The notes under the pieces: model-generated
Told to the model about the DNA's origin: nothing
Databases searched by the model: none
Seen by the model: only the letters and a program-made list of their open reading frames with translations
Assembly: GCA_022827625.1 (NCBI GenBank)
Contig: JAJEIE010000040.1
Span: 62,001 to 126,000, forward strand
Length of the DNA stretch: 64,000 nucleotides
Reading direction: 5' to 3'
From: Candidatus Poribacteria bacterium
Lineage (GTDB): Bacteria > Poribacteria > WGA-4E > WGA-3G
Part shown: piece after piece, positions 1 to 64,000 of the stretch
How the letters are laid out: each line of letters opens with the position of its first letter
Position numbering within the stretch: the first letter of the stretch is position 1
Made by a program: the position numbers and the translations under genes

Positions 1-311
1 AGGTTTGTCAGCGGATAGTGAAAGAATTTACTCAGAAGCCCTGTGCCTATGTCGGCGAACCGTAATCCCAAAATCGTGCCCACAACCATAATGATAAGGA
101 ATAGAAACGCGAGCAGTCGTCCTGCGAGATCTTGTGAAATCCTAAGTCGATGAAATAGGCGACGGAACCAGCTGCGTAAAAGTCCAGCAAGCGCGAGCGA
201 AACCATCAAGGTAACGACCAAGAGAACAATCTGACCAACTTTTACGGGATCGTCCGATGTAATTATAGGAGTTTCAAGTAAATCACCTAACCGTTGAATC
301 CATTCATCCAT
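1..311 (-). CDS. Mechanosensitive ion channel (MscS family), N-terminal part only
   Basis: The gene reads leftward from an ATG at 311 and runs off the window edge, so about 103 residues are visible. Upstream on the coding strand there is an AGGATAG ribosome site. The visible part begins MDEWIQRLGDLLE and has two hydrophobic segments at roughly residues 25-42 and 65-85, with a basic loop (RSWFRRLFHRLR) between them. This is the usual layout of the membrane-anchoring part of small MscS channels, although the diagnostic beta domain lies outside the window. It starts 18 bp after the next MscS gene ends, so three tandem genes probably share a transcript. The family call rests on context plus topology and is moderately sure. 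Confidence 0.6.
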   Translation of the reverse strand, partial: MDEWIQRLGDLLETPIITSDDPVKVGQIVLLVVTLMVSLALAGLLRSWFRRLFHRLRISQDLAGRLLAFLFLIIMVVGTILGLRFADIGTGLLSKFFHYPLTN

Positions 312-329
312 TTTTTGCTATCCTATCCC

Positions 330-1229
330 TCAAGAGGTTTCACGAGGCTGTTGGGTATACAGATATTGTGGGGGCAGTGATGTTTCGTCTTTCGGTCTTA
401 AGAGAGACTCACGTTTCACATAAGCGAACTCGATCCCACCCGCCTGCATAAACGCCTTAGATATACGTTCCACGATTAATGTTGAAGTGCTTTGGCGTTT
501 CACGGCAACCACGCGATACCGCAACTTACCGACGACACCTGATGGAATAAACTCAAACAACACATAAGGTGTTTCACCCGTCTCCGCAACTATGTCCGCC
601 GTCACTTCTGCCGCCTGCTCACACATAATCTGCTCGGCACGCCTTATATCGGAACGGTATGTCAACCGAATGATGACCTCATCAAGGATGTACTTCTCGT
701 CTCGTGTGTAGTTAATCACATTCCATCTAAAGAGGTGTTGATTGGGAATCAGAACACTCCGTCCGGATTTCTCTTCGCCGCCAATCGTGCCACCAACCTG
801 CTCCATTTGCGTGTACATAACCGAGATGTTTTCCACATCGCCAATCGTGCCGCCTAAGATAACCCGGTCCCCGATTTGATACGGTCTCTTAAGGATAATC
901 AACAACCATGCGGCTAAATTCGTAACAGGATTTCGGATACCCCACCCCATGAGTGTGACAATAAAAGTGAGAGACAACCCGATCAACCCGAAGACATCTG
1001 AAAATAGAAAAACAATTACCCCGCCTATCGAAAACATGAAGACGTAGCGCCATATAAAAAAGAAGCGATCAGCATTTTCGGGTTTATAGGCGTGGGCCTC
1101 CGTAAACTTCTGCATCTGCGATGTCAGGCGGAAATAGACGACAATCGCACCGATAACCGCCAAACCCATCCAAACGACAGAAATATATTTGAAGTTCAGA
1201 ATCGCGTTCCAGACTTCCCAAGACATCAT
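330..1229 (-). CDS. MscS-family mechanosensitive ion channel, second of tandem
   Basis: This 299-residue inner-membrane protein has MscS architecture: an N-terminal transmembrane helix (about 15-37), two more hydrophobic segments (about 60-112) including the pore-lining stretch before WGIRNPVTNLAAW, then the beta domain with KRPYQIGDRV and the motif VLIPNQHL. Such channels open under membrane tension and release solutes on osmotic downshock. The start overlaps the stop of the upstream paralogue by 4 bp (ATGA), which suggests translational coupling. A second ATG follows the first directly, so the start may be one codon later. It is clearly paralogous to the 1226-2125 gene and has the same length. 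Confidence 0.9.
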   Translation of the reverse strand: MMSWEVWNAILNFKYISVVWMGLAVIGAIVVYFRLTSQMQKFTEAHAYKPENADRFFFIWRYVFMFSIGGVIVFLFSDVFGLIGLSLTFIVTLMGWGIRNPVTNLAAWLLIILKRPYQIGDRVILGGTIGDVENISVMYTQMEQVGGTIGGEEKSGRSVLIPNQHLFRWNVINYTRDEKYILDEVIIRLTYRSDIRRAEQIMCEQAAEVTADIVAETGETPYVLFEFIPSGVVGKLRYRVVAVKRQSTSTLIVERISKAFMQAGGIEFAYVKRESLLRPKDETSLPPQYLYTQQPRETS

Positions 1230-2125
1230 TGCACCTCACGGAGATTGCCCGGCAGTGCCGGTTGATCTTTCCACGAATAGATGACTTCTGAATGTGCGTA
1301 ACAGAACTCAACGTTCTTGTTGTTCGAGAATTCGTGGAAGACAATCTTGACAATATCACTCAGGCTTTTCGCTCGGTCTACCGGACGTGTTTTGTAGCGT
1401 AATCGCATCATTACACCTGCATCAAAAAGTTCGGCACGAATAAAAGGCTCTTCTCCTGTCTCTTTGATGACATCTGCTGTAACCTCTTGTGCTGCACTGA
1501 CCAGAATCCGTTCGGCTTCCGCCCAATCTGATTTGAAGGTAATCCGGACAGGCACCTCAACCAAAATATGCTCCTCTTCCAGGGTGTAGTTGGTAATCGT
1601 CTGACCAAAGAGGATCGCATTCGGAATGAGGATACCACGCCCGGAACGTTCCTCACTGGAGACTGTGCCACCGACTTGGTTCAAGATAACGTGGGTTAAG
1701 GTAATGTCCATGACATCGCCTGTGATACCGGCGATGATGACGCGATCCCCAATCTTGAACGGTCGTTTGAGGATAAGCATCAACCATGCTGCGATCCCTG
1801 TCACGGGTGCCTGCAAGGACCAACCCAAAACCATGCCGAGAAATCCCGCTGAGATGCCGAGCGTTTTCAGAGAACCACTGAGACTGATAATGCCAAAAAT
1901 GGCGATAATAGCCGTCCATATATAGCCCCAAACCGCCATGAAATTTTGGGCATTTGTTTCTACTTGGGCTTGTTGGTAAACATACTTTTTGACAAAATAT
2001 CCTAAAATTGACTTTACAATGAGTAAAGTGACGATTGTGACAACGCTTAGCAGAATGCCTCTAAAAGGTGAGTTAATAATAGCGTTGATGATGTTTTCCA
2101 AATTTGCTATGAAGTCTACAAGCAT
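1226..2125 (-). CDS. MscS-family mechanosensitive ion channel, first of tandem
   Basis: This is a 299-residue MscS-type channel. The transmembrane segments lie near 22-46, 65-84 and 87-115. They are followed by the characteristic LKRPFKIGDRVIIAG of the beta domain and GILIPNAILFGQ. The C-terminal alpha/beta domain ends at LPGNLREVQ. An AGGAG ribosome site lies 7 bp before the ATG. It is the first gene of a three-gene MscS run and ends overlapping the next start. The paralogues share pore and beta-domain motifs but differ in their N-termini, which suggests divergence in gating or partners rather than recent duplication. Assignment to MscS is secure; the physiological trigger is not visible. 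Confidence 0.92.
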   Translation of the reverse strand: MLVDFIANLENIINAIINSPFRGILLSVVTIVTLLIVKSILGYFVKKYVYQQAQVETNAQNFMAVWGYIWTAIIAIFGIISLSGSLKTLGISAGFLGMVLGWSLQAPVTGIAAWLMLILKRPFKIGDRVIIAGITGDVMDITLTHVILNQVGGTVSSEERSGRGILIPNAILFGQTITNYTLEEEHILVEVPVRITFKSDWAEAERILVSAAQEVTADVIKETGEEPFIRAELFDAGVMMRLRYKTRPVDRAKSLSDIVKIVFHEFSNNKNVEFCYAHSEVIYSWKDQPALPGNLREVQ

Positions 2126-2156
2126 TTCGTTTCTCCTTTTAATGTTCCTCGACTTG

Positions 2157-2891
2157 TTATAGTGTCACCCGCAAAATCGTTAGATACTTATAGTGCAACT
2201 TTTCTGTTAGCGGGTCACTGTTATACGTTGCGGATCCACTCAAACGTAACCCCAAGCGGTTCGTTAGACTAAACGTGATAGCGGGTTCTGCTGAAAACTT
2301 AAAACTTTTAAACCCAATTTCTGGTGTAAACTTCAACACAGTATTGAATTTTCGCCAGCCGATAGAGGAAAACGCCAACCATCGGAACGTTGTTGGATCA
2401 AATTTCTGTAATACAAGGTCTTTGTGCGGTTGGATATTCTCAAGGAAGGCACCAATACCACCAGAGACACGGAGTGTCCCACGCTCATAAATTGCCGGAC
2501 GGATGTAGCTGCCAATTTGTGACGTTAACGCACTCCCTTTGGTAATGTTGCGCTCTAAATCCGTAAATGCCTCAATACCAAATGTGCCAATGCGGAAACC
2601 GCCTTGTGCGCGTGCCTTGACGATTTCAGAAAGCACCTCCTCTTTACCAGAAGCGCGCGAACCAAAAACCCCTGCCCACCCATTCATCCGACGAAACGGT
2701 ACGACTGCGGTTAAACTGATCGTTTGTGAAGCACCGTCACCGTTCACACCGAGGTCTACTGTTTTTGCATCCTGTGGTAAATCTGCAAACTGACTGTACG
2801 TCGGTGTTGCATATAGAATCGAGAGAAGCACTATAATTGGCAGAATATGTAATTTGTTGATTCGGGTGTGTTTGGTACGTAGGGGTAACAT
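2157..2891 (-). CDS. Exported outer-membrane beta-barrel-like protein
   Basis: The frame opens further upstream inside corA, but the ATG at 2891 is preferred. It follows AAAAGGAAACC and starts a good signal peptide (about residues 10-33, LHILPIIVLLSILYATPTYS, cut before Q). The mature part of about 210 residues is rich in alternating polar/aromatic strands such as TISLTAVVPF, GGFRIGTFGIEAF and LRLSGSATY, as in small outer-membrane barrels. The layout is reminiscent of DUF481/YdiY-like proteins. No enzymatic motif is seen. It begins 40 bp after corA and may share its transcript. The export call is firm; the family call is only a resemblance. Confidence 0.65.
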   Translation of the reverse strand: MLPLRTKHTRINKLHILPIIVLLSILYATPTYSQFADLPQDAKTVDLGVNGDGASQTISLTAVVPFRRMNGWAGVFGSRASGKEEVLSEIVKARAQGGFRIGTFGIEAFTDLERNITKGSALTSQIGSYIRPAIYERGTLRVSGGIGAFLENIQPHKDLVLQKFDPTTFRWLAFSSIGWRKFNTVLKFTPEIGFKSFKFSAEPAITFSLTNRLGLRLSGSATYNSDPLTEKLHYKYLTILRVTL

Positions 2892-2931
2892 CTCTACTCG
2901 GTTTCCTTTTGCGCTTTGAGCCTCGAAAGAT

Positions 2932-4023
2932 TCAGAGCCATTTTTTGAGCTTAAAATAGATGAACATGGCAAGCCCAATGCCCACCATGACTAACAAAAC
3001 AGCAGGATAGCCCCAAGGGGCTTCGAGTTCCGGCATAAACTTGAAATTCATTCCATAGATACCCGCAATGAAGGTCAATGGAATAAAGAATGTCGCGACA
3101 ATGGTCAGGACCTTCATGACTTCGTTCATCCGATGGCTAACCGCCGAGGTATAGGTATCAAACAGACCTGAAACTGTGCTACGAAGCGTCTCTAATGTAT
3201 GGATGACTTGGATCAGGTGATCATGAACGTCACGAAAATATGGATGCGTCTCTTGCCCAAGGAGTCGGATCTCACCATTTAACACCTCGTCAATGACATC
3301 TCGGAACGGGAGAAGCGGTCTACGTAAAAGGAAACACTCCTTTCTTAAAGTATTAATTTTCTTCAAAACTTCTGATGTCGGATTTGCAATAGTTTCCTCC
3401 TCTACCGTTTGAATTGCTTCACTGAGCTGTTCTAACGCTATGAAGTAATGATCCACAATAACATCTATCAACGCGTACGCAAGATAGTCAGATCGCATCT
3501 GCCGAAGTCTGCCGTTGGCATTTTGAAGCCTATTCTGCACGGGTGTGAAGAGCTCCCCAGAGGCTTCTTGGAGAGAAATAACATAATTCTCACCGATAAT
3601 CAGCCCGATTTGCTCTCTGAAGACGCTTAGACTTGTCGGATCATAATCGAGGTTCTTGAGAATAATAAAGACGTGATCTTCATACACCTCTATTTTAGGG
3701 AGTTGGGTTGGACTCATCAAGTCTTCGAGGACAAGCAAATTAACACCGAAGTGCGCTCCTATGTCTTCAATAATCTCTGTTTCGTGGATCCCTTCAATAT
3801 GAATCCACGTGACAGTTTCGGGTGACCTAAAGTGTAAGCACTCCTGGATCGTTTGGACCTCTTCTTCGTGAAAGTGTGTTTCATTGTAATCCGTGACGGT
3901 AATTTGAACAGGTTCTGTACGTTCTTCACCAATATAAACAAGGCTTCCGGGCGGCAGTCCAACTTTTTGGGAGTATCTTTTAAACAGTCTTGTTTTCAGC
4001 AATTGCGCCCCAGGAATTCTCAA
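2932..4023 (-). CDS. corA: CorA-type magnesium/cobalt transporter
   Basis: This 363-residue protein matches Thermotoga-type CorA. It has a long cytoplasmic N-terminal domain, a coiled stalk, and two C-terminal transmembrane helices with the signature YGMNF (GMN at residues 324-326) and a basic C-terminus KLKKWL. CorA forms a pentameric channel for Mg2+, and sometimes Co2+ or Ni2+, in the inner membrane. No in-frame ATG exists near the start. The best start is a TTG at 4023 with AGAGG six bases upstream, giving MRIPGAQLL followed by the family's usual KRYSQKVGLPPGSL. It lies 47 bp after the response regulator gene, so both may be transcribed together. Confidence 0.93.
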   Translation of the reverse strand: MRIPGAQLLKTRLFKRYSQKVGLPPGSLVYIGEERTEPVQITVTDYNETHFHEEEVQTIQECLHFRSPETVTWIHIEGIHETEIIEDIGAHFGVNLLVLEDLMSPTQLPKIEVYEDHVFIILKNLDYDPTSLSVFREQIGLIIGENYVISLQEASGELFTPVQNRLQNANGRLRQMRSDYLAYALIDVIVDHYFIALEQLSEAIQTVEEETIANPTSEVLKKINTLRKECFLLRRPLLPFRDVIDEVLNGEIRLLGQETHPYFRDVHDHLIQVIHTLETLRSTVSGLFDTYTSAVSHRMNEVMKVLTIVATFFIPLTFIAGIYGMNFKFMPELEAPWGYPAVLLVMVGIGLAMFIYFKLKKWL

Positions 4024-4070
4024 AATAAAACCTCTGTGATGAACATGGACAATAAAACCGGAACCCGAAG

Positions 4071-4766
4071 TTAGGAACCTTCTTTAAATCGATAGCCAAC
4101 GCCGTGCACCGTCTCGATATGCTCCCCGAACGCACCGAGTTTGCGGCGCAGTCGGCTGACGTGTGTATCTACGGTTCTATCTATACCGTAATACTCTTCT
4201 CCCCATATTACATCCATTAGAATATCGCGGGTAAAGACGCGTCCGGGTGAGCGTGCGAATAGCGTGATGAGTTTAAATTCGGTGGCAGTGAGGTCAATTG
4301 GACCGCTTTCGGTGAGAACTTGATGTTTATCAAGGTCAATTATTAATCCGTGCCTTTGGATCTGTTTCGTATCCGCTGCCTGCTGGTTTCCGACTTGGAT
4401 GCGGCGCAACACGGCTGAAACCCGTAAAACAACCTCTTTTGGACTAAAAGGCTTGGTGATGTAATCGTCTACACCCAGTTCCAATCCCGCAATGCGATCT
4501 TGCTCTTCAGTCTTAGCGGTTACCATAACAATCGGAATATTTTTAGTCCTCGGATCGTTTTTCAAGAGACGACAGACAATAAGACCATCGACTTCTGGGA
4601 GCATTAAATCTAACAAGATGAGATCTGGAGATTTTTCAACGGCACGGTGCAGCGCATCCGCACCATTCCGGACGTAATCCGTCTCAAAGCCTGCTTCTTG
4701 TAGGTTATACTGCAGCAAATCTACAATGTCACGTTCATCTTCCACAATTAAAATCTTGGCGTTCAT
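4071..4766 (-). CDS. OmpR/PhoB-family response regulator
   Basis: This 231-residue regulator has an N-terminal receiver domain with the acidic pocket ED at 9-10, phospho-acceptor D53 (LILLDLMLP) and the conserved Lys in ITKPFSP. A C-terminal winged helix of OmpR type follows (TATEFKLITLFARSPGRVFTR and DTHVSRLRRKLG). It should bind DNA once phosphorylated by a sensor kinase. The closest textbook relative is PhoB. No histidine kinase gene is adjacent, so within this window the regulator is an orphan. A good sigma70-type promoter lies upstream (4804-4833). It may be the first gene of a unit with corA. Confidence 0.93.
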   Translation of the reverse strand: MNAKILIVEDERDIVDLLQYNLQEAGFETDYVRNGADALHRAVEKSPDLILLDLMLPEVDGLIVCRLLKNDPRTKNIPIVMVTAKTEEQDRIAGLELGVDDYITKPFSPKEVVLRVSAVLRRIQVGNQQAADTKQIQRHGLIIDLDKHQVLTESGPIDLTATEFKLITLFARSPGRVFTRDILMDVIWGEEYYGIDRTVDTHVSRLRRKLGAFGEHIETVHGVGYRFKEGS

Positions 4767-4803
4767 TTAAATTTCCCTATAGGTAGTTCTTAGTGCCACT
4801 TCT

Positions 4804-4833
4804 ATCTTAACAAATACTACGATATAATGTCAA
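4804..4833 (-). promoter_or_regulatory. Sigma70-type promoter candidate for the response regulator
   Basis: On the minus strand TTGACA (4833-4828) is followed after 18 bp by TAAGAT (4809-4804). This lies about 40 bp before the ATG of the PhoB-like gene. Confidence 0.5.
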
Positions 4834-4886
4834 CTTTTTAATTAATTTTTTACAAAAATTTTGCTTTTATGCAATCGTCTACCATT

Positions 4887-4912
4887 TGTAGGAGGGATCT
4901 CCGAATCCCGAC
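4887..4912. repeat. TGTAGGAGGGAT..ATCCCGAC intergenic palindromic repeat
   Basis: This is an imperfect palindrome beginning TGTAGGAGGGATCTCC and ending AATCCCGAC. Related copies lie at 8324-8350, 12038-12063, 12074-12099 and 37072-37098, always between genes. Confidence 0.6.
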
Positions 4913-5018
4913 TTCTTGTTTATAACTTATAACCAACTATCCGAAAAAATATAATGAACACATCCGCGGAATATGTTATGATGTATAAAAAAACGGGTGG
5001 AGGTAACAACCAATTATA

Positions 5019-7139
5019 ATGCTAAAAAATATTTTTCGTTTTCAAGGACAGGCGTGGAGATTGATTTGGGGTTTCGCTTGTTGCCTTGTTGCATTGACGC
5101 TTTCTTCTTATGACGTTTTCGGTATGCGCGGCTTCACAACCGAAAACGCTATTACCCAAGAACAATATGAAGCCGCCTTCCAAGAGCAGGTTTCAGCAGA
5201 AAGGGGGCGGTATAAGTTACGACGTCTCAGTGAAGAGCCACACCTCGCAGGGACCGAGAATAGCCGAAAGGTCACAGAATATCTCCACGATGCCTTTGGA
5301 GACTATGGCTTGAAGGTTCAGATGTACGAATATCAAGTCTACCTTCCCTATCCACTCGAAGTCCGTGTTGAACTCGTCTCGCCTACCGACTATGTCGCTT
5401 TCGGCAGAGAGGCAAGTTGGGAATGGGACAAAGATTCTTATGAAACCGAGATCGTCCAGGGGTATAACGCCTACTCACCCGATGGCGACGTAACCGCTGA
5501 ACTCGTCTATGTCAACAAGGGATTGCCTGAAGACTACCAAATCCTCAGCGACCAAGGCATCTCAGTCAACGGCAAAATATGTATTGCCCGGTATGGCGGC
5601 AGCTACCGCGGTGTGAAAGCCAAAGTGGCTGGCGATAGTGGGGCAGTGGGGTTGATTCTTTACTCCGACCCTGCCGATGACGGCTACATGCGCGGGGATG
5701 TCTATCCTCGGGGTCCATGGCGTTCCGCCGATGCGATCCAACGCGGAACGGTGAAGTACATCTTCCAGCACGCCAGCGACCCGCTCACACCCGGATGGGC
5801 AGCGACCGCCGATGCCGAAAGAATCCCAATCGCGGAAGCCACGGACCTCCCCAAAATCCCTGTCGTTCCACTCGCTTATAGGGACGCAGAACCGCTGCTG
5901 AAGGCACTCGCGGGACCCAATGTTCCAGCGGACTGGCAAGGCGGTTTGCCCTTCGCGTATCATATCGGACCCGGACCCGCGAAAGTGCGAGTCAAAGTCC
6001 GTTGCGATCACGGCACCCGCTCAATCTACAATGTTATCGCTACTTTGGAAGGCACGGAATATCCAGACCAGTGGGTCATATTGGGCAACCATCACGATGC
6101 TTGGGTTTACGGTGCTGCGGATCCCGGAAGCGGTACAGTTGCGCTCTTAGAAGTCGCAGAGTCCTTAGGAAAACTCGCTGAAATGGGCATGCGTCCGAAG
6201 CGGACGATCGTTTTTGCTGCATGGGACGCTGAAGAATTCGGTATCTTGGGTTCAACCGAATGGGTTGAGGACTTGAAAGCCACACTTCAAGAGAAAGCCA
6301 TCGCGTATTTGAATGTGGACATCGCAGCAACAGGTAGACGGTTCTACGTAAGCGCGATTCCGTCGCTGCGGGCGTTAATTCGTGAGGTGACGCAAAAAGT
6401 CATTGACCCGTGGACGCTGAAACCGGTTTATGAAAGTTGGAAAATGCGACAAGGCAAAGAGATTCCACAGGTCGGAAACCTCGGCAGCGGATCGGATCAT
6501 TCGCCGTTTATCGGGCACGCAGGTATTCCTTCCATCAGTATGGGGTTCGGTGGACCCTATGGGGTCTATCACGCCATGCAGGACAACTTTTATTGGATGG
6601 AGCACTTCGGAGATCCAACGTTTCAGTATCAGGCAGCGATGGCGAAAATCTGGGGAACGCTCGCCTTGCAACTTGCCAACGCTGATATTTTACCCTTTGA
6701 CTATGAGACTTACGCAACGGACTTGATGACACCCTTGAAACTGTTACAAAACTCTGGTTCTAAAAACAAGATAGCCAAAGATATTGGGGAATTAGACAGG
6801 TTATTGACTGAATGGCAACAGGCAGCAGGTTTGCTAAACCGAGAACTCTCCAACTCCCTTGCTTCAGGCGATCTATCTGCAATTATGGAGATCAATCAGC
6901 GGTTGTATCAGTTGGAGCGGAACTTAACGATTGAGGCGGGATTGCCGTTACGTCCGTGGTTTAAACATCTCATCTATGCTCCGGGACTCAATACTGGCTA
7001 TGCCGCAGTCGTTTTTCCCGGTGTTCTGGATGCCTTGGAACATGGAGATGACGCAGCGGTGCATGCGGAACTTGATAAGCTGGTTACGGCACTAACGCAG
7101 ATGATTCAAGGGATTAACGAAATCCGGAGCATGCTTTAG
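5019..7139 (+). CDS. Secreted M28 metallopeptidase, glutamate carboxypeptidase II-like
   Basis: This 706-residue protein has the domain order of GCPII/transferrin-receptor-like peptidases: an N-terminal signal or anchor (about 13-35), a protease-associated domain (about 160-270, with YNAYSPDGDV and GAVGLILYSDP), the M28 zinc peptidase core and a C-terminal helical dimerisation domain (about 570-700). Visible zinc and catalytic residues are HHDAWVYGAADPGSG near 357, AWDAEEFG near 404, the Asp in YLNVDIA near 434 and the His in YHAMQDN near 517. It should cleave C-terminal residues from peptides outside the cytoplasm. GGAGG lies 15 bp before the ATG, which is rather far. It is transcribed alone, divergent from the regulator. 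Confidence 0.9.
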   Translation: MLKNIFRFQGQAWRLIWGFACCLVALTLSSYDVFGMRGFTTENAITQEQYEAAFQEQVSAERGRYKLRRLSEEPHLAGTENSRKVTEYLHDAFGDYGLKVQMYEYQVYLPYPLEVRVELVSPTDYVAFGREASWEWDKDSYETEIVQGYNAYSPDGDVTAELVYVNKGLPEDYQILSDQGISVNGKICIARYGGSYRGVKAKVAGDSGAVGLILYSDPADDGYMRGDVYPRGPWRSADAIQRGTVKYIFQHASDPLTPGWAATADAERIPIAEATDLPKIPVVPLAYRDAEPLLKALAGPNVPADWQGGLPFAYHIGPGPAKVRVKVRCDHGTRSIYNVIATLEGTEYPDQWVILGNHHDAWVYGAADPGSGTVALLEVAESLGKLAEMGMRPKRTIVFAAWDAEEFGILGSTEWVEDLKATLQEKAIAYLNVDIAATGRRFYVSAIPSLRALIREVTQKVIDPWTLKPVYESWKMRQGKEIPQVGNLGSGSDHSPFIGHAGIPSISMGFGGPYGVYHAMQDNFYWMEHFGDPTFQYQAAMAKIWGTLALQLANADILPFDYETYATDLMTPLKLLQNSGSKNKIAKDIGELDRLLTEWQQAAGLLNRELSNSLASGDLSAIMEINQRLYQLERNLTIEAGLPLRPWFKHLIYAPGLNTGYAAVVFPGVLDALEHGDDAAVHAELDKLVTALTQMIQGINEIRSML

Positions 7140-7140
7140 T

Positions 7141-7290
7141 GGCTATCAGCGGTCGGGGCGTTCCGCTCCGCTCCACTCTCAGCCATCAGTTATTGGTAAC
7201 TTTCCAAAGAAAATCTCTTGACTGACCGCTGATAGCGCAGCGCCCTGACTGCTGACGGCTAATCGCTAACTGCTAATTGCTAACCGCCAC
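7141..7290. repeat. Degenerate heptamer repeat tract with large inverted repeat
   Basis: Between two convergent genes lies a tract of words such as GCTATCAGCGGTC, CTGACGG and GCTAATCG. A perfect 13-bp inverted repeat is formed by 7142-7154 and 7224-7236. The tract runs into the end of the ABC ATPase gene and encodes its last residues (SAVAVSN). It may also end both transcripts. Confidence 0.6.
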
Positions 7291-8307
7291 AGCCGAGAGC
7301 ACCTTCAACTGCACGGTATCACCGATTTGAAACCGGCAATAGGAATCCGTCTGAACGAAGTAGGACGCGCCTTCTATTTCAACCCGATACGTGAAATAGT
7401 GTCCTTTAAATGCCTGTCCAACAATACGTCCTTTTTTTAATCCACTGTTTCCTGGGTCAGGTGCCGCCATCGTTAAGCATTCAGGACGGATGGACAATAA
7501 CATCTCGCCCGTAGCAGCACCGTCCACCTCCACACGTCCGAACGGAGTTTCGGCGATGCCGTCTTTCACAGAAGCGTTGATGAAATTCGTTTGTCCAAGG
7601 AAGTCAGCAACGTAAGCCGTTTCCGGTTGCTGATATACCGCTTCAGGTGTACCGATTTGTTCAACAGTACCTTCTTTCATCACTGCTAACCGTTCCGCGA
7701 AACTCAATGCCTCTTCCTGATCGTGTGTAACCAGTATTGCACTAATACCTTCGCCTTTCAAGAGTGCGCGTACTTCATCTCTCGTTGTTTGGCGTAACCC
7801 CGGATCGAGGCTCGAAAAGGGTTCATCTAACAGTAGAAGCTGCGGACGTGCGATGATGGAGCGTGCCAACGCAACTCGCTGCTGCTCGCCGCCGGAGAGA
7901 TGATGTGGTAAACGGGCGTGAAAATCCTTCATGCCAACCATATCTAATACTTCAGTCGCTCGCTCGCGCCTCGTTTTCTTCGGCACTTTTCGGAGTCCAA
8001 AGGCGACGTTATCGAGAACATTCTTATGCGGAAAAAGGGCGTAGTCTTGAAATACTAAACCGATACCGCGCAACTCCGGTGAAATGTGAACCGCATCGTT
8101 TGCGAGCAGGCGTTCCGCCATAGCGATTTTTCCAGTATCGGCTTTTTCAAAGCCTGCGATGATGCGTAAGGTAGTCGTTTTGCCACAACCACTGGGTCCT
8201 AACAGCGCGAAGATTTCTCCCGGATAAACCGTAAAACTAACATTCTTCACAACAGGTGTATCAGCGAAATGCTTTGTAATGGATTCAACCGTAAGCAGTG
8301 GTTTCAT
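7273..8307 (-). CDS. ABC transporter ATP-binding protein, FbpC/PotA type
   Basis: This 344-residue ATPase carries Walker A GPSGCGKTT (37-45), the Q-loop in FQDYALFPH, signature LSGGEQQRVALAR (about 138), Walker B LLLLDEP and the switch His in LVTHDQEEAL. A C-terminal TOBE-like domain (about 245-340) places it with importers of ferric iron, polyamine, sulfate or similar substrates. FbpC is the closest by feel, but the substrate cannot be fixed. No permease or binding protein lies beside it, so it must work with partners encoded elsewhere. Its last residues come from a degenerate repeat tract. It follows the membrane-protein gene at 8380 by 72 bp on the same strand. Confidence 0.88.
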   Translation of the reverse strand: MKPLLTVESITKHFADTPVVKNVSFTVYPGEIFALLGPSGCGKTTTLRIIAGFEKADTGKIAMAERLLANDAVHISPELRGIGLVFQDYALFPHKNVLDNVAFGLRKVPKKTRRERATEVLDMVGMKDFHARLPHHLSGGEQQRVALARSIIARPQLLLLDEPFSSLDPGLRQTTRDEVRALLKGEGISAILVTHDQEEALSFAERLAVMKEGTVEQIGTPEAVYQQPETAYVADFLGQTNFINASVKDGIAETPFGRVEVDGAATGEMLLSIRPECLTMAAPDPGNSGLKKGRIVGQAFKGHYFTYRVEIEGASYFVQTDSYCRFQIGDTVQLKVLSAVAVSN

Positions 8308-8323
8308 TTCTTCTAATTTTCAA

Positions 8324-8350
8324 TTGTAGGAACGATTTCCAAAACCTACT
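8324..8350. repeat. TGTAGGA..CCTAC-type intergenic repeat, diverged copy
   Basis: TTGTAGGAACGATTTCC is followed by AAAACCTAC. It resembles the family at 4887, 12038 and 37072 but has diverged. It lies in the 72-bp gap between the ATPase and membrane-protein genes. Confidence 0.4.
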
Positions 8351-8379
8351 CTTAACTTATAACTTATAACCGACAACCC

Positions 8380-10311
8380 CTAAAGCGTATGCCCCGCCCC
8401 CGACGAAGGCATCCAAAGATTAAGCGCGAAACTAATCAGACTCAAAATACTCCGCGGAATGTAGTCCCCTAAAACCAATCCGAGAAAAAATGGAATCGCT
8501 TTCCGATACATCTGCCAGCCCCAGAAGCGGAGAATTAGGAACTTAAGGAGCCAACTCACCATCACCGGAAACCAAAAATAGATGAGTCCGCCCCAGGATG
8601 CCCCTGAAAGCACATAACCTGATGGATGGAGCGTCCACCACAGCAGCCGCGTCCTTAAGAACTGGAGGAGGAATACGAACGCGAACCCACCACACATAAA
8701 TGTGATCGCACTGATATCCGGTTCCTTCGGATGTTGTAGCCAGCTTTGCAGCGGGTTAAAACTCTCCCATCCGAAGCGACCCACAACCCCTTGGCACCGT
8801 GCAAGCACACCGTAGTGATACGCCACCTGTAGATATGTCCAGAACGTCGCTAATGCACCGACCCCAATCGCGAGCGCCATCCCCAGAACCAGCATTTTTC
8901 CCGGCATGCCTGCTCGATCCCCAATACGGAGTGATTCAATCTGATTCGGCATCGGATGCGAACGGTTGCACCGATTGAAGGCGTAGAGGAACGTCATTAT
9001 CGTCAGGTTCGCGGCACCCAATTGCCGTGTCCCGAACATACTTACCATCATTTGTCGCGGATTGATACCGATAACTTCATGGTAAGGGGGACCGAGTTCG
9101 GCGCGCACGCGACCGATCGCTACAGCGAATGCGACAAAAAGCGCGTAAAACGCGGAAATGACCCATAACGACATGCCTGCGAGATAACAAAACGCGAAGA
9201 CGAGTCCGACACTCAGCACTGTTAGGATCGCCACTGTTCGGTAAGAGAAGGGTTCAGTGCTATCGTCACCGCGCTCGCGCCCGAGGATGTGTCGGAAAAA
9301 GCTCGCAAAGTGCCGACGGCTCATCCAGAGCGTCAACACCGCGATACCTACCCAAGCCCCTGAAGCCCGATCGTTGAGATGCAGGACGCTGATGTTTGTC
9401 ACACCGACCATGCTCGCAATCACGCGCTCTGCCCGTGTCAGCCAAAAGAAGAACCACGTCGAAAACGCCAGGTCTAACGGCATGAAGTAGGTTAATCCAA
9501 CGATAGCAAGGTTAAACGACATGGAGGCATAACCGATCGCGCTCCAAGGACGTTCCGTGAAATGCTGATCCAGCCGGTAGTTTGGCGGTAGTGCTGGGAT
9601 TACAGGAAAAATATCGTGCAGTCCTGCCATCACACGGAGCAGGGCAGCGATACCGAATCCGAACCAGAGCGCACGCGATCGAAAGAAGCCACGGTTCGTC
9701 GTCATCTGTAGGGGCAGCTGTGTTAGCGGGAAGCTCAATTTTTCGCGTTCCATCCACTGCTTGCGGAGTAACAACCCTAAACAGAGGAGTGAACCGTAGA
9801 GCAGAAAGATAAAACCCGACCATAACAGTGCTGGACGCACCCAGATACGGAGATGCTCTGCCCAATAGATGCTCGACTCACCTTCGTAATATCCCGCCAA
9901 CCACTGAAAGTCGTGGACCGTCAGCCATGATGGAATGTGGTGTAGGAAAAGCTGCGCCCATTCGTTTTCAGGCGTTGCGAACCAGAACGGATGCGCAAGC
10001 GTCCCCATGAGAATCGCCATCATCGCGTGACCGGAGATAGTCGACACCATCGTCACCATAATGTAGATGAGTAGCAATTCCGCGGTGGTAAAGGCGAGGC
10101 GGGGTGAGAACTTGCGCAGGAAGACGTTAATCCCAAGGAGTACGACTAATGTGAAGACGGCGTTGGAGAACGGCGAAACGAGCGTATAAACCGCGTACCA
10201 CAGTTCGCTGGCTATACCTACCCAATAGGCGTTAACAACAACTAAGATGAGTCCGACGATGAGTGCTTTTGGGGTGATAACGTCGGGGCGGTTCGCGGTT
10301 CTTGCGTTCAT
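8380..10311 (-). CDS. Large polytopic membrane protein (DUF6785/DUF6784-like)
   Basis: This 643-residue protein is almost entirely membrane embedded, with about 12-14 hydrophobic segments starting at residues 16-38. Recognisable stretches are FTTAELLLIYIMVTMVST in the N-terminal half and GPPYHEVIGINPRQMM in the second half. From memory this resembles the DUF6785/DUF6784 proteins of Poribacteria and Planctomycetes, whose fold recalls oligopeptide-type transporters. That recollection was not checked. No substrate can be named. It lies 55 bp after the S41 protease and 72 bp before the ABC ATPase, all on the minus strand, but a functional link is not shown. Confidence 0.7.
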   Translation of the reverse strand: MNARTANRPDVITPKALIVGLILVVVNAYWVGIASELWYAVYTLVSPFSNAVFTLVVLLGINVFLRKFSPRLAFTTAELLLIYIMVTMVSTISGHAMMAILMGTLAHPFWFATPENEWAQLFLHHIPSWLTVHDFQWLAGYYEGESSIYWAEHLRIWVRPALLWSGFIFLLYGSLLCLGLLLRKQWMEREKLSFPLTQLPLQMTTNRGFFRSRALWFGFGIAALLRVMAGLHDIFPVIPALPPNYRLDQHFTERPWSAIGYASMSFNLAIVGLTYFMPLDLAFSTWFFFWLTRAERVIASMVGVTNISVLHLNDRASGAWVGIAVLTLWMSRRHFASFFRHILGRERGDDSTEPFSYRTVAILTVLSVGLVFAFCYLAGMSLWVISAFYALFVAFAVAIGRVRAELGPPYHEVIGINPRQMMVSMFGTRQLGAANLTIMTFLYAFNRCNRSHPMPNQIESLRIGDRAGMPGKMLVLGMALAIGVGALATFWTYLQVAYHYGVLARCQGVVGRFGWESFNPLQSWLQHPKEPDISAITFMCGGFAFVFLLQFLRTRLLWWTLHPSGYVLSGASWGGLIYFWFPVMVSWLLKFLILRFWGWQMYRKAIPFFLGLVLGDYIPRSILSLISFALNLWMPSSGAGHTL

Positions 10312-10313
10312 GT

Positions 10314-10376
10314 TTTGCTATTAGCGGTTCGCTATTCGCAATTGGCAGTTCGCTAATCGCTAATTGCTATTCGCCA
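10314..10376. repeat. Degenerate heptamer repeat tract (GCTAATCG/GCTATTCG words)
   Basis: Repeated words such as TTAGCGGTT, GCTATTCGC, GGCAGTTCG and GCTAATCG fill the gap between the S41 and membrane-protein genes. They run into the 3' end of the S41 coding sequence, where they encode the last residues (PTADGE). Confidence 0.55.
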
Positions 10377-11917
10377 TCTGCTGTCGGTTCGTGTTCTATT
10401 GGCATCTCAGCCTGTGTTGTTGATGGGAGTTCTGTCTCTTCGGGTATTGAATCGAAGTATTTTTCAACTTCATCAGCATTGATGATCCGAATTGCCTCCT
10501 GCAGTTGCCGGTCGTACGCTAAATTAACAACCTGTTCAATACCAACGTGAAGGTTAAAAAGCTGCTGGGCGCGTTGCTTCAACCATTTGAGACTGACCAA
10601 AATCCGATCTTCTTCAAGCTGCTGTTGCAACTTCGGAAGTTCAACTTCAAGGGGCGAGAAATCTTTGGGCATCTCTCCGGGGCTTTTATACTGATCGTCG
10701 ATCCATTTCGCAACAAAATTGCTGAGCGTATCGTTTGCGTCTACTTTTCTTAGCATTAACTGTTCTATCTCGTCGGGCTCCTCAAGTTCAATAGCGACTT
10801 GTGGACTAATTCCGACTTCGTTAATTTTCGTGCCGTTTGGTGTATAATAGGTCGAGATTGTGAGAGAGAGTGAGCCACCATCTGGTAGCGGATAACGTTT
10901 TTGAACAACACCTTTACCGTAGGTTTTCTGTCCAACGAGGATGCCGCGGCGTGTATCCTTAATCGCGCCCGCCACAATTTCAGAAGCACTCGCACTGTAT
11001 TCGTTGACAAGCACAATGAGCGGAATATCTGGTGAACACAGGAGCTCGGATGTTGCGCGATATTCCTCATTAAATTCGCTTCTTCTCCCTTTCGTTGAAA
11101 CGATAAGCCCTTCAGTAATAAAAGCGTCAGCGATGTGATATGCGGCGTTTAGCAAGCCCCCTTGATTATCACGTAAATCCAGAATGAGGGCTTTCATACC
11201 AGCGGCTTTATGGGCTTCAAGGGCTTCATTAAATTCGCCTTCAGTGCCGTCTTCTCGCCTGCTGCCGATGAACCCAGTAATCCGAATGTAACCGATGTCG
11301 TTCTCCAGCATTGTTGACTTGACGCTTCTGACGGGAATTTTGCCACGCGTCAGAGTTACATCGAAAGGCTCAAGGAACTTGCGTTGAACGGTAATCGTCA
11401 CGTCCGTCCCGCGTTCACCCCTCAATAAATCGAGGACATCGTCAATGTGCATACCCGTTTTTTCGCTGAGATGGATTCGCTTGCCGTTGACTTTGGTAAT
11501 GTAATCCCCCGCTTGGAGATTCGCAAGCGCGGCGGGCGTATTCGGAATCGGCTTAGAAATCTTGATAAAGCCCCGATGGTCCTCGTAGATATGGATACCG
11601 AGTCCTCCAAATTCCGCATTATATAAATTTTCGACAGCTCGCTGATGTTCGCGTCGCGACACATAATATGTGTAAGGGTCATTCAGGGATGCGAGTGCCC
11701 CTTTGATTGAACCGCGGAACATCTCATTGCTATCCTCAATCGGTTTGTAATAATTTCTTTCGGCAATGCGGATAGCATCTATGAGTGCCTCGTTTAGCAT
11801 CTGTTGGGTCACACGTCCATCTCTGCTCATCGCGCTTCTTTCCCTCGGATTAATGAGCAGGAACGGAACCCCGATCGCGATGACTAAAACAATGAAGGAC
11901 AAGGTGTATCTTTTCAT
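10367..11917 (-). CDS. S41-family C-terminal processing protease
   Basis: This 516-residue protease has an N-terminal signal or anchor (about 5-22), a PDZ domain (about 100-185, with FGGLGIHIYE and AGDYITKVNGK) and the S41 catalytic core. The nucleophile Ser sits in YSASASEIVAGA and the general-base Lys in GQKTYGKGVVQ. CtpA/Prc enzymes cut proteins at the C-terminus in the periplasm. The C-terminal extension after about residue 385 is charged and helical (KLQQQLEEDR). The last residues derive from a heptamer repeat. A ribosome site AAAGGAAAA precedes the ATG. Assignment is secure; the substrate is unknown. Confidence 0.93.
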   Translation of the reverse strand: MKRYTLSFIVLVIAIGVPFLLINPRERSAMSRDGRVTQQMLNEALIDAIRIAERNYYKPIEDSNEMFRGSIKGALASLNDPYTYYVSRREHQRAVENLYNAEFGGLGIHIYEDHRGFIKISKPIPNTPAALANLQAGDYITKVNGKRIHLSEKTGMHIDDVLDLLRGERGTDVTITVQRKFLEPFDVTLTRGKIPVRSVKSTMLENDIGYIRITGFIGSRREDGTEGEFNEALEAHKAAGMKALILDLRDNQGGLLNAAYHIADAFITEGLIVSTKGRRSEFNEEYRATSELLCSPDIPLIVLVNEYSASASEIVAGAIKDTRRGILVGQKTYGKGVVQKRYPLPDGGSLSLTISTYYTPNGTKINEVGISPQVAIELEEPDEIEQLMLRKVDANDTLSNFVAKWIDDQYKSPGEMPKDFSPLEVELPKLQQQLEEDRILVSLKWLKQRAQQLFNLHVGIEQVVNLAYDRQLQEAIRIINADEVEKYFDSIPEETELPSTTQAEMPIEHEPTADGE

Positions 11918-12037
11918 GAGGATTTTCCTTTGAGGTTTAAAATCTGACGCGTAGTTATTGCGGCTTTCAAAGTTTCATTCTATTTTAACACGGATTCAAC
12001 ATCAATGCAATACATTTTTTATCAAACCCTCTTTCAC

Positions 12038-12099
12038 TGTAGGAGGGATTTCCCAATCCCGACGCTTATCCACTGTAGGACGGTTCCCAATCCCGGCAC
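12038..12099. repeat. Two adjacent TGTAGGA..AATCCCG palindromic repeats
   Basis: Copies at 12038-12063 (TGTAGGAGGGATTTCCC then AATCCCGAC) and 12074-12099 (TGTAGGACGGTTCCC then AATCCCGGC) sit side by side in the gap between S41 and lpxL, next to the CTGACGG tandem repeat. Confidence 0.65.
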
Positions 12100-13035
12100 C
12101 TACTGACGGCTGACGGCTGACGGCTGATAGCCATCTGGGGGTCGCGTTTTCCAACGATTGTGCAGCCACAGCCACTGCTCTGGGTATTTACGGATGTATG
12201 TTTCCAGCTGCTTCAGCATTTGGGTCGTGTAGACTTCAACGTCCCGTTCAGCGTCGTCAGAGGCTTTGACATAAATCGGCGTTGAAATGTGGACCCGGTG
12301 TCGGTCATCAGGTTGACGGATGCTTAATGAAAAGAGGAGGGGTGCTCCGGTTTTGCGTGCCAATACCACCGGCGCACGGGCTGCAGAGGCAGGTCTTCCC
12401 AGAAAATCGACGAATACACCTTCTGGACCAGCGTTCTGATCGGCGAAAAACCCGACTGCCTCGTTATTCCTCAAGGCGCGAAGTGTCTCTCGAATTGCTT
12501 GATTCCGAGGAATGAGTTTTAGACGCATCAGTTCGCGATACCGCCAAATATAGGCGTTGAGCATCGCATTTTTCAGCGGAAAGGCGATGGCTTTCGCACG
12601 GTCAGGGATTAATGCACCGTATACCAGTGAAAGCAGCTCCCAATTCCCAAAATGCGGCAGAAACACGATCGCGCCTTTCCCTTTCGCTAAAGCGGTGTGT
12701 AAGTTTTCTGCACCTTCGACAGTAACCTCTCGCCAGATGTTTTTGATGTTGAGTTTAGGAAACCGGAGGAACTCCACACAAGTTTTTCCAACATTAATAA
12801 AACTCGCCTTGCAAATCTCTTGGCATTGTGAAGGCGTGAAATGTTTTCTGAATGCCTTATGTAGGTTGCTCAGCGCGATCTCGCGCCGCTTTTTGACAAG
12901 ACGGTAGTACAGCATGCCGATACCCCATCCAAGATGCAGTGCCCATTTCTTCGGAAGACAGCGACACCACCACCCGAAAGCAGACACTATCCAATATATC
13001 CATCTATCTCGCCATTTGCTGCGCTCGTCCTGCAT
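12100..13035 (-). CDS. Lipid A biosynthesis lauroyl acyltransferase family (LpxL/HtrB)
   Basis: This protein of about 311 residues belongs to the Kdo-lipid A/phospholipid acyltransferase family. It has an N-terminal hydrophobic region, the acyltransferase motif HFGNWE (His128), GFFADQNAGPEGVFVDFLGR, and ends QWLWLHNRWKTRP. It should transfer a secondary acyl chain onto lipid A or a related lipid at the inner membrane. The ATG at 13035 is chosen over one 60 bp upstream because GGAG lies 9 bp before it. The C-terminal tail YQPSAVSRQ is translated from a CTGACGG heptamer repeat that has invaded the gene end. Confidence 0.85.
   Translation of the reverse strand: MQDERSKWRDRWIYWIVSAFGWWCRCLPKKWALHLGWGIGMLYYRLVKKRREIALSNLHKAFRKHFTPSQCQEICKASFINVGKTCVEFLRFPKLNIKNIWREVTVEGAENLHTALAKGKGAIVFLPHFGNWELLSLVYGALIPDRAKAIAFPLKNAMLNAYIWRYRELMRLKLIPRNQAIRETLRALRNNEAVGFFADQNAGPEGVFVDFLGRPASAARAPVVLARKTGAPLLFSLSIRQPDDRHRVHISTPIYVKASDDAERDVEVYTTQMLKQLETYIRKYPEQWLWLHNRWKTRPPDGYQPSAVSRQ
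12103..12130. repeat. Tandem heptamer repeat CTGACGG x3 plus variant
   Basis: Three perfect copies of CTGACGG (12103-12123) and one variant CTGATAG (12124-12130) form the 3' end of the acyltransferase gene, including its stop codon on the minus strand. Confidence 0.85.
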
Positions 13036-13131
13036 CCCTATGCTCCGTTGGTTAGACCTTGTAATAGATAAAGTATACCACACCCATCTACACAACGCAA
13101 AGCATTCGGATGTTCAGTTAGCGATATGACC

Positions 13132-13160
13132 TTGATTTCAAACATGAAGTGTGATAAGAT
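13132..13160 (+). promoter_or_regulatory. Sigma70-type promoter candidate
   Basis: TTGATT (13132-13137), a 17-bp spacer, then TAAGAT (13155-13160). It lies 40 bp before the ATG of the membrane-protein gene at 13200. Confidence 0.45.
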
Positions 13161-13199
13161 AAGTGGATACAGAGAAATCTTTCCAAAGGTAGAGGAGCC

Positions 13200-14078
13200 A
13201 TGCAAGAACACAATGAATTAGCGCATCCAAATAACAACGCAACCGGTACGACAGCCCTGCAACCGATGGATTTCACAGATATTCTTGACGGCATATTGAC
13301 GCTCTATCGGAGTCACCTCCCACTGTTTTTCGGGATAGTAGCCGTTTACGTTATCTTGGGGTTTAGCATAGATCAAATTTCTGTGTTTCTTATTCAGGAA
13401 GGTTCCGTATTAGGTATAAATACAATAGTAATCGGATTTACTGTCTTGGGCAATACTGTGGTGTCTATTTGGGTTGTTGCTGGGTTGATTTACGCCAGTG
13501 CGCAAGTCTTTTTGCGTAGAGAGATTACGACGAAAGCAGCCTTGCAACAAGCGTCGCGACGCTTTTTGCCCTACGTCTGGAGTGGTATCCTCTGGGGGTT
13601 AGTTGTCGGTGGTTTGTTTGTTACGGTTATTGGCATCCCGTTCGCAATCTATTTTTCGATGCGATGGGGGCTCTACAGTCTTCCTGTGTTGTTTGAGGAG
13701 ACCACGGGGCGGAACGCATTGCGCCGCAGTACCGAATTGGTTAAAGGGAGTTGGTGGCGAGTCTTTGGGATTATGCTGGCGATTTCTCTGATTTCGTTCA
13801 TGATAGGGTTTATACTTCAGGAATCTTTTGAATTTATCCTCTCTTTGATCGGGATTGCTGCCCCCGAAGCACCTGCGAATTTTTTAGAGCAGCTCCAACG
13901 TCTATATATGCCAATCTCCAGTGAGATGGGTTGGTTTTCTTATTCGGTTCGCCGTTTGGTGAGCCTAAGCATTGCTTTCATCACGATGCCAATCGGTCCC
14001 ATTGGTTCTACACTCCTCTACTTCGATCTACGCATTCGCAAAGAAGCTTATGACGTTGAAAGTCAAGTAGGCGACTAA
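13200..14078 (+). CDS. Polytopic membrane protein, GPDPase-membrane-domain/YciC-like
   Basis: This 292-residue protein has a hydrophilic N-terminus of about 35 residues and six hydrophobic segments. Motifs include DFTDILDGILTLYRSHLP before the first helix, and FEETTGRNALRRSTELVKG then WWRVFGIM between later helices. That pattern is typical of the membrane domain found in glycerophosphodiester phosphodiesterases and of related stand-alone proteins of unknown function. AGAGGAG precedes the ATG. It lies 48 bp before a second protein of the same build, so the two probably form an operon and perhaps a complex. No catalytic domain is present, and the role is unknown. Confidence 0.7.
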   Translation: MQEHNELAHPNNNATGTTALQPMDFTDILDGILTLYRSHLPLFFGIVAVYVILGFSIDQISVFLIQEGSVLGINTIVIGFTVLGNTVVSIWVVAGLIYASAQVFLRREITTKAALQQASRRFLPYVWSGILWGLVVGGLFVTVIGIPFAIYFSMRWGLYSLPVLFEETTGRNALRRSTELVKGSWWRVFGIMLAISLISFMIGFILQESFEFILSLIGIAAPEAPANFLEQLQRLYMPISSEMGWFSYSVRRLVSLSIAFITMPIGPIGSTLLYFDLRIRKEAYDVESQVGD

Positions 14079-14126
14079 GAACGCCCTTCCCTGTTTTTTC
14101 AAGTGCAGCGTCAAGGAGAAATCAGA

Positions 14127-15227
14127 ATGCCTGACAACCGACATACCAATCTTTTACGAACAATAGTCGAACTGTATCGCACCCATTGGCGGTTGTTCTG
14201 GTGTATCATGCTACCGGTTGCGGTTGTCGCAATCTCACTGGATATCGCACAATTTTTCCATTTTGCTAAACTCAGTGAAAACGAGATGCGTAATACGTTT
14301 ACGACACCAAGCCGACAGGTCCTCACAGCGACCAGTAATATCAACACGACCAGTGGCATAACGCCAACAATAGCGAGTACAACAAACGCCTCGCCGCGTG
14401 TGGATTGGGGACTCACGCCTATTCCGTATTTCGGAACAACCGACGGGAAGGGAACTGCGTGGGAATGGAAAATTAAGTTTAAGAGCCTCGATTACGGGGC
14501 GCTCGTCCTTTTGTTGCTCACGCTCTGTCCACTTTCCCTTGCTGTTGCCCGTATATCACGGGGCTCCGGGGTTTCCGAAACTGCAGAAGAATTACCGCCT
14601 TCCACGGCTCGTGAAATGTGGCGGCAAACCGGACGCAAGGCACTCACGGTTTTCGTCGCTACACTGCTTTTGCTCCTAATTGTCGATGTCGGTAATTATC
14701 TATATGTGTTAATGCAGTGGTTGATACCTTCGCATTCTTGGAGATTTCAGTTTGAATTAGGATATATCCTGAGTGTTGTTCCTTATATCTATTTTATGGT
14801 GACGTTAAGTCTCTACAACCCCTGTCTTATCCTTGAAAACAACTCCCTCATCGGGATTTTTCGCCGGAGCCACGCACTCGTTAGTAGGGCGAGATTCCGT
14901 TTCTTCGGAATATATCTTCTGACTGGCTGGATAGCTGCTGTTATCACCTCCGTACTGATTGGCGTTGCGTTGTTAGTATTTTCTATGTTTATCTCGGAAC
15001 TTGCCCCGGTTCGGGAGACACTCTCTTCCCTAAAATTTTTGGTGCTTTTCATCGGTGCTGATGTTGAGGTGGTGTTGCCGCAAGTTCTGAGTACACCAGC
15101 TACGGTTGCAATTCTTGTTGTTAAGGGGCTAATCGCCACCTTTTTAGTCCCAATATGGGCGATTTTAACAACACGCCTCTACCTGGAACGGGTAGAGGCG
15201 ATACGGGGAGCGACACTTTTACATTGA
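14127..15227 (+). CDS. Polytopic membrane protein, paralogue of the preceding gene
   Basis: This protein of about 366 residues shares the layout of the gene at 13200: NLLRTIVELYRTHWRLFW before the first helix, and SHALVSRARFRFFGIYLL in the second half. A hydrophilic Thr/Ser/Asn-rich insert lies between helix 1 and helix 2 (about 50-120), probably outside the cytoplasm. The ATG at 14127 has AAGGAG 6 bp upstream. A GTG 24 bp earlier has no ribosome site and was not chosen. Function unknown; co-transcription with its paralogue is likely. Confidence 0.65.
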   Translation: MPDNRHTNLLRTIVELYRTHWRLFWCIMLPVAVVAISLDIAQFFHFAKLSENEMRNTFTTPSRQVLTATSNINTTSGITPTIASTTNASPRVDWGLTPIPYFGTTDGKGTAWEWKIKFKSLDYGALVLLLLTLCPLSLAVARISRGSGVSETAEELPPSTAREMWRQTGRKALTVFVATLLLLLIVDVGNYLYVLMQWLIPSHSWRFQFELGYILSVVPYIYFMVTLSLYNPCLILENNSLIGIFRRSHALVSRARFRFFGIYLLTGWIAAVITSVLIGVALLVFSMFISELAPVRETLSSLKFLVLFIGADVEVVLPQVLSTPATVAILVVKGLIATFLVPIWAILTTRLYLERVEAIRGATLLH

Positions 15228-15247
15228 TGTTACCAATGAGGTCGCTA

Positions 15248-15297
15248 AAGCGCGGTGCACCGAATTGAATTCTTAATTTTTTTGTGAGACCGCGCTT
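15248..15297. terminator. Inverted repeat between convergent genes, possible terminator
   Basis: AAGCGCGGT (15248-15256) pairs perfectly with ACCGCGCTT (15289-15297) around an AT-rich loop of 32 bases that contains a T-run. It lies between the ends of convergent genes. The long loop makes a classical intrinsic terminator uncertain, and it could instead be a repeat element. Confidence 0.4.
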
Positions 15298-15307
15298 AAA
15301 ATCTTAC

Positions 15308-16312
15308 TTAGCGTTCGGGACGGGCAGGAACGCCAGTTTCTGCGGATTCGTAGATGAGGTCCATCAATTCAGATTGGATAATTCCATTCATCGGACTGGT
15401 ACGGGGTTCCGCTCTGCCCAAGATGGCATCGATGAAGTTGTCATCCGGTGAACCGGCGGACATATCATCTGTAATCGGTGGTGGGTCTAATGCTTCGTTG
15501 CCTTTCCAGACGCGGATCCAACCGCCACCCCAACCGTCAACCTCGATCCTGCCGTTCTCAAAGACCAACGCCATGTGTGTGCCACCCGGACTTGGGCAAT
15601 TGCCGCTCACCGCCATCGCAGCGAGAACACCGCTCTCAAACTTGACGTTAATGGAAGAATTGATGTCTACCTCACGGTCTTGGTTGTCTGTGTAAGCGTA
15701 GACTTCGGCGACTTTCGATTCGACTGCCCAGCAGAGGCTATTCAGAAGGTGTGCGCCGCTATCATAAGCCTGTCCGCCACCAGAGAGTTTCGGGTTCTGC
15801 CGCCACGTGCCTGTCGTGCCACCTTTCCAACCTTGCGTAATATAGCCGATGACCAATTCCAGTTTGCCAAACGCTCCGCTACGGATAATCTCACGCGTAT
15901 AATAAAAATTCGGCGTGCATGGCGTGTTGTAACCGATCGTGAGGGTTAAACCCGTCTCTTTCACCTTCTCTGCGAGGGTGTACGCATCTTTAGACGCGGT
16001 AACCATCGGTTTCTCCATTAAAACGTGGCAACCGGCTTCAAGTGCCTGCATGCCTTGTTCAAAATGGAGTGTATGCGGCGTAGAGATAACTACACCGTCC
16101 GGGGAAGTCTCTTTCAGCATAGCACCGATGTCGTCATAAGCACCCGGACGTGGACTGAGGTCGGACAGGTTCCGATCGATATAGCCGTTCGCGATGTCTG
16201 TATTCACATCGCAGGTACCGACGATTTGCACGTCGGGATTTGCATTCATTCTTCTGGCGTGGCCCGAAGAGTTTCCACCACATCCAATCATGGCAAGTCG
16301 AATCTTCGCCAT
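15308..16312 (-). CDS. Gfo/Idh/MocA-family oxidoreductase
   Basis: This 334-residue oxidoreductase starts at the ATG at 16312, which has AGGAG 6 bp upstream, rather than at an in-frame ATG 39 bp earlier. The N-terminal Rossmann fold carries the nucleotide motif MIGCGGNSSGH. The family's central EKP motif is present in HVLMEKPMV, followed by the C-terminal substrate domain (KLSGGGQAYDSGAHLLNSL). Members oxidise or reduce sugars, inositols or similar polyols with NAD(P). The gene follows a PhyH dioxygenase by 41 bp on the same strand, so they are probably an operon acting on related substrates. The exact substrate is unknown. Confidence 0.9.
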   Translation of the reverse strand: MAKIRLAMIGCGGNSSGHARRMNANPDVQIVGTCDVNTDIANGYIDRNLSDLSPRPGAYDDIGAMLKETSPDGVVISTPHTLHFEQGMQALEAGCHVLMEKPMVTASKDAYTLAEKVKETGLTLTIGYNTPCTPNFYYTREIIRSGAFGKLELVIGYITQGWKGGTTGTWRQNPKLSGGGQAYDSGAHLLNSLCWAVESKVAEVYAYTDNQDREVDINSSINVKFESGVLAAMAVSGNCPSPGGTHMALVFENGRIEVDGWGGGWIRVWKGNEALDPPPITDDMSAGSPDDNFIDAILGRAEPRTSPMNGIIQSELMDLIYESAETGVPARPER

Positions 16313-16353
16313 ATTTTTCTCCTTCTCGTTTCCTATTTCGGTTTCTCCCAATT

Positions 16354-17172
16354 CTAAACGATTGGGCTTTCATACTTAAACTTCGACAAATCGGCAACAC
16401 TGATTGCACCGTCACCGAACACCCGCGTAAAGTTATGCCCGCGATGCGACTGCGTCTCGCCGTGCATGTAGCAGACGCTGAACGCTCGCCGCGGAATATC
16501 CGTATCGTTCGTCCCGGAACTATGGAGCATCCAATTGTGGAGCAAGACGACTTCTCCGGCTTTCAGTTCCATCGGTTCCGGTGTCGCCTTCGCGACAATG
16601 TCGTCAATGTGATCCTGCGTCAAAAAACCGGATCCATTTTCAGGGTTGATAAGCCGCTTGTGCGACTGTGGAATGATGTGTACACAGCCGTTCTCAATCG
16701 TTGCGGGATCTAAGGCGGTATAGATGGTAATCTGAGGGTCGCGGTCGAGGTCTGTCCATCTATCTTGATGCCACGTGAGCTGCGTGCCTTCGTGTGCCGG
16801 TTTATTCATAAACATCGCTCGGAAGCAAGCGACAGGCGTTTCATCTCCATAAATCTTTGCACAGACCTCTTGGAAAATCGGTTTCTGGAGGTAGTCCAAA
16901 AAAATCGGATCCAATTCAAGGTTCTGAATTTTCCGATAGAGCAGCGTTGGACCTTTGTGCCCCTTAGACTGCGGTCCCGGTGAGTCTTTGCCGGGTTCCC
17001 GGTCGAGTTGCATCATGATCTGGTCATAGTCGAGGGGTGCTTTACCGAGCATGATGTCGTCCATCCGTTGCTGGAGTTCTGCGAGTTCGGTGTCCGTTGC
17101 GACCTGTCCGATCCGCACGTAGCCGTATTCCCAGAAATGTTCCCACTGTTCATCTGATATATGGTGTTCCAT
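16354..17172 (-). CDS. Phytanoyl-CoA dioxygenase family protein (PhyH)
   Basis: This 272-residue protein is predicted to be an Fe(II)/2-oxoglutarate-dependent dioxygenase of the PhyH family. The metal triad is visible as H135-x-D137 (WHQDRW) and H217 (NWMLHSSG), and R228/R229 can bind 2-oxoglutarate. The strand motif ENGCVHIIPQSHK is typical. A ribosome site GGGAGG lies 7 bp before the ATG. It is the first gene of a unit with the Gfo/Idh/MocA oxidoreductase. It is one of five PhyH genes in this window. Substrate unknown. Confidence 0.92.
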   Translation of the reverse strand: MEHHISDEQWEHFWEYGYVRIGQVATDTELAELQQRMDDIMLGKAPLDYDQIMMQLDREPGKDSPGPQSKGHKGPTLLYRKIQNLELDPIFLDYLQKPIFQEVCAKIYGDETPVACFRAMFMNKPAHEGTQLTWHQDRWTDLDRDPQITIYTALDPATIENGCVHIIPQSHKRLINPENGSGFLTQDHIDDIVAKATPEPMELKAGEVVLLHNWMLHSSGTNDTDIPRRAFSVCYMHGETQSHRGHNFTRVFGDGAISVADLSKFKYESPIV

Positions 17173-17238
17173 GCTAAGCCTCCCAGTTGCGCATGTCGTG
17201 ATTTCAACTTTCCGTTCTTGCTGACCGCTAATTGTTAT

Positions 17239-17267
17239 AGTATAACATATATTTTCAGAAGTATAAA
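17239..17267 (-). promoter_or_regulatory. Weak promoter candidate for the PhyH-oxidoreductase unit
   Basis: On the minus strand TTTATA (17267-17262), a 17-bp spacer and a good -10 TATACT (17244-17239) precede the PhyH gene by about 65 bp. The -35 box is poor. Confidence 0.35.
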
Positions 17268-17370
17268 AGAAATTCGCAAACAGTTTTCAATTCGCTTACT
17301 TCGCTCACTTTCAGTCTGTAGGTAAAAAATGGTTTGTTGTAGTCAAAATGTACGCTACTGTCACAAGTGA

Positions 17371-17405
17371 TTAACTAACAACTAACAACTAATAACCAAC
17401 AACTA
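17371..17405. repeat. ACTAACA/AATAACCAACA heptamer-like repeats
   Basis: A run of TTAACTAACAACTAACAAC then TAATAACCAACAACTA, just before the ECF-type promoter. The rest of the gap 17173-17526 holds only the two promoter candidates and AT-rich sequence. Confidence 0.5.
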
Positions 17406-17418
17406 TAAAAAAAAATAA

Positions 17419-17446
17419 TGCAACCTTTTGAAACTTAAGTTACGTC
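17419..17446 (+). promoter_or_regulatory. ECF-sigma-type promoter candidate (TGCAAC-18-CGTC), copy 1
   Basis: TGCAACCTTTT with AAC at 17422-17424 is followed after exactly 18 bp by CGTC at 17443-17446. The same sequence and spacing, including the upstream AAAAATAA, occurs before the third sigma gene (30479-30506). ECF promoters commonly carry AAC in the -35 and CGT(C) in the -10. It lies 80 bp before the STAS gene of the sigma-1 unit. Confidence 0.55.
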
Positions 17447-17526
17447 ACTACAATCAATGGATATTAAATTACAGTCAAATCGCTACTTACAAACGCAACA
17501 AAACTTTAAAGAAAGAGGAGCCAATC

Positions 17527-17868
17527 ATGAGCACTTACATTCGTCAGCAAAATGGGATCACAATTCTGGAACCAAATGGGAAAATAATAGGACCCTCAGC
17601 ATCAGAATTTCGGGAAACTATCTTACCACAGATAGAGACTGTTGAGACACCCCGCATCCTCATCAATCTTGAACATGTGAATAGAGTTGATAGCACAGGG
17701 CTTGGTGTGCTTATCGGGGCACGTGCCGCTGTAGCGCGAAAGAAAGGTCGTGTGGGAATTATCAATATCAGCAGACAGATCAATAGCCTGATTGTTCTGA
17801 GCCGACTCGTGAGTCTCTTTGAACGTTTCGACAGCGAGGCTGCTGCGGTTTCAGGCTTGTCCACTTAA
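17527..17868 (+). CDS. STAS-domain anti-sigma factor antagonist
   Basis: This 113-residue single STAS domain resembles SpoIIAA/RsbV. The conserved phosphorylation loop is VDSTGLGVL, with Ser56 as the likely acceptor. These proteins bind an anti-sigma kinase and free its sigma factor. The ATG at 17527 follows AGAGGAG. It is the first gene downstream of an ECF-type promoter candidate and is followed by a 69-residue membrane protein and the first sigma-propeller gene, all on the same strand. No serine kinase/anti-sigma gene is visible in the window, so its partner is elsewhere or it acts differently here. Confidence 0.9.
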   Translation: MSTYIRQQNGITILEPNGKIIGPSASEFRETILPQIETVETPRILINLEHVNRVDSTGLGVLIGARAAVARKKGRVGIINISRQINSLIVLSRLVSLFERFDSEAAAVSGLST

Positions 17869-17895
17869 AGCCCAAAGCTCTGTGGAATTCAAACA

Positions 17896-17914
17896 GGGGT
17901 GGTTCTGCCACCCC
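17896..17914 (+). repeat. GC-rich hairpin between STAS gene and small ORF
   Basis: GGGGTGG (17896-17902) and CCACCCC (17908-17914) form a 7-bp stem with a 5-base loop. No T-run follows, so it is more likely a repeat-type or attenuating hairpin than a full terminator. Confidence 0.5.
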
Positions 17915-17940
17915 CTACTTTCCTTCTAAAGGAGAAAACC

Positions 17941-18150
17941 ATGCGCTTTCTAATGATTAACCTAATTCTTGTTTGTTTGTTACTGTTCGGTATCGGTTAT
18001 CTTGCTTTCGGCGATACTGCAGAAATCAGAACCGGGCTTGAATCGGACACTTACCTATACGTTCACAATGCAGAGGATACGGCTTGGAAAGCGTCTTTTG
18101 AAACATTGGAAAGTCGCGAGCGGAGCTCGCTCCTACAAGAAGAGGCATAA
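17941..18150 (+). CDS. Small membrane or secreted protein, 69 residues
   Basis: The ATG at 17941 has AAAGGAG 8 bp upstream. The N-terminus MRFLMINLILVCLLLFGIGY is a strong transmembrane segment or signal, followed by a short polar tail. The end of the tail (SRERSSLLQEE) is translated from a palindromic repeat (18116-18130), so the natural gene may have been shorter or was truncated. It sits between the STAS gene and the first sigma-propeller gene and should be co-transcribed with both. No family is recognised. A regulatory role toward the sigma factor is conceivable but purely positional. Confidence 0.5.
   Translation: MRFLMINLILVCLLLFGIGYLAFGDTAEIRTGLESDTYLYVHNAEDTAWKASFETLESRERSSLLQEEA
18116..18130. 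repeat. GCGAGC-GGA-GCTCGC palindrome within coding sequence
   Basis: A perfect 6-bp-arm palindrome in the context TCGCGAGCGGAGCTCGCTCC forms the 3' end of the small ORF. Confidence 0.6.
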
Positions 18151-18208
18151 AAAAATAACGAGATTACTGGAAAACTAAATGCCTCTATGATTCTGGAGGA
18201 GGATTGCA

Positions 18209-21200
18209 ATGGAATGGAACGATGCTGAACTCATCAAACAAATTTTACGAGGCGATCAAGACGCATTCGGTCCCTTGGTTCGGAAATATCAGAAAGGAGT
18301 TCACGCACTGGTGTGGCGGAAGATTGGCGATTTTCACATCGCACAAGAGATTACACAGGACGCTTTTCTCAATGCCTATCGGAAGCTCAGAACTTTGAAA
18401 AACCATAACCAATTCGCCGGATGGCTGTATGTCATCGCCGCAAACTTATGTCGCGACTGGCTCCGAAGGAAACGTTTACCTATGGAATCCATAGATGTTG
18501 ATGATACAAATGAGGTGGATAAGGTGTCATATTCTAAATACTTGGCAGAAAAACAAGAAGCCGATGCCGATGAAACGCGTCGTGAGGTCGTCAAGGAGCT
18601 CCTCCAAAAACTACCCGAAAGTGAACGCACTGTGATGACGCTCCACTACCTCGGTGAGATGACAATCAAAGCCATCAGCGAGTTCCTCGGTGTCTCCCAG
18701 AATACCGTCAAAAGCAGACTCAGCCGCGCCCGAAACCGTTTGCGGAACGAGGAAGATGTCATCCAGCAGAACCTCGGCAGTTTCCAACTCCCACCGCAAC
18801 TGACAGAGAACATCCTACGGGAAGCTGCGCGTATCACACCTGTTGCCCCGACCACAAGTAAACCGGTGGTCCCGTGGGTGATTTCCGCTGCCTCAGCCGT
18901 CTTGATTTTCATATTCGCAGGCGTTGGCACGCAATATCTCTCCCGTTTTCAGGAACCCTATAACCTTAACGCCGTCTCGGAACCGACGGTTCAGGTGATT
19001 GATGCTGTTTTTATTTATGACTCCCCCGCGAAACCCGCGATCCGGAATCAACCGGGAAGTTCCATTGCACCGGGAAAAGGTCTCGGCGCAGGGCAGAAAC
19101 CCGAAAAATCTCTCGTTGCCACGTTACCCATCGACACGACAGATGTTTCGATACCGAAACCGCAATGGACCCAAACCAAGGGGCCTCAAGGTGCCCCAAT
19201 CAACCGCCTCTTCGCAGCAGCCAACGGCGATCTTTACGCCAGAACAGATACTGATCTCTATAGATTGGCAGACGATGGAACCCTATGGCATCTCATCAAT
19301 GCTGACATGTCGGCTAACGGATCCTGGCATATAACAGAGCATGATAACCTCCTTTATGCTGTCTCTGATACAGAAGTTCTCACTTCAATAGATAGAGGTG
19401 AAACATGGGATGCCTTGGGAACGCGTCCAGAAGGGCAATTCGTCGGCATTGTAATGACAGATGAGGCCACTGGGGCGCAAGCCGATATTGTAATGTATTT
19501 GGGACTTGTTGATGGCATATACCGTTCTGCCGATGCCGGTAAATCGTGGGCATCTCTGAACAACGAAGAACTGATAGGTAAGAAGATTCAAGCAATCACT
19601 GCTATCGAAAACAGTGTGTTTGTCGGAACTGATAATGGACTCTATCGCCGTCATTTTGACGGTTGGGAACAGGTACGGGTAGGCGAGATTTCTAAGAATA
19701 TTCGAGCATTGGCGAGTGCTGAGCATCGGCTTTATGCTGCCGTAGGCAGCGCGGTTAAGAATCAGGACGTTTCGAGCATTATGTCAATACAAATAAAAAA
19801 CAACGACTCTTTACTCCTTTATCGCTCAACGGATTTAGGGGATTCGTGGCAGGCGTTAGAAAATTTTATGGAAGCAATTACTTCAGACAGTGTGGAAACA
19901 GCCCCTTCAGACAATTCGGAGAAAATTAGTTTCTCAATTAGTGGTACATCTAACGTGCAGGAAACGGAAGCCACTTCGGACCTCAAAATGGTAGCCTCAC
20001 AAGAAAACCTTTGGGTCATAGACCGCACGGATATTTATACCTCAAATGACGCAGGTGAAACTTGGGTTACCTGGAATCCAGATACCTCAGATGTGGGCGT
20101 TGTTTCCACGGTTGCGCCTTTAGATGCCAGGACACTTTATAAAAGCGGAGAGTTTGGGATTTATCGTACAACCGATGCTGGCAAAACATGGCATCAATTT
20201 AACACGGGATTGGTAAAAACGACCGTGATGAACTTAGTTTCCACACATAAGCGGCTCTACGCCAACACGGGACGCGTCTTTGTTACCTCTTATGATGGTG
20301 GTGAATCGTGGACACCTGTTCAGGGGACCTACACTCCCCTCACGAGTCTTGCCAAATTCAATGGTACTATCTACGCCAGAGGCCACAGCGGAATGTCGCC
20401 GCAACTTTTCCTTCTATCTACTGAAGACAACGAAGTAATCCCTGTGCCTGGAATGCCTATTTTGGGACCGCAAATAGGTGAAGAAATTAAGGACGCGCTT
20501 TCAGAGATAATTCCAGATGACGTTGAGAAAGACGCTGAAGAGAAGACGGAGCCAAACTTCAAAGATTTGGATGTAGAGGATTACAATGAAGTCATAGCGA
20601 ATAGCATAGTGATGTTTTTGCGATCCCTCTTCGGGAATTTTGCCGTCAGCGGCTCTACTTACTATATGGAAACTGAAGGCAGACTCTTCAGATGGAAACT
20701 CGGCGAGACGGAATGGGTTGATACCGGACTCGTAGATGAGGGCCCGTCAGTTGATTCTTTTACCAGCCTTACTGATTACAATATCGTCCACGCCTCCCTC
20801 GCTGTTTCAGGGAGAACCGTCTACGTCGGTAAACGAGATGGGCACCTCTTTCAATCGTTTGACGAGGGAGAAACGTGGAACGATGTTACGGGAGAACTTC
20901 CGTTTTCTTTTCAGCATTTCAAGGCAGTCAAATTCGCTGGGGCCACTATTTACGTGGCAACCGATAAAGGAGTTGCATTTTCAACCGACGGGACCGACTG
21001 GTACGCGGCAACCGATCTGGAAGGCACACCCATCGTTATAGAAAGATTTGCGGTGGACGGGCCAACGCTGTATGGCACCAGCGAGCAATGGGTGTATCAA
21101 TTGAATGGGAATTCTGGGATATGGCGACAGGTTGCGCCGGAAATTCCAATGCCTATTATCTCGCTTGCTGTTGATGGGAACACACTTTATGTCGGGACCG

Positions 21201-21235
21201 AAGGCAGCGGCGTACTACGTTTTAAACTTAATTGA
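18209..21235 (+). CDS. ECF sigma factor fused to transmembrane segment and beta-propeller (copy 1)
   Basis: This 1,008-residue protein begins with a complete ECF sigma factor: region 2 (about 13-80, DAFGPLVRKYQKGVHAL and AQEITQDAF) and region 4 (about 135-180, LPESERTVMTLHYLGEM and NTVKSRLSRARNRL). A single transmembrane helix (about 219-242, PWVISAASAVLIFIFAGVG) leads into a conserved juxtamembrane stretch with PAKPAIRNQ. The remaining 700 residues contain about eight Asp-box/BNR repeats, for example TSIDRGETW, RSTDLGDSW, TTDAGKTW and SFDEGETW, as in Ycf48-like and sialidase-type propellers. Predicted topology puts sigma inside and the propeller outside. GGAGGAGG precedes the ATG. It follows the STAS and small-protein genes. 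Confidence 0.92.
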   Translation: MEWNDAELIKQILRGDQDAFGPLVRKYQKGVHALVWRKIGDFHIAQEITQDAFLNAYRKLRTLKNHNQFAGWLYVIAANLCRDWLRRKRLPMESIDVDDTNEVDKVSYSKYLAEKQEADADETRREVVKELLQKLPESERTVMTLHYLGEMTIKAISEFLGVSQNTVKSRLSRARNRLRNEEDVIQQNLGSFQLPPQLTENILREAARITPVAPTTSKPVVPWVISAASAVLIFIFAGVGTQYLSRFQEPYNLNAVSEPTVQVIDAVFIYDSPAKPAIRNQPGSSIAPGKGLGAGQKPEKSLVATLPIDTTDVSIPKPQWTQTKGPQGAPINRLFAAANGDLYARTDTDLYRLADDGTLWHLINADMSANGSWHITEHDNLLYAVSDTEVLTSIDRGETWDALGTRPEGQFVGIVMTDEATGAQADIVMYLGLVDGIYRSADAGKSWASLNNEELIGKKIQAITAIENSVFVGTDNGLYRRHFDGWEQVRVGEISKNIRALASAEHRLYAAVGSAVKNQDVSSIMSIQIKNNDSLLLYRSTDLGDSWQALENFMEAITSDSVETAPSDNSEKISFSISGTSNVQETEATSDLKMVASQENLWVIDRTDIYTSNDAGETWVTWNPDTSDVGVVSTVAPLDARTLYKSGEFGIYRTTDAGKTWHQFNTGLVKTTVMNLVSTHKRLYANTGRVFVTSYDGGESWTPVQGTYTPLTSLAKFNGTIYARGHSGMSPQLFLLSTEDNEVIPVPGMPILGPQIGEEIKDALSEIIPDDVEKDAEEKTEPNFKDLDVEDYNEVIANSIVMFLRSLFGNFAVSGSTYYMETEGRLFRWKLGETEWVDTGLVDEGPSVDSFTSLTDYNIVHASLAVSGRTVYVGKRDGHLFQSFDEGETWNDVTGELPFSFQHFKAVKFAGATIYVATDKGVAFSTDGTDWYAATDLEGTPIVIERFAVDGPTLYGTSEQWVYQLNGNSGIWRQVAPEIPMPIISLAVDGNTLYVGTEGSGVLRFKLN

Positions 21236-21261
21236 TGGTGGGGCATTATTCCGAGATATTC

Positions 21262-21317
21262 GTAGCATAAACTGTTAGTTTGTGCCCATACGAACGCAAA
21301 CTAACAGTTTGCGCTAC
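21262..21317. repeat. 56-bp palindromic element (AACTGTTAGTTTG family), copy A
   Basis: The left arm GTAGCATAAACTGTTAGTTT (to 21285) is mirrored by a right arm ending AACAGTTTGCGCTAC (21295-21317) around a short centre. It could fold into a long hairpin. Related copies are at 21423, 24934, 26023 and 33685. Confidence 0.85.
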
Positions 21318-21389
21318 AAAAGAGACACTTTATGAGACAAAAAGTTGGTTTCTGACAACCAAAAACTGAAAAAAAGGAGATTTAAAAAA

Positions 21390-22691
21390 ATGTTAAAAAC
21401 GATTGAAAGATCCAAACCGATTGTAGCGCAAACTGTTAGTTTGCGTCGCAGATTGCACAAACTAATGGAACGTACATTGCTGTTAGCAACTTTGTCCATA
21501 GCAATGGGCTTGGCACTGCCGATCCACGCAGGTACACATCAGCTCCTCTTTGATGAGGATGCGATTAAAGACCCTGGCAGTTTGATCGTAAAACTTCAAG
21601 ACACGCGGGCACCGGTATCCCAATTTATTGCATCCCAATTGTCCGAAGATATGCAGTGGATATTACTCGGATACGATGGCGCAAGCAAACCAACACCTCA
21701 GCAGCAGAAGGTCCTACTGTCAGACCTAAATCAACTGCTGCAAATAGGTTCTCTCTACGATGCGCAACGGTTCGCCGATATTCAGCTCAGCGATCAGACG
21801 CTGGCACTCCTCACACAAAATCCACAAGATGAGGAAACATTGGTGCGCCTAAACCGGTCCCTCTTAGCAGATGTCTATCCTTACGAACTCGCCTCGCTTT
21901 CGGCACAGCAAAATTCTGAGGTGTCCAAAGGGATTGAAACGTGCAGAGAGAATTTGCGGCAGATCAAACGCGCCCTTGAGGACTACCAGGCTTCCAACAC
22001 CGGGGCATATCCACAATGGCTCTCCGAACTCTCTCCAGAATATCTGGAGAAGGGGATGCTTCTCTGTCCAGCGGATGCAACAGCAGGGGAGCCCGGTGTC
22101 TTAACCGAAGGTGCCTCCGACCCAACGCTGCCGTGTAGTTATCTCTATGAGATTTGGGCTTCTGAGAAAGAGAGTCAACAAATGCTATGGACACAGGAAG
22201 GCGATATGACACCTATCGTTCGATGTGAACACCATCGTCTCAACCTCAGTCTTAGTGGAAAACTCTATCGTAACGGACCACAGAGAGACATCTATAATAG
22301 CAATAAGATGGGGCTCTCCGCACTTGGTGACGTTGTGCATGACTTACGTAAACAACGCGGAGACGCGTTTCTCAAGACCCAAGAAGGTCGAGAGAAGATC
22401 AAACAAGCCACTGAAGAATTATTCTTCAAACAATTCGTGCCGACACTGCTGAATGCTTTGGCAGATGAAGTTTACACACAACTTGAGGCACAACTCGGCA
22501 AAGGCATTCTCGAGACCCCAATGGGGATGGGTATACTCAAACAAGCCATCCCGAAGATAGAAAATCAAATTAAGGAACAACTGCGGTCGCAACTTGAAGC
22601 GCAACTCGGAACGGAGTTTTTTACGACAAAAGAAGGAAAAGAGATACTTCAGCAGTTATCGGTATTGACGTTACCTGAAGGCGGAAAATAA
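21390..22691 (+). CDS. Exported protein with pseudopilin-like Cys motif, function unknown
   Basis: The ATG at 21390 has AGGAG 9 bp upstream. A TTG 45 bp earlier was rejected. The protein has 433 residues. Residues 11-30 (VAQTVSLRRRLHKL) are translated from a palindromic repeat inserted just before a signal peptide (LLLATLSIAMGLALPIHA). A central segment, CRENLRQIKRALEDYQ followed by GAYPQWLSEL and LLCPAD, resembles the C-terminal half of type II secretion pseudopilin-like proteins with two Cys. The C-terminal third is helical with repeated QLEAQLG. It lies between the first sigma-propeller gene and an ABC permease. No function can be assigned. Confidence 0.7.
   Translation: MLKTIERSKPIVAQTVSLRRRLHKLMERTLLLATLSIAMGLALPIHAGTHQLLFDEDAIKDPGSLIVKLQDTRAPVSQFIASQLSEDMQWILLGYDGASKPTPQQQKVLLSDLNQLLQIGSLYDAQRFADIQLSDQTLALLTQNPQDEETLVRLNRSLLADVYPYELASLSAQQNSEVSKGIETCRENLRQIKRALEDYQASNTGAYPQWLSELSPEYLEKGMLLCPADATAGEPGVLTEGASDPTLPCSYLYEIWASEKESQQMLWTQEGDMTPIVRCEHHRLNLSLSGKLYRNGPQRDIYNSNKMGLSALGDVVHDLRKQRGDAFLKTQEGREKIKQATEELFFKQFVPTLLNALADEVYTQLEAQLGKGILETPMGMGILKQAIPKIENQIKEQLRSQLEAQLGTEFFTTKEGKEILQQLSVLTLPEGGK
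21423..21467. repeat. Palindromic element (AACTGTTAGTTTG family), copy B, right arm degenerate, inside CDS
   Basis: A perfect left arm GTAGCGCAAACTGTTAGTTT (21423-21442, continuing GCG) is followed by a decayed right arm (GCACAAACTAATG). It is translated in frame as part of the N-terminus of the exported protein starting at 21390. Confidence 0.8.
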
Positions 22692-22731
22692 ATGAAGCTT
22701 AAGAATTTAATTCGATAATATTCCAACGCCC

Positions 22732-22788
22732 GGATGCCTGAACTTGTTCAGGGCAGTACACACAGTCCCAAACAAGTTTGGGCATCCT
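22732..22788. repeat. Palindromic element GGATGCC..GGGCATCC
   Basis: The outer arms GGATGCC and GGGCATCC enclose inner palindromes TGAACTTGTTCA and CCAAACAAGTTTGG. A half copy (GGATGCCCGAACTTGTTCGG) occurs at 47101. It lies between the exported protein and the ABC permease. Confidence 0.7.
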
Positions 22789-22842
22789 CCAAAAGTGATG
22801 AGAAATTACCTTAACAAAACAAAAAACAGAGGAGAAATTACC

Positions 22843-24288
22843 ATGTTAATGACATTGATACAAAAAGAGATAATGCATCATATTCTAAGCGTTCGGTTCG
22901 TCGCACTCCTGCTGATGTGTGTTTTGCTTATCCCATTGACCCTTTCTATCAATTACCGTAGGTATAACCAGAATTTCGTTGACTATCAGGAAGCCGTGAA
23001 GCGGACACGGACAGAAGCAAAAGAGAATCCACCGAGCGCACCGGATCCAAACACGGAAGTTTCTAAGCTCTTCCTCAAACCCACGCCGCTGAGCGTCTTT
23101 GCAAACGGTTTGGAAGAAGCACTCCCGACCTATCTTGGGATGACCCGTAATGGCGTGCGGCAAGGTTCAGCAGGCGTTTCTCAGGCATCCGTGGCGTATG
23201 CACTCGGGAACCTTGATTTCTTGTTTATTGTCGGGACGGTTTTCAGTCTGCTCGCGCTTCTGTTTACGTGTGATGCGGTTGCAGGGGAGAGAGAGGCGGG
23301 AACACTCCGGATAAACCTGTCAAATCCGCTGCCGCGAGATGTATTTTTGTGGAGCAAGCTGATCGGTGGATACATTGTGTTTGTGGTCCCATTTTTAATA
23401 TCTTTCCTTCTGGGGTTACTCCTAATCGTCGGGCAAGGATTTCCGCTGGGTGATCTTAAAGTTGCACTGTCAGTGTTAGGTCTCACGCTTATCTCGTTAC
23501 TCTATATTGCTGTGTTTTTTGCGATAGGCGTGGTCATTTCGACCTATCTGGACAACGCCAAGACGGCACTGATTATCGCTTTTACGTTTTGGGTGTTTGC
23601 CGTACTGATTGCGCCCCGCGGCGCGTTTGTCGTCGCGAAACTCGTCGCACCCACTCGGACACAGCAGGCGGTTTATATGGAAAAAACCGCACTTCGCAAC
23701 AATCTGAATAAAGATAAGGATGAGAAGCTTAGTGAAAAAATGGCGCTGGCTTTCGGTAACGGCGGGGGTGGCATGAGTATTAACTTAGGTGACCCAGAGA
23801 CGCAAAAAAAATTGGATAAGCTCAGAGGACCGATTGATGAGCAGTTTCGACTGGAGTTCCAGAATCAAGCAGGCAAAATTGATCGGGACTATCAACGTGA
23901 AAAGGATCGACAAGAGCAAGTCGGCGAGATGCTCTCTCGGATCACACCAACCGCCTCACTCACCTATTTTGCGATGAACCTTACACAAACAGGCAAGTTA
24001 AAAAGGGACACCTACTTTCAAACGGGTGAGCGGTACTACGACCAACTTGAAGATTCGTATTTCAGCGAAATTTCAGATGACATGCTTGCGCAATTTATGC
24101 AAATTGCGAATCAGGCGAATACTGATTCTGAATCCGAGACAGACAAGATCCTGCCGCCGCCAACACTGACAGAACCTTCTGTATCGGACACATTGCGTCG
24201 TTCTGCGATAGATGTGCTTTTACTCGGTTTTTTCGCTGTAGTGTTCACGACAGTGGCGTTCTTAAAGTTCTTCCGATCTGATATTTGA
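22843..24288 (+). CDS. ABC-2 type transporter permease (NosY/GldF-like)
   Basis: This 481-residue membrane protein starts at the ATG at 22843, with GAGGAG 8 bp upstream. Helix 1 (about 15-36) is followed by a long extracytoplasmic loop, then a cluster of helices (about 128-290) containing the ABC-2 hallmark CDAVAGEREAGTLRINLSNPLPR. A second large hydrophilic loop with GNGGGGMS (about 300-440) and a last helix near the C-terminus complete it. This layout is typical of permeases that pair with a separate ATPase for export or lipoprotein/gliding functions. No ATPase gene is adjacent. It is downstream of the first sigma-propeller gene and probably in its unit. Confidence 0.85.
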   Translation: MLMTLIQKEIMHHILSVRFVALLLMCVLLIPLTLSINYRRYNQNFVDYQEAVKRTRTEAKENPPSAPDPNTEVSKLFLKPTPLSVFANGLEEALPTYLGMTRNGVRQGSAGVSQASVAYALGNLDFLFIVGTVFSLLALLFTCDAVAGEREAGTLRINLSNPLPRDVFLWSKLIGGYIVFVVPFLISFLLGLLLIVGQGFPLGDLKVALSVLGLTLISLLYIAVFFAIGVVISTYLDNAKTALIIAFTFWVFAVLIAPRGAFVVAKLVAPTRTQQAVYMEKTALRNNLNKDKDEKLSEKMALAFGNGGGGMSINLGDPETQKKLDKLRGPIDEQFRLEFQNQAGKIDRDYQREKDRQEQVGEMLSRITPTASLTYFAMNLTQTGKLKRDTYFQTGERYYDQLEDSYFSEISDDMLAQFMQIANQANTDSESETDKILPPPTLTEPSVSDTLRRSAIDVLLLGFFAVVFTTVAFLKFFRSDI

Positions 24289-24318
24289 GGTACTACTGTT
24301 CCATCCAGTTTCAAAATT

Positions 24319-24402
24319 GGAGGCGACCCCGTTTGTAGTAGGGCAATTTATTGCCCGTTGGGGAGGCGACCCCGTTTGTAGTAGGGCAATTTATTGCCCG
24401 TT
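24319..24402. repeat. Tandem direct repeat, two copies of 41 bp
   Basis: A unit beginning GGAGGCGACCCCGTTTGTAG and ending TTATTGCCCGTT occurs at 24319-24359 and again at 24362-24402. Each unit contains a GGGCAATTTATTGCCC palindrome that can form a hairpin. It follows the ABC permease gene. Confidence 0.85.
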
Positions 24403-24511
24403 AGGGACGTGCGATAATGCACTTCGCATTTAGGCGTGTACGCCGCAAAATCGCACTACTACGAACTAACCCTCAAATTCAAAATGGATAAAACCCTATG
24501 GAGGCATCTCC

Positions 24512-24667
24512 ATGAAACTGATTATTTCCTCACTCAGCGTATTACTCGTGCTCGGTATCTGCTCCGGGGCTCTGGCAAAAGCCCTAGCGACTGCGCTGAG
24601 AACTTCAATGCCGATTGGTTTGACCCTGCGTTTGCCTTACCCGTCTCTCCGTAGCCGCATCTTTTAA
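24512..24667 (+). pseudogene. Short secreted-peptide ORF, probably a frameshifted remnant
   Basis: An ATG at 24512 with GGAGG 8 bp upstream opens a 51-residue frame starting with a clean signal peptide, MKLIISSLSVLLVLGICSGA then LAKA. Just after the signal sequence the neighbouring frame reads SPSDCAENFNADWFDPAFAL and stops at 24654. That looks more protein-like than the Arg/Leu/Ser-rich tail of the annotated frame. A one-base slip in the GGCAAAAGCCC stretch would join the two, giving a secreted peptide of about 50 residues. Either it is a decayed gene or the sequence has an indel. No family is recognised. Confidence 0.4.
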
Positions 24668-24697
24668 CGACAATGTGGGGAGAAATCAAAATACGAG

Positions 24698-24855
24698 ACT
24701 AACGTTGAAAAGAAAATTTCATCGTAGGTCGGGTTGTCGGAATATTTTTATTTTTTTTTAAAAAATTATGCATCCTTTTCACCTCAAGATGGTATCTTAA
24801 GTAACGAGAGCTTGATACTAACGTTGAAAAGAAAATTTCATCGTAGGTCGGGTTG
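24698..24855. repeat. 39-bp direct repeat pair flanking an ECF-promoter-like segment
   Basis: ACTAACGTTGAAAAGAAAAT continuing to GTAGGTCGGGTTG is present at 24698-24736 and 24817-24855. The 80 bp between them carry a degenerate ECF-type promoter, and this interval is itself repeated at 25768-25850. Confidence 0.85.
24769..24796 (+). promoter_or_regulatory. Degenerate ECF-type promoter copy 2
   Basis: ATGCATCCTTTT with ATC (24772-24774) replacing AAC, then 18 bp, then TATC (24793-24796) replacing CGTC. The conserved CTTAAGT follows. It lies upstream of the secreted lectin-like gene at 25006. Activity is doubtful given both boxes differ. Confidence 0.35.
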
Positions 24856-24933
24856 AACGGGTGGTCGAGAACCCTATCCACGAACAATTATTGATATTGG
24901 GTTTAGCATGGGTTCGATAAAGGGTTTCTACGT

Positions 24934-24989
24934 GTAGCGCAAACTGTTAGTTTGCGCAGTACACCTAACAAACTAACAGTTTGTGCTAC
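24934..24989. repeat. 56-bp palindromic element (AACTGTTAGTTTG family), copy C
   Basis: The left arm GTAGCGCAAACTGTTAGTTT (continuing GCGC) and the right arm ending AACAGTTTGTGCTAC (24967-24989) end 16 bp before the lectin-like gene. The element overlaps the approach to that gene's ribosome site. Confidence 0.85.
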
Positions 24990-25005
24990 AATGAAAGGAG
25001 TTTCA

Positions 25006-25746
25006 ATGCGATTTGGTATGATAACATTACTTTTTTTCTTACCTCTTTCTGCCGCAGCAGGAACGTTTCTCGAAACTTTTGACAACAAAGAACTGGAAGA
25101 CTGGCAGGAACTCGTCCAGTTAAATAAAGTGCCCGCGCTTTGGGAGATCGTTAATGGTGAACTTGAGGTTGTCAATCGTAATACACATCTGCACTTCTTT
25201 ACGACTGGAGATGAGACGTGGGAAGACTATACCGTCGAATTTGACGTTAAGCCGACCAAAAAACACGGCATTGGTGGTATCGCGATTGCCGCACGCGTGA
25301 ACGAGTCTTGGTTGGTTTACTGTGCTGTCCGAGATATAGTGAACGCAATAGGTGATAAACCTCCGGTTCACGAGAGACAGATGGATTGTTTAACCGGTGA
25401 TTTACATGATACAGTGTTCGTACAAATCGCTACCGCGCCTCACCCACTTCTAAAATTGGATAAGTGGTCACACTTGAAGTTAGATGTCTCTCAAAATATC
25501 CTTACCTTCTGGGTTAATGAGGAACGAGTTATGGAACCTACGGAATTTCAGTTAGTTGAAGCCGTTAGAGAACAACTTGGGTTCCCTGAATTTCTGACAG
25601 GAGGTGCCGGTTTCGGATTAGCAAATTACACGGCGCGCCTTGATAATATTACGATCACCGGTGATAGCATTCCAAACAGGGGCAGGTTATCGGTAACATC
25701 CAAGGAAAAACTCGCGATAATATGGGGAGATTTGAAGCGGTTTTAG
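25006..25746 (+). CDS. Secreted concanavalin/LamG-like (DUF1080-type) protein
   Basis: This 246-residue protein starts at the ATG at 25006 with AAAGGAG 6 bp before it. Upstream in-frame codons (KLTVCAT) are repeat sequence and were excluded. A signal peptide (1-18, ending AAAG) precedes a beta-sandwich typical of DUF1080/LamG-type carbohydrate-binding folds: FLETFDNKELEDWQEL, WEIVNGELEVVN, YTVEFDVKP and GFGLANYTARLDNITI. It probably binds or processes a polysaccharide outside the cell. The extreme C-terminus KLAIIWGDLKRF matches tails of three other exported proteins here. It lies between the ABC permease and the second sigma-propeller gene. Confidence 0.75.
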   Translation: MRFGMITLLFFLPLSAAAGTFLETFDNKELEDWQELVQLNKVPALWEIVNGELEVVNRNTHLHFFTTGDETWEDYTVEFDVKPTKKHGIGGIAIAARVNESWLVYCAVRDIVNAIGDKPPVHERQMDCLTGDLHDTVFVQIATAPHPLLKLDKWSHLKLDVSQNILTFWVNEERVMEPTEFQLVEAVREQLGFPEFLTGGAGFGLANYTARLDNITITGDSIPNRGRLSVTSKEKLAIIWGDLKRF

Positions 25747-25767
25747 GAATTGGGACTGAACGAAAAT

Positions 25768-25850
25768 TCCGAATATTTTTATTTTTTTTTAAATTATGCA
25801 TCCTTTTTGCCTCAGGATGGTATCTTAAGTAATGAGATCTTGATATAAGG
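25768..25850. repeat. Second copy of the 24737-24817 segment
   Basis: CGAATATTTTTATTTTTTTT onward to GGTATCTTAAGTAATGAG and CTTGATAT repeats the interval at 24737-24817 with few changes, including the promoter-like motif. Confidence 0.8.
25797..25824 (+). promoter_or_regulatory. Degenerate ECF-type promoter copy 3
   Basis: ATGCATCCTTTT (ATC 25800-25802), 18 bp, then TATC (25821-25824), followed by TTAAGT. It lies about 307 bp upstream of the second sigma-propeller gene, with two repeat elements in between. Confidence 0.35.
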
Positions 25851-25917
25851 TGAAAACGTTCTATAAATTGTCGCAGCCGTGCTAAAATAGCAGGAATATA
25901 AGGATAACCCATCTGTT

Positions 25918-25960
25918 TATAATAGTGAATTCTATAATTAATTGAACACTTCTATTATAG
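25918..25960. repeat. Partial copy of TIR element (TATAGTG..ATAATTAATTG)
   Basis: TTATAATAGTGAATTCTATA then ATTAATTGAACAC resembles the left end of the element at 34594-34710, and CTATTATAG follows as a short inverted arm. The rest of the gap 25747-26130 holds further palindromes such as GCGATGCACATCGC. Confidence 0.55.
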
Positions 25961-26022
25961 CGCGATGCACATCGCATGAATCAACGGTATGAAGTGCTTA
26001 TGCACTTCCCCGGAGCGAGTAC

Positions 26023-26079
26023 GCCGCAAAACTGTTAGTTTGCGTGCCACCTATACACAAACTAACAGTTTGTGGTACA
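26023..26079. repeat. 56-bp palindromic element (AACTGTTAGTTTG family), copy D
   Basis: The left arm CGCAAAACTGTTAGTTTGCG (26025-26044) and right arm CACAAACTAACAGTTTGTGG onward to 26079 lie 52 bp before the second sigma-propeller start. Confidence 0.85.
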
Positions 26080-26130
26080 GGTGTTCATATATTTTCCTGC
26101 TTTACTATGAATTCCTTAAGGAGCCTTCTG

Positions 26131-29058
26131 ATGGAAAGAGAAAACGATGTTCAACTGATTCATGAAATTTTGTCTGGAAACGATGAGGCGTTCGGGACTT
26201 TGGTTCGGAGACATCAAAAAGGTGTTCACGCACTCGCATGGCGAAAAGTCGGTGATTTTCATGCTGCTGAGGAGATTACACAAGACACTTTCCTTCAGAT
26301 ATATAAGAAACTCGCCCAACTCAAGAATCCACATCAGTTTTCGGGATGTATGTATGTAATTGCCAGTCGATTGTGCCTTAAATGGATTCGGCAAAACAGA
26401 GTTATCACGCAATCGTTGGACGACACAGACACCGGAGCAGTAGAGAAAGTCTCTTATAGCCGTTATGTATCCGATCAACGCGAAATGGAAAATACTGAAC
26501 ATCGTCGCGAGCTTGTCAAAAAACTGCTATCAAGGCTGCCGGAGAGTGAGCGTACAGTGGTGACACTCCACTATCTCAGCGAGATGAAGGTAAAGGAAAT
26601 TGGGAAGTTCTTAGGTGTATCGGCAAACACGATTAAAAGTCGGCTCCGTCGCGGACGTAAGCGTTTACAAGAACAGGGGGAAGAAGTCCTGGTTCGCGAA
26701 ACACTGCAAGGGATCCAATTCCCTGCCGATGTAACGGCGCGCATTATGCGTCAAGTCGCTGACATGAAACCGACTCCCGCCCCGGTTGGAAAGCCGTTGT
26801 TGCCGTGGGCAGCTCTCGGGACGGCTGCAATTCTGGTTGTATTGATATTCGGTGCAAGCCAACAATATCTGACTCGATTTCAGAAACCTTACAGTTTCGA
26901 GGCGGAAGCTGAACCGACCATCGAAATTATTGATGCCTTTGTTGTCCTTGATACGCCAGCGAAACCGGCTGTGCGAAATCAGGTCGGACGCGACGCGACA
27001 CCCGGTAAAAATAGTAGCATTGGCACGCCAACCGCTGATACAACCACAACGTCTGCTGCATCAGCGGATGCTAATACGTTTTCTACGGCACAATGGACGC
27101 AGGGAAATGCCCCACCAGCGGGTTATGTCCGTAATATCTTTGCTACATCTGATGGAGATCTCTATACCGTTTCACCAACAGGCATATACAGAGCGTCAGT
27201 AGATGCGACGCGATGGACGCGGGTCAGTACGGATGTCCCATATACTTACGATCCGATGCCGATAGTAGAATATAATAGAGTGCTTTATATTGTTTCTGAG
27301 GATGAGGTATTTACTTCAGCGGACAGGGGAGACACGTGGCAGACTTTGGGACCCCGACCCAAGGGACGTGCCGTTGGATTCGTAATCACCGACGTGCCTG
27401 AACAGCAAGATGTCCCTGCAGATATGACAATGTATCTTGCCGTGAGAGAGACGGGGATTTTTCGATCGACAGACAACGGGACACAATGGAAGTCTTTCAA
27501 CAACGGCTTGGCGGATAGAATCATGACTGCAGCGGCGAATATTGAAGAAACGGTATTTGTTGGGACAGAGAGCGGTCTCTACCGTCTTGCGTCAGATACT
27601 TGGGAAAAACTACCGCTGGGCACTTCGGATGCGGTCTGTTCTTTGACGGTGTCTGAGAACAATCTCTATGCCGGTACAGCGCCTGAAATCTTAGTCAGAT
27701 TCCCCCTCCCAATTGACGTAGAGCAGGCAGCGGAGGAAGAGGAGAGAAGGGAGTATTCGGTGCGGAGTTTTCGTTCCGCCGATTTGGGAGACTCGTGGAC
27801 TGAAATCATGCATGTCCATACATCTCGACCCATAATGCTACCTTCTGGTGTAATGGTTTTGGAGGTTGGGGAGACGCTCTTGGTGTTAGGGGTCTTTCCC
27901 TCGCGTTCCACAAATGGCGGACAAACGTGGACAAAACTCGAATTTGACCAGCATTTTACAACAGTCAGCAGTTTGGGAGTTGCGGCAGTGAACGAACGGA
28001 CGTTTTATAAAGTCGGCGTATTTGGAATTCATCGCACGACCGATGCCGGTGATTCGTGGCACTTATTTATGGATGGGATGCTGGGAACGAGAATGAGAGA
28101 ATTAGTTGGGTTCAACGATAGGCTATACGCATTTACGGGGTATGAGGTACATGAATCAACCGACAGCGGTGCCTCTTGGAAGAAAGTTCGGATTGATGGA
28201 GAGGATAACGCTGGCATTGATTACAATCATGATTCAAAACTGTTGGTTGATGGCGGAGTGCTTTATTTTGTTTTCCGTCCAAAGGACGAATTGCGAATTT
28301 GCCGTTTATCTGAAGAGGGTAATGTCCTAATCCCAATTCAAGGTGTGCCTGCTTTTGATGAAACCTTATCGCTTAAGTTATGGGAAGACGATAAAAAAGC
28401 GAAGGATGCTCAGTCATCTGACGGTGTTAACATGAGTTATATCGTTTTTGAAGAAGAGGTAAGAAGCCAGACGACTACCGTCAGTGATGGAACGTTCTAT
28501 GTGGAATACAGACGCAGGCTTTTCAAATGGAAACCCGGCGACCCACAGTGGACCAATATGGGATTAGTAGACACCAGTCAATTGCTTGATGGCGATTTCA
28601 GAAACGGGTTCAAATTAGCGGCTTCGGGTGAAACCGTTTATGTTGGCAAAAGGGATGGGACGTTGTTTCAGTCGCTTGATGGTGGAAACAGCTGGCGAGA
28701 TGTTACGCCAAGTCTTCCGCTCCGTTTTACCCTATTCAAGGAAATCGTTTTTGTAGGTTCAACGGTTTACGTCGCAACAGATAAAGGCGTCTTGCGTTCA
28801 GAAACGGGGGCACACTGGCGTGTGTTGACCGATAACGCTGAAGCACGTCCGGTCATCGTTAAGTTCGCTGTGGATACGACTACGGTTTATGGCATGAGCG
28901 ATGAAGGTGCATATCGTTTGGATACGCACAATCAATGGGAAAAGATTTCGTCAAGAACGTTAGGCGAAGTTGCCTCTCTCGCGGTCATCAACAATAGACT
29001 CTATAGTGCCAGCAGAAATGATGGGCTATTTCACATCTCGCTTGCAGAAGAACAATAG
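26131..29058 (+). CDS. ECF sigma factor fused to transmembrane segment and beta-propeller (copy 2)
   Basis: This 975-residue paralogue is the most diverged of the three. The ATG at 26131 follows AAGGAG. In-frame codons further upstream are palindromic repeat and were excluded. Sigma region 2 (DEAFGTLVRRHQKGVHALAW, AEEITQDTF) and region 4 (LPESERTVVTLHYLSEM, NTIKSRLRRGRKRL) are intact. The transmembrane helix is PWAALGTAAILVVLIFGA, followed by SRFQ-like TRFQKPY and PAKPAVRNQ. The propeller has Asp boxes such as RSADLGDSW, RTTDAGDSW, ESTDSGASW and QSLDGGNSW. It is followed 42 bp later by a MacB-like permease. The upstream promoter-like copy is degenerate, so its expression control may differ from copies 1 and 3. 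Confidence 0.92.
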   Translation: MERENDVQLIHEILSGNDEAFGTLVRRHQKGVHALAWRKVGDFHAAEEITQDTFLQIYKKLAQLKNPHQFSGCMYVIASRLCLKWIRQNRVITQSLDDTDTGAVEKVSYSRYVSDQREMENTEHRRELVKKLLSRLPESERTVVTLHYLSEMKVKEIGKFLGVSANTIKSRLRRGRKRLQEQGEEVLVRETLQGIQFPADVTARIMRQVADMKPTPAPVGKPLLPWAALGTAAILVVLIFGASQQYLTRFQKPYSFEAEAEPTIEIIDAFVVLDTPAKPAVRNQVGRDATPGKNSSIGTPTADTTTTSAASADANTFSTAQWTQGNAPPAGYVRNIFATSDGDLYTVSPTGIYRASVDATRWTRVSTDVPYTYDPMPIVEYNRVLYIVSEDEVFTSADRGDTWQTLGPRPKGRAVGFVITDVPEQQDVPADMTMYLAVRETGIFRSTDNGTQWKSFNNGLADRIMTAAANIEETVFVGTESGLYRLASDTWEKLPLGTSDAVCSLTVSENNLYAGTAPEILVRFPLPIDVEQAAEEEERREYSVRSFRSADLGDSWTEIMHVHTSRPIMLPSGVMVLEVGETLLVLGVFPSRSTNGGQTWTKLEFDQHFTTVSSLGVAAVNERTFYKVGVFGIHRTTDAGDSWHLFMDGMLGTRMRELVGFNDRLYAFTGYEVHESTDSGASWKKVRIDGEDNAGIDYNHDSKLLVDGGVLYFVFRPKDELRICRLSEEGNVLIPIQGVPAFDETLSLKLWEDDKKAKDAQSSDGVNMSYIVFEEEVRSQTTTVSDGTFYVEYRRRLFKWKPGDPQWTNMGLVDTSQLLDGDFRNGFKLAASGETVYVGKRDGTLFQSLDGGNSWRDVTPSLPLRFTLFKEIVFVGSTVYVATDKGVLRSETGAHWRVLTDNAEARPVIVKFAVDTTTVYGMSDEGAYRLDTHNQWEKISSRTLGEVASLAVINNRLYSASRNDGLFHISLAEEQ

Positions 29059-29100
29059 ATAGTTCATGATGAACGCCAATTCTTCCAACGCCTCCAAACC

Positions 29101-30354
29101 ATGAAGTTGTACGAAGGATTTTCAACAGGATTCTTTGTGATTCGGCAGGAAAAAATGCGGTCGGCACTCACAATGCTCGGCATCGTCATCGGGGTTGCTG
29201 CCGTCCTCGCCATGCTCGCTATTGGTGAGGGCGCGAAACGGATCGTCATGCAAGAGTTTGAAAAATTTGGCGGACACTTTATGGTGAGACGGAATCCTTG
29301 GATCTGGCGCGGCGACCGCGTGTTCCCAAACCGTAGCGGTGAACATCTGAAGTACGAAGATGTCTTAGCCATTGAAGCCGAATGTCCTGCTGTTGAATCT
29401 GTGGTACCCAGCGTCTCTTCTGAAATCCTCGCACAGACCGGGGGTGGCGCATCGAAATGGACAGAATACAACGGTGTTAATTCCCACTTTCCGATTGGGA
29501 TGCAGTGGCACATTAAACAGGGACGCTTCTTCTCCAAGGATGAGTTCAACAATCGCAGGAAAGTCTGTCTCCTTGGCTTAGAAGTCGCGACAGAACTCTA
29601 TGGAGATCAAAACCCGATTGGAAAAGAAATCAAACTCTCGATGCAAGGTGGCAGACCTGATCGTTTTCTCATCTTGGGGGTAATGGCGGAACGCGGCACC
29701 AGCCTCCAATACGGATTCAGTTGGGACGATGTCGTCTTCATCCCTTTGACGACCGCGCAAGACAGGTTTAAAGGGAAGCACTATGTCAACTATATCAACG
29801 TCAGGGCAATAGACGCTGATTCTGTCGAGAAAGCCGCTGAGGAAGTCAAAGCCGTTCTTAGAAAACGCCATCGAAATCGAGACAACTTTTTCGACATTAG
29901 TTTCGCAACCGCAGCAGTCCAAGAACTCGATAAGATCAGTCGCATTATCAAAATTATGCTGAGCAGCATTGCTGGATTTTCGTTGTTTGTTGGGAGCGTC
30001 GGCATTATGAACATGATGCTGGTTTCAGTGAATCAACGTACCCGTGAAATTGGCATCCGCCGCGCCATTGGGGCGAAACGGGGAGACATTTTCTTCCAGT
30101 TTCTGATTGAGGCGGTTGTGATGTGTGGTATCGGAGGTTTATTAGGTATTAGTCTCGGCATCGGTATTGGGTATGGCTGTTCCCACATCGCTGTAAAAAT
30201 CGTTAAAGTGATTCCACACTGGCCCGTTGTGATCTCGCTTGAATGGATGGCAGTTTCTGTCAGCATATCAGCCTTTATCGGTATCGTTTTTGGACTCTAT
30301 CCGGCAGTAAGAGCCTCACAAATCTCGCCTATTGAGGCACTGAGAACGGAATGA
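29101..30354 (+). CDS. MacB/FtsX-type ABC transporter permease
   Basis: This 417-residue protein has one N-terminal helix (about 20-42, SALTMLGIVIGVAAVLAML), a periplasmic MacB-type core domain (about 45-265), and three C-terminal helices with the FtsX-type signature NQRTREIGIRRAIGAKRGDI. Members use an ATPase partner to drive periplasmic work such as macrolide or lipoprotein handling without moving substrate through the membrane. No ATPase is encoded next to it. No ribosome site is evident before the ATG. It starts 42 bp after the second sigma-propeller gene, so it is probably read from the same transcript. Confidence 0.88.
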   Translation: MKLYEGFSTGFFVIRQEKMRSALTMLGIVIGVAAVLAMLAIGEGAKRIVMQEFEKFGGHFMVRRNPWIWRGDRVFPNRSGEHLKYEDVLAIEAECPAVESVVPSVSSEILAQTGGGASKWTEYNGVNSHFPIGMQWHIKQGRFFSKDEFNNRRKVCLLGLEVATELYGDQNPIGKEIKLSMQGGRPDRFLILGVMAERGTSLQYGFSWDDVVFIPLTTAQDRFKGKHYVNYINVRAIDADSVEKAAEEVKAVLRKRHRNRDNFFDISFATAAVQELDKISRIIKIMLSSIAGFSLFVGSVGIMNMMLVSVNQRTREIGIRRAIGAKRGDIFFQFLIEAVVMCGIGGLLGISLGIGIGYGCSHIAVKIVKVIPHWPVVISLEWMAVSVSISAFIGIVFGLYPAVRASQISPIEALRTE

Positions 30355-30478
30355 ATTGTAAGGTCTGCTCGCGCTCGTATAAACGGCTTTAGAAATCTAC
30401 GATCTTATCCCCTCTTCCCTCCTTCCATTGTTTCTAACGGCATCAATTTCCTGTACTAATGTCAATTCAAAAAAATAA

Positions 30479-30506
30479 TGCAACTTTTTGACACCCAAAA
30501 TCCGTC
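30479..30506 (+). promoter_or_regulatory. ECF-sigma-type promoter candidate (TGCAAC-18-CGTC), copy 4
   Basis: TGCAACTTTTTG (AAC 30482-30484), 18 bp, then CGTC (30503-30506), followed by ACTTAAGTT. The boxes, spacer length and upstream AAAAATAA match copy 1. It lies only 36 bp before the third sigma-propeller start, as expected for autoregulation. Confidence 0.6.
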
Positions 30507-30541
30507 ACTTAAGTTAAAAGACGGTAGCAAGGATACTGGTG

Positions 30542-33500
30542 ATGAAGCGGAACGACATTGAACTCATTCAACAGGTATTACAAGGCGACCCAGACGCATT
30601 CGCGCCTTTGGTTAAAAAATACCAGAAGGGGGTTCACTCGCTTGTGTGGCGGAAGATCGGCGATTTTCACACCGCACAAGAGATTACACAAGACGCGTTT
30701 CTTAAAGCATACCAGAAACTCGGAACCTTGAAAAATCATAATCAATTTCCGGGGTGGCTGTATGTCATCGCTGCAAACTTATGCGCGGACTGGTTCCGAA
30801 AGAATCCGCTACCAGAACAATCCTTAGAGATTACCGAAGCAAACGAGGTGGCACAGGTGTCATATTCCAGATACATGGCTGAACAACAGGCGACGGATGC
30901 TGACGAATCACGTCGCGAGATTGTTAAGAAGCTCCTCCAAAAACTACCGGAGAGTGAACGGACTGTGATGACGCTCTATTATCTTGGCGAGATGACAATT
31001 AATGCCATCAGTGAGTTTCTCGGTGTCTCCCCGAATACCGTCAAGAGTCGTCTCAGTCGCGCACGCAACCGTTTAAAGAAGGAGGAACACATGATCCGAC
31101 AGAATCTTGCCAGTTTCCAATTGCCTACAAATTTAACAGAGACCATCATGCAAGAAGTCTCGCGTCTCGCACCCGTTGGACCCGCTGGAAACAAACCGAT
31201 GGTACCGTGGGTTGTTTCTGCTACCTCAGCCGTTTTGATTTTCCTATTGATGGGGAGCGGCGTGCAGTACCTCTCCCGTTTTCAGAAACCCTACAACCTA
31301 AACGCCACATCTGAAGCGACAGTCGAAATTATTGAAGCGACTTTTGTCTTGAATTCACCGGCGAAACCCGCGGTGCGGAATCAGACTGGAAATTCAAGCG
31401 TTCCCGGTCAGAGTCCCGGAGCAGGTCAGCAACCTGATACACTGCTTTTTGCTGCGCTACCCGTCGATGAAGCAGCAGAGGTCTCAACGCCGGAACCGCA
31501 ATGGGTGCAAACAAAGGGACCCGAAGGTGGGCATGTCAACACGCTTTTTGTAACAAGGAGCGGGGATGTTTACGCTGGAACAGGACCAGATCTCTATAGA
31601 CTCGGAGATGATGGAAGTATATGGAACCTAATTAATTCCAGCGAGGCATTTGACGGTTCGTGGCAGATGGTAGAAGGAAACAATACGCTCTATGTTGTTT
31701 CCGAGAGGGATGTCCGTACTTCCGTAGATAGAGGTGAGACATGGAATTTACTCGGTGCGCGTCCAGAAGGTCAGTTGATTGGCAGTGTCATAACCGATGA
31801 AGCGTTTTACTTAGGACTTGCCGATGGTGTCTTCCGTTCCATAGATGCAGGTAAATCTTGGGTCTCTGTAACCAGCGATGTGGCGGGTAGGAAAGTCCGT
31901 GCGCTCACTGCTGTTGGGAATACCGTATTCGTGGGGACTGATGCTGGACTCTATCGTCTCGATTCGGACAGTTGGAGGCAATTACCGGTGAATGGTGAAA
32001 CCGCGAATATCCGAGCGTTGGTAAGTAGCGAACACCGGCTCTACGTGATTGTAGGCGAGGAGGTTAAAAATCAGGTAACTTCGGAACTCATGTCAATGCT
32101 GACGACGCGTAAGGCTTCGCTGTCGCTTTACCGATCGACAGACTTGGGGGATTCTTGGCAAGCCATAGCACCTGAGAACATCCTTCCGATGAAAACATCT
32201 GGATTTACCTTTGGGACATCTGACACAAAAACGGAGCCGACACCCAGCATCAAAATGGTTGCACGTCAAGAAAGTCTTTTAATCTTAGATAGTGGCCGCA
32301 GTTATTACTCAACGGATGCGGGTGAAACTTGGACTGCCTTGCATTCAAGTTATTCAGACATGGATAAACCGCCTGTTGTTGTGATGTCAGCAGAAAACAC
32401 CTTCTACAGAGCCGGACGAGACGGTGTTCATCTCACGACGGATGCCGGTAAAACATGGCAACAAGTTAACACGGGATTGGTGAATACTTCCATCGGGAAT
32501 TTAGTCGCTGTTCACGGAAACCTCTATGCAAACATTGGTCATGTACTACTCTCTTCGTCTGACGGTGGCGAATCGTGGACACCTGTTCCCGGGAGTTCTG
32601 GGAACATCACAAGTATGGTGAAATTTAACGGTGTCTTCTATGCCAGGGGTGCCGACGGAATGCAGCCGCGCCTTTTCCGTTTGTCTGCTGAGGACAGCAA
32701 GTTGACGCCTATCCCTGGAGTGCCTGATATAGGAGATAGTGGATTTGATGAACGGTTCACTGAAGAAATCAACTTAGCACTTTTGGAGAGCATTGAAGGT
32801 GAAGAAGAGATAAACCTTGAAAAAGGTGAGAGATTAAACCCAGAACAGTTCGATGCAGAAACGTTCAATGAAGCCTACAGTAAGGTTGTAGAAAAAGTTA
32901 TGGCTAAGCAGCTTCGGTTTTTCCTTGGAGGCTTCGCTGTCAGCGATGGAACCTACTATATGGAAGCCGATCAGAAACTCTTTAGATGGAAACCCGGCAC
33001 AACTGAATGGTTCGACACGGGATTAATAGATAAAAGTGAATCTGCGTATGTTTTGAGTGAGTTTAATGACGTTGCTGATGTCGGTTTCAGAATGGCTGTA
33101 TCGGGTAGCACGGTTTACGTCGGGAAACGGGACGGACACCTCTTTCAGTCCTTTGATGAAGGAAATGCGTGGAACGATGTTACTGCGGATCTCCCGTTTT
33201 CTTTTACGGACTTCAAAGCGATTACTTTCGCCGGGTCAACTGTTTATGTCGCAACCGATGCTGGTGTGGCGTATTCAAGCGACGGAAGACAGTGGCATAT
33301 CGCAACCGATGGCGAAGGGACACAGGTTGTTGTGGAAAAACTCGCGACGGACGGTACAACCGTATATGGTACAACCGAAAAACGCGTGTATCAGTTAAAA
33401 GAGAACGCTGACACATGGAAACAGGTCACACCAGAAGTGCCAGGTACGATCACTGCCGTTACAATCGACGGCGATACCCTTTATATCGGAACTCTTGGTC

Positions 33501-33586
33501 GTGGCGTACTGCGTTTCACGCTTAACGGAACATTCGCGGATGATGAACAAGAGGGTGCCGCTGGCGATTCTGAAGTGGATGATTAA
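30542..33586 (+). CDS. ECF sigma factor fused to transmembrane segment and beta-propeller (copy 3)
   Basis: This protein of about 1,014 residues is closely related to copy 1. The ATG at 30542 is preceded by AAGGAT; a GTG directly before it is also possible. Sigma region 2 (DAFAPLVKKYQKGVHSLVW, AQEITQDAF), region 4 (LPESERTVMTLYYLGEM, NTVKSRLSRARNRL), transmembrane helix (PWVVSATSAVLIFLLMGSG) and the juxtamembrane SRFQKPY and PAKPAVRNQ are all conserved. The propeller carries Asp boxes TSVDRGETW, RSIDAGKSW, RSTDLGDSW, TTDAGKTW, SSDGGESW and QSFDEGNAW, and ends in an acidic tail. An ECF-type promoter lies 36 bp upstream. Confidence 0.93.
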   Translation: MKRNDIELIQQVLQGDPDAFAPLVKKYQKGVHSLVWRKIGDFHTAQEITQDAFLKAYQKLGTLKNHNQFPGWLYVIAANLCADWFRKNPLPEQSLEITEANEVAQVSYSRYMAEQQATDADESRREIVKKLLQKLPESERTVMTLYYLGEMTINAISEFLGVSPNTVKSRLSRARNRLKKEEHMIRQNLASFQLPTNLTETIMQEVSRLAPVGPAGNKPMVPWVVSATSAVLIFLLMGSGVQYLSRFQKPYNLNATSEATVEIIEATFVLNSPAKPAVRNQTGNSSVPGQSPGAGQQPDTLLFAALPVDEAAEVSTPEPQWVQTKGPEGGHVNTLFVTRSGDVYAGTGPDLYRLGDDGSIWNLINSSEAFDGSWQMVEGNNTLYVVSERDVRTSVDRGETWNLLGARPEGQLIGSVITDEAFYLGLADGVFRSIDAGKSWVSVTSDVAGRKVRALTAVGNTVFVGTDAGLYRLDSDSWRQLPVNGETANIRALVSSEHRLYVIVGEEVKNQVTSELMSMLTTRKASLSLYRSTDLGDSWQAIAPENILPMKTSGFTFGTSDTKTEPTPSIKMVARQESLLILDSGRSYYSTDAGETWTALHSSYSDMDKPPVVVMSAENTFYRAGRDGVHLTTDAGKTWQQVNTGLVNTSIGNLVAVHGNLYANIGHVLLSSSDGGESWTPVPGSSGNITSMVKFNGVFYARGADGMQPRLFRLSAEDSKLTPIPGVPDIGDSGFDERFTEEINLALLESIEGEEEINLEKGERLNPEQFDAETFNEAYSKVVEKVMAKQLRFFLGGFAVSDGTYYMEADQKLFRWKPGTTEWFDTGLIDKSESAYVLSEFNDVADVGFRMAVSGSTVYVGKRDGHLFQSFDEGNAWNDVTADLPFSFTDFKAITFAGSTVYVATDAGVAYSSDGRQWHIATDGEGTQVVVEKLATDGTTVYGTTEKRVYQLKENADTWKQVTPEVPGTITAVTIDGDTLYIGTLGRGVLRFTLNGTFADDEQEGAAGDSEVDD

Positions 33587-33684
33587 GCATTTTATGGCTT
33601 TCATCACTTCTTGCTGTTTAATGTCAACGCGATTCCCTAAAAACCCGTTATAATCTACATAGCAGGAGTTTGATGAGGGACCTT

Positions 33685-33740
33685 GTAGCATAAGCTATTA
33701 GTTTGTGCCATCCATTGCGTGAACGAACAGTTCGCGCTAC
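33685..33740. repeat. 56-bp palindromic element (AACTGTTAGTTTG family), copy E, diverged
   Basis: The left arm GTAGCATAAGCTATTAGTTT and right arm GAACGAACAGTTCGCGCTAC preserve the ends but differ inside. It ends 11 bp before the lectin-like gene at 33752. Confidence 0.75.
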
Positions 33741-33751
33741 AGAGGAAATAT

Positions 33752-34531
33752 ATGCAGTCTATGAAAATTGATAGCAAAGCGAAGCGTAATGCCAACAAGC
33801 GAAGTTTCTGCGTAAAAAAACCGCGCTTTATCGTTGTTATAGTTGTTATTTTTAGTTTCATTTGTGCGCAGAGCGTGCCGGCGCAGAAAATACTCATAGA
33901 AACAGGTTTCGAGAACCATACACAGCCCCATGAGGAGAGTCCATTTCAACCGTCTACGAAGATTGTGAAAAATGGCAAAAAATCACTCGAAATTTTCTCC
34001 GAGGTGGAGCACCAACTTCATATATCGGGACACAGTTTGGAAACCAATGAATCTATCGTCTCGCTTGAATTCTGGGTCTATGTTGAGAAAGGCGAACAAT
34101 CTTTTGCTGTCAGTATGCATGCTGCCGAGAAATCATTTGACAATAATGCTGGAGGTCCCTATATTGAATGGTATGACGGTGATATCCGCTACCATGTCCA
34201 TCGCGGAGATCCGTGGCGCGAAATTATCGCCTATCCAGCCAATAAATGGCATTATGTTCGGATTGTTGCCAATTTTAGGGAAGATGTGTTTGATTTCTAC
34301 GCGGGTAACAGCAGGGAAGCGGCTTTGGCTTCGCGTCCAAAAAGAAATCTTGATTTTCAGGACCCTGCGACCGCACCCCACCCAAAATGGTTTCTTATTT
34401 TCGCGTGGGCAATGGATGCCCGCGGTTATATGGACGATTTGGTAATTTATGAAGGGGATGAACCCATAACCCTTGCTGTTGAACCGACCGCAAAACTGAC
34501 GACGCTCTGGGGACGACTTAAGAGAGAGTAA
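33752..34531 (+). CDS. Secreted concanavalin/LamG-like protein
   Basis: This 259-residue protein starts at the ATG at 33752 (AGAGGAAA upstream). The signal peptide comes after an unusually long basic N-region (KRSFCVKKPR), with hydrophobic core FIVVIVVIFSFICAQSVPAQ. The mature part looks like a beta-sandwich lectin/LamG-type domain: IETGFENHT, SLEFWVYVEKGEQSFAVSMH, WHYVRIVANFREDVFDFY and YMDDLVIYE. It is probably a surface or periplasmic carbohydrate-binding protein. The last residues KLTTLWGRLKRE match the tail motif of the gene at 25006. It follows the third sigma-propeller gene, mirroring how a similar gene precedes the second. Confidence 0.7.
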   Translation: MQSMKIDSKAKRNANKRSFCVKKPRFIVVIVVIFSFICAQSVPAQKILIETGFENHTQPHEESPFQPSTKIVKNGKKSLEIFSEVEHQLHISGHSLETNESIVSLEFWVYVEKGEQSFAVSMHAAEKSFDNNAGGPYIEWYDGDIRYHVHRGDPWREIIAYPANKWHYVRIVANFREDVFDFYAGNSREAALASRPKRNLDFQDPATAPHPKWFLIFAWAMDARGYMDDLVIYEGDEPITLAVEPTAKLTTLWGRLKRE

Positions 34532-34593
34532 ATCGGTGCTTCCGATATCAAACTATTGGTCCGTGGCACTTTTGACAAAAAATCTTCCATCTG

Positions 34594-34710
34594 TTATAGT
34601 GGATCTCATAATTAATTGCACACTGTCAAACAAAAGAACCCCCCTAACCCCCTTATCAGGGGGAATTTGGGACCTCTAAAATGTAAACTTATTTTTTGAA
34701 TCCACTATAA
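34594..34710. mobile_element. 117-bp MITE-like element with 11-bp terminal inverted repeats
   Basis: TTATAGTGGAT (34594-34604) and ATCCACTATAA (34700-34710) are perfect terminal inverted repeats. Inside are ATAATTAATTG, shared with the partial copy at 25918, and a hairpin CCCCCTTATCAGGGGG (34648-34663). There is no coding capacity. The target duplication is not obvious. Confidence 0.55.
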
Positions 34711-34773
34711 AATACGCTTTGTCAGAAAATGGTAAGAGTCAATTGTTCCCACCAAGGCAATAGGAGTCCCCAC

Positions 34774-37020
34774 GTGAAAAGCAGCATTTTTGTCTTATTC
34801 TTGCTCCTACTAATTTTCACCTTTTTGACATCCGCTGCCCTGTCGAATGGCACAATCCCTTTCGATTGTCCGGATGTACCAAATCCTAAATTCCAATTTC
34901 ATTTCACGCGTGAACTCATCTCACTTGCCGTCACGACCTTTCCCTTCAACACCGTAGAAAGCATTTATATCCATATTTACGGCGATGCGTCAGATATCTT
35001 TGAAAAACTTGCTCGGTATTACACTGAAAGCTTGAAAGCAGAAAACTGGTACAACTCGCATGAAGATAGCACGATGCAACTCTATATTTTGGAATCTACG
35101 CCTGTCGAAGGTCAACAGGTCGGGAGCACAGTTTTGGGTATCTTTGCGGTTGTCCGGGGCGACGAAGATGTGTATCTCCTAAACATCGTTGGCAATATTC
35201 CACCGAAACAGGTGCGGAAACTTTTGACAAACCTTGAAGAACTCGGCATTGATATTCCTAAGTTAGCATCGATTAGCGAACTCTCACTTCCGAAATCTGA
35301 AGGGACATCAAAAGGGCTATCGCTGCCAACGTTGTTTCGGATCAGTAAGGATTCTGCAGTTACCAACAAAACTGACAGTGCCTTTTTTTCTGCCTCCTAT
35401 ATGGAGAATCATCAGGGACATTGGACGTACCGCGGGCATCCCATTGAGCGCATTCAAATTCGGGCAAGCGAAACAAAACAGGTTGCTACGGTAAGCGATG
35501 GATTGAAAAATGGAGCCGGGGATATCACTGAGTTACTGGATGGCCTGTCGTCAACTAACGACTCCGTTGAGACACCGAGGTTCATCGTGCTGCCCGCAGA
35601 AAGAATGATTAAAATTAGTGCAGGCAGCATGTTAGATGAAACGCAGCCTACTACGCTTACAAAGTTGTTTCAGACACAGGACGGAGACCCAATCCATGAA
35701 ATCGTAATTCGAGGGAACCAGTATACCGAGGCTAACGCGGTTCGGGTAGCACTTGAAAAAGGACCCACAGAGATTGAGGCAGTCGTTGGTACACTCCCTG
35801 ACGCGGTATCAACTGTTGAAAAGGTAGGACTCCTGATTGAAGAGGTAGATTCCCAACGGACGGCGATAATTACCGTAGTCGAGAAACCGCCAGCCTCGCA
35901 ATTTTATGTGGACGGAACGCCGCAACTTGGATTCAATCGTGTTACCGGATGGGAACTGGGCGCACACCTCGAATCCGGTTTTAGAGCACAAAGAGAACAG
36001 AATTCAGCCTTTAGGTTCCATTTTTCTTCTGAATCCGAGAGAGAAGATAACTCGAAACTCTTTGGGCAGATTGGCTACGGATTTAGCGACAAACAACCCT
36101 ATTACCGGTTTGGTGGCAGAGCCGTTTGGGAAGAACCCTATTCATGGTCTCTCGGATTAACCGCCCAATACCAGCGCGCGACAAGCACAATCACTCCCGA
36201 CCTTTTTTCTCACTACAACGATACAGGGACAACCATTCTCCGAATTTTCGGGGTGCCGGATCATCAGGATTACTACTTAAGGCAAGGCGCTAAAGTCGAA
36301 TTAGAATGGAAAGCGGTTTTCCCAATGCGTCCACTCCAATTTCTGCGACTCAATCATTCGTTTAAGTTGATTTTACTTGCTGAGTCGCATGAGAGTTTAG
36401 AAAAAAACACAGATTGGCATATCTTCAACTGGGGATCAAGGTCAGAGGCGCGGGGAAATCCGATAATAACTCCCGGTCAAATGAGGAGTGCGATGTTCCG
36501 ATACGATTTTGATACTCGCAACAATTATCTCGGTTCGCACCATACTTTTTTCGTTGAGCATAGCAATCCGGTGTTCGGTTCCGATTTCGATTGGACGCGT
36601 TTTCAAGCACATCTCCGGTATGCCTACCCAATCGGAGACCATCAAATCAGAGCCAGAGCAGTCGTCGGTTCCGCGACAGCACCGCTCCCGATTCAGCGGC
36701 AGTTCGTGATGGGAGGGATCGGAACGCTTAACGGCTATCCGCTTTATGCCTTTGCCGGGGATGCCGGACTCCTTTTTAATGTAGAATTTCTCTATCACCT
36801 GTTTAGCTTCGGGAACCAAAGTCTTTCGGCTGCCCTTATCCTTGATGAAGGTCAAGTCTGGAATGTTTCTGAAAGTCAGCGACGTCTCGATCCAAAAGGG
36901 AGTGTCGGTATCGGTTTACAGTTTGAGACTGACGTTGATATTTTCCGATTCAACGTTGCGAAAGCCTTAGAGGCTGAGCAAGGGGTTCAATACAATTTCA
37001 TGTTCTTCTACAGTTTTTAG
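34774..37020 (+). CDS. Omp85/BamA-TamA-type outer-membrane protein with DUF4252-like N-terminus (first of pair)
   Basis: A GTG at 34774 with TAGGAG 7 bp upstream gives a standard signal peptide (KSSIFVLFLLLLIFTFLTSA). An ATG 45 bp earlier lacks a ribosome site. The 748-residue protein has a DUF4252-like N-terminal domain (about 25-165), two POTRA-like segments (for example IHEIVIRGNQYTEANAVRVA) and a barrel beginning LGFNRVTGWELG. It carries the Omp85 motif RQFVMGGIGTLNGYP and a terminal aromatic (FMFFYSF). Omp85 proteins insert or secrete proteins at the outer membrane. A paralogue follows at 38387, with a TonB/PA14 protein between them. Confidence 0.82.
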   Translation: MKSSIFVLFLLLLIFTFLTSAALSNGTIPFDCPDVPNPKFQFHFTRELISLAVTTFPFNTVESIYIHIYGDASDIFEKLARYYTESLKAENWYNSHEDSTMQLYILESTPVEGQQVGSTVLGIFAVVRGDEDVYLLNIVGNIPPKQVRKLLTNLEELGIDIPKLASISELSLPKSEGTSKGLSLPTLFRISKDSAVTNKTDSAFFSASYMENHQGHWTYRGHPIERIQIRASETKQVATVSDGLKNGAGDITELLDGLSSTNDSVETPRFIVLPAERMIKISAGSMLDETQPTTLTKLFQTQDGDPIHEIVIRGNQYTEANAVRVALEKGPTEIEAVVGTLPDAVSTVEKVGLLIEEVDSQRTAIITVVEKPPASQFYVDGTPQLGFNRVTGWELGAHLESGFRAQREQNSAFRFHFSSESEREDNSKLFGQIGYGFSDKQPYYRFGGRAVWEEPYSWSLGLTAQYQRATSTITPDLFSHYNDTGTTILRIFGVPDHQDYYLRQGAKVELEWKAVFPMRPLQFLRLNHSFKLILLAESHESLEKNTDWHIFNWGSRSEARGNPIITPGQMRSAMFRYDFDTRNNYLGSHHTFFVEHSNPVFGSDFDWTRFQAHLRYAYPIGDHQIRARAVVGSATAPLPIQRQFVMGGIGTLNGYPLYAFAGDAGLLFNVEFLYHLFSFGNQSLSAALILDEGQVWNVSESQRRLDPKGSVGIGLQFETDVDIFRFNVAKALEAEQGVQYNFMFFYSF

Positions 37021-37040
37021 CCTTCTAATTAAAAAAATAT

Positions 37041-37068
37041 TGCAACTTTTCGGCAATTCATTTGTAGT
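37041..37068 (+). promoter_or_regulatory. Degenerate ECF-type promoter copy 5
   Basis: TTGCAACTTTT keeps the AAC (37044-37046). The position 18 bp downstream reads TAGT (37065-37068) instead of CGTC. It lies upstream of the TonB/PA14 gene. Confidence 0.3.
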
Positions 37069-37071
37069 AAC

Positions 37072-37213
37072 TTGTAGGAGGGATTTCCAAATCCCGACAT
37101 CTATTATCTTCTGTAGGAGGCGGGGAATGCCATTGAGGCATTCATACCCGGTTCATGCCTATAAGGCATGAATACCGTTGATTCTGATTTTTTCCAAATC
37201 CCGACATCTTCCA
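37072..37213. repeat. Nested palindromic repeats before the PA14 gene
   Basis: A full TGTAGGAGGGATTTCC..AATCCCGAC repeat (37072-37098) is followed by a second copy that appears split. Its left half (TGTAGGAGG, 37112) and right half (TTCCAAATCCCGACATCTTC, ending near 37212) are separated by two hairpins, GAATGCC/GGCATTC (37126-37144) and TTCATGCCT/AGGCATGAA (37152-37172). Confidence 0.6.
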
Positions 37214-38383
37214 ATGCCCAAACACACAAATCATGCCTTGATAATATCCCTTGGGATCCATATCGCGGTCGTATTAGCGGTCTCTCCCTTTCTCGTGAAT
37301 TATTTCGATGCAGAGAAAGAGCACATCTCAGCCGAAATACTAAAACCAGAACCCGAGAAACAGATCAGGAAGCGGGTTTTGCCGATACGTACACCCTTGA
37401 TACCGCAAGCGAGCGAAACGGAAGCGTCTGACGCGTCCCCTGCTTCACCAACGTATGCGCCAGAGGTGAGCGTGCCGAAGGCACCCCTTCATGCCGATGT
37501 AACCCCTGATGTCGTCACACATGCCGATGTCCCGCAAACAGATGCCCCCAGTCCTGTGTCGAATGCCAGCTTTGGCGAGGACGGAACATTGGCGGGACCT
37601 GTTGTCGTTGATGGACAGCGGGGTGCCGGTGTCGGTAGACCCGGACGCGGACACGGAAGTGGAAACGGTATTGGCGAACGCTTCGCGCACAGAACAGGGG
37701 CAGCGGATGCCGGACTTGGCGTGCTTGACGGTATAGATACCGGACTCGGTATTTTCGGGACAGATGTAATGCCTGGACACGGCTTAATTGGGCAGGTTTA
37801 CGTCCCCGGTGGTGTGATCCAACAAATGCCTGATTTCGAGCAGTTGACGCCCATTTACACCTTTATCACGCCGAATCTTGATATCCCGCAACGAGAGTAT
37901 ACCCAAGGATTTCCGACACCAGAAAGGCAATCTGTTGTGGAGGATTTCGCCATTCGTTTTCGGGGTGAAGTGGCAGTTGATACACCCGGAGATTATATCT
38001 TCGGACTTTTGTCGGACGATGGGTCAAGGCTTTATATCAACGGTACACTGGTTGTAGATAATGATGGCATCCATCCACCGATGGGGAGAAAAGGGATGAT
38101 AACGCTTGAAACAGGTATGCATCCTGTTGAGATTCACTACTTCCAAGGACCTCGGCACTCCATCGCGTTACAGTGGACCTATCAACCTCCAATTGAACCC
38201 GCTTCTGAAACGACTTATCGAATCTCTGTAACAACACCTACACGGCGTTGGAACTGGGAATCAGATATACCCGGAACAATTGTCCCACCCGAGATTATAT
38301 ATCCGCCGGGCAAACCTCGCATTCCAAAGGCATTGCAAAAACTACAACAGCGCCTGAAAAACATTGAAAATACCGGTAAATAG
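37214..38383 (+). CDS. TonB-like N-terminus fused to PA14 domain
   Basis: This 389-residue protein opens with a short basic N-terminus and a transmembrane anchor (HALIISLGIHIAVVLAVSPF) followed by a proline-rich charged region, as in TonB/TolA-type proteins. A Gly-rich middle follows (GRPGRGHGSGNGIG). The C-terminal half holds a PA14-type carbohydrate/adhesin domain: FRGEVAVDTPGDYIFGLLSD, DGSRLYINGTLVVDNDG and HPVEIHYFQGPRHSIALQW. No TonB C-terminal domain is present. The start is uncertain because no ribosome site is visible and repeats abut the ATG. It lies 3 bp before the next Omp85-like gene, implying coupling. Confidence 0.7.
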   Translation: MPKHTNHALIISLGIHIAVVLAVSPFLVNYFDAEKEHISAEILKPEPEKQIRKRVLPIRTPLIPQASETEASDASPASPTYAPEVSVPKAPLHADVTPDVVTHADVPQTDAPSPVSNASFGEDGTLAGPVVVDGQRGAGVGRPGRGHGSGNGIGERFAHRTGAADAGLGVLDGIDTGLGIFGTDVMPGHGLIGQVYVPGGVIQQMPDFEQLTPIYTFITPNLDIPQREYTQGFPTPERQSVVEDFAIRFRGEVAVDTPGDYIFGLLSDDGSRLYINGTLVVDNDGIHPPMGRKGMITLETGMHPVEIHYFQGPRHSIALQWTYQPPIEPASETTYRISVTTPTRRWNWESDIPGTIVPPEIIYPPGKPRIPKALQKLQQRLKNIENTGK

Positions 38384-38386
38384 TAA

Positions 38387-40846
38387 ATGCGATATGCCAT
38401 TACAAAAACATTAATACTACTTCTGTTTCTTGTTGCTTCTATAGGACATTCACAGCCAAACAGCGGCACTGTCATTTTTGACGCGCCAGATGTCCCCTCA
38501 TCTGAATTTCAGTTTGATTTAGACAAACGCGTCATCACTCTCGTGCTGGAAGACCCTAACTCACCTATCGCTCCGTTATTTAGTACAGTCGATAACTTGC
38601 GCCTCCGAAACTACCGAAGTCGGTCTGTTAACTTTAAGGCGTTGGCTCAATATTACGACGAAACATTAAAAAACCGGGGTTGGAACGCGTTAGGGCAAGG
38701 GTTTCACGCTGCTGTTGAAAGCGTCAATCTATACCTCTATATTCTCCAAGGACGTGAGACGATTCAAGGAATCTTCGTCCTCGTTAAAAGTGACGACGAT
38801 GTGTATGTAATAAACATCGTGGGTGAAATCCCGAAAAAGCAGCTTGGCGAACTGCTGCTAAACCTCGATCAACTCGGTATCGAAATCCCCGAACTGGCAT
38901 CCCTCAAACCTCGCGATCTCAAACTCGCTATACCACCACTGTCCTTAACACCTGAGATGATTCGACCAACACCTGAATCGGTTGAGACAACCGGTGTTGA
39001 TAAAAACGGAACTTCGCCCTTACCCAGCATGTCAGAGCCTGAACAGCCTTGGAACTGGAATTTTGGGGGTGTGCAAATTCATGATATTCAGCTTAAAGGT
39101 GTTGACGAAATTGAGAGTGCTACTCTTATGAAGGTGCTTGAAGGCGGTTCTGGGGACATCGCAGCGGTCATGCCGATTCTTGCCAAGGTGCTCCTGAATA
39201 GTTCCAGAAAAGTGTCCTTACGTGTTGAAGAAGTGGATGCTGAAAGCGTTGCGATATTTACCATCGGAGATTTGCCTGTGACGCGGACAATCTCTGTCCT
39301 GGAATCTCTAACGATTTCTGGATCTCGTGGCGACCAAATCCAGAGATCACTATCCGACAAGACCCTTCTACAAGACCCAGATATTTCAGCAAAACCGACC
39401 CGTTTTCTGGCTGCTGATGCGCCGATCCATGAAGTCCGCATTCAAGGGAATCAAAAGATTCCAGAGACGCGCATTCGGGAGACGCTGGAAAACGGATCCG
39501 AAGACCTGGAGAAGGCACTCCAATCTCTATTTAAGGTGGTGCCCTATTTTGAGGAGGTCCGTCTACAGGTTACTGAGGAAGATTCAAAGTACATCGCCAC
39601 GATTAGCGTTGATGAAAAACTGCTTGCTACCGATGTATATCTCGGTCTCAATCCAACGGCACGTCTTGGATTTAACAGGGTAACAGGCTGGGAAGTCGAG
39701 ACGGGTTTTGAAGTCGGAAAACGCAAAGACGTTGGACCCCTGTGGATGTGGAATATCAGAGGTTCAGAGAGCGACCAGGCCTCGAAACTCTTCGGGAAAC
39801 TGAGTTATACCTTCGGAAACCCCGATTTCCATTATCGTCTCGGCGGCACGGCGAATTGGGGAACACCTTACGTCTGGAACCTCGGGATCACAGCACAAGT
39901 CCACCGATTGACAGATGTCGTTGCCCCTGAGCATTTTCTCGACTACAACAACGGCGTCAGTATCTTTCAACGCGTTCTTGGTGTCCCCGACTTTCAGAAC
40001 TACTATCTGCGACAGGGCGCGGAGATCGCGTTGCAATGGGCACCTATCATGCCGAACCACTGGTTCAGATTGGCAATGGTTACGGAGTCCCACGCAAGTT
40101 TGCAGAAAAGCACAGACTGGTTTATCGCTAACTTGACATCAAGCCTCAGTGTCAGAGAGAACCCACCCATAACTCCCGGACGTATGCGAGGTATCAGCTT
40201 CCAATACGATTTCCATAATCGGCAAAATACCCTCGGCTGGCACAATACGCTATTCATTGAACACAGCAATTCGGCTGTCGGTTCTGATTTCGATTTCACA
40301 CGTATGCAATTACACTTTCGATACGCCTTCCCGCTTGGATATAACCAAATCCGTACCCGGTTGCTCTTCGGGTTTGCCAACGCGATGCTTCCAATCCAAC
40401 GTCAATTTGTGATTGGTGGGATGGGCGGCCTCAGAGGATATCCTTGGCATAGACAAGAAAACGGATCTGATGGTATAATAACTTATGAAAGTGGACATAC
40501 GGCTTCTCCTTACGCATTTACAGGGGACCGAGGCTTTCTGCTTAACGTTGAATATCACTATCGTTTGTCCAATCTATTCAGTTGGAACGTTGCCAAAGAC
40601 CTATTTGCCGTTGTCTTCCTTGACGAAGGACAGGTCTGGAATGTATCCGATGGTGCGTATACCTTTGATCCGAAAGGGAGTATTGGCATAGGTTTACAAT
40701 TTGCAAGGGCGAATTCTGTTACGGTTGTTAACATTAACGGTTTGAGTTCTGGCAGAGACAATTTTATTGTCCGGTTTAACATCGCCAAACCCCTTGAGTC
40801 CGGCAAGGGTATTCAAGTTACAACGGCTTGGTATCATAGTTTTTAG
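38387..40846 (+). CDS. Omp85/BamA-TamA-type outer-membrane protein with DUF4252-like N-terminus (second of pair)
   Basis: This 819-residue paralogue of the gene at 34774 starts 3 bp after the PA14 gene stop. It has a signal peptide (LILLLFLVASIGHS) and a DUF4252-like domain with KALAQYYDETLKNRGW. Two POTRA-like units follow (QIHDIQLKGVDEIESATLMK and IHEVRIQGNQKIPETRIRET), then a 16-strand-type barrel beginning LGFNRVTGWEVETG. The conserved RQFVIGGMGGLRGYPW and terminal Phe (AWYHSF) are Omp85 hallmarks. It may act in outer-membrane protein insertion or two-partner-like secretion. Pairing with the PA14 protein suggests that protein is a client or partner, which is inference. Confidence 0.84.
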   Translation: MRYAITKTLILLLFLVASIGHSQPNSGTVIFDAPDVPSSEFQFDLDKRVITLVLEDPNSPIAPLFSTVDNLRLRNYRSRSVNFKALAQYYDETLKNRGWNALGQGFHAAVESVNLYLYILQGRETIQGIFVLVKSDDDVYVINIVGEIPKKQLGELLLNLDQLGIEIPELASLKPRDLKLAIPPLSLTPEMIRPTPESVETTGVDKNGTSPLPSMSEPEQPWNWNFGGVQIHDIQLKGVDEIESATLMKVLEGGSGDIAAVMPILAKVLLNSSRKVSLRVEEVDAESVAIFTIGDLPVTRTISVLESLTISGSRGDQIQRSLSDKTLLQDPDISAKPTRFLAADAPIHEVRIQGNQKIPETRIRETLENGSEDLEKALQSLFKVVPYFEEVRLQVTEEDSKYIATISVDEKLLATDVYLGLNPTARLGFNRVTGWEVETGFEVGKRKDVGPLWMWNIRGSESDQASKLFGKLSYTFGNPDFHYRLGGTANWGTPYVWNLGITAQVHRLTDVVAPEHFLDYNNGVSIFQRVLGVPDFQNYYLRQGAEIALQWAPIMPNHWFRLAMVTESHASLQKSTDWFIANLTSSLSVRENPPITPGRMRGISFQYDFHNRQNTLGWHNTLFIEHSNSAVGSDFDFTRMQLHFRYAFPLGYNQIRTRLLFGFANAMLPIQRQFVIGGMGGLRGYPWHRQENGSDGIITYESGHTASPYAFTGDRGFLLNVEYHYRLSNLFSWNVAKDLFAVVFLDEGQVWNVSDGAYTFDPKGSIGIGLQFARANSVTVVNINGLSSGRDNFIVRFNIAKPLESGKGIQVTTAWYHSF

Positions 40847-40848
40847 AT

Positions 40849-40880
40849 GGTTGTCAGTTATCAGTTGTCAGTTGTCGGTT
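40849..40880. repeat. Imperfect repeats of GTTGTCAGTTATCA type
   Basis: TTGTCAGTTATCAGTTGTCA then GTTGTCGGTTA forms a short degenerate tandem tract directly after the Omp85-like gene, like the tracts at 7141, 10314 and 12103. Confidence 0.5.
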
Positions 40881-40960
40881 AAGACTTGTGGCGGTTGCAA
40901 ATGTTTGTCCGCCACAACCGGCTCTTAATCAGAACCCAATGGTCTTTCATACACAAAAAC

Positions 40961-41689
40961 ATGCGAACGCTATTGTTATTAGCCATCTCCTTTCTGATAT
41001 TCGCGCCGATTCAATTGTTGAATTCAGACGAAGATAGCGATCTTTTCACCTTTGTCCGATTAAGATATGGCGGACAACTGACCTGGCGGAGCAGTTGGCG
41101 CGTCGATTGGCCCGCCTCCGATCGAAATTTTATTTTCCAACTCCGTAAACAGACAAATATTAATGCTGCACCCCGTGAAAAGATTATCGACGTGGGCGCA
41201 GTGGAACTGTTTGATTATCCGTTCGCTTATATGCTGGAGGTCGGCAGTCTGAGGCTCAGTCAGAACGAGGCGGCAAATCTGCGTGAATATCTCCTACGCG
41301 GCGGGTTCATCTTTATTGACGATTTCCACGGACAGCGTGAATGGCGGCGGTTTTACACCGAATTTAAGAAAATTTTCCCTAAACGGGAACCCGTGGACAT
41401 CCCTATATCGCACCCTATTTTCCGATGCTTCTTTAAAATTGATGAACTCATCCAGATACCCGGACTCCGTTCCTTTTTCAGTGGACGCACCTATGAGCGA
41501 TTCGACGGCTATCCCGCATATTGTCGTGGGGTCTATGACGACAGAGGCCGCCTTATGATGATGATTAACTTCAATACCGATCTCGGAGACGCATGGGAAC
41601 ATGCCGCGGAGGCTTTCTATCCACGTGAATACTCGGATATGGCACTCAAAATGGGGATCAATGCAGTCGTCTATGCACTTACGCATTAA
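40961..41689 (+). CDS. Exported DUF4159-family protein
   Basis: The ATG at 40961 is chosen because it starts a signal peptide (MRTLLLLAISFLIFAPIQLL); no convincing ribosome site is seen at any start. The roughly 240-residue protein has the DUF4159 pattern: FTFVRLRYGG, DYPFAYMLEVGSLRLSQNEA, and YLLRGGFIFIDDFHG. This resembles a glutamine-amidotransferase-like fold, ending DLGDAWEHA with a tail that could cover a ligand site. DUF4159 proteins often accompany secretion or adventurous-motility-like membrane gene sets, but their biochemical role is unknown. It lies 114 bp downstream of the Omp85/PA14 genes on the same strand. Confidence 0.75.
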   Translation: MRTLLLLAISFLIFAPIQLLNSDEDSDLFTFVRLRYGGQLTWRSSWRVDWPASDRNFIFQLRKQTNINAAPREKIIDVGAVELFDYPFAYMLEVGSLRLSQNEAANLREYLLRGGFIFIDDFHGQREWRRFYTEFKKIFPKREPVDIPISHPIFRCFFKIDELIQIPGLRSFFSGRTYERFDGYPAYCRGVYDDRGRLMMMINFNTDLGDAWEHAAEAFYPREYSDMALKMGINAVVYALTH

Positions 41690-41807
41690 GATAGATTCCG
41701 TTAAACTTTTCGGGTCGGTTCGTGTCTAAAACGTAACATCTTTTAGGACAAATTTCTGTAGTTATACTAAGAACTCCGCTACGTAAAATCAGGGAGGCAC
41801 TCAAAAT

Positions 41808-42581
41808 ATGCTGACGCGTAAGCAGAAGTTAGATTTCTATGAAAACGGTTATATATCTATCCCAGGGGTCGTGCCACAATTGATGGTAGACAAAGCACGA
41901 CAAGCGATTAATCATTCTATCGGTGAGGTTGGAATGCATCCAGAAGATTTAGTGCGGTTCCGGGCGCAATCCTACTGCAACGAAATTCGTGAAGCACCCC
42001 AGGTCGTTGATCTTTTCAGTAAGACACCTGTTCGTCAAATTGCCGAGTCGTTGATGGGTGAAGGGAATGTCCAAACCCCGAGTTCGGGACAGGTAGCACT
42101 CCGGTTTCCAGGTCCGGTACATACAGATCCAAACGAACCGAGTGGACATCTTGATGGTTTAGGAAGTGGGACAAACGGTATGGTGAAAGGGGTCTATCGA
42201 CGTGGATTTACCGCACTTGCTGTTATCTATCTCGCCGATGTACTGGAACCTTATAGTGGGAATTTCACCGTCTGGCCGAAATCACATAGTTTCTTTGCTG
42301 ACTATTTCAAAAAGGAGGGGCATGAGATATTGGCAAACGGGATGCCGAGACCGGAACTCCCTGAAGGCGCGAAGCAGATCGTCGGTAAGGCGGGAGATGT
42401 CGTCCTAACGCACCATCAGATTGTTCACACGGCGGCACCTAACGCGGGAGCAGACATCCGCTATGCTGTAATCTTCCGATTACGCCACGTTGATGTTGAG
42501 GAAAACGGTTACGATGCTTACACCGATATATGGAGAGAGTGGCCCGGAATTCAGGAGGCCGTAGCGGCATCTGAGGCATAA
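41808..42581 (+). CDS. Phytanoyl-CoA dioxygenase family protein (PhyH)
   Basis: This 257-residue predicted Fe(II)/2-oxoglutarate dioxygenase has GGGAGG upstream of its ATG. Two candidate proximal metal motifs are visible, H105-T-D107 and H114-L-D116 (SGHLDGLGSG); the second fits the family position better. The distal His is in HHQIVHTAAPN, and an Arg follows (DIRYAVIFRLRH). TVWPKSHSFF is the equivalent of the usual PGSH turn. It stands alone on the plus strand and ends at a strong bidirectional terminator. Substrate unknown. Confidence 0.88.
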   Translation: MLTRKQKLDFYENGYISIPGVVPQLMVDKARQAINHSIGEVGMHPEDLVRFRAQSYCNEIREAPQVVDLFSKTPVRQIAESLMGEGNVQTPSSGQVALRFPGPVHTDPNEPSGHLDGLGSGTNGMVKGVYRRGFTALAVIYLADVLEPYSGNFTVWPKSHSFFADYFKKEGHEILANGMPRPELPEGAKQIVGKAGDVVLTHHQIVHTAAPNAGADIRYAVIFRLRHVDVEENGYDAYTDIWREWPGIQEAVAASEA

Positions 42582-42601
42582 AGTCGATATGCCCGGAATG
42601 C

Positions 42602-42640
42602 AAAAAAAACGGGCGGTGTTTTATCACCGCCCGTTTGATT
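42602..42640. terminator. Bidirectional intrinsic terminator
   Basis: A perfect 10-bp stem ACGGGCGGTG/CACCGCCCGT (42609-42618 and 42625-42634) with loop TTTTAT is flanked by an A-run on the left and TTTGATTTTCT on the right. It serves the convergent PhyH and LamG genes. Confidence 0.85.
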
Positions 42641-42642
42641 TT

Positions 42643-43461
42643 CTATCGAATGTCCTTTATGTCTGCCCAAGTGGTACTCAATTTACCGTTCGGATCAATT
42701 TCAAACGGATTTGTGGTTCCCTTGGCAAGGTGTTCAATCTCTTTTTCAGAGAGTGCCCGATGAAACAGCAGAAATTCGTCCATGATGCCGTTAAATGCCC
42801 ATGTCGGTCCTGTCGCTGCATCAAACGCTGCGGCTTCTGAACCGATGCCGATGAATCCGAATCGCGGGAGTCCTGCACCGATAACCTTAGTTGTCGCAGC
42901 TATACTTCCATCCAATTCGCCATCAATATAGGTGCGTTTCTCATCGCCATCAAACCATGCGACAACGTGATACCATTCATCGTCCCCAACCTCTGTCTCA
43001 CCAAACCAGTCGTGTATCGGGCAACAATGATCAAACGCAAGAAAAGTCGTTCCAATATTCGCACCGACATCATCACCTACAGCAAACCGGAAGAATTCGC
43101 TCCGATCCCATGAGGCAATCATCCCTCTTCCCGGAGCTTTCACCCATGCAGCAATCGTAATTTCCGGAAACGGGTCCTCGTACATGTGCTCCCGCACTGA
43201 AATGTAATCTGACGCAACACCCGGAAACTCCAGACCTTCAGCGACTTTGCCTTTCACTGAATCGATGTTATTGCCCTTGATGAGTCCGTCGTTTCCATTC
43301 CCGGACGCATCAATCACCTCGTCACCTTTGATTGTGTCTTTGTTGAAACTAAAGTAGATGATGAGCTCGTCCTCACTGACCCCTTGGGCATTGACTATTA
43401 ATACGGGTCCAATTAAAATCAACCCTAACATCAAAAGTTTGAACATAAGAGCGGTCTTCAT
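42643..43461 (-). CDS. Secreted LamG-domain protein
   Basis: This 272-residue protein starts at the ATG at 43461 with AAGGAGG 6 bp upstream. The signal peptide (FKLLMLGLILIGPVLIVNAQ) precedes a classical LamG/concanavalin-like jellyroll: DELIIYFSFN, DASGNGNDGLIKG, ITIAAWVKAPG, WYHVVAWFDGDEKRTYIDGE and IMDEFLLFHRALSEKEIEHL. Such domains bind carbohydrate or act as adhesion modules on secreted proteins. The C-terminus KLSTTWADIKDIR belongs to the shared tail motif seen in three other exported proteins. It is transcribed alone and ends at the bidirectional terminator. Confidence 0.9.
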   Translation of the reverse strand: MKTALMFKLLMLGLILIGPVLIVNAQGVSEDELIIYFSFNKDTIKGDEVIDASGNGNDGLIKGNNIDSVKGKVAEGLEFPGVASDYISVREHMYEDPFPEITIAAWVKAPGRGMIASWDRSEFFRFAVGDDVGANIGTTFLAFDHCCPIHDWFGETEVGDDEWYHVVAWFDGDEKRTYIDGELDGSIAATTKVIGAGLPRFGFIGIGSEAAAFDAATGPTWAFNGIMDEFLLFHRALSEKEIEHLAKGTTNPFEIDPNGKLSTTWADIKDIR

Positions 43462-43954
43462 TGAAAGCCTCCTTCTTTTGAGCAGCACGCCTCATCAGCA
43501 TGCTTTTTCAGAATCGTTTGTGTTCTGAAAACTGAAAATTACGTCGTGGGATACATCTTAGCAAAATTTTGATAAAAGGCGAACCTTTTCCGAATAGATG
43601 CGTCTAAATAAATGAAAGCAAAACAGGAATGTCCCGTTGAGAATTGACACGGTTACATTTCCGATAACCTGAACTGCTATAAGCACTGAAGGGTCTTGCT
43701 TGTAAATCCATGACGTTTCTTTATCGTGTTTCTATCCTACCACAGACCAGAGCACTAAAAAGAGACGCATGGATTTAATTATTATCGTAACTTATAGGCT
43801 TGCACCTATCTTCTCATCACCTGCAATTTGCTAAATGGTAAATTAAATTTCTATTTTTGTCAACAAAAATCAGAACTATTCAGTTTGGGGGGTATCATGC
43901 CTGTCTCATTATATGAAAGGAAGACTCACTACCACAGGCAGGGTTACATCCCGT
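43462..43954. other. Non-coding gap of about 490 bp
   Basis: AT-rich sequence upstream of the LamG gene and downstream of the GNAT gene. No supported gene, RNA or clear repeat is seen. An open frame at 43828-44106 on the plus strand is a shadow of the GNAT gene. Confidence 0.6.
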
Positions 43955-44473
43955 TTAGAGGTCATCTCTTAAGAATTTTTCCAAATAGAACACATCACAA
44001 AATCTATCCTCAAATTTCACATGTTTTTTGGCGACACCAATCTTCTCAAAACCGAGATTGCCATAAAATCGGAGTGCCTGCGTATTGTCTGCTAACACTT
44101 GGATAGCGATCTTCTCGAAGTTTTTTACGCTTGCGAATCTGAAAGAGGCTTCGGCAAGCGACCGTCCAATCTTACGTCCGCGAAAATTCGCATCTATCCA
44201 CGTCCCAATTGTTGCGACATGTCGCATCGCATCGGTATACTGTGCCAAACCATCCGGTTCGATGACTTGGATACCGACAATCTGCTCCCCTATCTCAGCG
44301 ACAAACATCGCACTCCGTGGGCATAGGCCTTTGATAAAGGCGCGCTCCTCATCTTCTGTGAAGGTATTCGTTAGCGCAGTATATCGCGCTTCAAGAATAA
44401 CCGAGTTAAGTACGGATACAACGGCTTTCGCATCACTTGGAACCGCTTTTCTAATGATGACTTCCATTGTCAT
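43955..44473 (-). CDS. GNAT-family N-acetyltransferase
   Basis: This 172-residue single-domain acetyltransferase has the GNAT fold. It begins EVIIRKAVPSDAKAV, then AMFVAEIGEQIVGIQVIE in the central strands. The acetyl-CoA pyrophosphate loop is RGRKIGRSLAE (R/Q-x-x-G-x-G/A type), and QVLADNTQALRFYGNLGF is typical of motif B. It should transfer acetyl groups from acetyl-CoA to an amine on a small molecule or protein; the substrate is not predictable. Two ATGs lie six bases apart, and no strong ribosome site is seen. It follows the PhyH gene at 44547 by 73 bp. Confidence 0.88.
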   Translation of the reverse strand: MTMEVIIRKAVPSDAKAVVSVLNSVILEARYTALTNTFTEDEERAFIKGLCPRSAMFVAEIGEQIVGIQVIEPDGLAQYTDAMRHVATIGTWIDANFRGRKIGRSLAEASFRFASVKNFEKIAIQVLADNTQALRFYGNLGFEKIGVAKKHVKFEDRFCDVFYLEKFLRDDL

Positions 44474-44546
44474 TGTGTTTTCAGCTTACCCCATGTTGTT
44501 GTAACTTTGTCTATCGGTTCAACGGAGAGTTGAATACCGTTTAAGT

Positions 44547-45383
44547 TTAGGAATACCCACCGACCCCTAATAGCATCCGTTCTTCCATATCCGCGTCTTC
44601 AAGGAAGGTGTGAGTTAAACCGTCTTCGGGTTGTGCGCCTCCGTGTGGCGATTTCCGCAGCCATGTCGGTGTATAACTTAAAATTAACATCCGCCGTTTA
44701 GCATTGAGCGTTGGCAACCCTCGGTGCCAGAGGTTACCGTGGATTAGCACACCACCCCCGGCTCTCACTCGTAGTTCGATTTCACCTTCTACCGGTCCAT
44801 GCGTATTCGGTGTCGCCCTGTCTAACCAGTTGTGTGAACCCGGCACAACAGCGACCGCGCCGGTATCTTCGTTGAGATCGTCGAGATAGATGAGAGAATC
44901 CATACAGTGTGGACGTGAAAACCAAGGCGGCAACGGGTTGGAAACCACTCGTAGATGTTGGTGCCACGGCGTTTGCTGCTCTCGATCCTCACCGGGATAA
45001 GTGATACGCGCACTCAACCCGCGCAAGCGCACCAAGGGTCCCATCATCGCACGCGCAATCGATAAGGTCGGTTCAAATTTCAGGAGTTCCAAGAAGACCT
45101 CATCTTTATCCATCAAGTGGCGTGGAATGAACCCCCAGCCTTTCTTTCCAGCAATCGCGTTATCCCGTTTTTCCCATTCCCGTTCTTCCAAACGTTCAAG
45201 CGCATCTCTCAATTGTTCGAGTGCCTCTCCTTGAAAAAGCCCTTCCCGAACGAGATAACCGCTCTCGGCGAATCTATCCAACTCTGCTGGCGTGGCGTGC
45301 ACATCTATTTCCCAACGTTCTCCTGTTTCCCCATTCGGATTGTGCCTGTTCAGTACTTCGTACTGGAGTTTATGTTGTTCCAT
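44547..45383 (-). CDS. PhyH-family protein with altered metal motif (HxH instead of HxD)
   Basis: This 278-residue PhyH-fold protein has the family's strand motif GAVAVVPGSHNW, a distal His (H221, LWHRGLP) and R231. The usual His-x-Asp is replaced by H141-Q-H143 in TPWHQHLRV. In Fe(II)/2-oxoglutarate oxygenases the acidic ligand can be lost in halogenases (to Ala or Gly), but His at this place is unusual. The enzyme may bind metal differently or be inactive. It starts with GAGGG 7 bp before the ATG and is probably co-transcribed with the SDR and PhyH genes upstream on the minus strand. Confidence 0.85.
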   Translation of the reverse strand: MEQHKLQYEVLNRHNPNGETGERWEIDVHATPAELDRFAESGYLVREGLFQGEALEQLRDALERLEEREWEKRDNAIAGKKGWGFIPRHLMDKDEVFLELLKFEPTLSIARAMMGPLVRLRGLSARITYPGEDREQQTPWHQHLRVVSNPLPPWFSRPHCMDSLIYLDDLNEDTGAVAVVPGSHNWLDRATPNTHGPVEGEIELRVRAGGGVLIHGNLWHRGLPTLNAKRRMLILSYTPTWLRKSPHGGAQPEDGLTHTFLEDADMEERMLLGVGGYS

Positions 45384-45419
45384 ATTTCCCTCAAGTAAAG
45401 TGTGTTAGGAATCAGTTTA

Positions 45420-46178
45420 TCAAATTGTCGGCATTACATTCCCACCGCACACTGGAATATAAGCACCTGTAATATAACTCGCAAGGTCCGACGCGAGGAA
45501 AAGCACAGTATTGGCAATCTCTTGGGCAGTGCCACGGCGTTGCATCGGCACTTTGCTCCAATAATGTTCATCGGACGCTCTCGATTCACTCTTTTCACTA
45601 ATTGTCCACCCCGGCGCAACTTGGTTAACAGTTATCCCGTGTGCGCCTACCTCTTTAGCCAGCACCCGCAGAACACCGTCCATCCCACGCTTGCCCGATG
45701 TGTACGCACTCTGTCTTTCAAAGTTTTGCATCGAACATTCAGTATTGATGCTAATAACACGCCCCCATCCCGATTCAATCATTGCGGGGACAAACGCTTG
45801 CGCCATATACACATTGTGCAGGACGCACGATTGGAATTGGCTTTCATAATCTTCTGGAGACTGTTCCAAGACGGAAGTCCAACTGTACTGAATGACGGCG
45901 TTATTAACAATAATGTCTGCTGTGCCTAATTCTTTGAAGACAGTATCACGCATAGCGTTTATCGAATCTTGATTCGTAACGTCAGCCTGCACAGTGGTTG
46001 CTTTGACACCTCTGGCAATAATTTCGTCTTGAAGGCGGCGCGCTGTCTCTTCGTCTCGGTAGTAGCAGATCGCAATGTCCGCGCCAGCTGTCGCCAAGGT
46101 CCTGACCATAACACGCCCTAACGCACCTGAGCCGCCTGTAATTACAGCGACTTTATTGCTAAGATCTATCGGAATCAT
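45420..46178 (-). CDS. Short-chain dehydrogenase/reductase, FabG-like
   Basis: This 252-residue classical SDR has the cofactor motif TGGSGALG (14-21), the structural NNAV of the NNAG type, and the catalytic YxxxK in SAYTSGKRGM with an upstream Ser (ISINTECS). The C-terminal PMQRRGTAQEIANTVLFLAS and YITGAYIPVCGG are family hallmarks. It oxidises or reduces a hydroxyl/keto group with NAD(P). It lies between two PhyH genes, 10 bp after one and 36 bp before the other. That suggests a short pathway of hydroxylation followed by dehydrogenation, which is inference. Confidence 0.92.
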   Translation of the reverse strand: MIPIDLSNKVAVITGGSGALGRVMVRTLATAGADIAICYYRDEETARRLQDEIIARGVKATTVQADVTNQDSINAMRDTVFKELGTADIIVNNAVIQYSWTSVLEQSPEDYESQFQSCVLHNVYMAQAFVPAMIESGWGRVISINTECSMQNFERQSAYTSGKRGMDGVLRVLAKEVGAHGITVNQVAPGWTISEKSESRASDEHYWSKVPMQRRGTAQEIANTVLFLASDLASYITGAYIPVCGGNVMPTI

Positions 46179-46187
46179 TTTCTTTGG

Positions 46188-46976
46188 CTACCTCTGTAAA
46201 AAGTCAGTCGGAATACGAGACATCGGGTAGTTCGCATCCTCGTCGCGATTGGCAATAATGTCAGGAACTTCGCGATCCCAATAGTCGGGGACTGTATTCG
46301 GACGACTATGCCATGCAAGAATTAGGGTCCGTCGAACATCCGTAAAATTTTGGTGCGCAGAATGTAAGATGCGAGCGTCTGCCATTACCAACGAGCCCGC
46401 TTTCGCACAAACATCTACCTGATCCGGATGATCGCTGAACATAACTGGGTGATCTTCGTCAATAAACCGAGCACCTTGCTCGTGTGCAGGCACTAATATA
46501 TCGTGTAAGTCGATACGCTTGCGGTGTGTTCCTGGAATAACCTTTAAACAGCCATTTTCCCGCGATGTATCGGTAAGATAGTAGTTAAGAAAAATCGTCT
46601 GAGGCCACGGCGCGCAGCTCAACGGATCGTTCCAGCGCATCCAATCTTGGTGCCAATAGAGTGGGGGTCCCCCGGATTCCTTCGTCAAAATAATAATCCC
46701 GCCGGATGATACAAAATCCCCGAACCCGATCTGTTCAAGGGCATCGCGTGCGGGCTGCCATTCCAACAATTTTTGAATGTAGGGGTTATCTTCACCGCGG
46801 ACATTGACATGTTGTCCTTGGTAGACGACATCCTCCGGTTCCACGTGTCCCGCGATAAGCCGTTCCGATTCGTCTTGAAGCTCCTGCAAAAACGCTTCAG
46901 TCAAAACATCGTCAACAATGCAGAACCCTTCTTCAATCATCTGCTCCCGTTTTTGTAATGCGACTTCAGGGGTCAT
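46188..46976 (-). CDS. Phytanoyl-CoA dioxygenase family protein (PhyH)
   Basis: This 262-residue predicted Fe(II)/2-oxoglutarate dioxygenase has the standard metal motif H109-Q-D111 (LYWHQDWMRW), a distal His in ARILHSAHQNF and an Arg (VRRTLILAW). The turn ENGCLKVIPGTHRKR is typical of the family. AAGGAG lies 7 bp before the ATG. It heads a minus-strand unit continuing into the SDR and the variant PhyH. A -10-like TATAAA with a poor -35 lies upstream. The substrate cannot be told. Confidence 0.92.
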   Translation of the reverse strand: MTPEVALQKREQMIEEGFCIVDDVLTEAFLQELQDESERLIAGHVEPEDVVYQGQHVNVRGEDNPYIQKLLEWQPARDALEQIGFGDFVSSGGIIILTKESGGPPLYWHQDWMRWNDPLSCAPWPQTIFLNYYLTDTSRENGCLKVIPGTHRKRIDLHDILVPAHEQGARFIDEDHPVMFSDHPDQVDVCAKAGSLVMADARILHSAHQNFTDVRRTLILAWHSRPNTVPDYWDREVPDIIANRDEDANYPMSRIPTDFLQR

Positions 46977-47053
46977 CGCTCACTCCTTTGCGTATGAATG
47001 CCGTTCTGAAGTTAATTTCGTCCAATAGCCTGCTGTATGCAAATTAATGTTAT

Positions 47054-47083
47054 TTTATACGAATTTGCACGAGAAAACAACAA
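47054..47083 (-). promoter_or_regulatory. Promoter candidate for the PhyH-SDR-PhyH unit
   Basis: On the minus strand TTGTTG (47083-47078), 18 bp, then TATAAA (47059-47054), about 78 bp before the PhyH start. Confidence 0.4.
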
Positions 47084-47100
47084 TTTTTTCTAAGGGCGAT

Positions 47101-47124
47101 GGATGCCCGAACTTGTTCGGGTAG
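47101..47124. repeat. Half copy of the GGATGCC(CGAACTTGTTCGG) repeat
   Basis: GGATGCCCGAACTTGTTCGG followed by GTAG matches the left part of the element at 22732-22788. Confidence 0.6.
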
Positions 47125-47204
47125 AAAGCATACTTCGTTGATTCATGCGACCTGCATTCATATAACTGAAAACTGAGTGTCCCTAATTTGAAAACCAATG
47201 AATC

Positions 47205-47234
47205 TTGACTTACTATACGATTTTCTGTTATACT
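47205..47234 (+). promoter_or_regulatory. Sigma70-type promoter candidate for the FRG-methyltransferase unit
   Basis: TTGACT (47205-47210), 18 bp, TATACT (47229-47234). The leader to the ATG at 47319 contains an inverted repeat TGGGTT/AACCCA (47263-47268 and 47289-47294). Confidence 0.55.
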
Positions 47235-47318
47235 TTCACAAACAAGAGATAGTAGTGTAGGTTGGGTTGAACAGAAAAGTAAAAACGAAACCCAGCTTAT
47301 ACCATATAAAAGAGGATT

Positions 47319-48671
47319 ATGAATACTCAGTATAGATATTTTGAACAAGCTCTTACACCGAGCATAGCGCAAGAACTCATCCAAGAACTCTTTGCGGGGC
47401 AAACTGCTCAAAAACAAGAAATCATTAGGGTAGTTGGGGCAGTACATCTTGAGCGTGGTGGGTTAGCACCAGAGGATCCAGTCACAACGGCACTATCTAC
47501 CATGAAGGAATCTGGACTTGCTGAGAATCTGGAAAATGACCTTTGGTCTATTCCACCTGAAGCTGCTGAGGAGGTAGGCATAAAAACGTTGAATGAGTTT
47601 ACGGACTGGGTACAAAAATCAACATCCGAAGGGTCTATGTTTCGGGGTGTCGAAAATGAAAGATATAGAATACAAGCATCTGCTTACCGGCGTCCTAAGG
47701 AAGAGGATAGAAGTTTTAAGAAATTCCTTCATATCAATGAGGATTTGATAGACAGAGCAATTCTTCGGGGGTATGACGAAAGAAATGGTCGGGTATTTAA
47801 ACATTTAGAAATACTTGCTGAACTTCAGCACTACGGAGCCGCTACTTGCTTAATTGACTTCACTTACAATGCTTTGGTTGCACTCTGGTTCGCTTGCCAG
47901 CCAGATTCCAAGACTCGGGATTCCGAACGCCAACCAAACGGTAAAGTCTTTGCAGTGTTTAATGAACCTCGAAAGTTTAAAAAGATTGACTCAAATTTGC
48001 TAGAAAAAAATATAGATCACTTTCTACAAGATGACGAAAACTATCAATTGTACCATTGGACACCTCGGCAGCAGAACAACCGTATTATTGCCCAGCAATC
48101 TGTCTTTCTGTTCGGAAGAGCCGAATTTGATGCAGATAAAGAATGTATCATCGCAGGAAAAAATAAAAAAAGTATTTTAGATGAATTAGAACAAGTATTA
48201 GGTATTAATGAATCGATGCTTTTTCCGGATTTTAATGGCTTTGCACGTTTATGTGGTCATGAAATACCATACGTGCAACTCCTTGACTATGAATATAAAG
48301 AGCACGCTGATAAGCAATTCCTAAATGAGGAGTATGAAAAGTCTATTGACTCTTGTGACCGGGCAATTGATCTAAATCCTGATTATGTGGACGCATACTA
48401 CCGGCGAGGACTTGCGGAGCATCATCTAGGGAAGTATGAGGCCGCTATTTCTGACTTTAACGTGTTTATCGAGCGAAATCCTGATTATGAAGCATATTAC
48501 TATCGGGCAGAATCATATTCTCATCTTGGACACTTGGACGAGGCGAGAGAAGATCTGCAAGTAGCGTTGCCACTATCTGAGGAGGCTGGCGACGAAGAAT
48601 TCATGATCAGGATAGAGGAGCTCCTTTATTATATTGATTCTAGAACCGCAAGAGAGGCTCAAGATGAATAA
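47319..48671 (+). CDS. FRG-domain protein with C-terminal TPR repeats
   Basis: This 450-residue protein has an FRG domain in the middle: GSMFRGVENERYRIQASAYR near 105-125, then AELQHYGAATCLIDFTYNAL and VALWFACQ near 165-190, the family's conserved QHYG..T.L.D.T pattern. The N-terminal 100 residues are helical. The C-terminus holds about three TPR units (EEYEKSIDSCDRAIDLNPDY, KYEAAISDFNVFIERNPDYE). FRG is a domain of unknown activity often seen near restriction or toxin genes. The stop overlaps the methyltransferase start by 8 bp, so the two are translationally coupled. AGAGGA precedes the ATG. Confidence 0.85.
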   Translation: MNTQYRYFEQALTPSIAQELIQELFAGQTAQKQEIIRVVGAVHLERGGLAPEDPVTTALSTMKESGLAENLENDLWSIPPEAAEEVGIKTLNEFTDWVQKSTSEGSMFRGVENERYRIQASAYRRPKEEDRSFKKFLHINEDLIDRAILRGYDERNGRVFKHLEILAELQHYGAATCLIDFTYNALVALWFACQPDSKTRDSERQPNGKVFAVFNEPRKFKKIDSNLLEKNIDHFLQDDENYQLYHWTPRQQNNRIIAQQSVFLFGRAEFDADKECIIAGKNKKSILDELEQVLGINESMLFPDFNGFARLCGHEIPYVQLLDYEYKEHADKQFLNEEYEKSIDSCDRAIDLNPDYVDAYYRRGLAEHHLGKYEAAISDFNVFIERNPDYEAYYYRAESYSHLGHLDEAREDLQVALPLSEEAGDEEFMIRIEELLYYIDSRTAREAQDE

Positions 48672-50193
48672 ACTTTATTTTGGCGATAACCTTGAAATCC
48701 TACGAGAGCTGGACAACGAACAAGTTGATCTCATTTGCACAGATCCCCCATTCAATAGCGGGCGCAACTACAATGCTTTCATTGCTGACTCCCTTGCGCA
48801 AAAGAAAGCATTTACCGATACTTGGACATGGGACACTGCGGCACAAGATTTCCGGGCAGATGTCAGGGAGCGCGCTTATACCAATAGTACTTACAAGGCA
48901 CTTGAAGAATGCCTCCGCGGATACGATCTGGTACTACAACGTACTGTGTCAGGGAAGCGTGGTGGAATGCGCGCCTATCTTGCTTTCATGGGCCCCCGTC
49001 TTGCTGAAATGCACCGCGTCCTTACCAAAAACGGCAGTATCTATTTACACTGCGATCCGACTGCGAGTCATTACCTCAAAGGTATTATGGATGCGATTTT
49101 TGGTGCTGATAATTTTAGACGAGAAATCATCTGGAATCTGAATACAGCCTCTGGCTACAAAAGCCAAGTAAACGGCTTTATAAGGGGACACGATGTCATT
49201 CTTTATTACACGAAAAACCCAAATGATTTCGTGTTCAACAAAATTTTTCAGCCGCATAAACCTGAGTATATTAGAAGATTTAGGAAAATTGATGAACACG
49301 GTCGGCATTATCGGGATGATAGACCCAACAGAGCTCGCCAATATCTTGACAAAACAAAGGGCGTTGCCTTAACAGATGTTTGGTCAGACATAATGTCTTT
49401 CCAGCAAAATGCAACCTCTGTAGAACGTCTTGGTTACCCAACACAGAAACCGCGCGTTCTCTATGAACGCATGATAAAAGCCTCCAGCAATGAAGGTGAT
49501 ATTGTTCTCGATCCCTTCTGCGGCTGTGGTACAACGATTGATGCAGCACATACGCTACATCGGCAGTGGATCGGTATAGACATAACGATCCTTGCCTTGG
49601 ACCCAATGCGGCAACGGTTGAAAGACCGGCACGGATTAGAACCTTCTATAGATTATCAAATTGAAGGGTACCCAACGAACATGCAGGAGGTCCGCAAATT
49701 CTTGAAGGAAGGCGACAAGCGTAAATATCACGACTTCTCAAATTGGGCGGTGACACGACTTGGTCTGAAACCGACAAGGGATGTTGGCGATGGCGGACAC
49801 GATGGAGTCGGCTATGTCACATTATGGAATCCGCGACAAATGAAAGAAACGGATGCAAGGGTACTCGCTGAGGTCAAGACCGGTAGACCGACTATCACGC
49901 AGGTACGTGCTTTTTGTCATGTCATGGATCAGCACAACGCAGAGATCGGTATCTTTATTACCCTTGAGCCAGTTACTGCAAGTATGCGACAGGCGGCTGA
50001 GAATATGGGCAGTTTTACACATAACAGTCAGAAGTATCCTCGCCTCCAATTCTGGCAGATAGACGATGCTTATTTTAAGAACCCGGATATTATTAACAGC
50101 CTCGTCCGGATGCCGGCCGAATGGAGAATCCGTCCAGGTCAGAAATCAGAACGACACTTTTCGGGACAGCAGGCAGAATTTCTGCGCGGATAG
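48664..50193 (+). CDS. DNA N6-adenine/N4-cytosine methyltransferase fused to nuclease-like domain
   Basis: This 509-residue protein carries a beta-class amino-methyltransferase: catalytic DPPF (27-30, LICTDPPFNSGRNY), a target-recognition middle, and the SAM-binding motif DPFCGCGTT near 283-291. The C-terminal 160 residues resemble a PD-(D/E)xK/Mrr-type nuclease: DGGHDGVGY, then AEVKTGRPTITQVRAF, with the EVK near 402-404. A single chain that both modifies and cuts would be a compact restriction-modification enzyme. The start overlaps the FRG gene by 8 bp. Methyltransferase assignment is firm; nuclease activity is inferred from motif spacing. Confidence 0.88.
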   Translation: MNKLYFGDNLEILRELDNEQVDLICTDPPFNSGRNYNAFIADSLAQKKAFTDTWTWDTAAQDFRADVRERAYTNSTYKALEECLRGYDLVLQRTVSGKRGGMRAYLAFMGPRLAEMHRVLTKNGSIYLHCDPTASHYLKGIMDAIFGADNFRREIIWNLNTASGYKSQVNGFIRGHDVILYYTKNPNDFVFNKIFQPHKPEYIRRFRKIDEHGRHYRDDRPNRARQYLDKTKGVALTDVWSDIMSFQQNATSVERLGYPTQKPRVLYERMIKASSNEGDIVLDPFCGCGTTIDAAHTLHRQWIGIDITILALDPMRQRLKDRHGLEPSIDYQIEGYPTNMQEVRKFLKEGDKRKYHDFSNWAVTRLGLKPTRDVGDGGHDGVGYVTLWNPRQMKETDARVLAEVKTGRPTITQVRAFCHVMDQHNAEIGIFITLEPVTASMRQAAENMGSFTHNSQKYPRLQFWQIDDAYFKNPDIINSLVRMPAEWRIRPGQKSERHFSGQQAEFLRG

Positions 50194-50246
50194 TCGGAAT
50201 TTTTGATTCACTTCCTTTTGTTCTTTATTATTAAGAGGCAAGACAG

Positions 50247-50996
50247 ATGGTCACTCGAGAGGACATTCAAGCAACTTGTGACGATATCGTTCGTGAATTT
50301 GCCCCGCTGCAAGTCATTCTCTTTGGGTCTTATGCCTACGGCACACCGACAGAGGATTCAGATGTTGATTTGCTGGTCGTTATGGATGTTCCAGAGGCGG
50401 AGACGCGTCTCCACGCCGTAGAGATTAGGCAGCGTATTCCGCACCGTTTTTCTATGGATGTGCTCGTGCGATCACCAGAGGAAATCCTCTATCGGACCTC
50501 ATACAACGATTGGTTTCTCCGAGAAATCACGGAAAAAGGAGAAGTACTTTATGGACCTGACAATCTCTTCGTGAAAATCTTGGAAACAGAGAACGGGACT
50601 ATCAATCCATTAACGCTTGAGTGGGTACGGAAAGCTGAAGGCGATTATGCTGCGATAGAATTGCATCAGCAAGCAGAAGCACCCGATTTTCATGTGATCT
50701 ACTTCCATGTCCAACAGTGCATAGAAAAATACCTAAAGGCATGGCTCCAAGAGGCGAACATCTGTTTTTCAAAAACGCACGGTTTAGAAAGTTTGCTGGA
50801 TTTGATTGTCCCAACTATTTCAGCGTGGTACGCGTGGCGCGTTGATTTTTCAACGATTTCCCGACATGAAGTGGACCTCCGCTATCCCACTAAATTAGCA
50901 AAAGGTGATGCCTCCCATGCTATGGACGTATGTGATCGGGTTCGTCAAGCAGTGCGAATGGAGTTAAAATTTCTACGAAACTCGTCAGCAAGGTAG
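50247..50996 (+). CDS. Nucleotidyltransferase (MNT) - HEPN fusion protein
   Basis: This 249-residue protein fuses an MNT-type minimal nucleotidyltransferase (1-110, FGSYAYGTPTEDSDVDLLV with D39 and D41) to a HEPN domain (about 125-245, WVRKAEGDYAAIELHQQAE and QQCIEKYLKAWLQEANI). Separate MNT and HEPN proteins form antitoxin/toxin pairs in which MNT can AMPylate HEPN. Here they share one chain, as in many MNT-HEPN fusions of unknown role. The usual HEPN RNase motif Rx4-6H is not clearly present. It follows the methyltransferase gene by 53 bp and ends 10 bp before a PhyH gene. Confidence 0.88.
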   Translation: MVTREDIQATCDDIVREFAPLQVILFGSYAYGTPTEDSDVDLLVVMDVPEAETRLHAVEIRQRIPHRFSMDVLVRSPEEILYRTSYNDWFLREITEKGEVLYGPDNLFVKILETENGTINPLTLEWVRKAEGDYAAIELHQQAEAPDFHVIYFHVQQCIEKYLKAWLQEANICFSKTHGLESLLDLIVPTISAWYAWRVDFSTISRHEVDLRYPTKLAKGDASHAMDVCDRVRQAVRMELKFLRNSSAR

Positions 50997-51005
50997 GGTT
51001 AGCAG

Positions 51006-51824
51006 ATGAAAACAACAGGAAAAACAGTAAATATCCCGAAACTGGAAATCTCCTCACAAGAGCGTGCTGAAAACAAACTCACACCCGAAAGCGTTGATGC
51101 CGGTGCGCGCCTCTTACGCGAGACAGGATTGGTGGTCATCGAGAGCGTCCTCCCACGCGATTGGATAGCAGAACTCAATATCGCTATGGAAGATGTCCTG
51201 AGCAATGAGGAGAGCGGACACGAAAGTGAGCACCCGATGCTAAAAATGCCGTTCATGGACCCGCGCATTGTTGACAACCCTTTTGCGATGCCGATTCTGA
51301 AAGCCGCCATGGGTGAAAAGATTTTTGCGTATCTGCCTTACGGCTGTAACACGACGCGCCCGGGGGGCGACATCCAGTGGATTCATCGGGATTCAGGGCA
51401 GCTCTTCCCTGAATTGCCGTTCGCATTACCGGTTTCAACAATTGTCGTTAATATCCCGCTTGTCGATTTTACAGTAGAGAACGGCGCAACAGAAGTGTGG
51501 CCCGGTTCGCATCTTATTATTGATGACCCCGCCGTACGTAATAGTCCTTACAATGTCTGTGATGAGGAACGCGCCGCGCAGCTCCCATCTTTCCAGTTAG
51601 AGATGCCCGCAGGTTCAGTCGTCGTCCGCGATATGCGATGCTGGCACCGGGCAATGCCGAACCGTTCACAAACCATCCGACACATGCTTGCCCTCGTCTA
51701 CTTTAGACGGTTTCATCATTCCCCTGATGCGCCAGGAATCTTCAGGTCACGGGTTCCAGCAGAGATATGGAACAACATGTCTGAAGAAGCGCAAGAGGTA
51801 TATCGGTTTCAGACCCACGATTGA
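51006..51824 (+). CDS. Phytanoyl-CoA dioxygenase family protein (PhyH)
   Basis: This 272-residue predicted Fe(II)/2-oxoglutarate dioxygenase has the metal motif H127-R-D129 (QWIHRDSGQL), a turn ENGATEVWPGSHL, a distal His in RCWHRAMPNRS, and a downstream Arg. An AGGTAGGG-type ribosome site overlaps the end of the MNT-HEPN gene. It is followed 8 bp later by the GH43/GH32-like gene, so the two should be co-transcribed and may act on one substrate class. Whether they belong with the defence-like genes upstream is doubtful. Confidence 0.9.
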   Translation: MKTTGKTVNIPKLEISSQERAENKLTPESVDAGARLLRETGLVVIESVLPRDWIAELNIAMEDVLSNEESGHESEHPMLKMPFMDPRIVDNPFAMPILKAAMGEKIFAYLPYGCNTTRPGGDIQWIHRDSGQLFPELPFALPVSTIVVNIPLVDFTVENGATEVWPGSHLIIDDPAVRNSPYNVCDEERAAQLPSFQLEMPAGSVVVRDMRCWHRAMPNRSQTIRHMLALVYFRRFHHSPDAPGIFRSRVPAEIWNNMSEEAQEVYRFQTHD

Positions 51825-51832
51825 GGAGAGAT

Positions 51833-52723
51833 ATGGAACGTACGTTATTGATTCATCCCGAAATGCCCGAACTTGACCGAGAACACGGTTTCTCGAATAT
51901 CAATGGACCATCGCTTGTTCGCGTCCCAGAATGGGTAGAAAACCCGCTGGGGAAATACTATCTCTATTTCGCACACCACCGCGGTGCCTATATCCGACTG
52001 GCGTATGCCGATGCCGTTGAAGGACCTTACACCGTCCACCGTCCGGGTGCTTTACATCGCGACAATACCGTTTTCCGAGGGTGCGACCATATCGCCTCAC
52101 CGGATGTACACATAGACGCAGAGAACCGACGCTTTTTTATGTACTTCCACGGAAATCCCCGTGGAGGGCAAGTAACCAGTTGGGCGACCTCTACCGACGG
52201 TGTGAATTATACTGCCTCGGATACAATGGATAGGCGAAACAGTGCCTACTTTCGCGTCTTTTGGTGGAACGGTCACCCGTATGCGACCTATCACGGTTGG
52301 ATAAGTCGTGCAGAAACGCCAGCGTGGACAGCATCGTTTATTGAGCGAGACACGCCCCTCTTTCCACGCAAATCGCCAGAAGACAATACCGGTTTCCCGC
52401 GTCATACGGCGAACCTCTTGGAAGGCGATACCTTGACCGTCTATTATTCTTTATACGGAGACAGTCCAGAGCGTATCAAGAAAAGTACGGTGCAGTTGAC
52501 AGATGATTGGAATGACTGGCATCCGTCTGAGCCGATAGAGGTTATCGCACCGAAGTACGATTTTGAGGGGGTGGATCTACCGATTAAGCGGTCAACAGGT
52601 GGGTTGGATCGAGAGCGTGTGCATGAACTCCGGGATCCTGCGATCTATTGTGAGGATGGCAAAACGTGGCTTCTCTATTCTGTTGCGGGAGAACAAGGGA
52701 TTGCGATTCTGTCTATATCATAA
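51833..52723 (+). CDS. Five-bladed propeller glycosidase-like protein (GH43/GH32 superfamily)
   Basis: This 296-residue cytoplasmic protein (no signal peptide) starts at the ATG at 51833 with GAGGAGAG upstream. The pattern INGPSLVRVPEWVENPLGKY then YLYFAHHRGAYIRLAYADAV, HIASPDVHID with RRFFMYFHG, and VHELRDPAIYCEDGKTWLLY is that of GH43/GH32/GH68-type propellers. In that family a near-N-terminal Asp, a central Asp and a Glu are catalytic. The conserved first Asp is not obvious here, so it may be a lyase-like or non-catalytic relative. It is probably expressed with the preceding PhyH. Confidence 0.7.
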   Translation: MERTLLIHPEMPELDREHGFSNINGPSLVRVPEWVENPLGKYYLYFAHHRGAYIRLAYADAVEGPYTVHRPGALHRDNTVFRGCDHIASPDVHIDAENRRFFMYFHGNPRGGQVTSWATSTDGVNYTASDTMDRRNSAYFRVFWWNGHPYATYHGWISRAETPAWTASFIERDTPLFPRKSPEDNTGFPRHTANLLEGDTLTVYYSLYGDSPERIKKSTVQLTDDWNDWHPSEPIEVIAPKYDFEGVDLPIKRSTGGLDRERVHELRDPAIYCEDGKTWLLYSVAGEQGIAILSIS

Positions 52724-52727
52724 GATG

Positions 52728-52922
52728 TTATTGGCGTTTCTCAATCAGCCTTCCGACAAAAAAGATTAAAACACCGAGTGTCAAGAAACCCATTTCAACG
52801 CCCATCGCTTTGGATTCACTGTAATCGAAAGGGTTCACACAACCTAAATAGAGGCCGGCACCTAAGCACGCGATCCCCATCAGTTCCAAAGTCTTACCGA
52901 TGTAATACACAAATTCTCCCAT
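52728..52922 (-). CDS. Small two-helix membrane protein, 64 residues
   Basis: From the ATG at 52922 the frame encodes two hydrophobic helices: YIGKTLELMGIACLGAGLYL and MGFLTLGVLIFFVGRLIEKR, separated by a polar loop. No ribosome site is clear, and an in-frame ATG 45 bp upstream is less likely. It starts 62 bp after the CBM9-like gene on the same strand and ends 5 bp from the convergent glycosidase gene. The family is not recognised. The helical periodicity and basic C-terminus support a real inner-membrane protein. Confidence 0.55.
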   Translation of the reverse strand: MGEFVYYIGKTLELMGIACLGAGLYLGCVNPFDYSESKAMGVEMGFLTLGVLIFFVGRLIEKRQ

Positions 52923-52983
52923 GCTATTGGGTCGTGCTTCATTTGACTGTAGGGCGCGGTTGCCCACACCCTACGGTAATGAA

Positions 52984-53694
52984 TTAGTAGAGACGCTTGA
53001 CGTGTCCCCATTGGATTAATTTTTGTTGTCTGCTGGGTTCAATCCGTGCTGTAAAGATGAGATCCGGGAGAAAATCGTTGTCCTCCGTGTACCCTTCTGG
53101 AACCCAACCAATTTTATTTTCGAGATGCCCACCGTCAACATCGTGATAAGCGATGTCAAATCCGATACTATTTCCTTTTCTCGCCAGATCGTCAAGTCGG
53201 AAACTCAACTCACACGTCTGTCCATCATTTCCCCATGCCACTCGCGTCAGTGGGTACTTTAGCGTATCCATCTCCTTTTGAATCGGGATTTCAAAACGAT
53301 AGAGAGCATCCTTCCGTCCTGAGTGATGTGGGTCTACGTGGAGGATGAGGTGGTCTTCACGAAGGAGTTTTGTTTTACGCGTTTCAAGTTGGTCGTCCAG
53401 TATTTTAATAGCGACATAAAGGAAACCATTCTGCCAAACCGCCGCAAAAGAACCGCTGAAATCCGGAGATTCAGGCAAGTGTTCTCCAGTAATTAGATTT
53501 TTGTCCAACTTTCCAGGGATTACCTGCTCCCAAACTGGATCGTCGAGGTAGCCATCTACGATAGGCGCGACTGAAACGAAATCTGCATTGTATTGAAAAT
53601 TTTGAAGATTTGCCCCCGTGACATGCCCTAATGCACAAGGCACTGTTATGAGCAGGAGGCTAATTAACGCAAGGATATGTCTATTACAGCTCAT
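52984..53694 (-). CDS. Exported CBM9-like carbohydrate-binding protein
   Basis: The ATG at 53694 has AAGGAGG 5 bp upstream and opens a signal peptide (HILALISLLLITVPCALG). The 236-residue product resembles a CBM9-type domain: SVAPIVDGYLDDPVWEQVIP at the start, GSFAAVWQNGFLYVAIKILD, HLILHVDPHHSGRKDALYRF, and DGQTCELSFRLDDLARKG then GFDIAYHDVDGG. CBM9-like domains bind sugar ends or act as sensory or enzyme-linked modules. The tail KLIQWGHVKRLY is a slightly shorter version of the shared KLxxxWGxxK tail. It may be co-transcribed with the small membrane protein downstream. Confidence 0.82.
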   Translation of the reverse strand: MSCNRHILALISLLLITVPCALGHVTGANLQNFQYNADFVSVAPIVDGYLDDPVWEQVIPGKLDKNLITGEHLPESPDFSGSFAAVWQNGFLYVAIKILDDQLETRKTKLLREDHLILHVDPHHSGRKDALYRFEIPIQKEMDTLKYPLTRVAWGNDGQTCELSFRLDDLARKGNSIGFDIAYHDVDGGHLENKIGWVPEGYTEDNDFLPDLIFTARIEPSRQQKLIQWGHVKRLY

Positions 53695-53987
53695 GAATTC
53701 CTCCTTTTTAGGATAATTCATTGGATCGGCTTTCAAAAATGAAAGAGCCGTATCCCTCATTTTTCCGTCCCTCTTTTGCCAGAGGATTTCAGTAGATTTA
53801 AATTTGTATTATTTTGTACTGTCAGTGGGTGCCGTGAATTGTCTATTTTGACGTTGATTAACAGTTCTGTTGCATCTGTTGTTTCATTCCTTCGTTAAAA
53901 GTATACCGTAAATCCAATTATTTATCCAGTTAAAATTACACGATACGCGCGCGAAACCCCTAAAATAGTCATTTTTTGTAAATTCGG
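53695..53987. other. Non-coding spacer before the ftsH promoter
   Basis: Apart from the promoters, no gene, RNA or repeat is seen. Sequence is AT-rich. Confidence 0.6.
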
Positions 53988-54016
53988 TTGAAATTTGAAA
54001 AAAAATCTGTTATACT
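53988..54016 (+). promoter_or_regulatory. Sigma70-type promoter candidate for ftsH unit
   Basis: TTGAAA (53988-53993), exactly 17 bp, TATACT (54011-54016), 65 bp before the GTG start. Confidence 0.6.
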
Positions 54017-54081
54017 TTTAAACATGTTTTGAAATCACATTTTTGTCCGAGATCAGATTTTAAAGAGAGAGGCACTTGGTT

Positions 54082-55998
54082 GTGAACAAAAATACAAGAA
54101 GCATGGTGATTTGGTGGCTGATTATTGCTGGGATCGTTGTCTTCGGCATCTATCAGTTATTTAACCGTAGAGACCCCGTCTATCAGTTGGCGACCTCTGA
54201 TTTTCACCACTACATAAAACTCGGACCAGACCTATTTGACGGGTATCTGCTTTTAGATCAAGAATGGGTTGAGGGACGTTTCCACGCAGAGAGCTTGCCC
54301 CAAATTCGCACTGAAATCCTCAGAGATGTGCCGTTTGAGGAGCAAGAAACGCATTTTCCCACGAATTGGGAAGGCGAATTTAGAGCGAGCCGGGATGCAA
54401 TTGATGACTACGAGATTCAAGCGAAACTTGACGCGTCTGAGATCGCTTATAATGTCAAACCTCCATCCAAATTCCCCCAAGGACTAATTATTTTCGGGAC
54501 GACCATCATACCCCTTCTCATCTTTTTAGGGCTGATGATTTTCTTGTCCCGTCAAATGCAGGGGAGCGGAAATCGCGCCCTCTCTTTTGGTAAAAGTCGC
54601 GCAAGGCTCCATTCCGAGAATCAAAAGAAAATTACCTTTGAAGATGTCGCAGGGGTTGATGAGGCAAAAGACGCACTTGAAGAGGTTATTGAGTTCCTTA
54701 AAGCACCGAAAAAATTTGAACGGCTCGGCGGCAGAATTCCGAAAGGGGTCCTACTCATGGGACCCCCAGGCACGGGTAAGACGATGCTCGCGCAAGCCGT
54801 CGCAGGCGAAGCCGATGTGCCCTTCTATAGCATCAGCGGGTCCGATTTCGTTGAGATGTTTGTTGGTGTCGGTGCCTCTCGTGTCCGGGACCTTTTTGAA
54901 ACGGGAAAGAAAAACGCACCCTGTATCATTTTTATTGATGAACTCGATGCAGTCGGCAGACACCGCGGCGCAGGGATCGGCGGCGGACACGATGAACGTG
55001 AACAGACTTTGAACCAACTCCTCGTTGAAATGCAGGGATTTGACGCATCGGAAGGTGTGATTCTTATCGCAGCAACCAACCGTCCTGATGTCTTGGATCC
55101 TGCGCTCCTCCGCCCAGGAAGGTTTGATCGGCAAATCGTCGTTGACCTGCCCGACGTTCGCGGAAGAGAAGCGATTCTCAAAGTCCATACAAAACAGCCC
55201 TATAAACTTGCCGAAGATGTCAACTTGGATCTTTTGGCGAAGGCGACACCTGGATTCTCAGGAGCTGACCTTGAGAATATGGCGAATGAAGCCGCACTCC
55301 TTGCAGCAAGGCGCGACAAAGAACAAATTGACATGCTCTGCTTTGATGAGGCGAAAGACCGGGTCCTTATGGGCCCAGAACGCCGAAGCCTCGTGATTAG
55401 TGAAGAAGAGAGACGTGTTACTGCCTATCATGAAGCCGGGCACGCCCTTATGTTACATTTCGTGCCAGAGAGTGATCCGAACTATAAGTGTACGATCGTC
55501 CCACGCGGTAGAGCACTCGGTGTCACGGCGAAGCTTCCACTTGAAGAGCGCCATAACATGAGCAAAAAACGACTCCTTGCTCACATTATTTTCGCACTCG
55601 GCGGTCGTGTCGCTGAAGAAATTATCTTTGGCGAGCAAACGACTGGGGCGCAAAACGATTTCGAGCAAGCCACAAGCCTCGCACGTCGGATGGTTACCCA
55701 GTGGGGCATGAGCCGCATGGGACCCCTCACTTTCGGTAGACGCGACGAACAGGTCTTTCTTGGCAAGGAACTGGCTGTGCATCAGGATTATAGCGAAAAA
55801 ACTGCCATTGAAATCGACAAGGCTGTCCACGATATCGTTATGGAGTGCTACAAAAAGGCATGGGACATCTTGGAAACCAATATGGATGGATTGAAGCTCC
55901 TGGCGGATGCCCTCTTAGAACGCGAAACCCTTGTTACCGAAGAGATCGACGAAATCCTTGGCCCCCGACCCCAACTTCCCGCGAAACCGATTATATGA
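54082..55998 (+). CDS. ftsH: ATP-dependent zinc metalloprotease FtsH
   Basis: This 638-residue membrane protease has two transmembrane helices (about 8-27 and 138-158) around a periplasmic segment, then the AAA+ module with Walker A GPPGTGKT (about 226-233), Walker [11 protein letters not shown] and the second region of homology ([20 protein letters not shown]). The M41 zinc site is HEAGH (450-454). FtsH unfolds and degrades membrane and short-lived cytoplasmic proteins. GTG at 54082 with GAGAGG 9 bp upstream is preferred over a TTG six bases earlier. The stop overlaps folP by 4 bp (ATGA), an order shared with many bacteria. Confidence 0.97.
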
Positions 55999-56837
55999 TT
56001 TGTCGTGGGAAAACACTCACTTTAGGTACGAATACGCATGTGATGGGCATATTGAACGTCACGCCGGATTCTTTCTCTGACGGCGGAAACTACCTTGATG
56101 TCCAACAGGCGATCGTCCATGCTGAAACGATGGTCGCTGAAGGTGCTACGCTCATCGATATCGGTGGCGAGTCTTCACGTCCAGGGGCATCGCTGGTATC
56201 GGTCAATGACGAATTAGCACGAGTGCTCCCCGTGGTGCGTGCGCTTGCTGATACTGTTGATGTGCTGCTTTCTGTTGATACCTATAAAGCGGAGGTGGCG
56301 CGCCGCGCACTTGAGGCTGGCGCACATGTTGTTAATGACATTACCGCACTGTATGGCGATCCCGACATGGCGGCAACCGTTGCTGAAATGGAAGCGGGTG
56401 TTGTTCTGATGCACATGAAGGGGACACCGCGCACGATGCAGCAGTCCCCGGAATACAACGATGTCGTTAACGAGGTCTGCGCATGGCTTAAAAAAAAGAT
56501 ACAAAACGCTGAGGCACAAGGTATCGCTCCCGAACGCATTATTGTTGATCCCGGCATCGGGTTTGGTAAAACGACGCAACATAATCTTGAACTCCTCAAG
56601 CGTCTCTCGGAATTTCGAGCGTTGAAGAAACCGCTGCTGATCGGGACTTCGCGCAAGTCCTTTATTGGAAACATCTTAGAGGTGCCCGTGACCGAGCGCG
56701 TTGAAGGCACAGCTGCAACGGTGTGTTGGGCAATTGCACACGGCGCGGACATTGTACGGGTTCACGATGTCAAAGCAAACGTTCGGGCTGCACAAATGAC
56801 GGATGCCCTTTATAGAGGGATAGGGAAGTATAGATAA
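55995..56837 (+). CDS. folP: Dihydropteroate synthase
   Basis: This 280-residue enzyme condenses hydroxymethyl-dihydropterin pyrophosphate with p-aminobenzoate in folate synthesis. Hallmarks are MGILNVTPDSFSDGGNY near the N-terminus, LIDIGGESSRPGA, the NDITAL strand, HMKGTP, and DPGIGFGKT with GTSRKSFIG further on. These match both pterin-binding signatures. The ATG overlaps the ftsH stop by 4 bp, indicating coupling. It is followed 4 bp later by acpS. No sequence oddities are seen. Confidence 0.96.
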   Translation: MICRGKTLTLGTNTHVMGILNVTPDSFSDGGNYLDVQQAIVHAETMVAEGATLIDIGGESSRPGASLVSVNDELARVLPVVRALADTVDVLLSVDTYKAEVARRALEAGAHVVNDITALYGDPDMAATVAEMEAGVVLMHMKGTPRTMQQSPEYNDVVNEVCAWLKKKIQNAEAQGIAPERIIVDPGIGFGKTTQHNLELLKRLSEFRALKKPLLIGTSRKSFIGNILEVPVTERVEGTAATVCWAIAHGADIVRVHDVKANVRAAQMTDALYRGIGKYR

Positions 56838-56841
56838 ATCG

Positions 56842-57234
56842 ATGCACTACCAGAAAATTCAGGGAATCGGTATTGATATTGTTGAGGTCGAACGGATTCG
56901 AGAGGCATCCCAGCGGTGGGGCGCGCGTTTTGAACAGCGGGTCTACACGGAGCAGGAACTGGCGTATTGTGGGGACACACCGACCCGATATTGGCGACTC
57001 GCTGCCCGTTTCGCTGCTAAAGAAGCAGCACTTAAAGCACTTGGCACCGGCTTGATTACTGGCATGCGTTGGCAAGATGTAGAGGTTCAAGCGAACGCCG
57101 TCGGAAAACCTGAACTCGTCTTACACGGTGAAGTCCAACGCTATGCCAATGCGCATAATATCAGTTCGATATTCGTCTCTATGTCCCATACAAATGTATA
57201 TGCTGTGGCACAAGTAACCCTCTGTTCCTCTTGA
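56842..57234 (+). CDS. acpS: Holo-[acyl-carrier-protein] synthase
   Basis: This 130-residue AcpS-type phosphopantetheinyl transferase attaches 4'-phosphopantetheine from CoA to a Ser of acyl carrier protein. Conserved metal-binding residues are visible in GIGIDIVEVERI (D12) and RFAAKEAALKAL (E61), with the C-terminal VSMSHTNVYAVA. It starts 4 bp after folP and completes the ftsH-folP-acpS unit. Length and motifs are standard. Confidence 0.95.
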   Translation: MHYQKIQGIGIDIVEVERIREASQRWGARFEQRVYTEQELAYCGDTPTRYWRLAARFAAKEAALKALGTGLITGMRWQDVEVQANAVGKPELVLHGEVQRYANAHNISSIFVSMSHTNVYAVAQVTLCSS

Positions 57235-57301
57235 CTTGGTAGGCGTCCCTATATCCAACTCCCATATTTTTGCGATGCTAATGTTTGATATGAGGTAAAA
57301 A

Positions 57302-58399
57302 GTGAAATACGTTCACAGTTCGCTTGTTTTTGTATGCTGCTTTCTGGTTTACAGTAGTGTTGCTCCAGCGGCGAATACAACAGCAACAGCCGACGGGTTT
57401 CTCAAACACCTCGTTGGGGCTGAATATAACGGAATGGGTGGTAGCTTTGTAGGGATAGTCCGCGGGGCAGATGCCTTCGGGAGTAACCCTGCCGGTATCG
57501 GTGCAGCGGAAGGAAACAGGGTTGTTATTCACACAATCCGTTTTCCACGGACGATTGCACTCCTTTCTAAGCCGAACCTTGATTCTAATTATGAAGACTA
57601 CAGCCAGTTTGAACAGCGCGCATCTGGCATTGAAATGCTCAATTGGGCGTTGCCGATGGGTAAATTCGGCACGTTGGGGTTGGGAGTCGCTTTTGGGCAG
57701 CAAGGGGTCTTCCGTCGCGTGGACCATCTCGGAAAAGCGATTAACAGTTTTCCTGAAAATAATCTCGCTGTCGGTTTCGGCTACGGATTAAATATTCTGC
57801 ACAATACAGTTATCGGATTTGACGCGAAATGGCTCCGTTCAAAAGTAACAGATACTAACGCTATGGAACACCTCGGACACGGCTATGCCTATAATGTCGG
57901 TATTATCCAACGGTTTGACAGTGGGATTCAGGTCGGTATTGCGGCACGGAACTTAAGTAACGGACTCTCCTTTTCTAATGTTGATATTCCTGATAAAATA
58001 GAACGTACAATTGTTGCGGGTATTGCCTACCACCGCGAAATGTCAGATGTATCATTGCGTGTTGGCTTAGATGTACATCCACCCTTCCGTGATGGCGTGC
58101 AAGCAAATGTGGGTGCTGAAATATGGTACAAAAACCGGATTGGTGGTAGAATTGGGTATCTCAGACAGACTGAAAAACGCTACGCCTCTGTATTTTTACT
58201 TCAAGAGGCTGCCTTTGAAACACAGGAGCGACTCTGGAAGGCAGAAGGGATGTGCTATGGACTGGGGATCCGATTCGGTAGCATGACACTAAACGCCGCA
58301 TACACCCCGCAATTCAAACCTACAGTAGTGACGGTAGAACGGCTTCATGTCGTCCAAGGTGAAGCCGTTTATACCTTTTCGATTGGGCAAACTTTTTAG
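57302..58399 (+). CDS. PorV/PorQ-like outer-membrane protein (UPF0164 type)
   Basis: A GTG start with GAGG 8 bp upstream opens a signal peptide (HSSLVFVCCFLVYSSVAPAA). The 365-residue protein has an outer-membrane barrel pattern typical of PorV/UPF0164 proteins: GAEYNGMGGSFVGIVRGADA followed by FGSNPAG near the N-terminus, LGLGVAFGQQGVFR, RNLSNGLSF and a terminal aromatic (TFSIGQTF). In Bacteroidetes PorV helps sort type IX secretion cargo, but the wider family occurs without that system and no other T9SS gene is seen here. Function beyond outer-membrane location is open. Confidence 0.78.
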   Translation: MKYVHSSLVFVCCFLVYSSVAPAANTTATADGFLKHLVGAEYNGMGGSFVGIVRGADAFGSNPAGIGAAEGNRVVIHTIRFPRTIALLSKPNLDSNYEDYSQFEQRASGIEMLNWALPMGKFGTLGLGVAFGQQGVFRRVDHLGKAINSFPENNLAVGFGYGLNILHNTVIGFDAKWLRSKVTDTNAMEHLGHGYAYNVGIIQRFDSGIQVGIAARNLSNGLSFSNVDIPDKIERTIVAGIAYHREMSDVSLRVGLDVHPPFRDGVQANVGAEIWYKNRIGGRIGYLRQTEKRYASVFLLQEAAFETQERLWKAEGMCYGLGIRFGSMTLNAAYTPQFKPTVVTVERLHVVQGEAVYTFSIGQTF

Positions 58400-58495
58400 G
58401 AACGTCCCGACTCACAACTCCACGGGATTGGAGTGGTAACACAATAGATCCTATTATATTTAGAATGAAGTCTGCGCATCTCGGAGGGATTCGCG

Positions 58496-58936
58496 ATGAG
58501 TAATATTGAGATAAAATATACAATAACACATGAGTGGGCTGAGATCCTTGATTCAAAGGAGTGTAGCGTCGGGATCACCGAGCGCGCTCAGGAAATCTAT
58601 AGCAACATCATTTTTATTGAATTGCCGTCTCTGGGTGAATTTGAGCAAGACGAGATTATGGGACACCTTGAAACCTCTGATGGCAGAAATTTCTATATCC
58701 ACGCACCTGTAAGTGGTGAGGTCTATGAGGTCAACACCGCTCTTGAGGATGATATTGAGCTCCTCAACCGTTTCCCTGAAGGCGATGGTTGGATTTGTAA
58801 ACTCCGTATTGAGAATCCAAGTGAGATAGAAGCACTGCTCACGCTGCCCGAATATGAGGCGTATGAGGAGGAAGAACTCAATGAAGAGGAGTACCTACCA
58901 GAAACTGATTTTTACGAAAATATTGAAGATTATTAG
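58496..58936 (+). CDS. GcvH-like protein lacking the lipoyl lysine
   Basis: This 146-residue protein has the glycine-cleavage H-protein fold: YTITHEWAEILDSKECSVGI at the N-terminus, IIFIELPSLGEFEQDEIMG, then APVSGEVYEVN and EGDGWICKLRI. The site that should read ESVKA with the lipoylated Lys instead reads LETSDGRNF. No Lys is present in this loop, so it cannot carry lipoate in the usual way. The C-terminus is very acidic (EEEELNEEEY). GGAGGG precedes the ATG. It lies 28 bp before mqnD. It is probably a repurposed H-protein relative, possibly a scaffold or regulator. Confidence 0.82.
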   Translation: MSNIEIKYTITHEWAEILDSKECSVGITERAQEIYSNIIFIELPSLGEFEQDEIMGHLETSDGRNFYIHAPVSGEVYEVNTALEDDIELLNRFPEGDGWICKLRIENPSEIEALLTLPEYEAYEEEELNEEEYLPETDFYENIEDY

Positions 58937-58964
58937 ACACAGATAAATCTTGAGAAGGAACCCT

Positions 58965-59807
58965 ATGTCACAAACAGAAAAGATTCGCATCGGGCACAGT
59001 CCCGATTCCGACGATGCGTTTATGTTCTATGCCCTTGCCAAAGGGCTGATTTCAACTGAACCGTTTGAAATTGTCCATGTTATTGAAGATATTGAGACTT
59101 TGAATCAGCGGGCACTCGCCGCTGAACTCGAAGTTACGGCGATCTCTGTTCACGCTTACGCCTATGTCGCTAAGGATTACGCACTAATGCCCTGCGGCGC
59201 AAGCATCGGAGACCAATACGGACCGCTTGTTGTTGCTAAAGCACCGATGGAGACCCTTGAAGGTAAACGCATCGCGATCCCGGGCAAAATGACGACCGCT
59301 TACCTTACGCTTAGTCTTTGCCAACCTAATTTTCAGGCGGAGACGCGTCCCTTTGATAAAATATTAGATGCCGTTCAACAGGACGAAGTGGATGCCGGAC
59401 TCATTATTCATGAGGGGCAGTTGACTTATGCCCGTGAGGGACTTCACAAGGTTATCGATTTAGGAGAGTGGTGGCACGAGGAAACAGGACTTCCCTTACC
59501 GCTCGGTGCAAACGTCATACGCCGCGACCTCGGCACTGAAAAAATTCGCCAAATAACAGCACTACTCAAGCAGAGCATTCAATATTCACTTGAACATCGA
59601 ACGCGTGGATTAGAATACGCTATGACCTATGCGCGGGATATGGAGACCACACTGGCTGATAAGTTCGTCGGGATGTATGTCAATGACTACACGCTTGATT
59701 ATGGTGAGAAGGGGAGAGCCGGGGTTCGAGAATTGCTCCAGCGCGGCAACGATGCCGGTATCATTCCGCATCGTGTGGATGCAGATTTTGTCACACTCGA
59801 AGAGTGA
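58965..59807 (+). CDS. mqnD: 1,4-dihydroxy-6-naphthoate synthase
   Basis: This 280-residue enzyme acts in the futalosine route to menaquinone, converting cyclic dehypoxanthine futalosine to 1,4-dihydroxy-6-naphthoate. The N-terminal IRIGHSPDSDDAFMFYALAK is diagnostic of MqnD, followed by a periplasmic-binding-protein-like fold with YGPLVVAKAP, AIPGKMTTAYLTL and DAGLIIHEGQLTYAREG, which should hold the catalytic His. The ATG at 58965 with AGAAGGAA upstream is preferred over one 15 bp earlier. It is the only menaquinone gene visible here, suggesting the remaining mqn genes are scattered. Confidence 0.93.
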   Translation: MSQTEKIRIGHSPDSDDAFMFYALAKGLISTEPFEIVHVIEDIETLNQRALAAELEVTAISVHAYAYVAKDYALMPCGASIGDQYGPLVVAKAPMETLEGKRIAIPGKMTTAYLTLSLCQPNFQAETRPFDKILDAVQQDEVDAGLIIHEGQLTYAREGLHKVIDLGEWWHEETGLPLPLGANVIRRDLGTEKIRQITALLKQSIQYSLEHRTRGLEYAMTYARDMETTLADKFVGMYVNDYTLDYGEKGRAGVRELLQRGNDAGIIPHRVDADFVTLEE

Positions 59808-59833
59808 AATAGTGAAGGCTTTAACCTCCGTCA

Positions 59834-59853
59834 GGCGAGGGTTACGCCTCGCC
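59834..59853. repeat. GGCGAGG/CCTCGCC hairpin
   Basis: A 7-bp stem GGCGAGG (59834-59840) and CCTCGCC (59847-59853) with a 6-base loop lies between mqnD and the small ORF. No T-run follows, so it is more likely a repeat than a terminator. Confidence 0.5.
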
Positions 59854-59878
59854 ACGTTCCTCAGCAAAAGAAGAAACT

Positions 59879-60085
59879 ATGGACGCGAAACGCCGCAGAT
59901 ATTTCCATTTAGAAAATGCTGATGGTGAAAAACTTGTCTGTGGTGTCCTCTATGATGAAGGAAATGTACAAGTCCTTTGGCGGGCAGACCAAGGCTACAC
60001 GGCAGAGCAGTATTCATCTCTGACGCTCGTCCTCGGCTTGATGCCGGACATCGTTGCGCTTCGTTTTGAAGAGAGCGACGGATAA
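59879..60085 (+). CDS. Small hypothetical protein, 68 residues
   Basis: From the ATG at 59879 (AGAAGAAA upstream, weak) the frame encodes a compact hydrophilic protein: RRRYFHLENADGEKLVCGVL, VQVLWRADQGYTAEQYSSL and LVLGLMPDIVALRFEES. The alternation of charged and hydrophobic residues suggests a small alpha/beta domain. No family is recognised. It follows mqnD by 71 bp, separated by a hairpin, and converges on the SdiA-regulated gene. Confidence 0.5.
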   Translation: MDAKRRRYFHLENADGEKLVCGVLYDEGNVQVLWRADQGYTAEQYSSLTLVLGLMPDIVALRFEESDG

Positions 60086-60125
60086 AACTAAAAAATAGGG
60101 GTGCTGCTACAGGCTAACCGAGTAT

Positions 60126-61001
60126 CTAACGCAGCCTTCGATCGGCTAATTTGATAATCTCTCCATTCTCCTGCGCGATGTACATATAGCCCAATCCATC
60201 CAATACAACGCCTTCCTGTTCATCACCGGGTAAGAGATATTGCCCCAGGATTGTGCCTCCCTTTTTCAGTTCCACCAACAAGTTGCTTGCATCGCTGACC
60301 AAGACCAGATGATCACCTTGGGCGTCATAAGCCAATCCTGAAATATCAATGAAATTCATCCGGTAGGCGTTAATAATAGTACCTTCTGCCTTGCGGGCTG
60401 TTCCAGAGCGGAGCGGAACACTCACTTCACATATAACCGAGGGTTCATCCTGCGGTTTGAGGCTAAACGATTGATTGCCGATCCAGAAGGTACCTCCTTC
60501 TGGGTGCGAAGCATCTGGGACAAAGGCGATCGCTTCGATACCCATACCACCTTTTTTTAGGAGCTGCTCGCCTTCAAAATTCCTGTTAATCCTGAATTCC
60601 CGCTGAATCGTGAGTGTCTCTGCATCCAATTCTAAGATCGTCTCATCGTCTTCGACCGCAGCGTATAGCATGCCCGTATCCGGGTTCACTGTGATACCTT
60701 CAATGTCGCGTTCGCTCAGCCCTTTCGATTGAACCGGAGTACCGTCTAACCGAACTTCATGAATACTCCCTGAATCGTCGGCGATAAATAGGCTCCGCCG
60801 TGCCGCGTGGTAGGTGATACCGGAAGGTTCCGCAATTTGCGATTTTGTGATATTGCCGACCCAACTATATGGGAGCGCGACAGGACGGGACTCCGCTGCC
60901 TTTTTCGTCGCAGACTCTTCCATCTGGATCAGAAAATAGACAAGACCCGCCGCACAGATACCTGAAATAAAAATCATTAAGAGCACTCTTTTATAGGACA
61001 T
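60126..61001 (-). CDS. SdiA-regulated/YjiK-like anchored beta-propeller protein
   Basis: The ATG at 61001 (AGAGGGA upstream) starts a protein of 291 residues with an N-terminal membrane anchor (VLLMIFISGICAAGLVYFLI). A lipobox is not obvious. The extracytoplasmic domain shows propeller blades of the SdiA-regulated family: SQIAEPSGITYHAARRSLFI, IEGITVNPDTGMLYAAVEDD, MGIEAIAFVPD, ISGLAYDAQGDHLVLVSDAS and EGVVLDGLGYMYIAQENGEI. In E. coli YjiK is under quorum-sensing regulator SdiA, but its function is unknown. It is transcribed alone, opposite to its neighbours. Confidence 0.82.
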   Translation of the reverse strand: MSYKRVLLMIFISGICAAGLVYFLIQMEESATKKAAESRPVALPYSWVGNITKSQIAEPSGITYHAARRSLFIADDSGSIHEVRLDGTPVQSKGLSERDIEGITVNPDTGMLYAAVEDDETILELDAETLTIQREFRINRNFEGEQLLKKGGMGIEAIAFVPDASHPEGGTFWIGNQSFSLKPQDEPSVICEVSVPLRSGTARKAEGTIINAYRMNFIDISGLAYDAQGDHLVLVSDASNLLVELKKGGTILGQYLLPGDEQEGVVLDGLGYMYIAQENGEIIKLADRRLR

Positions 61002-61189
61002 GTGGATCCCTCTTTCCAGTTGATGAAGTTTCCTAACCATCTTTCACAATCTCGGAACGACTGTAACTTTACTATAAAAGCATTCTCTACAGGCTTTACA
61101 GGTACTTTATCATACTCTTTCTGACTAATTCAAGAGAAAACGTAAAACTTAAGAGTCGTTTGATTTTCAAGAGGAAAAGTATTTTTTCC

Positions 61190-61219
61190 TTGACAAACCG
61201 TATCTGCTAATTGTATTTT
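61190..61219 (+). promoter_or_regulatory. Promoter candidate for the crystallin-fusion gene
   Basis: TTGACA (61190-61195), 18 bp, TATTTT (61214-61219), about 157 bp before the ATG at 61376. The rest of the gap 61002-61375 holds only the hairpin at 61329. Confidence 0.45.
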
Positions 61220-61328
61220 AATTAAACTTGCAGTTTGGTTCACAAGCGACGCAATGACGCGCTGCTGCCAAATGCGCGTGCTTTGGTTAGCCGATGTATG
61301 TGCTTTCTGATAGCACTTGTGAAATCGA

Positions 61329-61352
61329 ACCGCTATGCTTTCGTATAGCGGT
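61329..61352 (+). promoter_or_regulatory. Leader hairpin upstream of the crystallin-fusion gene
   Basis: ACCGCTATGC pairs with GTATAGCGGT around a TTTC loop (10-bp stem with one G-T pair). It ends 23 bp before the start codon and could affect mRNA stability or ribosome access. Confidence 0.4.
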
Positions 61353-61375
61353 GATACCAGAAACAAGGATCAGTG

Positions 61376-62791
61376 ATGACTAACATGCCGAGGCTCGTCG
61401 TTGAAGTTTTTGAACATGTGAACTTTCAAGGACGCAAAGTAACGCTCATTGAATCCGTACCAAATACAGGGGAAATCGGGGCACAAGACATTATCTCCTC
61501 GATCAAAATTTATAAGGGACCAGGGTTCAACGCGTCTCCAAACTATAAAGCTATCTTCCATGAGCATGAAGACTATAAGGGACGCCGATTGGTCCTGCCG
61601 CCGGGGTTTTATCCCAATATTCACGATATCCCGTATAATTTCGGGGACGCGATTACGGCTATCAGTTTTAGCCCCTCGGCGCATCCAACACCCCCTGAAT
61701 ATGGGGCTGTCCCCGTTATTATTGAGGTGTTTCGGAATGTAGACTATAGCGGACAGCGGAGTGTTATCATGCGAGATGTCAGCTCAATGTTTGACATCGG
61801 TATGAACGATACGGTCTCCTCCATTCGCATCCAGCGCGGTCCGAGTTTTCCGTTCAGCGGATGTCATGTTATTTTCTATGAACACGTCAATTTTGAAGGA
61901 CGCCGATTAGACCTGAATTTAAGCTCAAGAGAGTTCCAGTTGGCACTCCGTAATCTCAGGGACCTCCCGCATTCGCAATCATTTTCAGATATTATCTCTT
62001 CTATAAAGATTGTTCCGTTAGGTGTATTCCGAGTCTTGGTTGTTGTGGGCGATAATAGGTCGGGTGAACCCGCTGTATTAGAATCGCTTACCACAATCGA
62101 AGGATTAGAATTCCAATTCACGACTGTGCATATCAATGATAATCCTGACAATCATGGGGATGCCAATAATGCCGTCAAACTTTCAAGTATGGTGCTTTCG
62201 GACTACGATATCATCTGGTTGACGTGGAATGCTCCCGGACATGACGGCGCATATTTCGTTGAAGATGCGGATGAAGCGATTCAGGATTTTGTACGTAAGG
62301 GGGGGATCGTCTGGGCTTCCGCAATGGACAATAACATCATACCCCCTGATGGGGTCCATACCACTGAACCGCAATGGCGTGGAGACTGGCTCCCTGTTGA
62401 TCGACACCCGATACGTGTTACGAACTCTCAGGATAGCAACGTACACATTACAGATGACGGGCAGAAAACGGGTATGTTTACTTGGCCCCATAAGGTTAAT
62501 GTTGATACGCTCGTAACCGACGACCACTGGGTGACAAACGACAGAAGCTATCGGAAATTAGCAGTCAGAGAGGATAACAGGGATGCCGTGAGTCTACAAT
62601 TACAGTGGGGTGAAGGCTATTACGTCACTTTTGCTGTGGACACTCGCGATGCTTACCGAACGACAATAGCGAAACCTCTTATTGAAAATGCACTCTGCTA
62701 CTTAGCGAACCTCGCATGGCAGACTTCTCCCCGTCAACCGCTCAAGGGACGTTACCGGACGCACCTCAGCAGCGATACAATCTTCCGGTGA
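61376..62791 (+). CDS. Beta/gamma-crystallin repeats fused to amidotransferase-like domain
   Basis: This 471-residue protein without a signal peptide begins with four Greek-key motifs, making two beta/gamma-crystallin domains (about 1-215): VVEVFEHVNFQGRKVTLIE, AIFHEHEDYKGRRLVL, VIIEVFRNVDYSGQRSVIM and VIFYEHVNFEGRRLDL. Calcium motifs of N/D-N/D-x-x-S/T-S type are QDIISS, NDTVSS (best) and SDIISS. Residues about 220-455 resemble a ThuA/class I glutamine-amidotransferase-like fold (FRVLVVVGDNR, DYDIIWLTWNAPG, AIQDFVRKGGIVWASAMDNN). AAGGA precedes the ATG; a GTG one codon upstream is possible. The combination suggests a Ca2+-stabilised protein of unknown activity. Confidence 0.82.
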   Translation: MTNMPRLVVEVFEHVNFQGRKVTLIESVPNTGEIGAQDIISSIKIYKGPGFNASPNYKAIFHEHEDYKGRRLVLPPGFYPNIHDIPYNFGDAITAISFSPSAHPTPPEYGAVPVIIEVFRNVDYSGQRSVIMRDVSSMFDIGMNDTVSSIRIQRGPSFPFSGCHVIFYEHVNFEGRRLDLNLSSREFQLALRNLRDLPHSQSFSDIISSIKIVPLGVFRVLVVVGDNRSGEPAVLESLTTIEGLEFQFTTVHINDNPDNHGDANNAVKLSSMVLSDYDIIWLTWNAPGHDGAYFVEDADEAIQDFVRKGGIVWASAMDNNIIPPDGVHTTEPQWRGDWLPVDRHPIRVTNSQDSNVHITDDGQKTGMFTWPHKVNVDTLVTDDHWVTNDRSYRKLAVREDNRDAVSLQLQWGEGYYVTFAVDTRDAYRTTIAKPLIENALCYLANLAWQTSPRQPLKGRYRTHLSSDTIFR

Positions 62792-62862
62792 AAATTTGTA
62801 GGCACACTCGCACAAGATACATCGGTGCCTCTGTTCTATTCTATACATTATAGGAGAATTGA

Positions 62863-64000
62863 ATGCGTTTCATTGCTGTTATTGTCTTCTTGATTGCCGT
62901 AGCCATCGCTGTTGGATGGTTTGCCTTCAAAAACCTCGACAGTTTTGGGCAGAGCGGAGTGATGCGTGTACTCGGATTTACACTACTCGTATTGCTCGCT
63001 ATCTTGGCAGCATTTGTTGCTATGGTCATCCGATACCGGATACCTAAAGCCGATGTCGCACTCGTGCGAACTGGTGGTTCCAAAGAGAAAATCAGTATTA
63101 CCGGCGGTCTCTGGGTTAACACTATCATCCATGAAATCAAGGAAATTTCTCTTAATACCATGCGAATTGAGGCGATCCGTGAGGGACCAGAGGCGTTGAT
63201 TACCTATGATTTCAACCGTGGTGATGTAGAAGTCGTTTTCTATCTTAAAGTTGAACCGAATCAAACCGATATTTTACGCGCAGCGCAAGCACTCGGTGAT
63301 AAATCTATGACCCCTGAAACCGTGCGCGAATTAATTGAACCTAAACTTGAAGGTGCTTTGCGGAGCGTCGCCGCCGAAAGCGAAATCCAGGATCTCCTCC
63401 AGAAACGTCAAGAGTTTGGTGAGAAAGTTCAAGCAGCGTGCGGTGAGGACTTGCAGACCCAAAACGGTTTGACGCTTGAGACTGTGTCGATTATCCGAGT
63501 GGATCAAACGCCTGTTGAAACCTTGGACGCTGAAAACCGGTTTGATGCTGTCGGTATTCGTGAAATTACCGAAATTACAGCCGAGCAAGAACGAGAAAAA
63601 GAACGTATCGTCCTGGAAAAAGAGGTCGCTATCGTTCAAATTGAAGTCGATGCCCGTATCCAGAAACTCGAAGCAGAACAGCAACAGGCATGGGCTGAAT
63701 CTGACCAGCAGAAGAACATCGCTATCTATGCCGCTGAACGAGAAGCAGAAACGCTCAAATTCCAATTTGAGATGGAACAGGGTGTCCAAGAGCGCGAATA
63801 CGAGATGAAGCAAGAGGTCGAGCGCGCCCGTATTGCCCAAGAACAGATTGTCCAAGAACGCGAAATTGAGATGAATCGCGACATCCAAATCGCCCGCGTC
63901 CAACAAGAGCAAGTCGTCCAAGAACGTGAAATTGAGAAAAACCTCATCGTCGAAACACAACAGATTGAGCAGTCGAAAGTTGTACAACTCGCCGAAATCC
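62863..64000 (+). CDS. Flotillin/SPFH-domain protein, N-terminal part
   Basis: The gene continues past the window end; about 379 residues are visible. TAGGAG precedes the ATG at 62863. Two hydrophobic segments (about 3-22 and 35-58) anchor it, followed by an SPFH domain (YRIPKADVALVRTGGSKEKI, EALITYDFNRGDVEVVFYLK) and a long coiled coil. The coiled coil contains a 22-residue repeat (for example EQIVQEREIEMNRDIQIARV, three copies from about residue 301). Flotillins such as YqiK/FloT organise membrane microdomains and secretion or stress complexes. The YqiK-like two-helix start fits, but the C-terminus is not visible. Confidence 0.88.
   Translation, partial: MRFIAVIVFLIAVAIAVGWFAFKNLDSFGQSGVMRVLGFTLLVLLAILAAFVAMVIRYRIPKADVALVRTGGSKEKISITGGLWVNTIIHEIKEISLNTMRIEAIREGPEALITYDFNRGDVEVVFYLKVEPNQTDILRAAQALGDKSMTPETVRELIEPKLEGALRSVAAESEIQDLLQKRQEFGEKVQAACGEDLQTQNGLTLETVSIIRVDQTPVETLDAENRFDAVGIREITEITAEQEREKERIVLEKEVAIVQIEVDARIQKLEAEQQQAWAESDQQKNIAIYAAEREAETLKFQFEMEQGVQEREYEMKQEVERARIAQEQIVQEREIEMNRDIQIARVQQEQVVQEREIEKNLIVETQQIEQSKVVQLAEI

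Follow-up and report, generated by a model that had tools for sequence, protein, structure and literature searches.

How an ECF sigma factor is controlled when sigma factor, membrane anchor and sensor are parts of one chain is the question raised by three paralogous genes (fusions A, B and C, Table 1) in a 64,000-nucleotide stretch of Candidatus Poribacteria DNA (contig JAJEIE010000040.1, assembly GCA_022827625.1, positions 62,001 to 126,000), hereafter the window. Many Candidatus Poribacteria are sponge-associated. The reading we favor, and hold to be fairly probable as a whole, is that each fusion is an autoregulated ECF sigma factor that is tethered by a helix, controlled by its periplasmic domain and plausibly freed by cleavage.

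Integrity and spread of the fusions

The first-pass annotation had described each gene as a chain of sigma factor, helix and propeller, and this description holds. All three are single intact frames with Pfam matches well above the curated cut-offs to Sigma70_r2 (E of 2e-12 to 3e-10) and Sigma70_r4_2 (2e-16 to 3e-15), followed about 40 residues past region 4 by one strong hydrophobic segment (residues 220-241, mean Kyte-Doolittle 1.98-2.23) and then by a part of about 690 residues with seven Asp-boxes per fusion and BNR/sortilin/PSII_BNR repeats in Pfam. The NCBIfam sigma70-ECF model is above its cut-off in each, sigma regions 2 and 4 occur with no other sigma regions, which is the group IV (ECF) criterion, and the sigma part matches SigW in a PDB profile search (E of 4e-34). 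An alternative GTG start of fusion B at 26044 would add 29 aa.

A frameshift splitting the sigma part from the propeller was looked for, and the frames of A, B and C are open and single. An assembly or frameshift artefact is ruled out because independent Poribacteria assemblies, single-contig chromosomes among them, contain over 100 intact fusions with this order of parts.

Table 1. Features of the window (nucleotide positions) and parts of fusion A (residues).
Feature	Position	Strand	Remarks
ECF-type promoter of operon STAS gene - small protein - fusion A	17416..17450	+	TGCAAC-N18-CGTCAC
STAS-domain protein (anti-anti-sigma type)	17527..17868	+	first gene of the fusion A operon
Small protein	17941..18150	+	69 aa; N-terminal hydrophobic segment; between STAS gene and fusion A
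Fusion A	18209..21235	+	single open frame, 1008 aa
Fusion A, ECF sigma part	res 8-180		followed by linker
Fusion A, TM helix	res 220-241		
Fusion A, collar	res 240-285		
Fusion A, Asp-box propeller part	res 320-1008		
Exported protein	21345..22691	+	448 aa; downstream of A; conserved behind A orthologues
ABC-2 type permease	22744..24288	+	downstream of A
ECF-type promoter	24766..24800	+	before exported non-sigma protein gene; weight matrix
Exported 3-keto-disaccharide hydrolase/lectin-like protein	24952..25746	+	candidate target
ECF-type promoter	25794..25828	+	upstream of fusion B; weight matrix
Fusion B	26131..29058	+	975 aa from ATG; architecture as A
MacB/FtsX-type permease	29101..30354	+	downstream of fusion B
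ECF-type promoter	30476..30510	+	upstream of fusion C
Fusion C	30542..33586	+	1014 aa; architecture as A
Exported protein, weak LamG-like similarity	33719..34531	+	132 bases past fusion C

The search of other genomes that the annotation had proposed shows a large family. The window's genome holds 24 close paralogues, 18 of them with the helix, and within the phylum the module occurs in 68 of 85 genomes, with copy numbers that range from 1 to at least 58; in a GTDB-wide scan all retained loci among the matches listed came from Poribacteria. The family proteins go unmentioned in a sponge metaproteome study and in two Poribacteria genome papers, and PADLOC returned no match and so gives no indication of a known defence system.

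A fixed unit with an exchangeable outer domain

The part that stays fixed consists of the sigma factor, a 38-residue linker, the helix and a 45-residue collar that is extracytoplasmic in the predicted topology, while the outer domain behind the collar is exchangeable (propeller, Kelch, LRR, redoxin and others). Among 129 fusions, average pairwise identity is 67-70% in sigma regions 2 and 4 and 34% in the linker between these regions; the collar is 52% identical, the cytoplasmic linker 48% and the adjoining spacer 23%. Every collar in the window's genome (18 of 18) shares a frame with a sigma factor. A linker helix (LTENIMR, residues 198-207) is conserved, and many positions in the outer domains are invariant.

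Over the same 129 fusions the net charge is about +1 before the helix and -1 after it, with positive residues also present just outside the helix (RFQKP), and cysteine makes up 0.76% of the N-terminal 200 residues vs. 0.19% beyond residue 260. The Kelch and LRR sensors also exist as free proteins with signal peptides, encoded under the shared promoter described below; their identity to the fused sensor domains is 41% over 357 aa (Kelch) and 47% over 607 aa (LRR). The positive-inside bias, the depletion of cysteine and these homologues support, at the level of sequence, a C-terminal part that faces outward; the positive residues just outside the helix speak against it. A transmembrane helix followed by an extracytoplasmic extension, the criterion of ECF48, ECF52 and ECF53, is a feature of these fusions by prediction.

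Fusions to domains of a cytoplasmic type (DnaN, FtsZ, winged HTH) lack the helix and collar. One paralogue (L034:3322-6078) joins a sigma factor to a propeller with neither helix nor collar, so either some copies can do without the helix or this copy is defective. Fusions without the helix that we encountered include sigma-FtsZ, sigma-DnaN and sigma-FtsZ-PolIII-alpha.

The outer domain of A, B and C consists of GH74/sortilin-like Asp-box blades that probably form two propellers; GH74 itself is marked by two propellers of seven blades each. The top Foldseek matches of a structure model of fusion A (pLDDT 73.5) are GH74 double propellers (E of 1e-18, TM-score by target 0.45-0.48, rmsd 9-10), and the model also matches the periplasmic sensors BT4663 and BT4673 (E about 1e-15). 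As to the GH74 catalytic aspartates, profile matches to 2cn2/2cn3 track just the Asp-boxes and are shifted out of register; the likeness to GH74 xyloglucanases is one of fold in Foldseek, and any catalysis in the fusions is putative. The two Bacteroides proteins are hybrid two-component sensors with a similar layout of outer sensor and inner regulator, but their output is a histidine kinase whereas here it is a sigma factor.

A shared promoter and the genes beside the fusions

A common ECF-type promoter (TGCAAC or TGCACC, N17-18, CGTCA or tGTCTTT) lies upstream of all three window fusions and of genes for exported proteins. The strict pattern has 43 matches in the window's genome vs. 5 with the reversed pattern, and it is on this pattern that our promoter conclusions rest, 3 of the 16 training sites of the weight matrix being mis-registered at -10. 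The promoter precedes 45 of 107 fusion genes of other Poribacteria, where 0.15 would be expected and 1 is found on the opposite strand, and its positions there cluster 40-120 bases upstream. Over 85 genomes the promoter count tracks the copy number of the module with a Spearman coefficient of 0.88 (control 0.31), or 0.68 (control 0.15) for genomes with at least 8 copies, although this link of promoter and sigma factor is a correlation, and one inflated by shared ancestry. Sigma factors of the same -10 class are also more alike (0 of 1000 permutations as extreme). The strict promoter is missing within 900 bases for 10 of 23 paralogues in the window's genome, several of which have near matches.

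Most copies seem to activate both their own genes and neighboring export genes through one shared promoter, and the correlation with copy number supports both sigma activity and autoregulation. The annotation had taken the three fusions for parallel pathways. This agrees poorly with the sharing of one promoter type by most paralogues, which means that their outputs probably overlap and that the fusions are probably not three separate pathways.

The annotation was right that different export genes stand beside each copy (Table 1). Parts of the 448-aa protein recur within two other sigma fusions (L033 and L028), and ABC-2 type permeases also lie behind the A orthologues L057 and L059, with others at L234 and L242 under the promoter. 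The 69-aa protein has no Pfam family. Pfam tallies of immediate downstream genes vs. genes 4-5 away gave no dominant downstream partner family, and crude signal-peptide counts for the same two sets (34 of 62 vs. 34 of 104) are suggestive only.

Proposed control of the tethered sigma factor

The claim that no anti-sigma gene adjoins the fusions stands for zinc-finger anti-sigmas, none of which is encoded beside A, B or C; it needs amending for the STAS gene that precedes A and a few other fusions. The 6 zf-HC2 loci of the window's genome all lie directly behind stand-alone ECF genes. A fused zinc-finger anti-sigma is ruled out by the HxxxCxxC motif (zf-HC2/ZAS), which occurs between region 4 and the helix in 0 of 129 fusions, and Pfam zf-HC2 gave no match; no anti-sigma domain was found in the fusions.

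In the mechanism we propose, the whole protein would act as a one-chain transducer in which one helix ties an active, autoregulating cytoplasmic ECF sigma factor to a periplasmic domain. Tethering would keep the sigma factor away from RNA polymerase or its promoters until the chain is cleaved near the collar or helix in response to a ligand or partner of the outer domain, with a site-1 protease cutting first and an M50 site-2 protease second, and the freed sigma factor would then transcribe its own gene along with those of exported proteins and permeases. Since several outer domains resemble exports under the same promoter, they may provide feedback by reporting on that export or its ligand. 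An M50 protease is encoded in the window's genome, and nothing links it to these proteins. Release by proteolysis is plausible. Among other membrane-fused ECFs it has been shown for IutY, is expected for ECF48 and ECF53 (PMC8999054) and has been proposed for ECF52 (PMC5826349).

The fusions would add a form of their own to the fused ECFs, among them ECF52 (represented by SCO4117 in Streptomyces coelicolor; PMC5826349), which likewise joins an ECF sigma factor, a transmembrane helix and an extracytoplasmic carbohydrate-binding part in one chain and also has a putative promoter motif in one of its own promoters. ECF52 is described only from Actinobacteria, with one member in S. coelicolor (PMC5826349), and has a zinc-finger (anti-sigma) domain between sigma factor and helix; the Poribacteria fusions lack this domain and differ further in their conserved linker and collar, exchangeable outer domains and tens of copies. 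ECF48, ECF53 and IutY also carry a fused anti-sigma domain (PMC8999054), unlike the proteins described here. The WD40-bearing ECF57 (PMC8999054) resembles them in having propeller-type repeats in a C-terminal extension, and some order-level relatives look WD40-like behind the collar, but the cysteine pair that connects sigma2 with sigma4 in ECF57 lacks conservation in these proteins (region 4 is free of cysteine in 103 of 129 fusions) and the helix and collar set the Poribacteria fusions apart.

The alternative that survives best, although we consider it unlikely, is a sigma factor active while membrane-bound, in the manner of one-component regulators such as ToxR or CadC, with an outside ligand shifting the linker helix, the sigma factor then engaging RNA polymerase and promoters at the membrane, and no proteolysis. 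The linker of about 38 residues with its conserved helix could pass on a conformational change, the fusions contain no anti-sigma domain whose destruction would be required, and the linker helix is retained in two paralogues without the transmembrane segment (L016 and L034_3322), as would suit a regulatory element that does not depend on cleavage; the described membrane-fused ECFs (IutY and the ECF52 model), however, are thought to act by release (PMC8999054, PMC5826349). Control in trans, with the fused domain serving solely to place the sigma factor and with its gating left to another protein such as a partner-switch STAS protein, seems improbable. The STAS gene does stand first in the fusion A operon behind the shared promoter, with a homologue in the same position before L016 and others before the fusions in L058 and L059, but these 4 are the only distinct loci among more than 100 fusions, and the many invariant residues of the outer domains also speak against a role in localisation alone.

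It is very doubtful that the hydrophobic segment is no membrane helix and that both domains are cytoplasmic: the paralogue with sigma factor and propeller dispenses with any helix, yet the helix is kept in 129 fusions, charge bias and cysteine depletion fit an N-in/C-out orientation, and the free sensor homologues bear signal peptides. That the sigma part is a relic in a family of surface proteins, its transcription role lost, is scarcely credible despite the very large copy number and diverse attached domains, as conservation within the protein is highest in the sigma regions and an ECF promoter precedes the genes and scales with copy number.

Returning to the tethered, cleavable sigma factor, a tentative extension, possible but short of an even chance in our judgment, is that the family monitors itself. 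Tens of tethered sigma factors per genome would share one promoter specificity, the outer domains would be captive copies of the regulon's exports, and one-chain sigma release would inform the cell of the state of its exported repeat proteins or of their ligand, with sensors swapped by recombination behind the fixed linker, helix and collar. It is from Kelch and LRR that the idea of captive copies draws its support, since the window's genome has no close free homologue of the Asp-box propellers.

If the proposed reading is true, it would describe a one-protein signaling layout at very large scale in which no separate anti-sigma is needed, and the plug-in site for outer sensors would amount to a natural construction kit for sigma-based receptors. 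How tethering alone silences an ECF, and what uncultured Poribacteria sense, would become testable, and exported propeller, Kelch and LRR proteins are predicted to form a regulon across the phylum. Possibly, the GH74 counts reported for Poribacteria, as cited in PMC6081418, reflect in part these sensors and not enzymes.

Architecture and orientation of the window fusions

The first-pass annotation had claimed that an ECF sigma factor, one helix and an Asp-box tail are joined in single chains, and this holds for fusions A, B and C: all three frames are intact, and each encodes ECF sigma regions 2 and 4, one hydrophobic helix (residues 220-241) and seven Asp-boxes. A profile built from 55 such fusions hits SigW in the PDB (4e-34). 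Structure prediction, also suggested there, was run with AlphaFold2 on A and gives an all-helical head, a helix and an all-beta tail with a mean pLDDT of 73.5, the sigma and propeller parts being better modeled and the collar and spacer behind the helix disordered. Among solved structures, the model comes closest to GH74 double propellers and to the periplasmic propeller sensors BT4673/BT4663; since global superposition on them is loose, a double propeller is the likely rather than the proven fold of the tail.

Net charge over the 24 residues either side of the helix goes from about +1 before to about −1 after, cysteine content drops from 0.76% in the N-terminal 200 residues to 0.19% after residue 260, and signal peptides occur on a free LRR protein (47% identical to the sensor of locus L043 over 607 residues) and a free Kelch protein (41% identical to that of locus L034 over 357 residues). 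By inference, these features support a sigma part inside and a sensor outside.

Table. Coordinates of features (L numbers, extracted loci; C15 and C20, contigs of the window's own genome)
Feature	Location	Length	Remark
S41/Prc-type protease	window 10367-11917 (-)		PDZ domain
Promoter site	window 17416		before operon of A; weight matrix
STAS gene	window 17527-17868		first in fusion A operon
Fusion A	window 18209-21235
Promoter site	window 24766		before exported-protein gene; weight matrix
Promoter site	window 25794		before B; weight matrix
Fusion B	window 26131-29058
Promoter site	window 30476		before C; weight matrix
Fusion C	window 30542-33586
Two Omp85-superfamily proteins	window 34729-37020 and 38387-40846		weak DUF4252-like part; downstream of C
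Propeller fusion	L034:3322-6078 (-)
Sigma-FtsZ	L037:5058-6269 (-); C15:47060-48268	403 aa	in-frame FtsZ/tubulin GTPase domain, Pfam E 1e-40
Separate normal FtsZ	C15:86422
Sigma-DnaN	L038:2871-4604 (+); C20:13070-14800	577 aa	in-frame complete DnaN beta clamp, three Pfam domains
Sigma-FtsZ-PolIII-alpha	L284:520-4572 (+)	1350 aa	single frame; three-contig genome
Frame in single-contig genome	L285:467-4567 (+)	1366 aa	single frame
Related TM-less ECF sigma-WD40 propeller	L286:483-3083 (+)	866 aa

A conserved unit with varied outer domains

The genome holding the window (5.0 Mb) contains 43 sigma region 2 matches, and 24 frames group closely with the window genes in a single clade. In 18 of the 24, the sigma part continues through a 38-residue linker holding a conserved helix (LTENIMR) and past a proline-tryptophan edge into the membrane helix, behind which stands a 45-residue collar (QYLxRFQKPYSFEAxSEPTxEIIDAxxVLxxxxKPAVRNQxG); this series is kept irrespective of the domain attached behind: Asp-box propellers (8), LRR with or without a GHL15-like domain (3), Kelch (2), redoxin (1), a Big_5-bearing protein (1) or unknown (3). 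Each of the genome's 18 collars is part of a sigma frame. Among 129 fusions, pairwise identity is higher in the collar (52%) than in the helix (46%) or the sigma2-4 linker (34%), and falls to 23% in the spacer behind the collar.

Same-clade paralogues without helix and collar carry a winged-HTH (2), a helical domain, an M61 peptidase or a short tail. In L034 a propeller is joined straight onto the linker helix, and the block made up of membrane helix and collar is absent as a whole, which offers a natural test of the need for the membrane helix. In the sigma-part tree, where many inner branches are weak, the HTH pair is united (100/98) and nested in an otherwise helix-bearing clade, and neither the Kelch nor the LRR fusions are united. 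Outer domains have therefore probably been exchanged during evolution, and helix and collar probably lost when a cytoplasmic-type domain took the place of the earlier one.

A search for the same architecture in other genomes, likewise proposed earlier, found propeller fusions across Candidatus Poribacteria, the source of all of the at least 77 such loci among the GTDB-scan matches listed, several on chromosome-size contigs. The unit occurs in 68 of 85 genomes of the phylum: in every genome of the window genome's own family, in most genomes from two further families of the same order, which have 1-3 copies each, and in none of those scanned beyond that order. Copy number reaches at least 58 per genome, and most of the remote copies already have the same architecture.

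Shared promoter, candidate targets and proposed activation

Upstream regions of the paralogues share the motif ATTATGCAAC/CC-N17-18-CGTCA(C/T)TATA or -GTGTCTTTAA. The weight matrix built from them, with C in the training set and A and B outside it, finds the tabulated window sites. For the strict pattern, the window's genome has 43 hits (5 for the reversed pattern). In other genomes 45 of 107 fusion genes are preceded by it (0.15 expected), mostly 40-120 bases from the start. Across the 85 genomes promoter count follows unit copy number (rho 0.88; reversed control 0.31), a relation that holds among genomes of at least 8 copies too (0.68 vs. 0.15). The −10 falls into two classes, CGTCA(C/T) and tGTCTTT, perhaps two sub-specificities; sigmas sharing a class are more alike than those of differing class, relatedness being a partial confounder. 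Together, these observations argue for active sigmas that regulate their own genes and overlap in specificity.

In the window's genome, most genes immediately following non-fusion sites code for proteins that are exported or sit in the membrane: LRR, Kelch, FG-GAP, four PD40, one WD40, a lipoprotein, a 3-keto-disaccharide hydrolase-like protein and two ABC-2 permeases. Two STAS proteins, an M16 peptidase and an NtrC-type protein depart from this pattern. Fusions in loci L033 and L028 contain pieces of the exported protein found behind A. STAS homologues directly precede paralogue L016 and also stand before the fusions in L058 and L059; with the STAS gene at A, they may provide some copies with an additional partner-switch layer.

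Tethering to the membrane would keep the sigma silent until an outer signal activates it, site-1 and then M50 proteolysis freeing it; an M50 protease is present in the genome. That the sigma instead functions while membrane-bound, with no proteolytic release, is a less likely but still viable alternative. The window also encodes an S41/Prc-type protease, whose tie to the fusions is conceivable; Prc acts on IutY in other bacteria (PMC8999054).

Known ECF groups and TM-less fusions

The nearest described layout is ECF52 (SCO4117), with sigma, zinc finger, TM and carbohydrate-binding part (PMC5826349); anti-sigma parts are fused in ECF48, ECF53 and IutY too (PMC8999054). The Poribacteria fusions have neither the zinc finger of these fused-anti-sigma ECFs (HxxxCxxC between region 4 and collar: 0 of 129) nor the ECF57 cysteine pair; hence they would work like ECF48/52/53/IutY, yet appear to form a new variant outside those groups. 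The six zf-HC2 loci in the window's genome each lie directly behind a stand-alone ECF gene. The literature searched, which lay outside the core papers on ECF classification, yielded no report of the fusions.

The same genomes carry TM-less fusions of ECF sigma to FtsZ, DnaN and FtsZ-PolIII-alpha, kept across tens of genomes, single-contig chromosomes included, which merit separate study. Sigma-FtsZ has full-length matches in more than 40 Poribacteria genomes (64-95% identity), single-contig ones among them. Sigma-DnaN, which adjoins MacB-type permeases and exists besides separate DnaN genes, is matched over its full or nearly full length in many of the phylum's genomes. By Pfam, the L284 frame joins ECF sigma, complete FtsZ and PHP/DNA polymerase III alpha domains, and about 30 genomes hold open frames, about 1350-1450 aa long, that match the first 397 residues of the sigma-FtsZ query.
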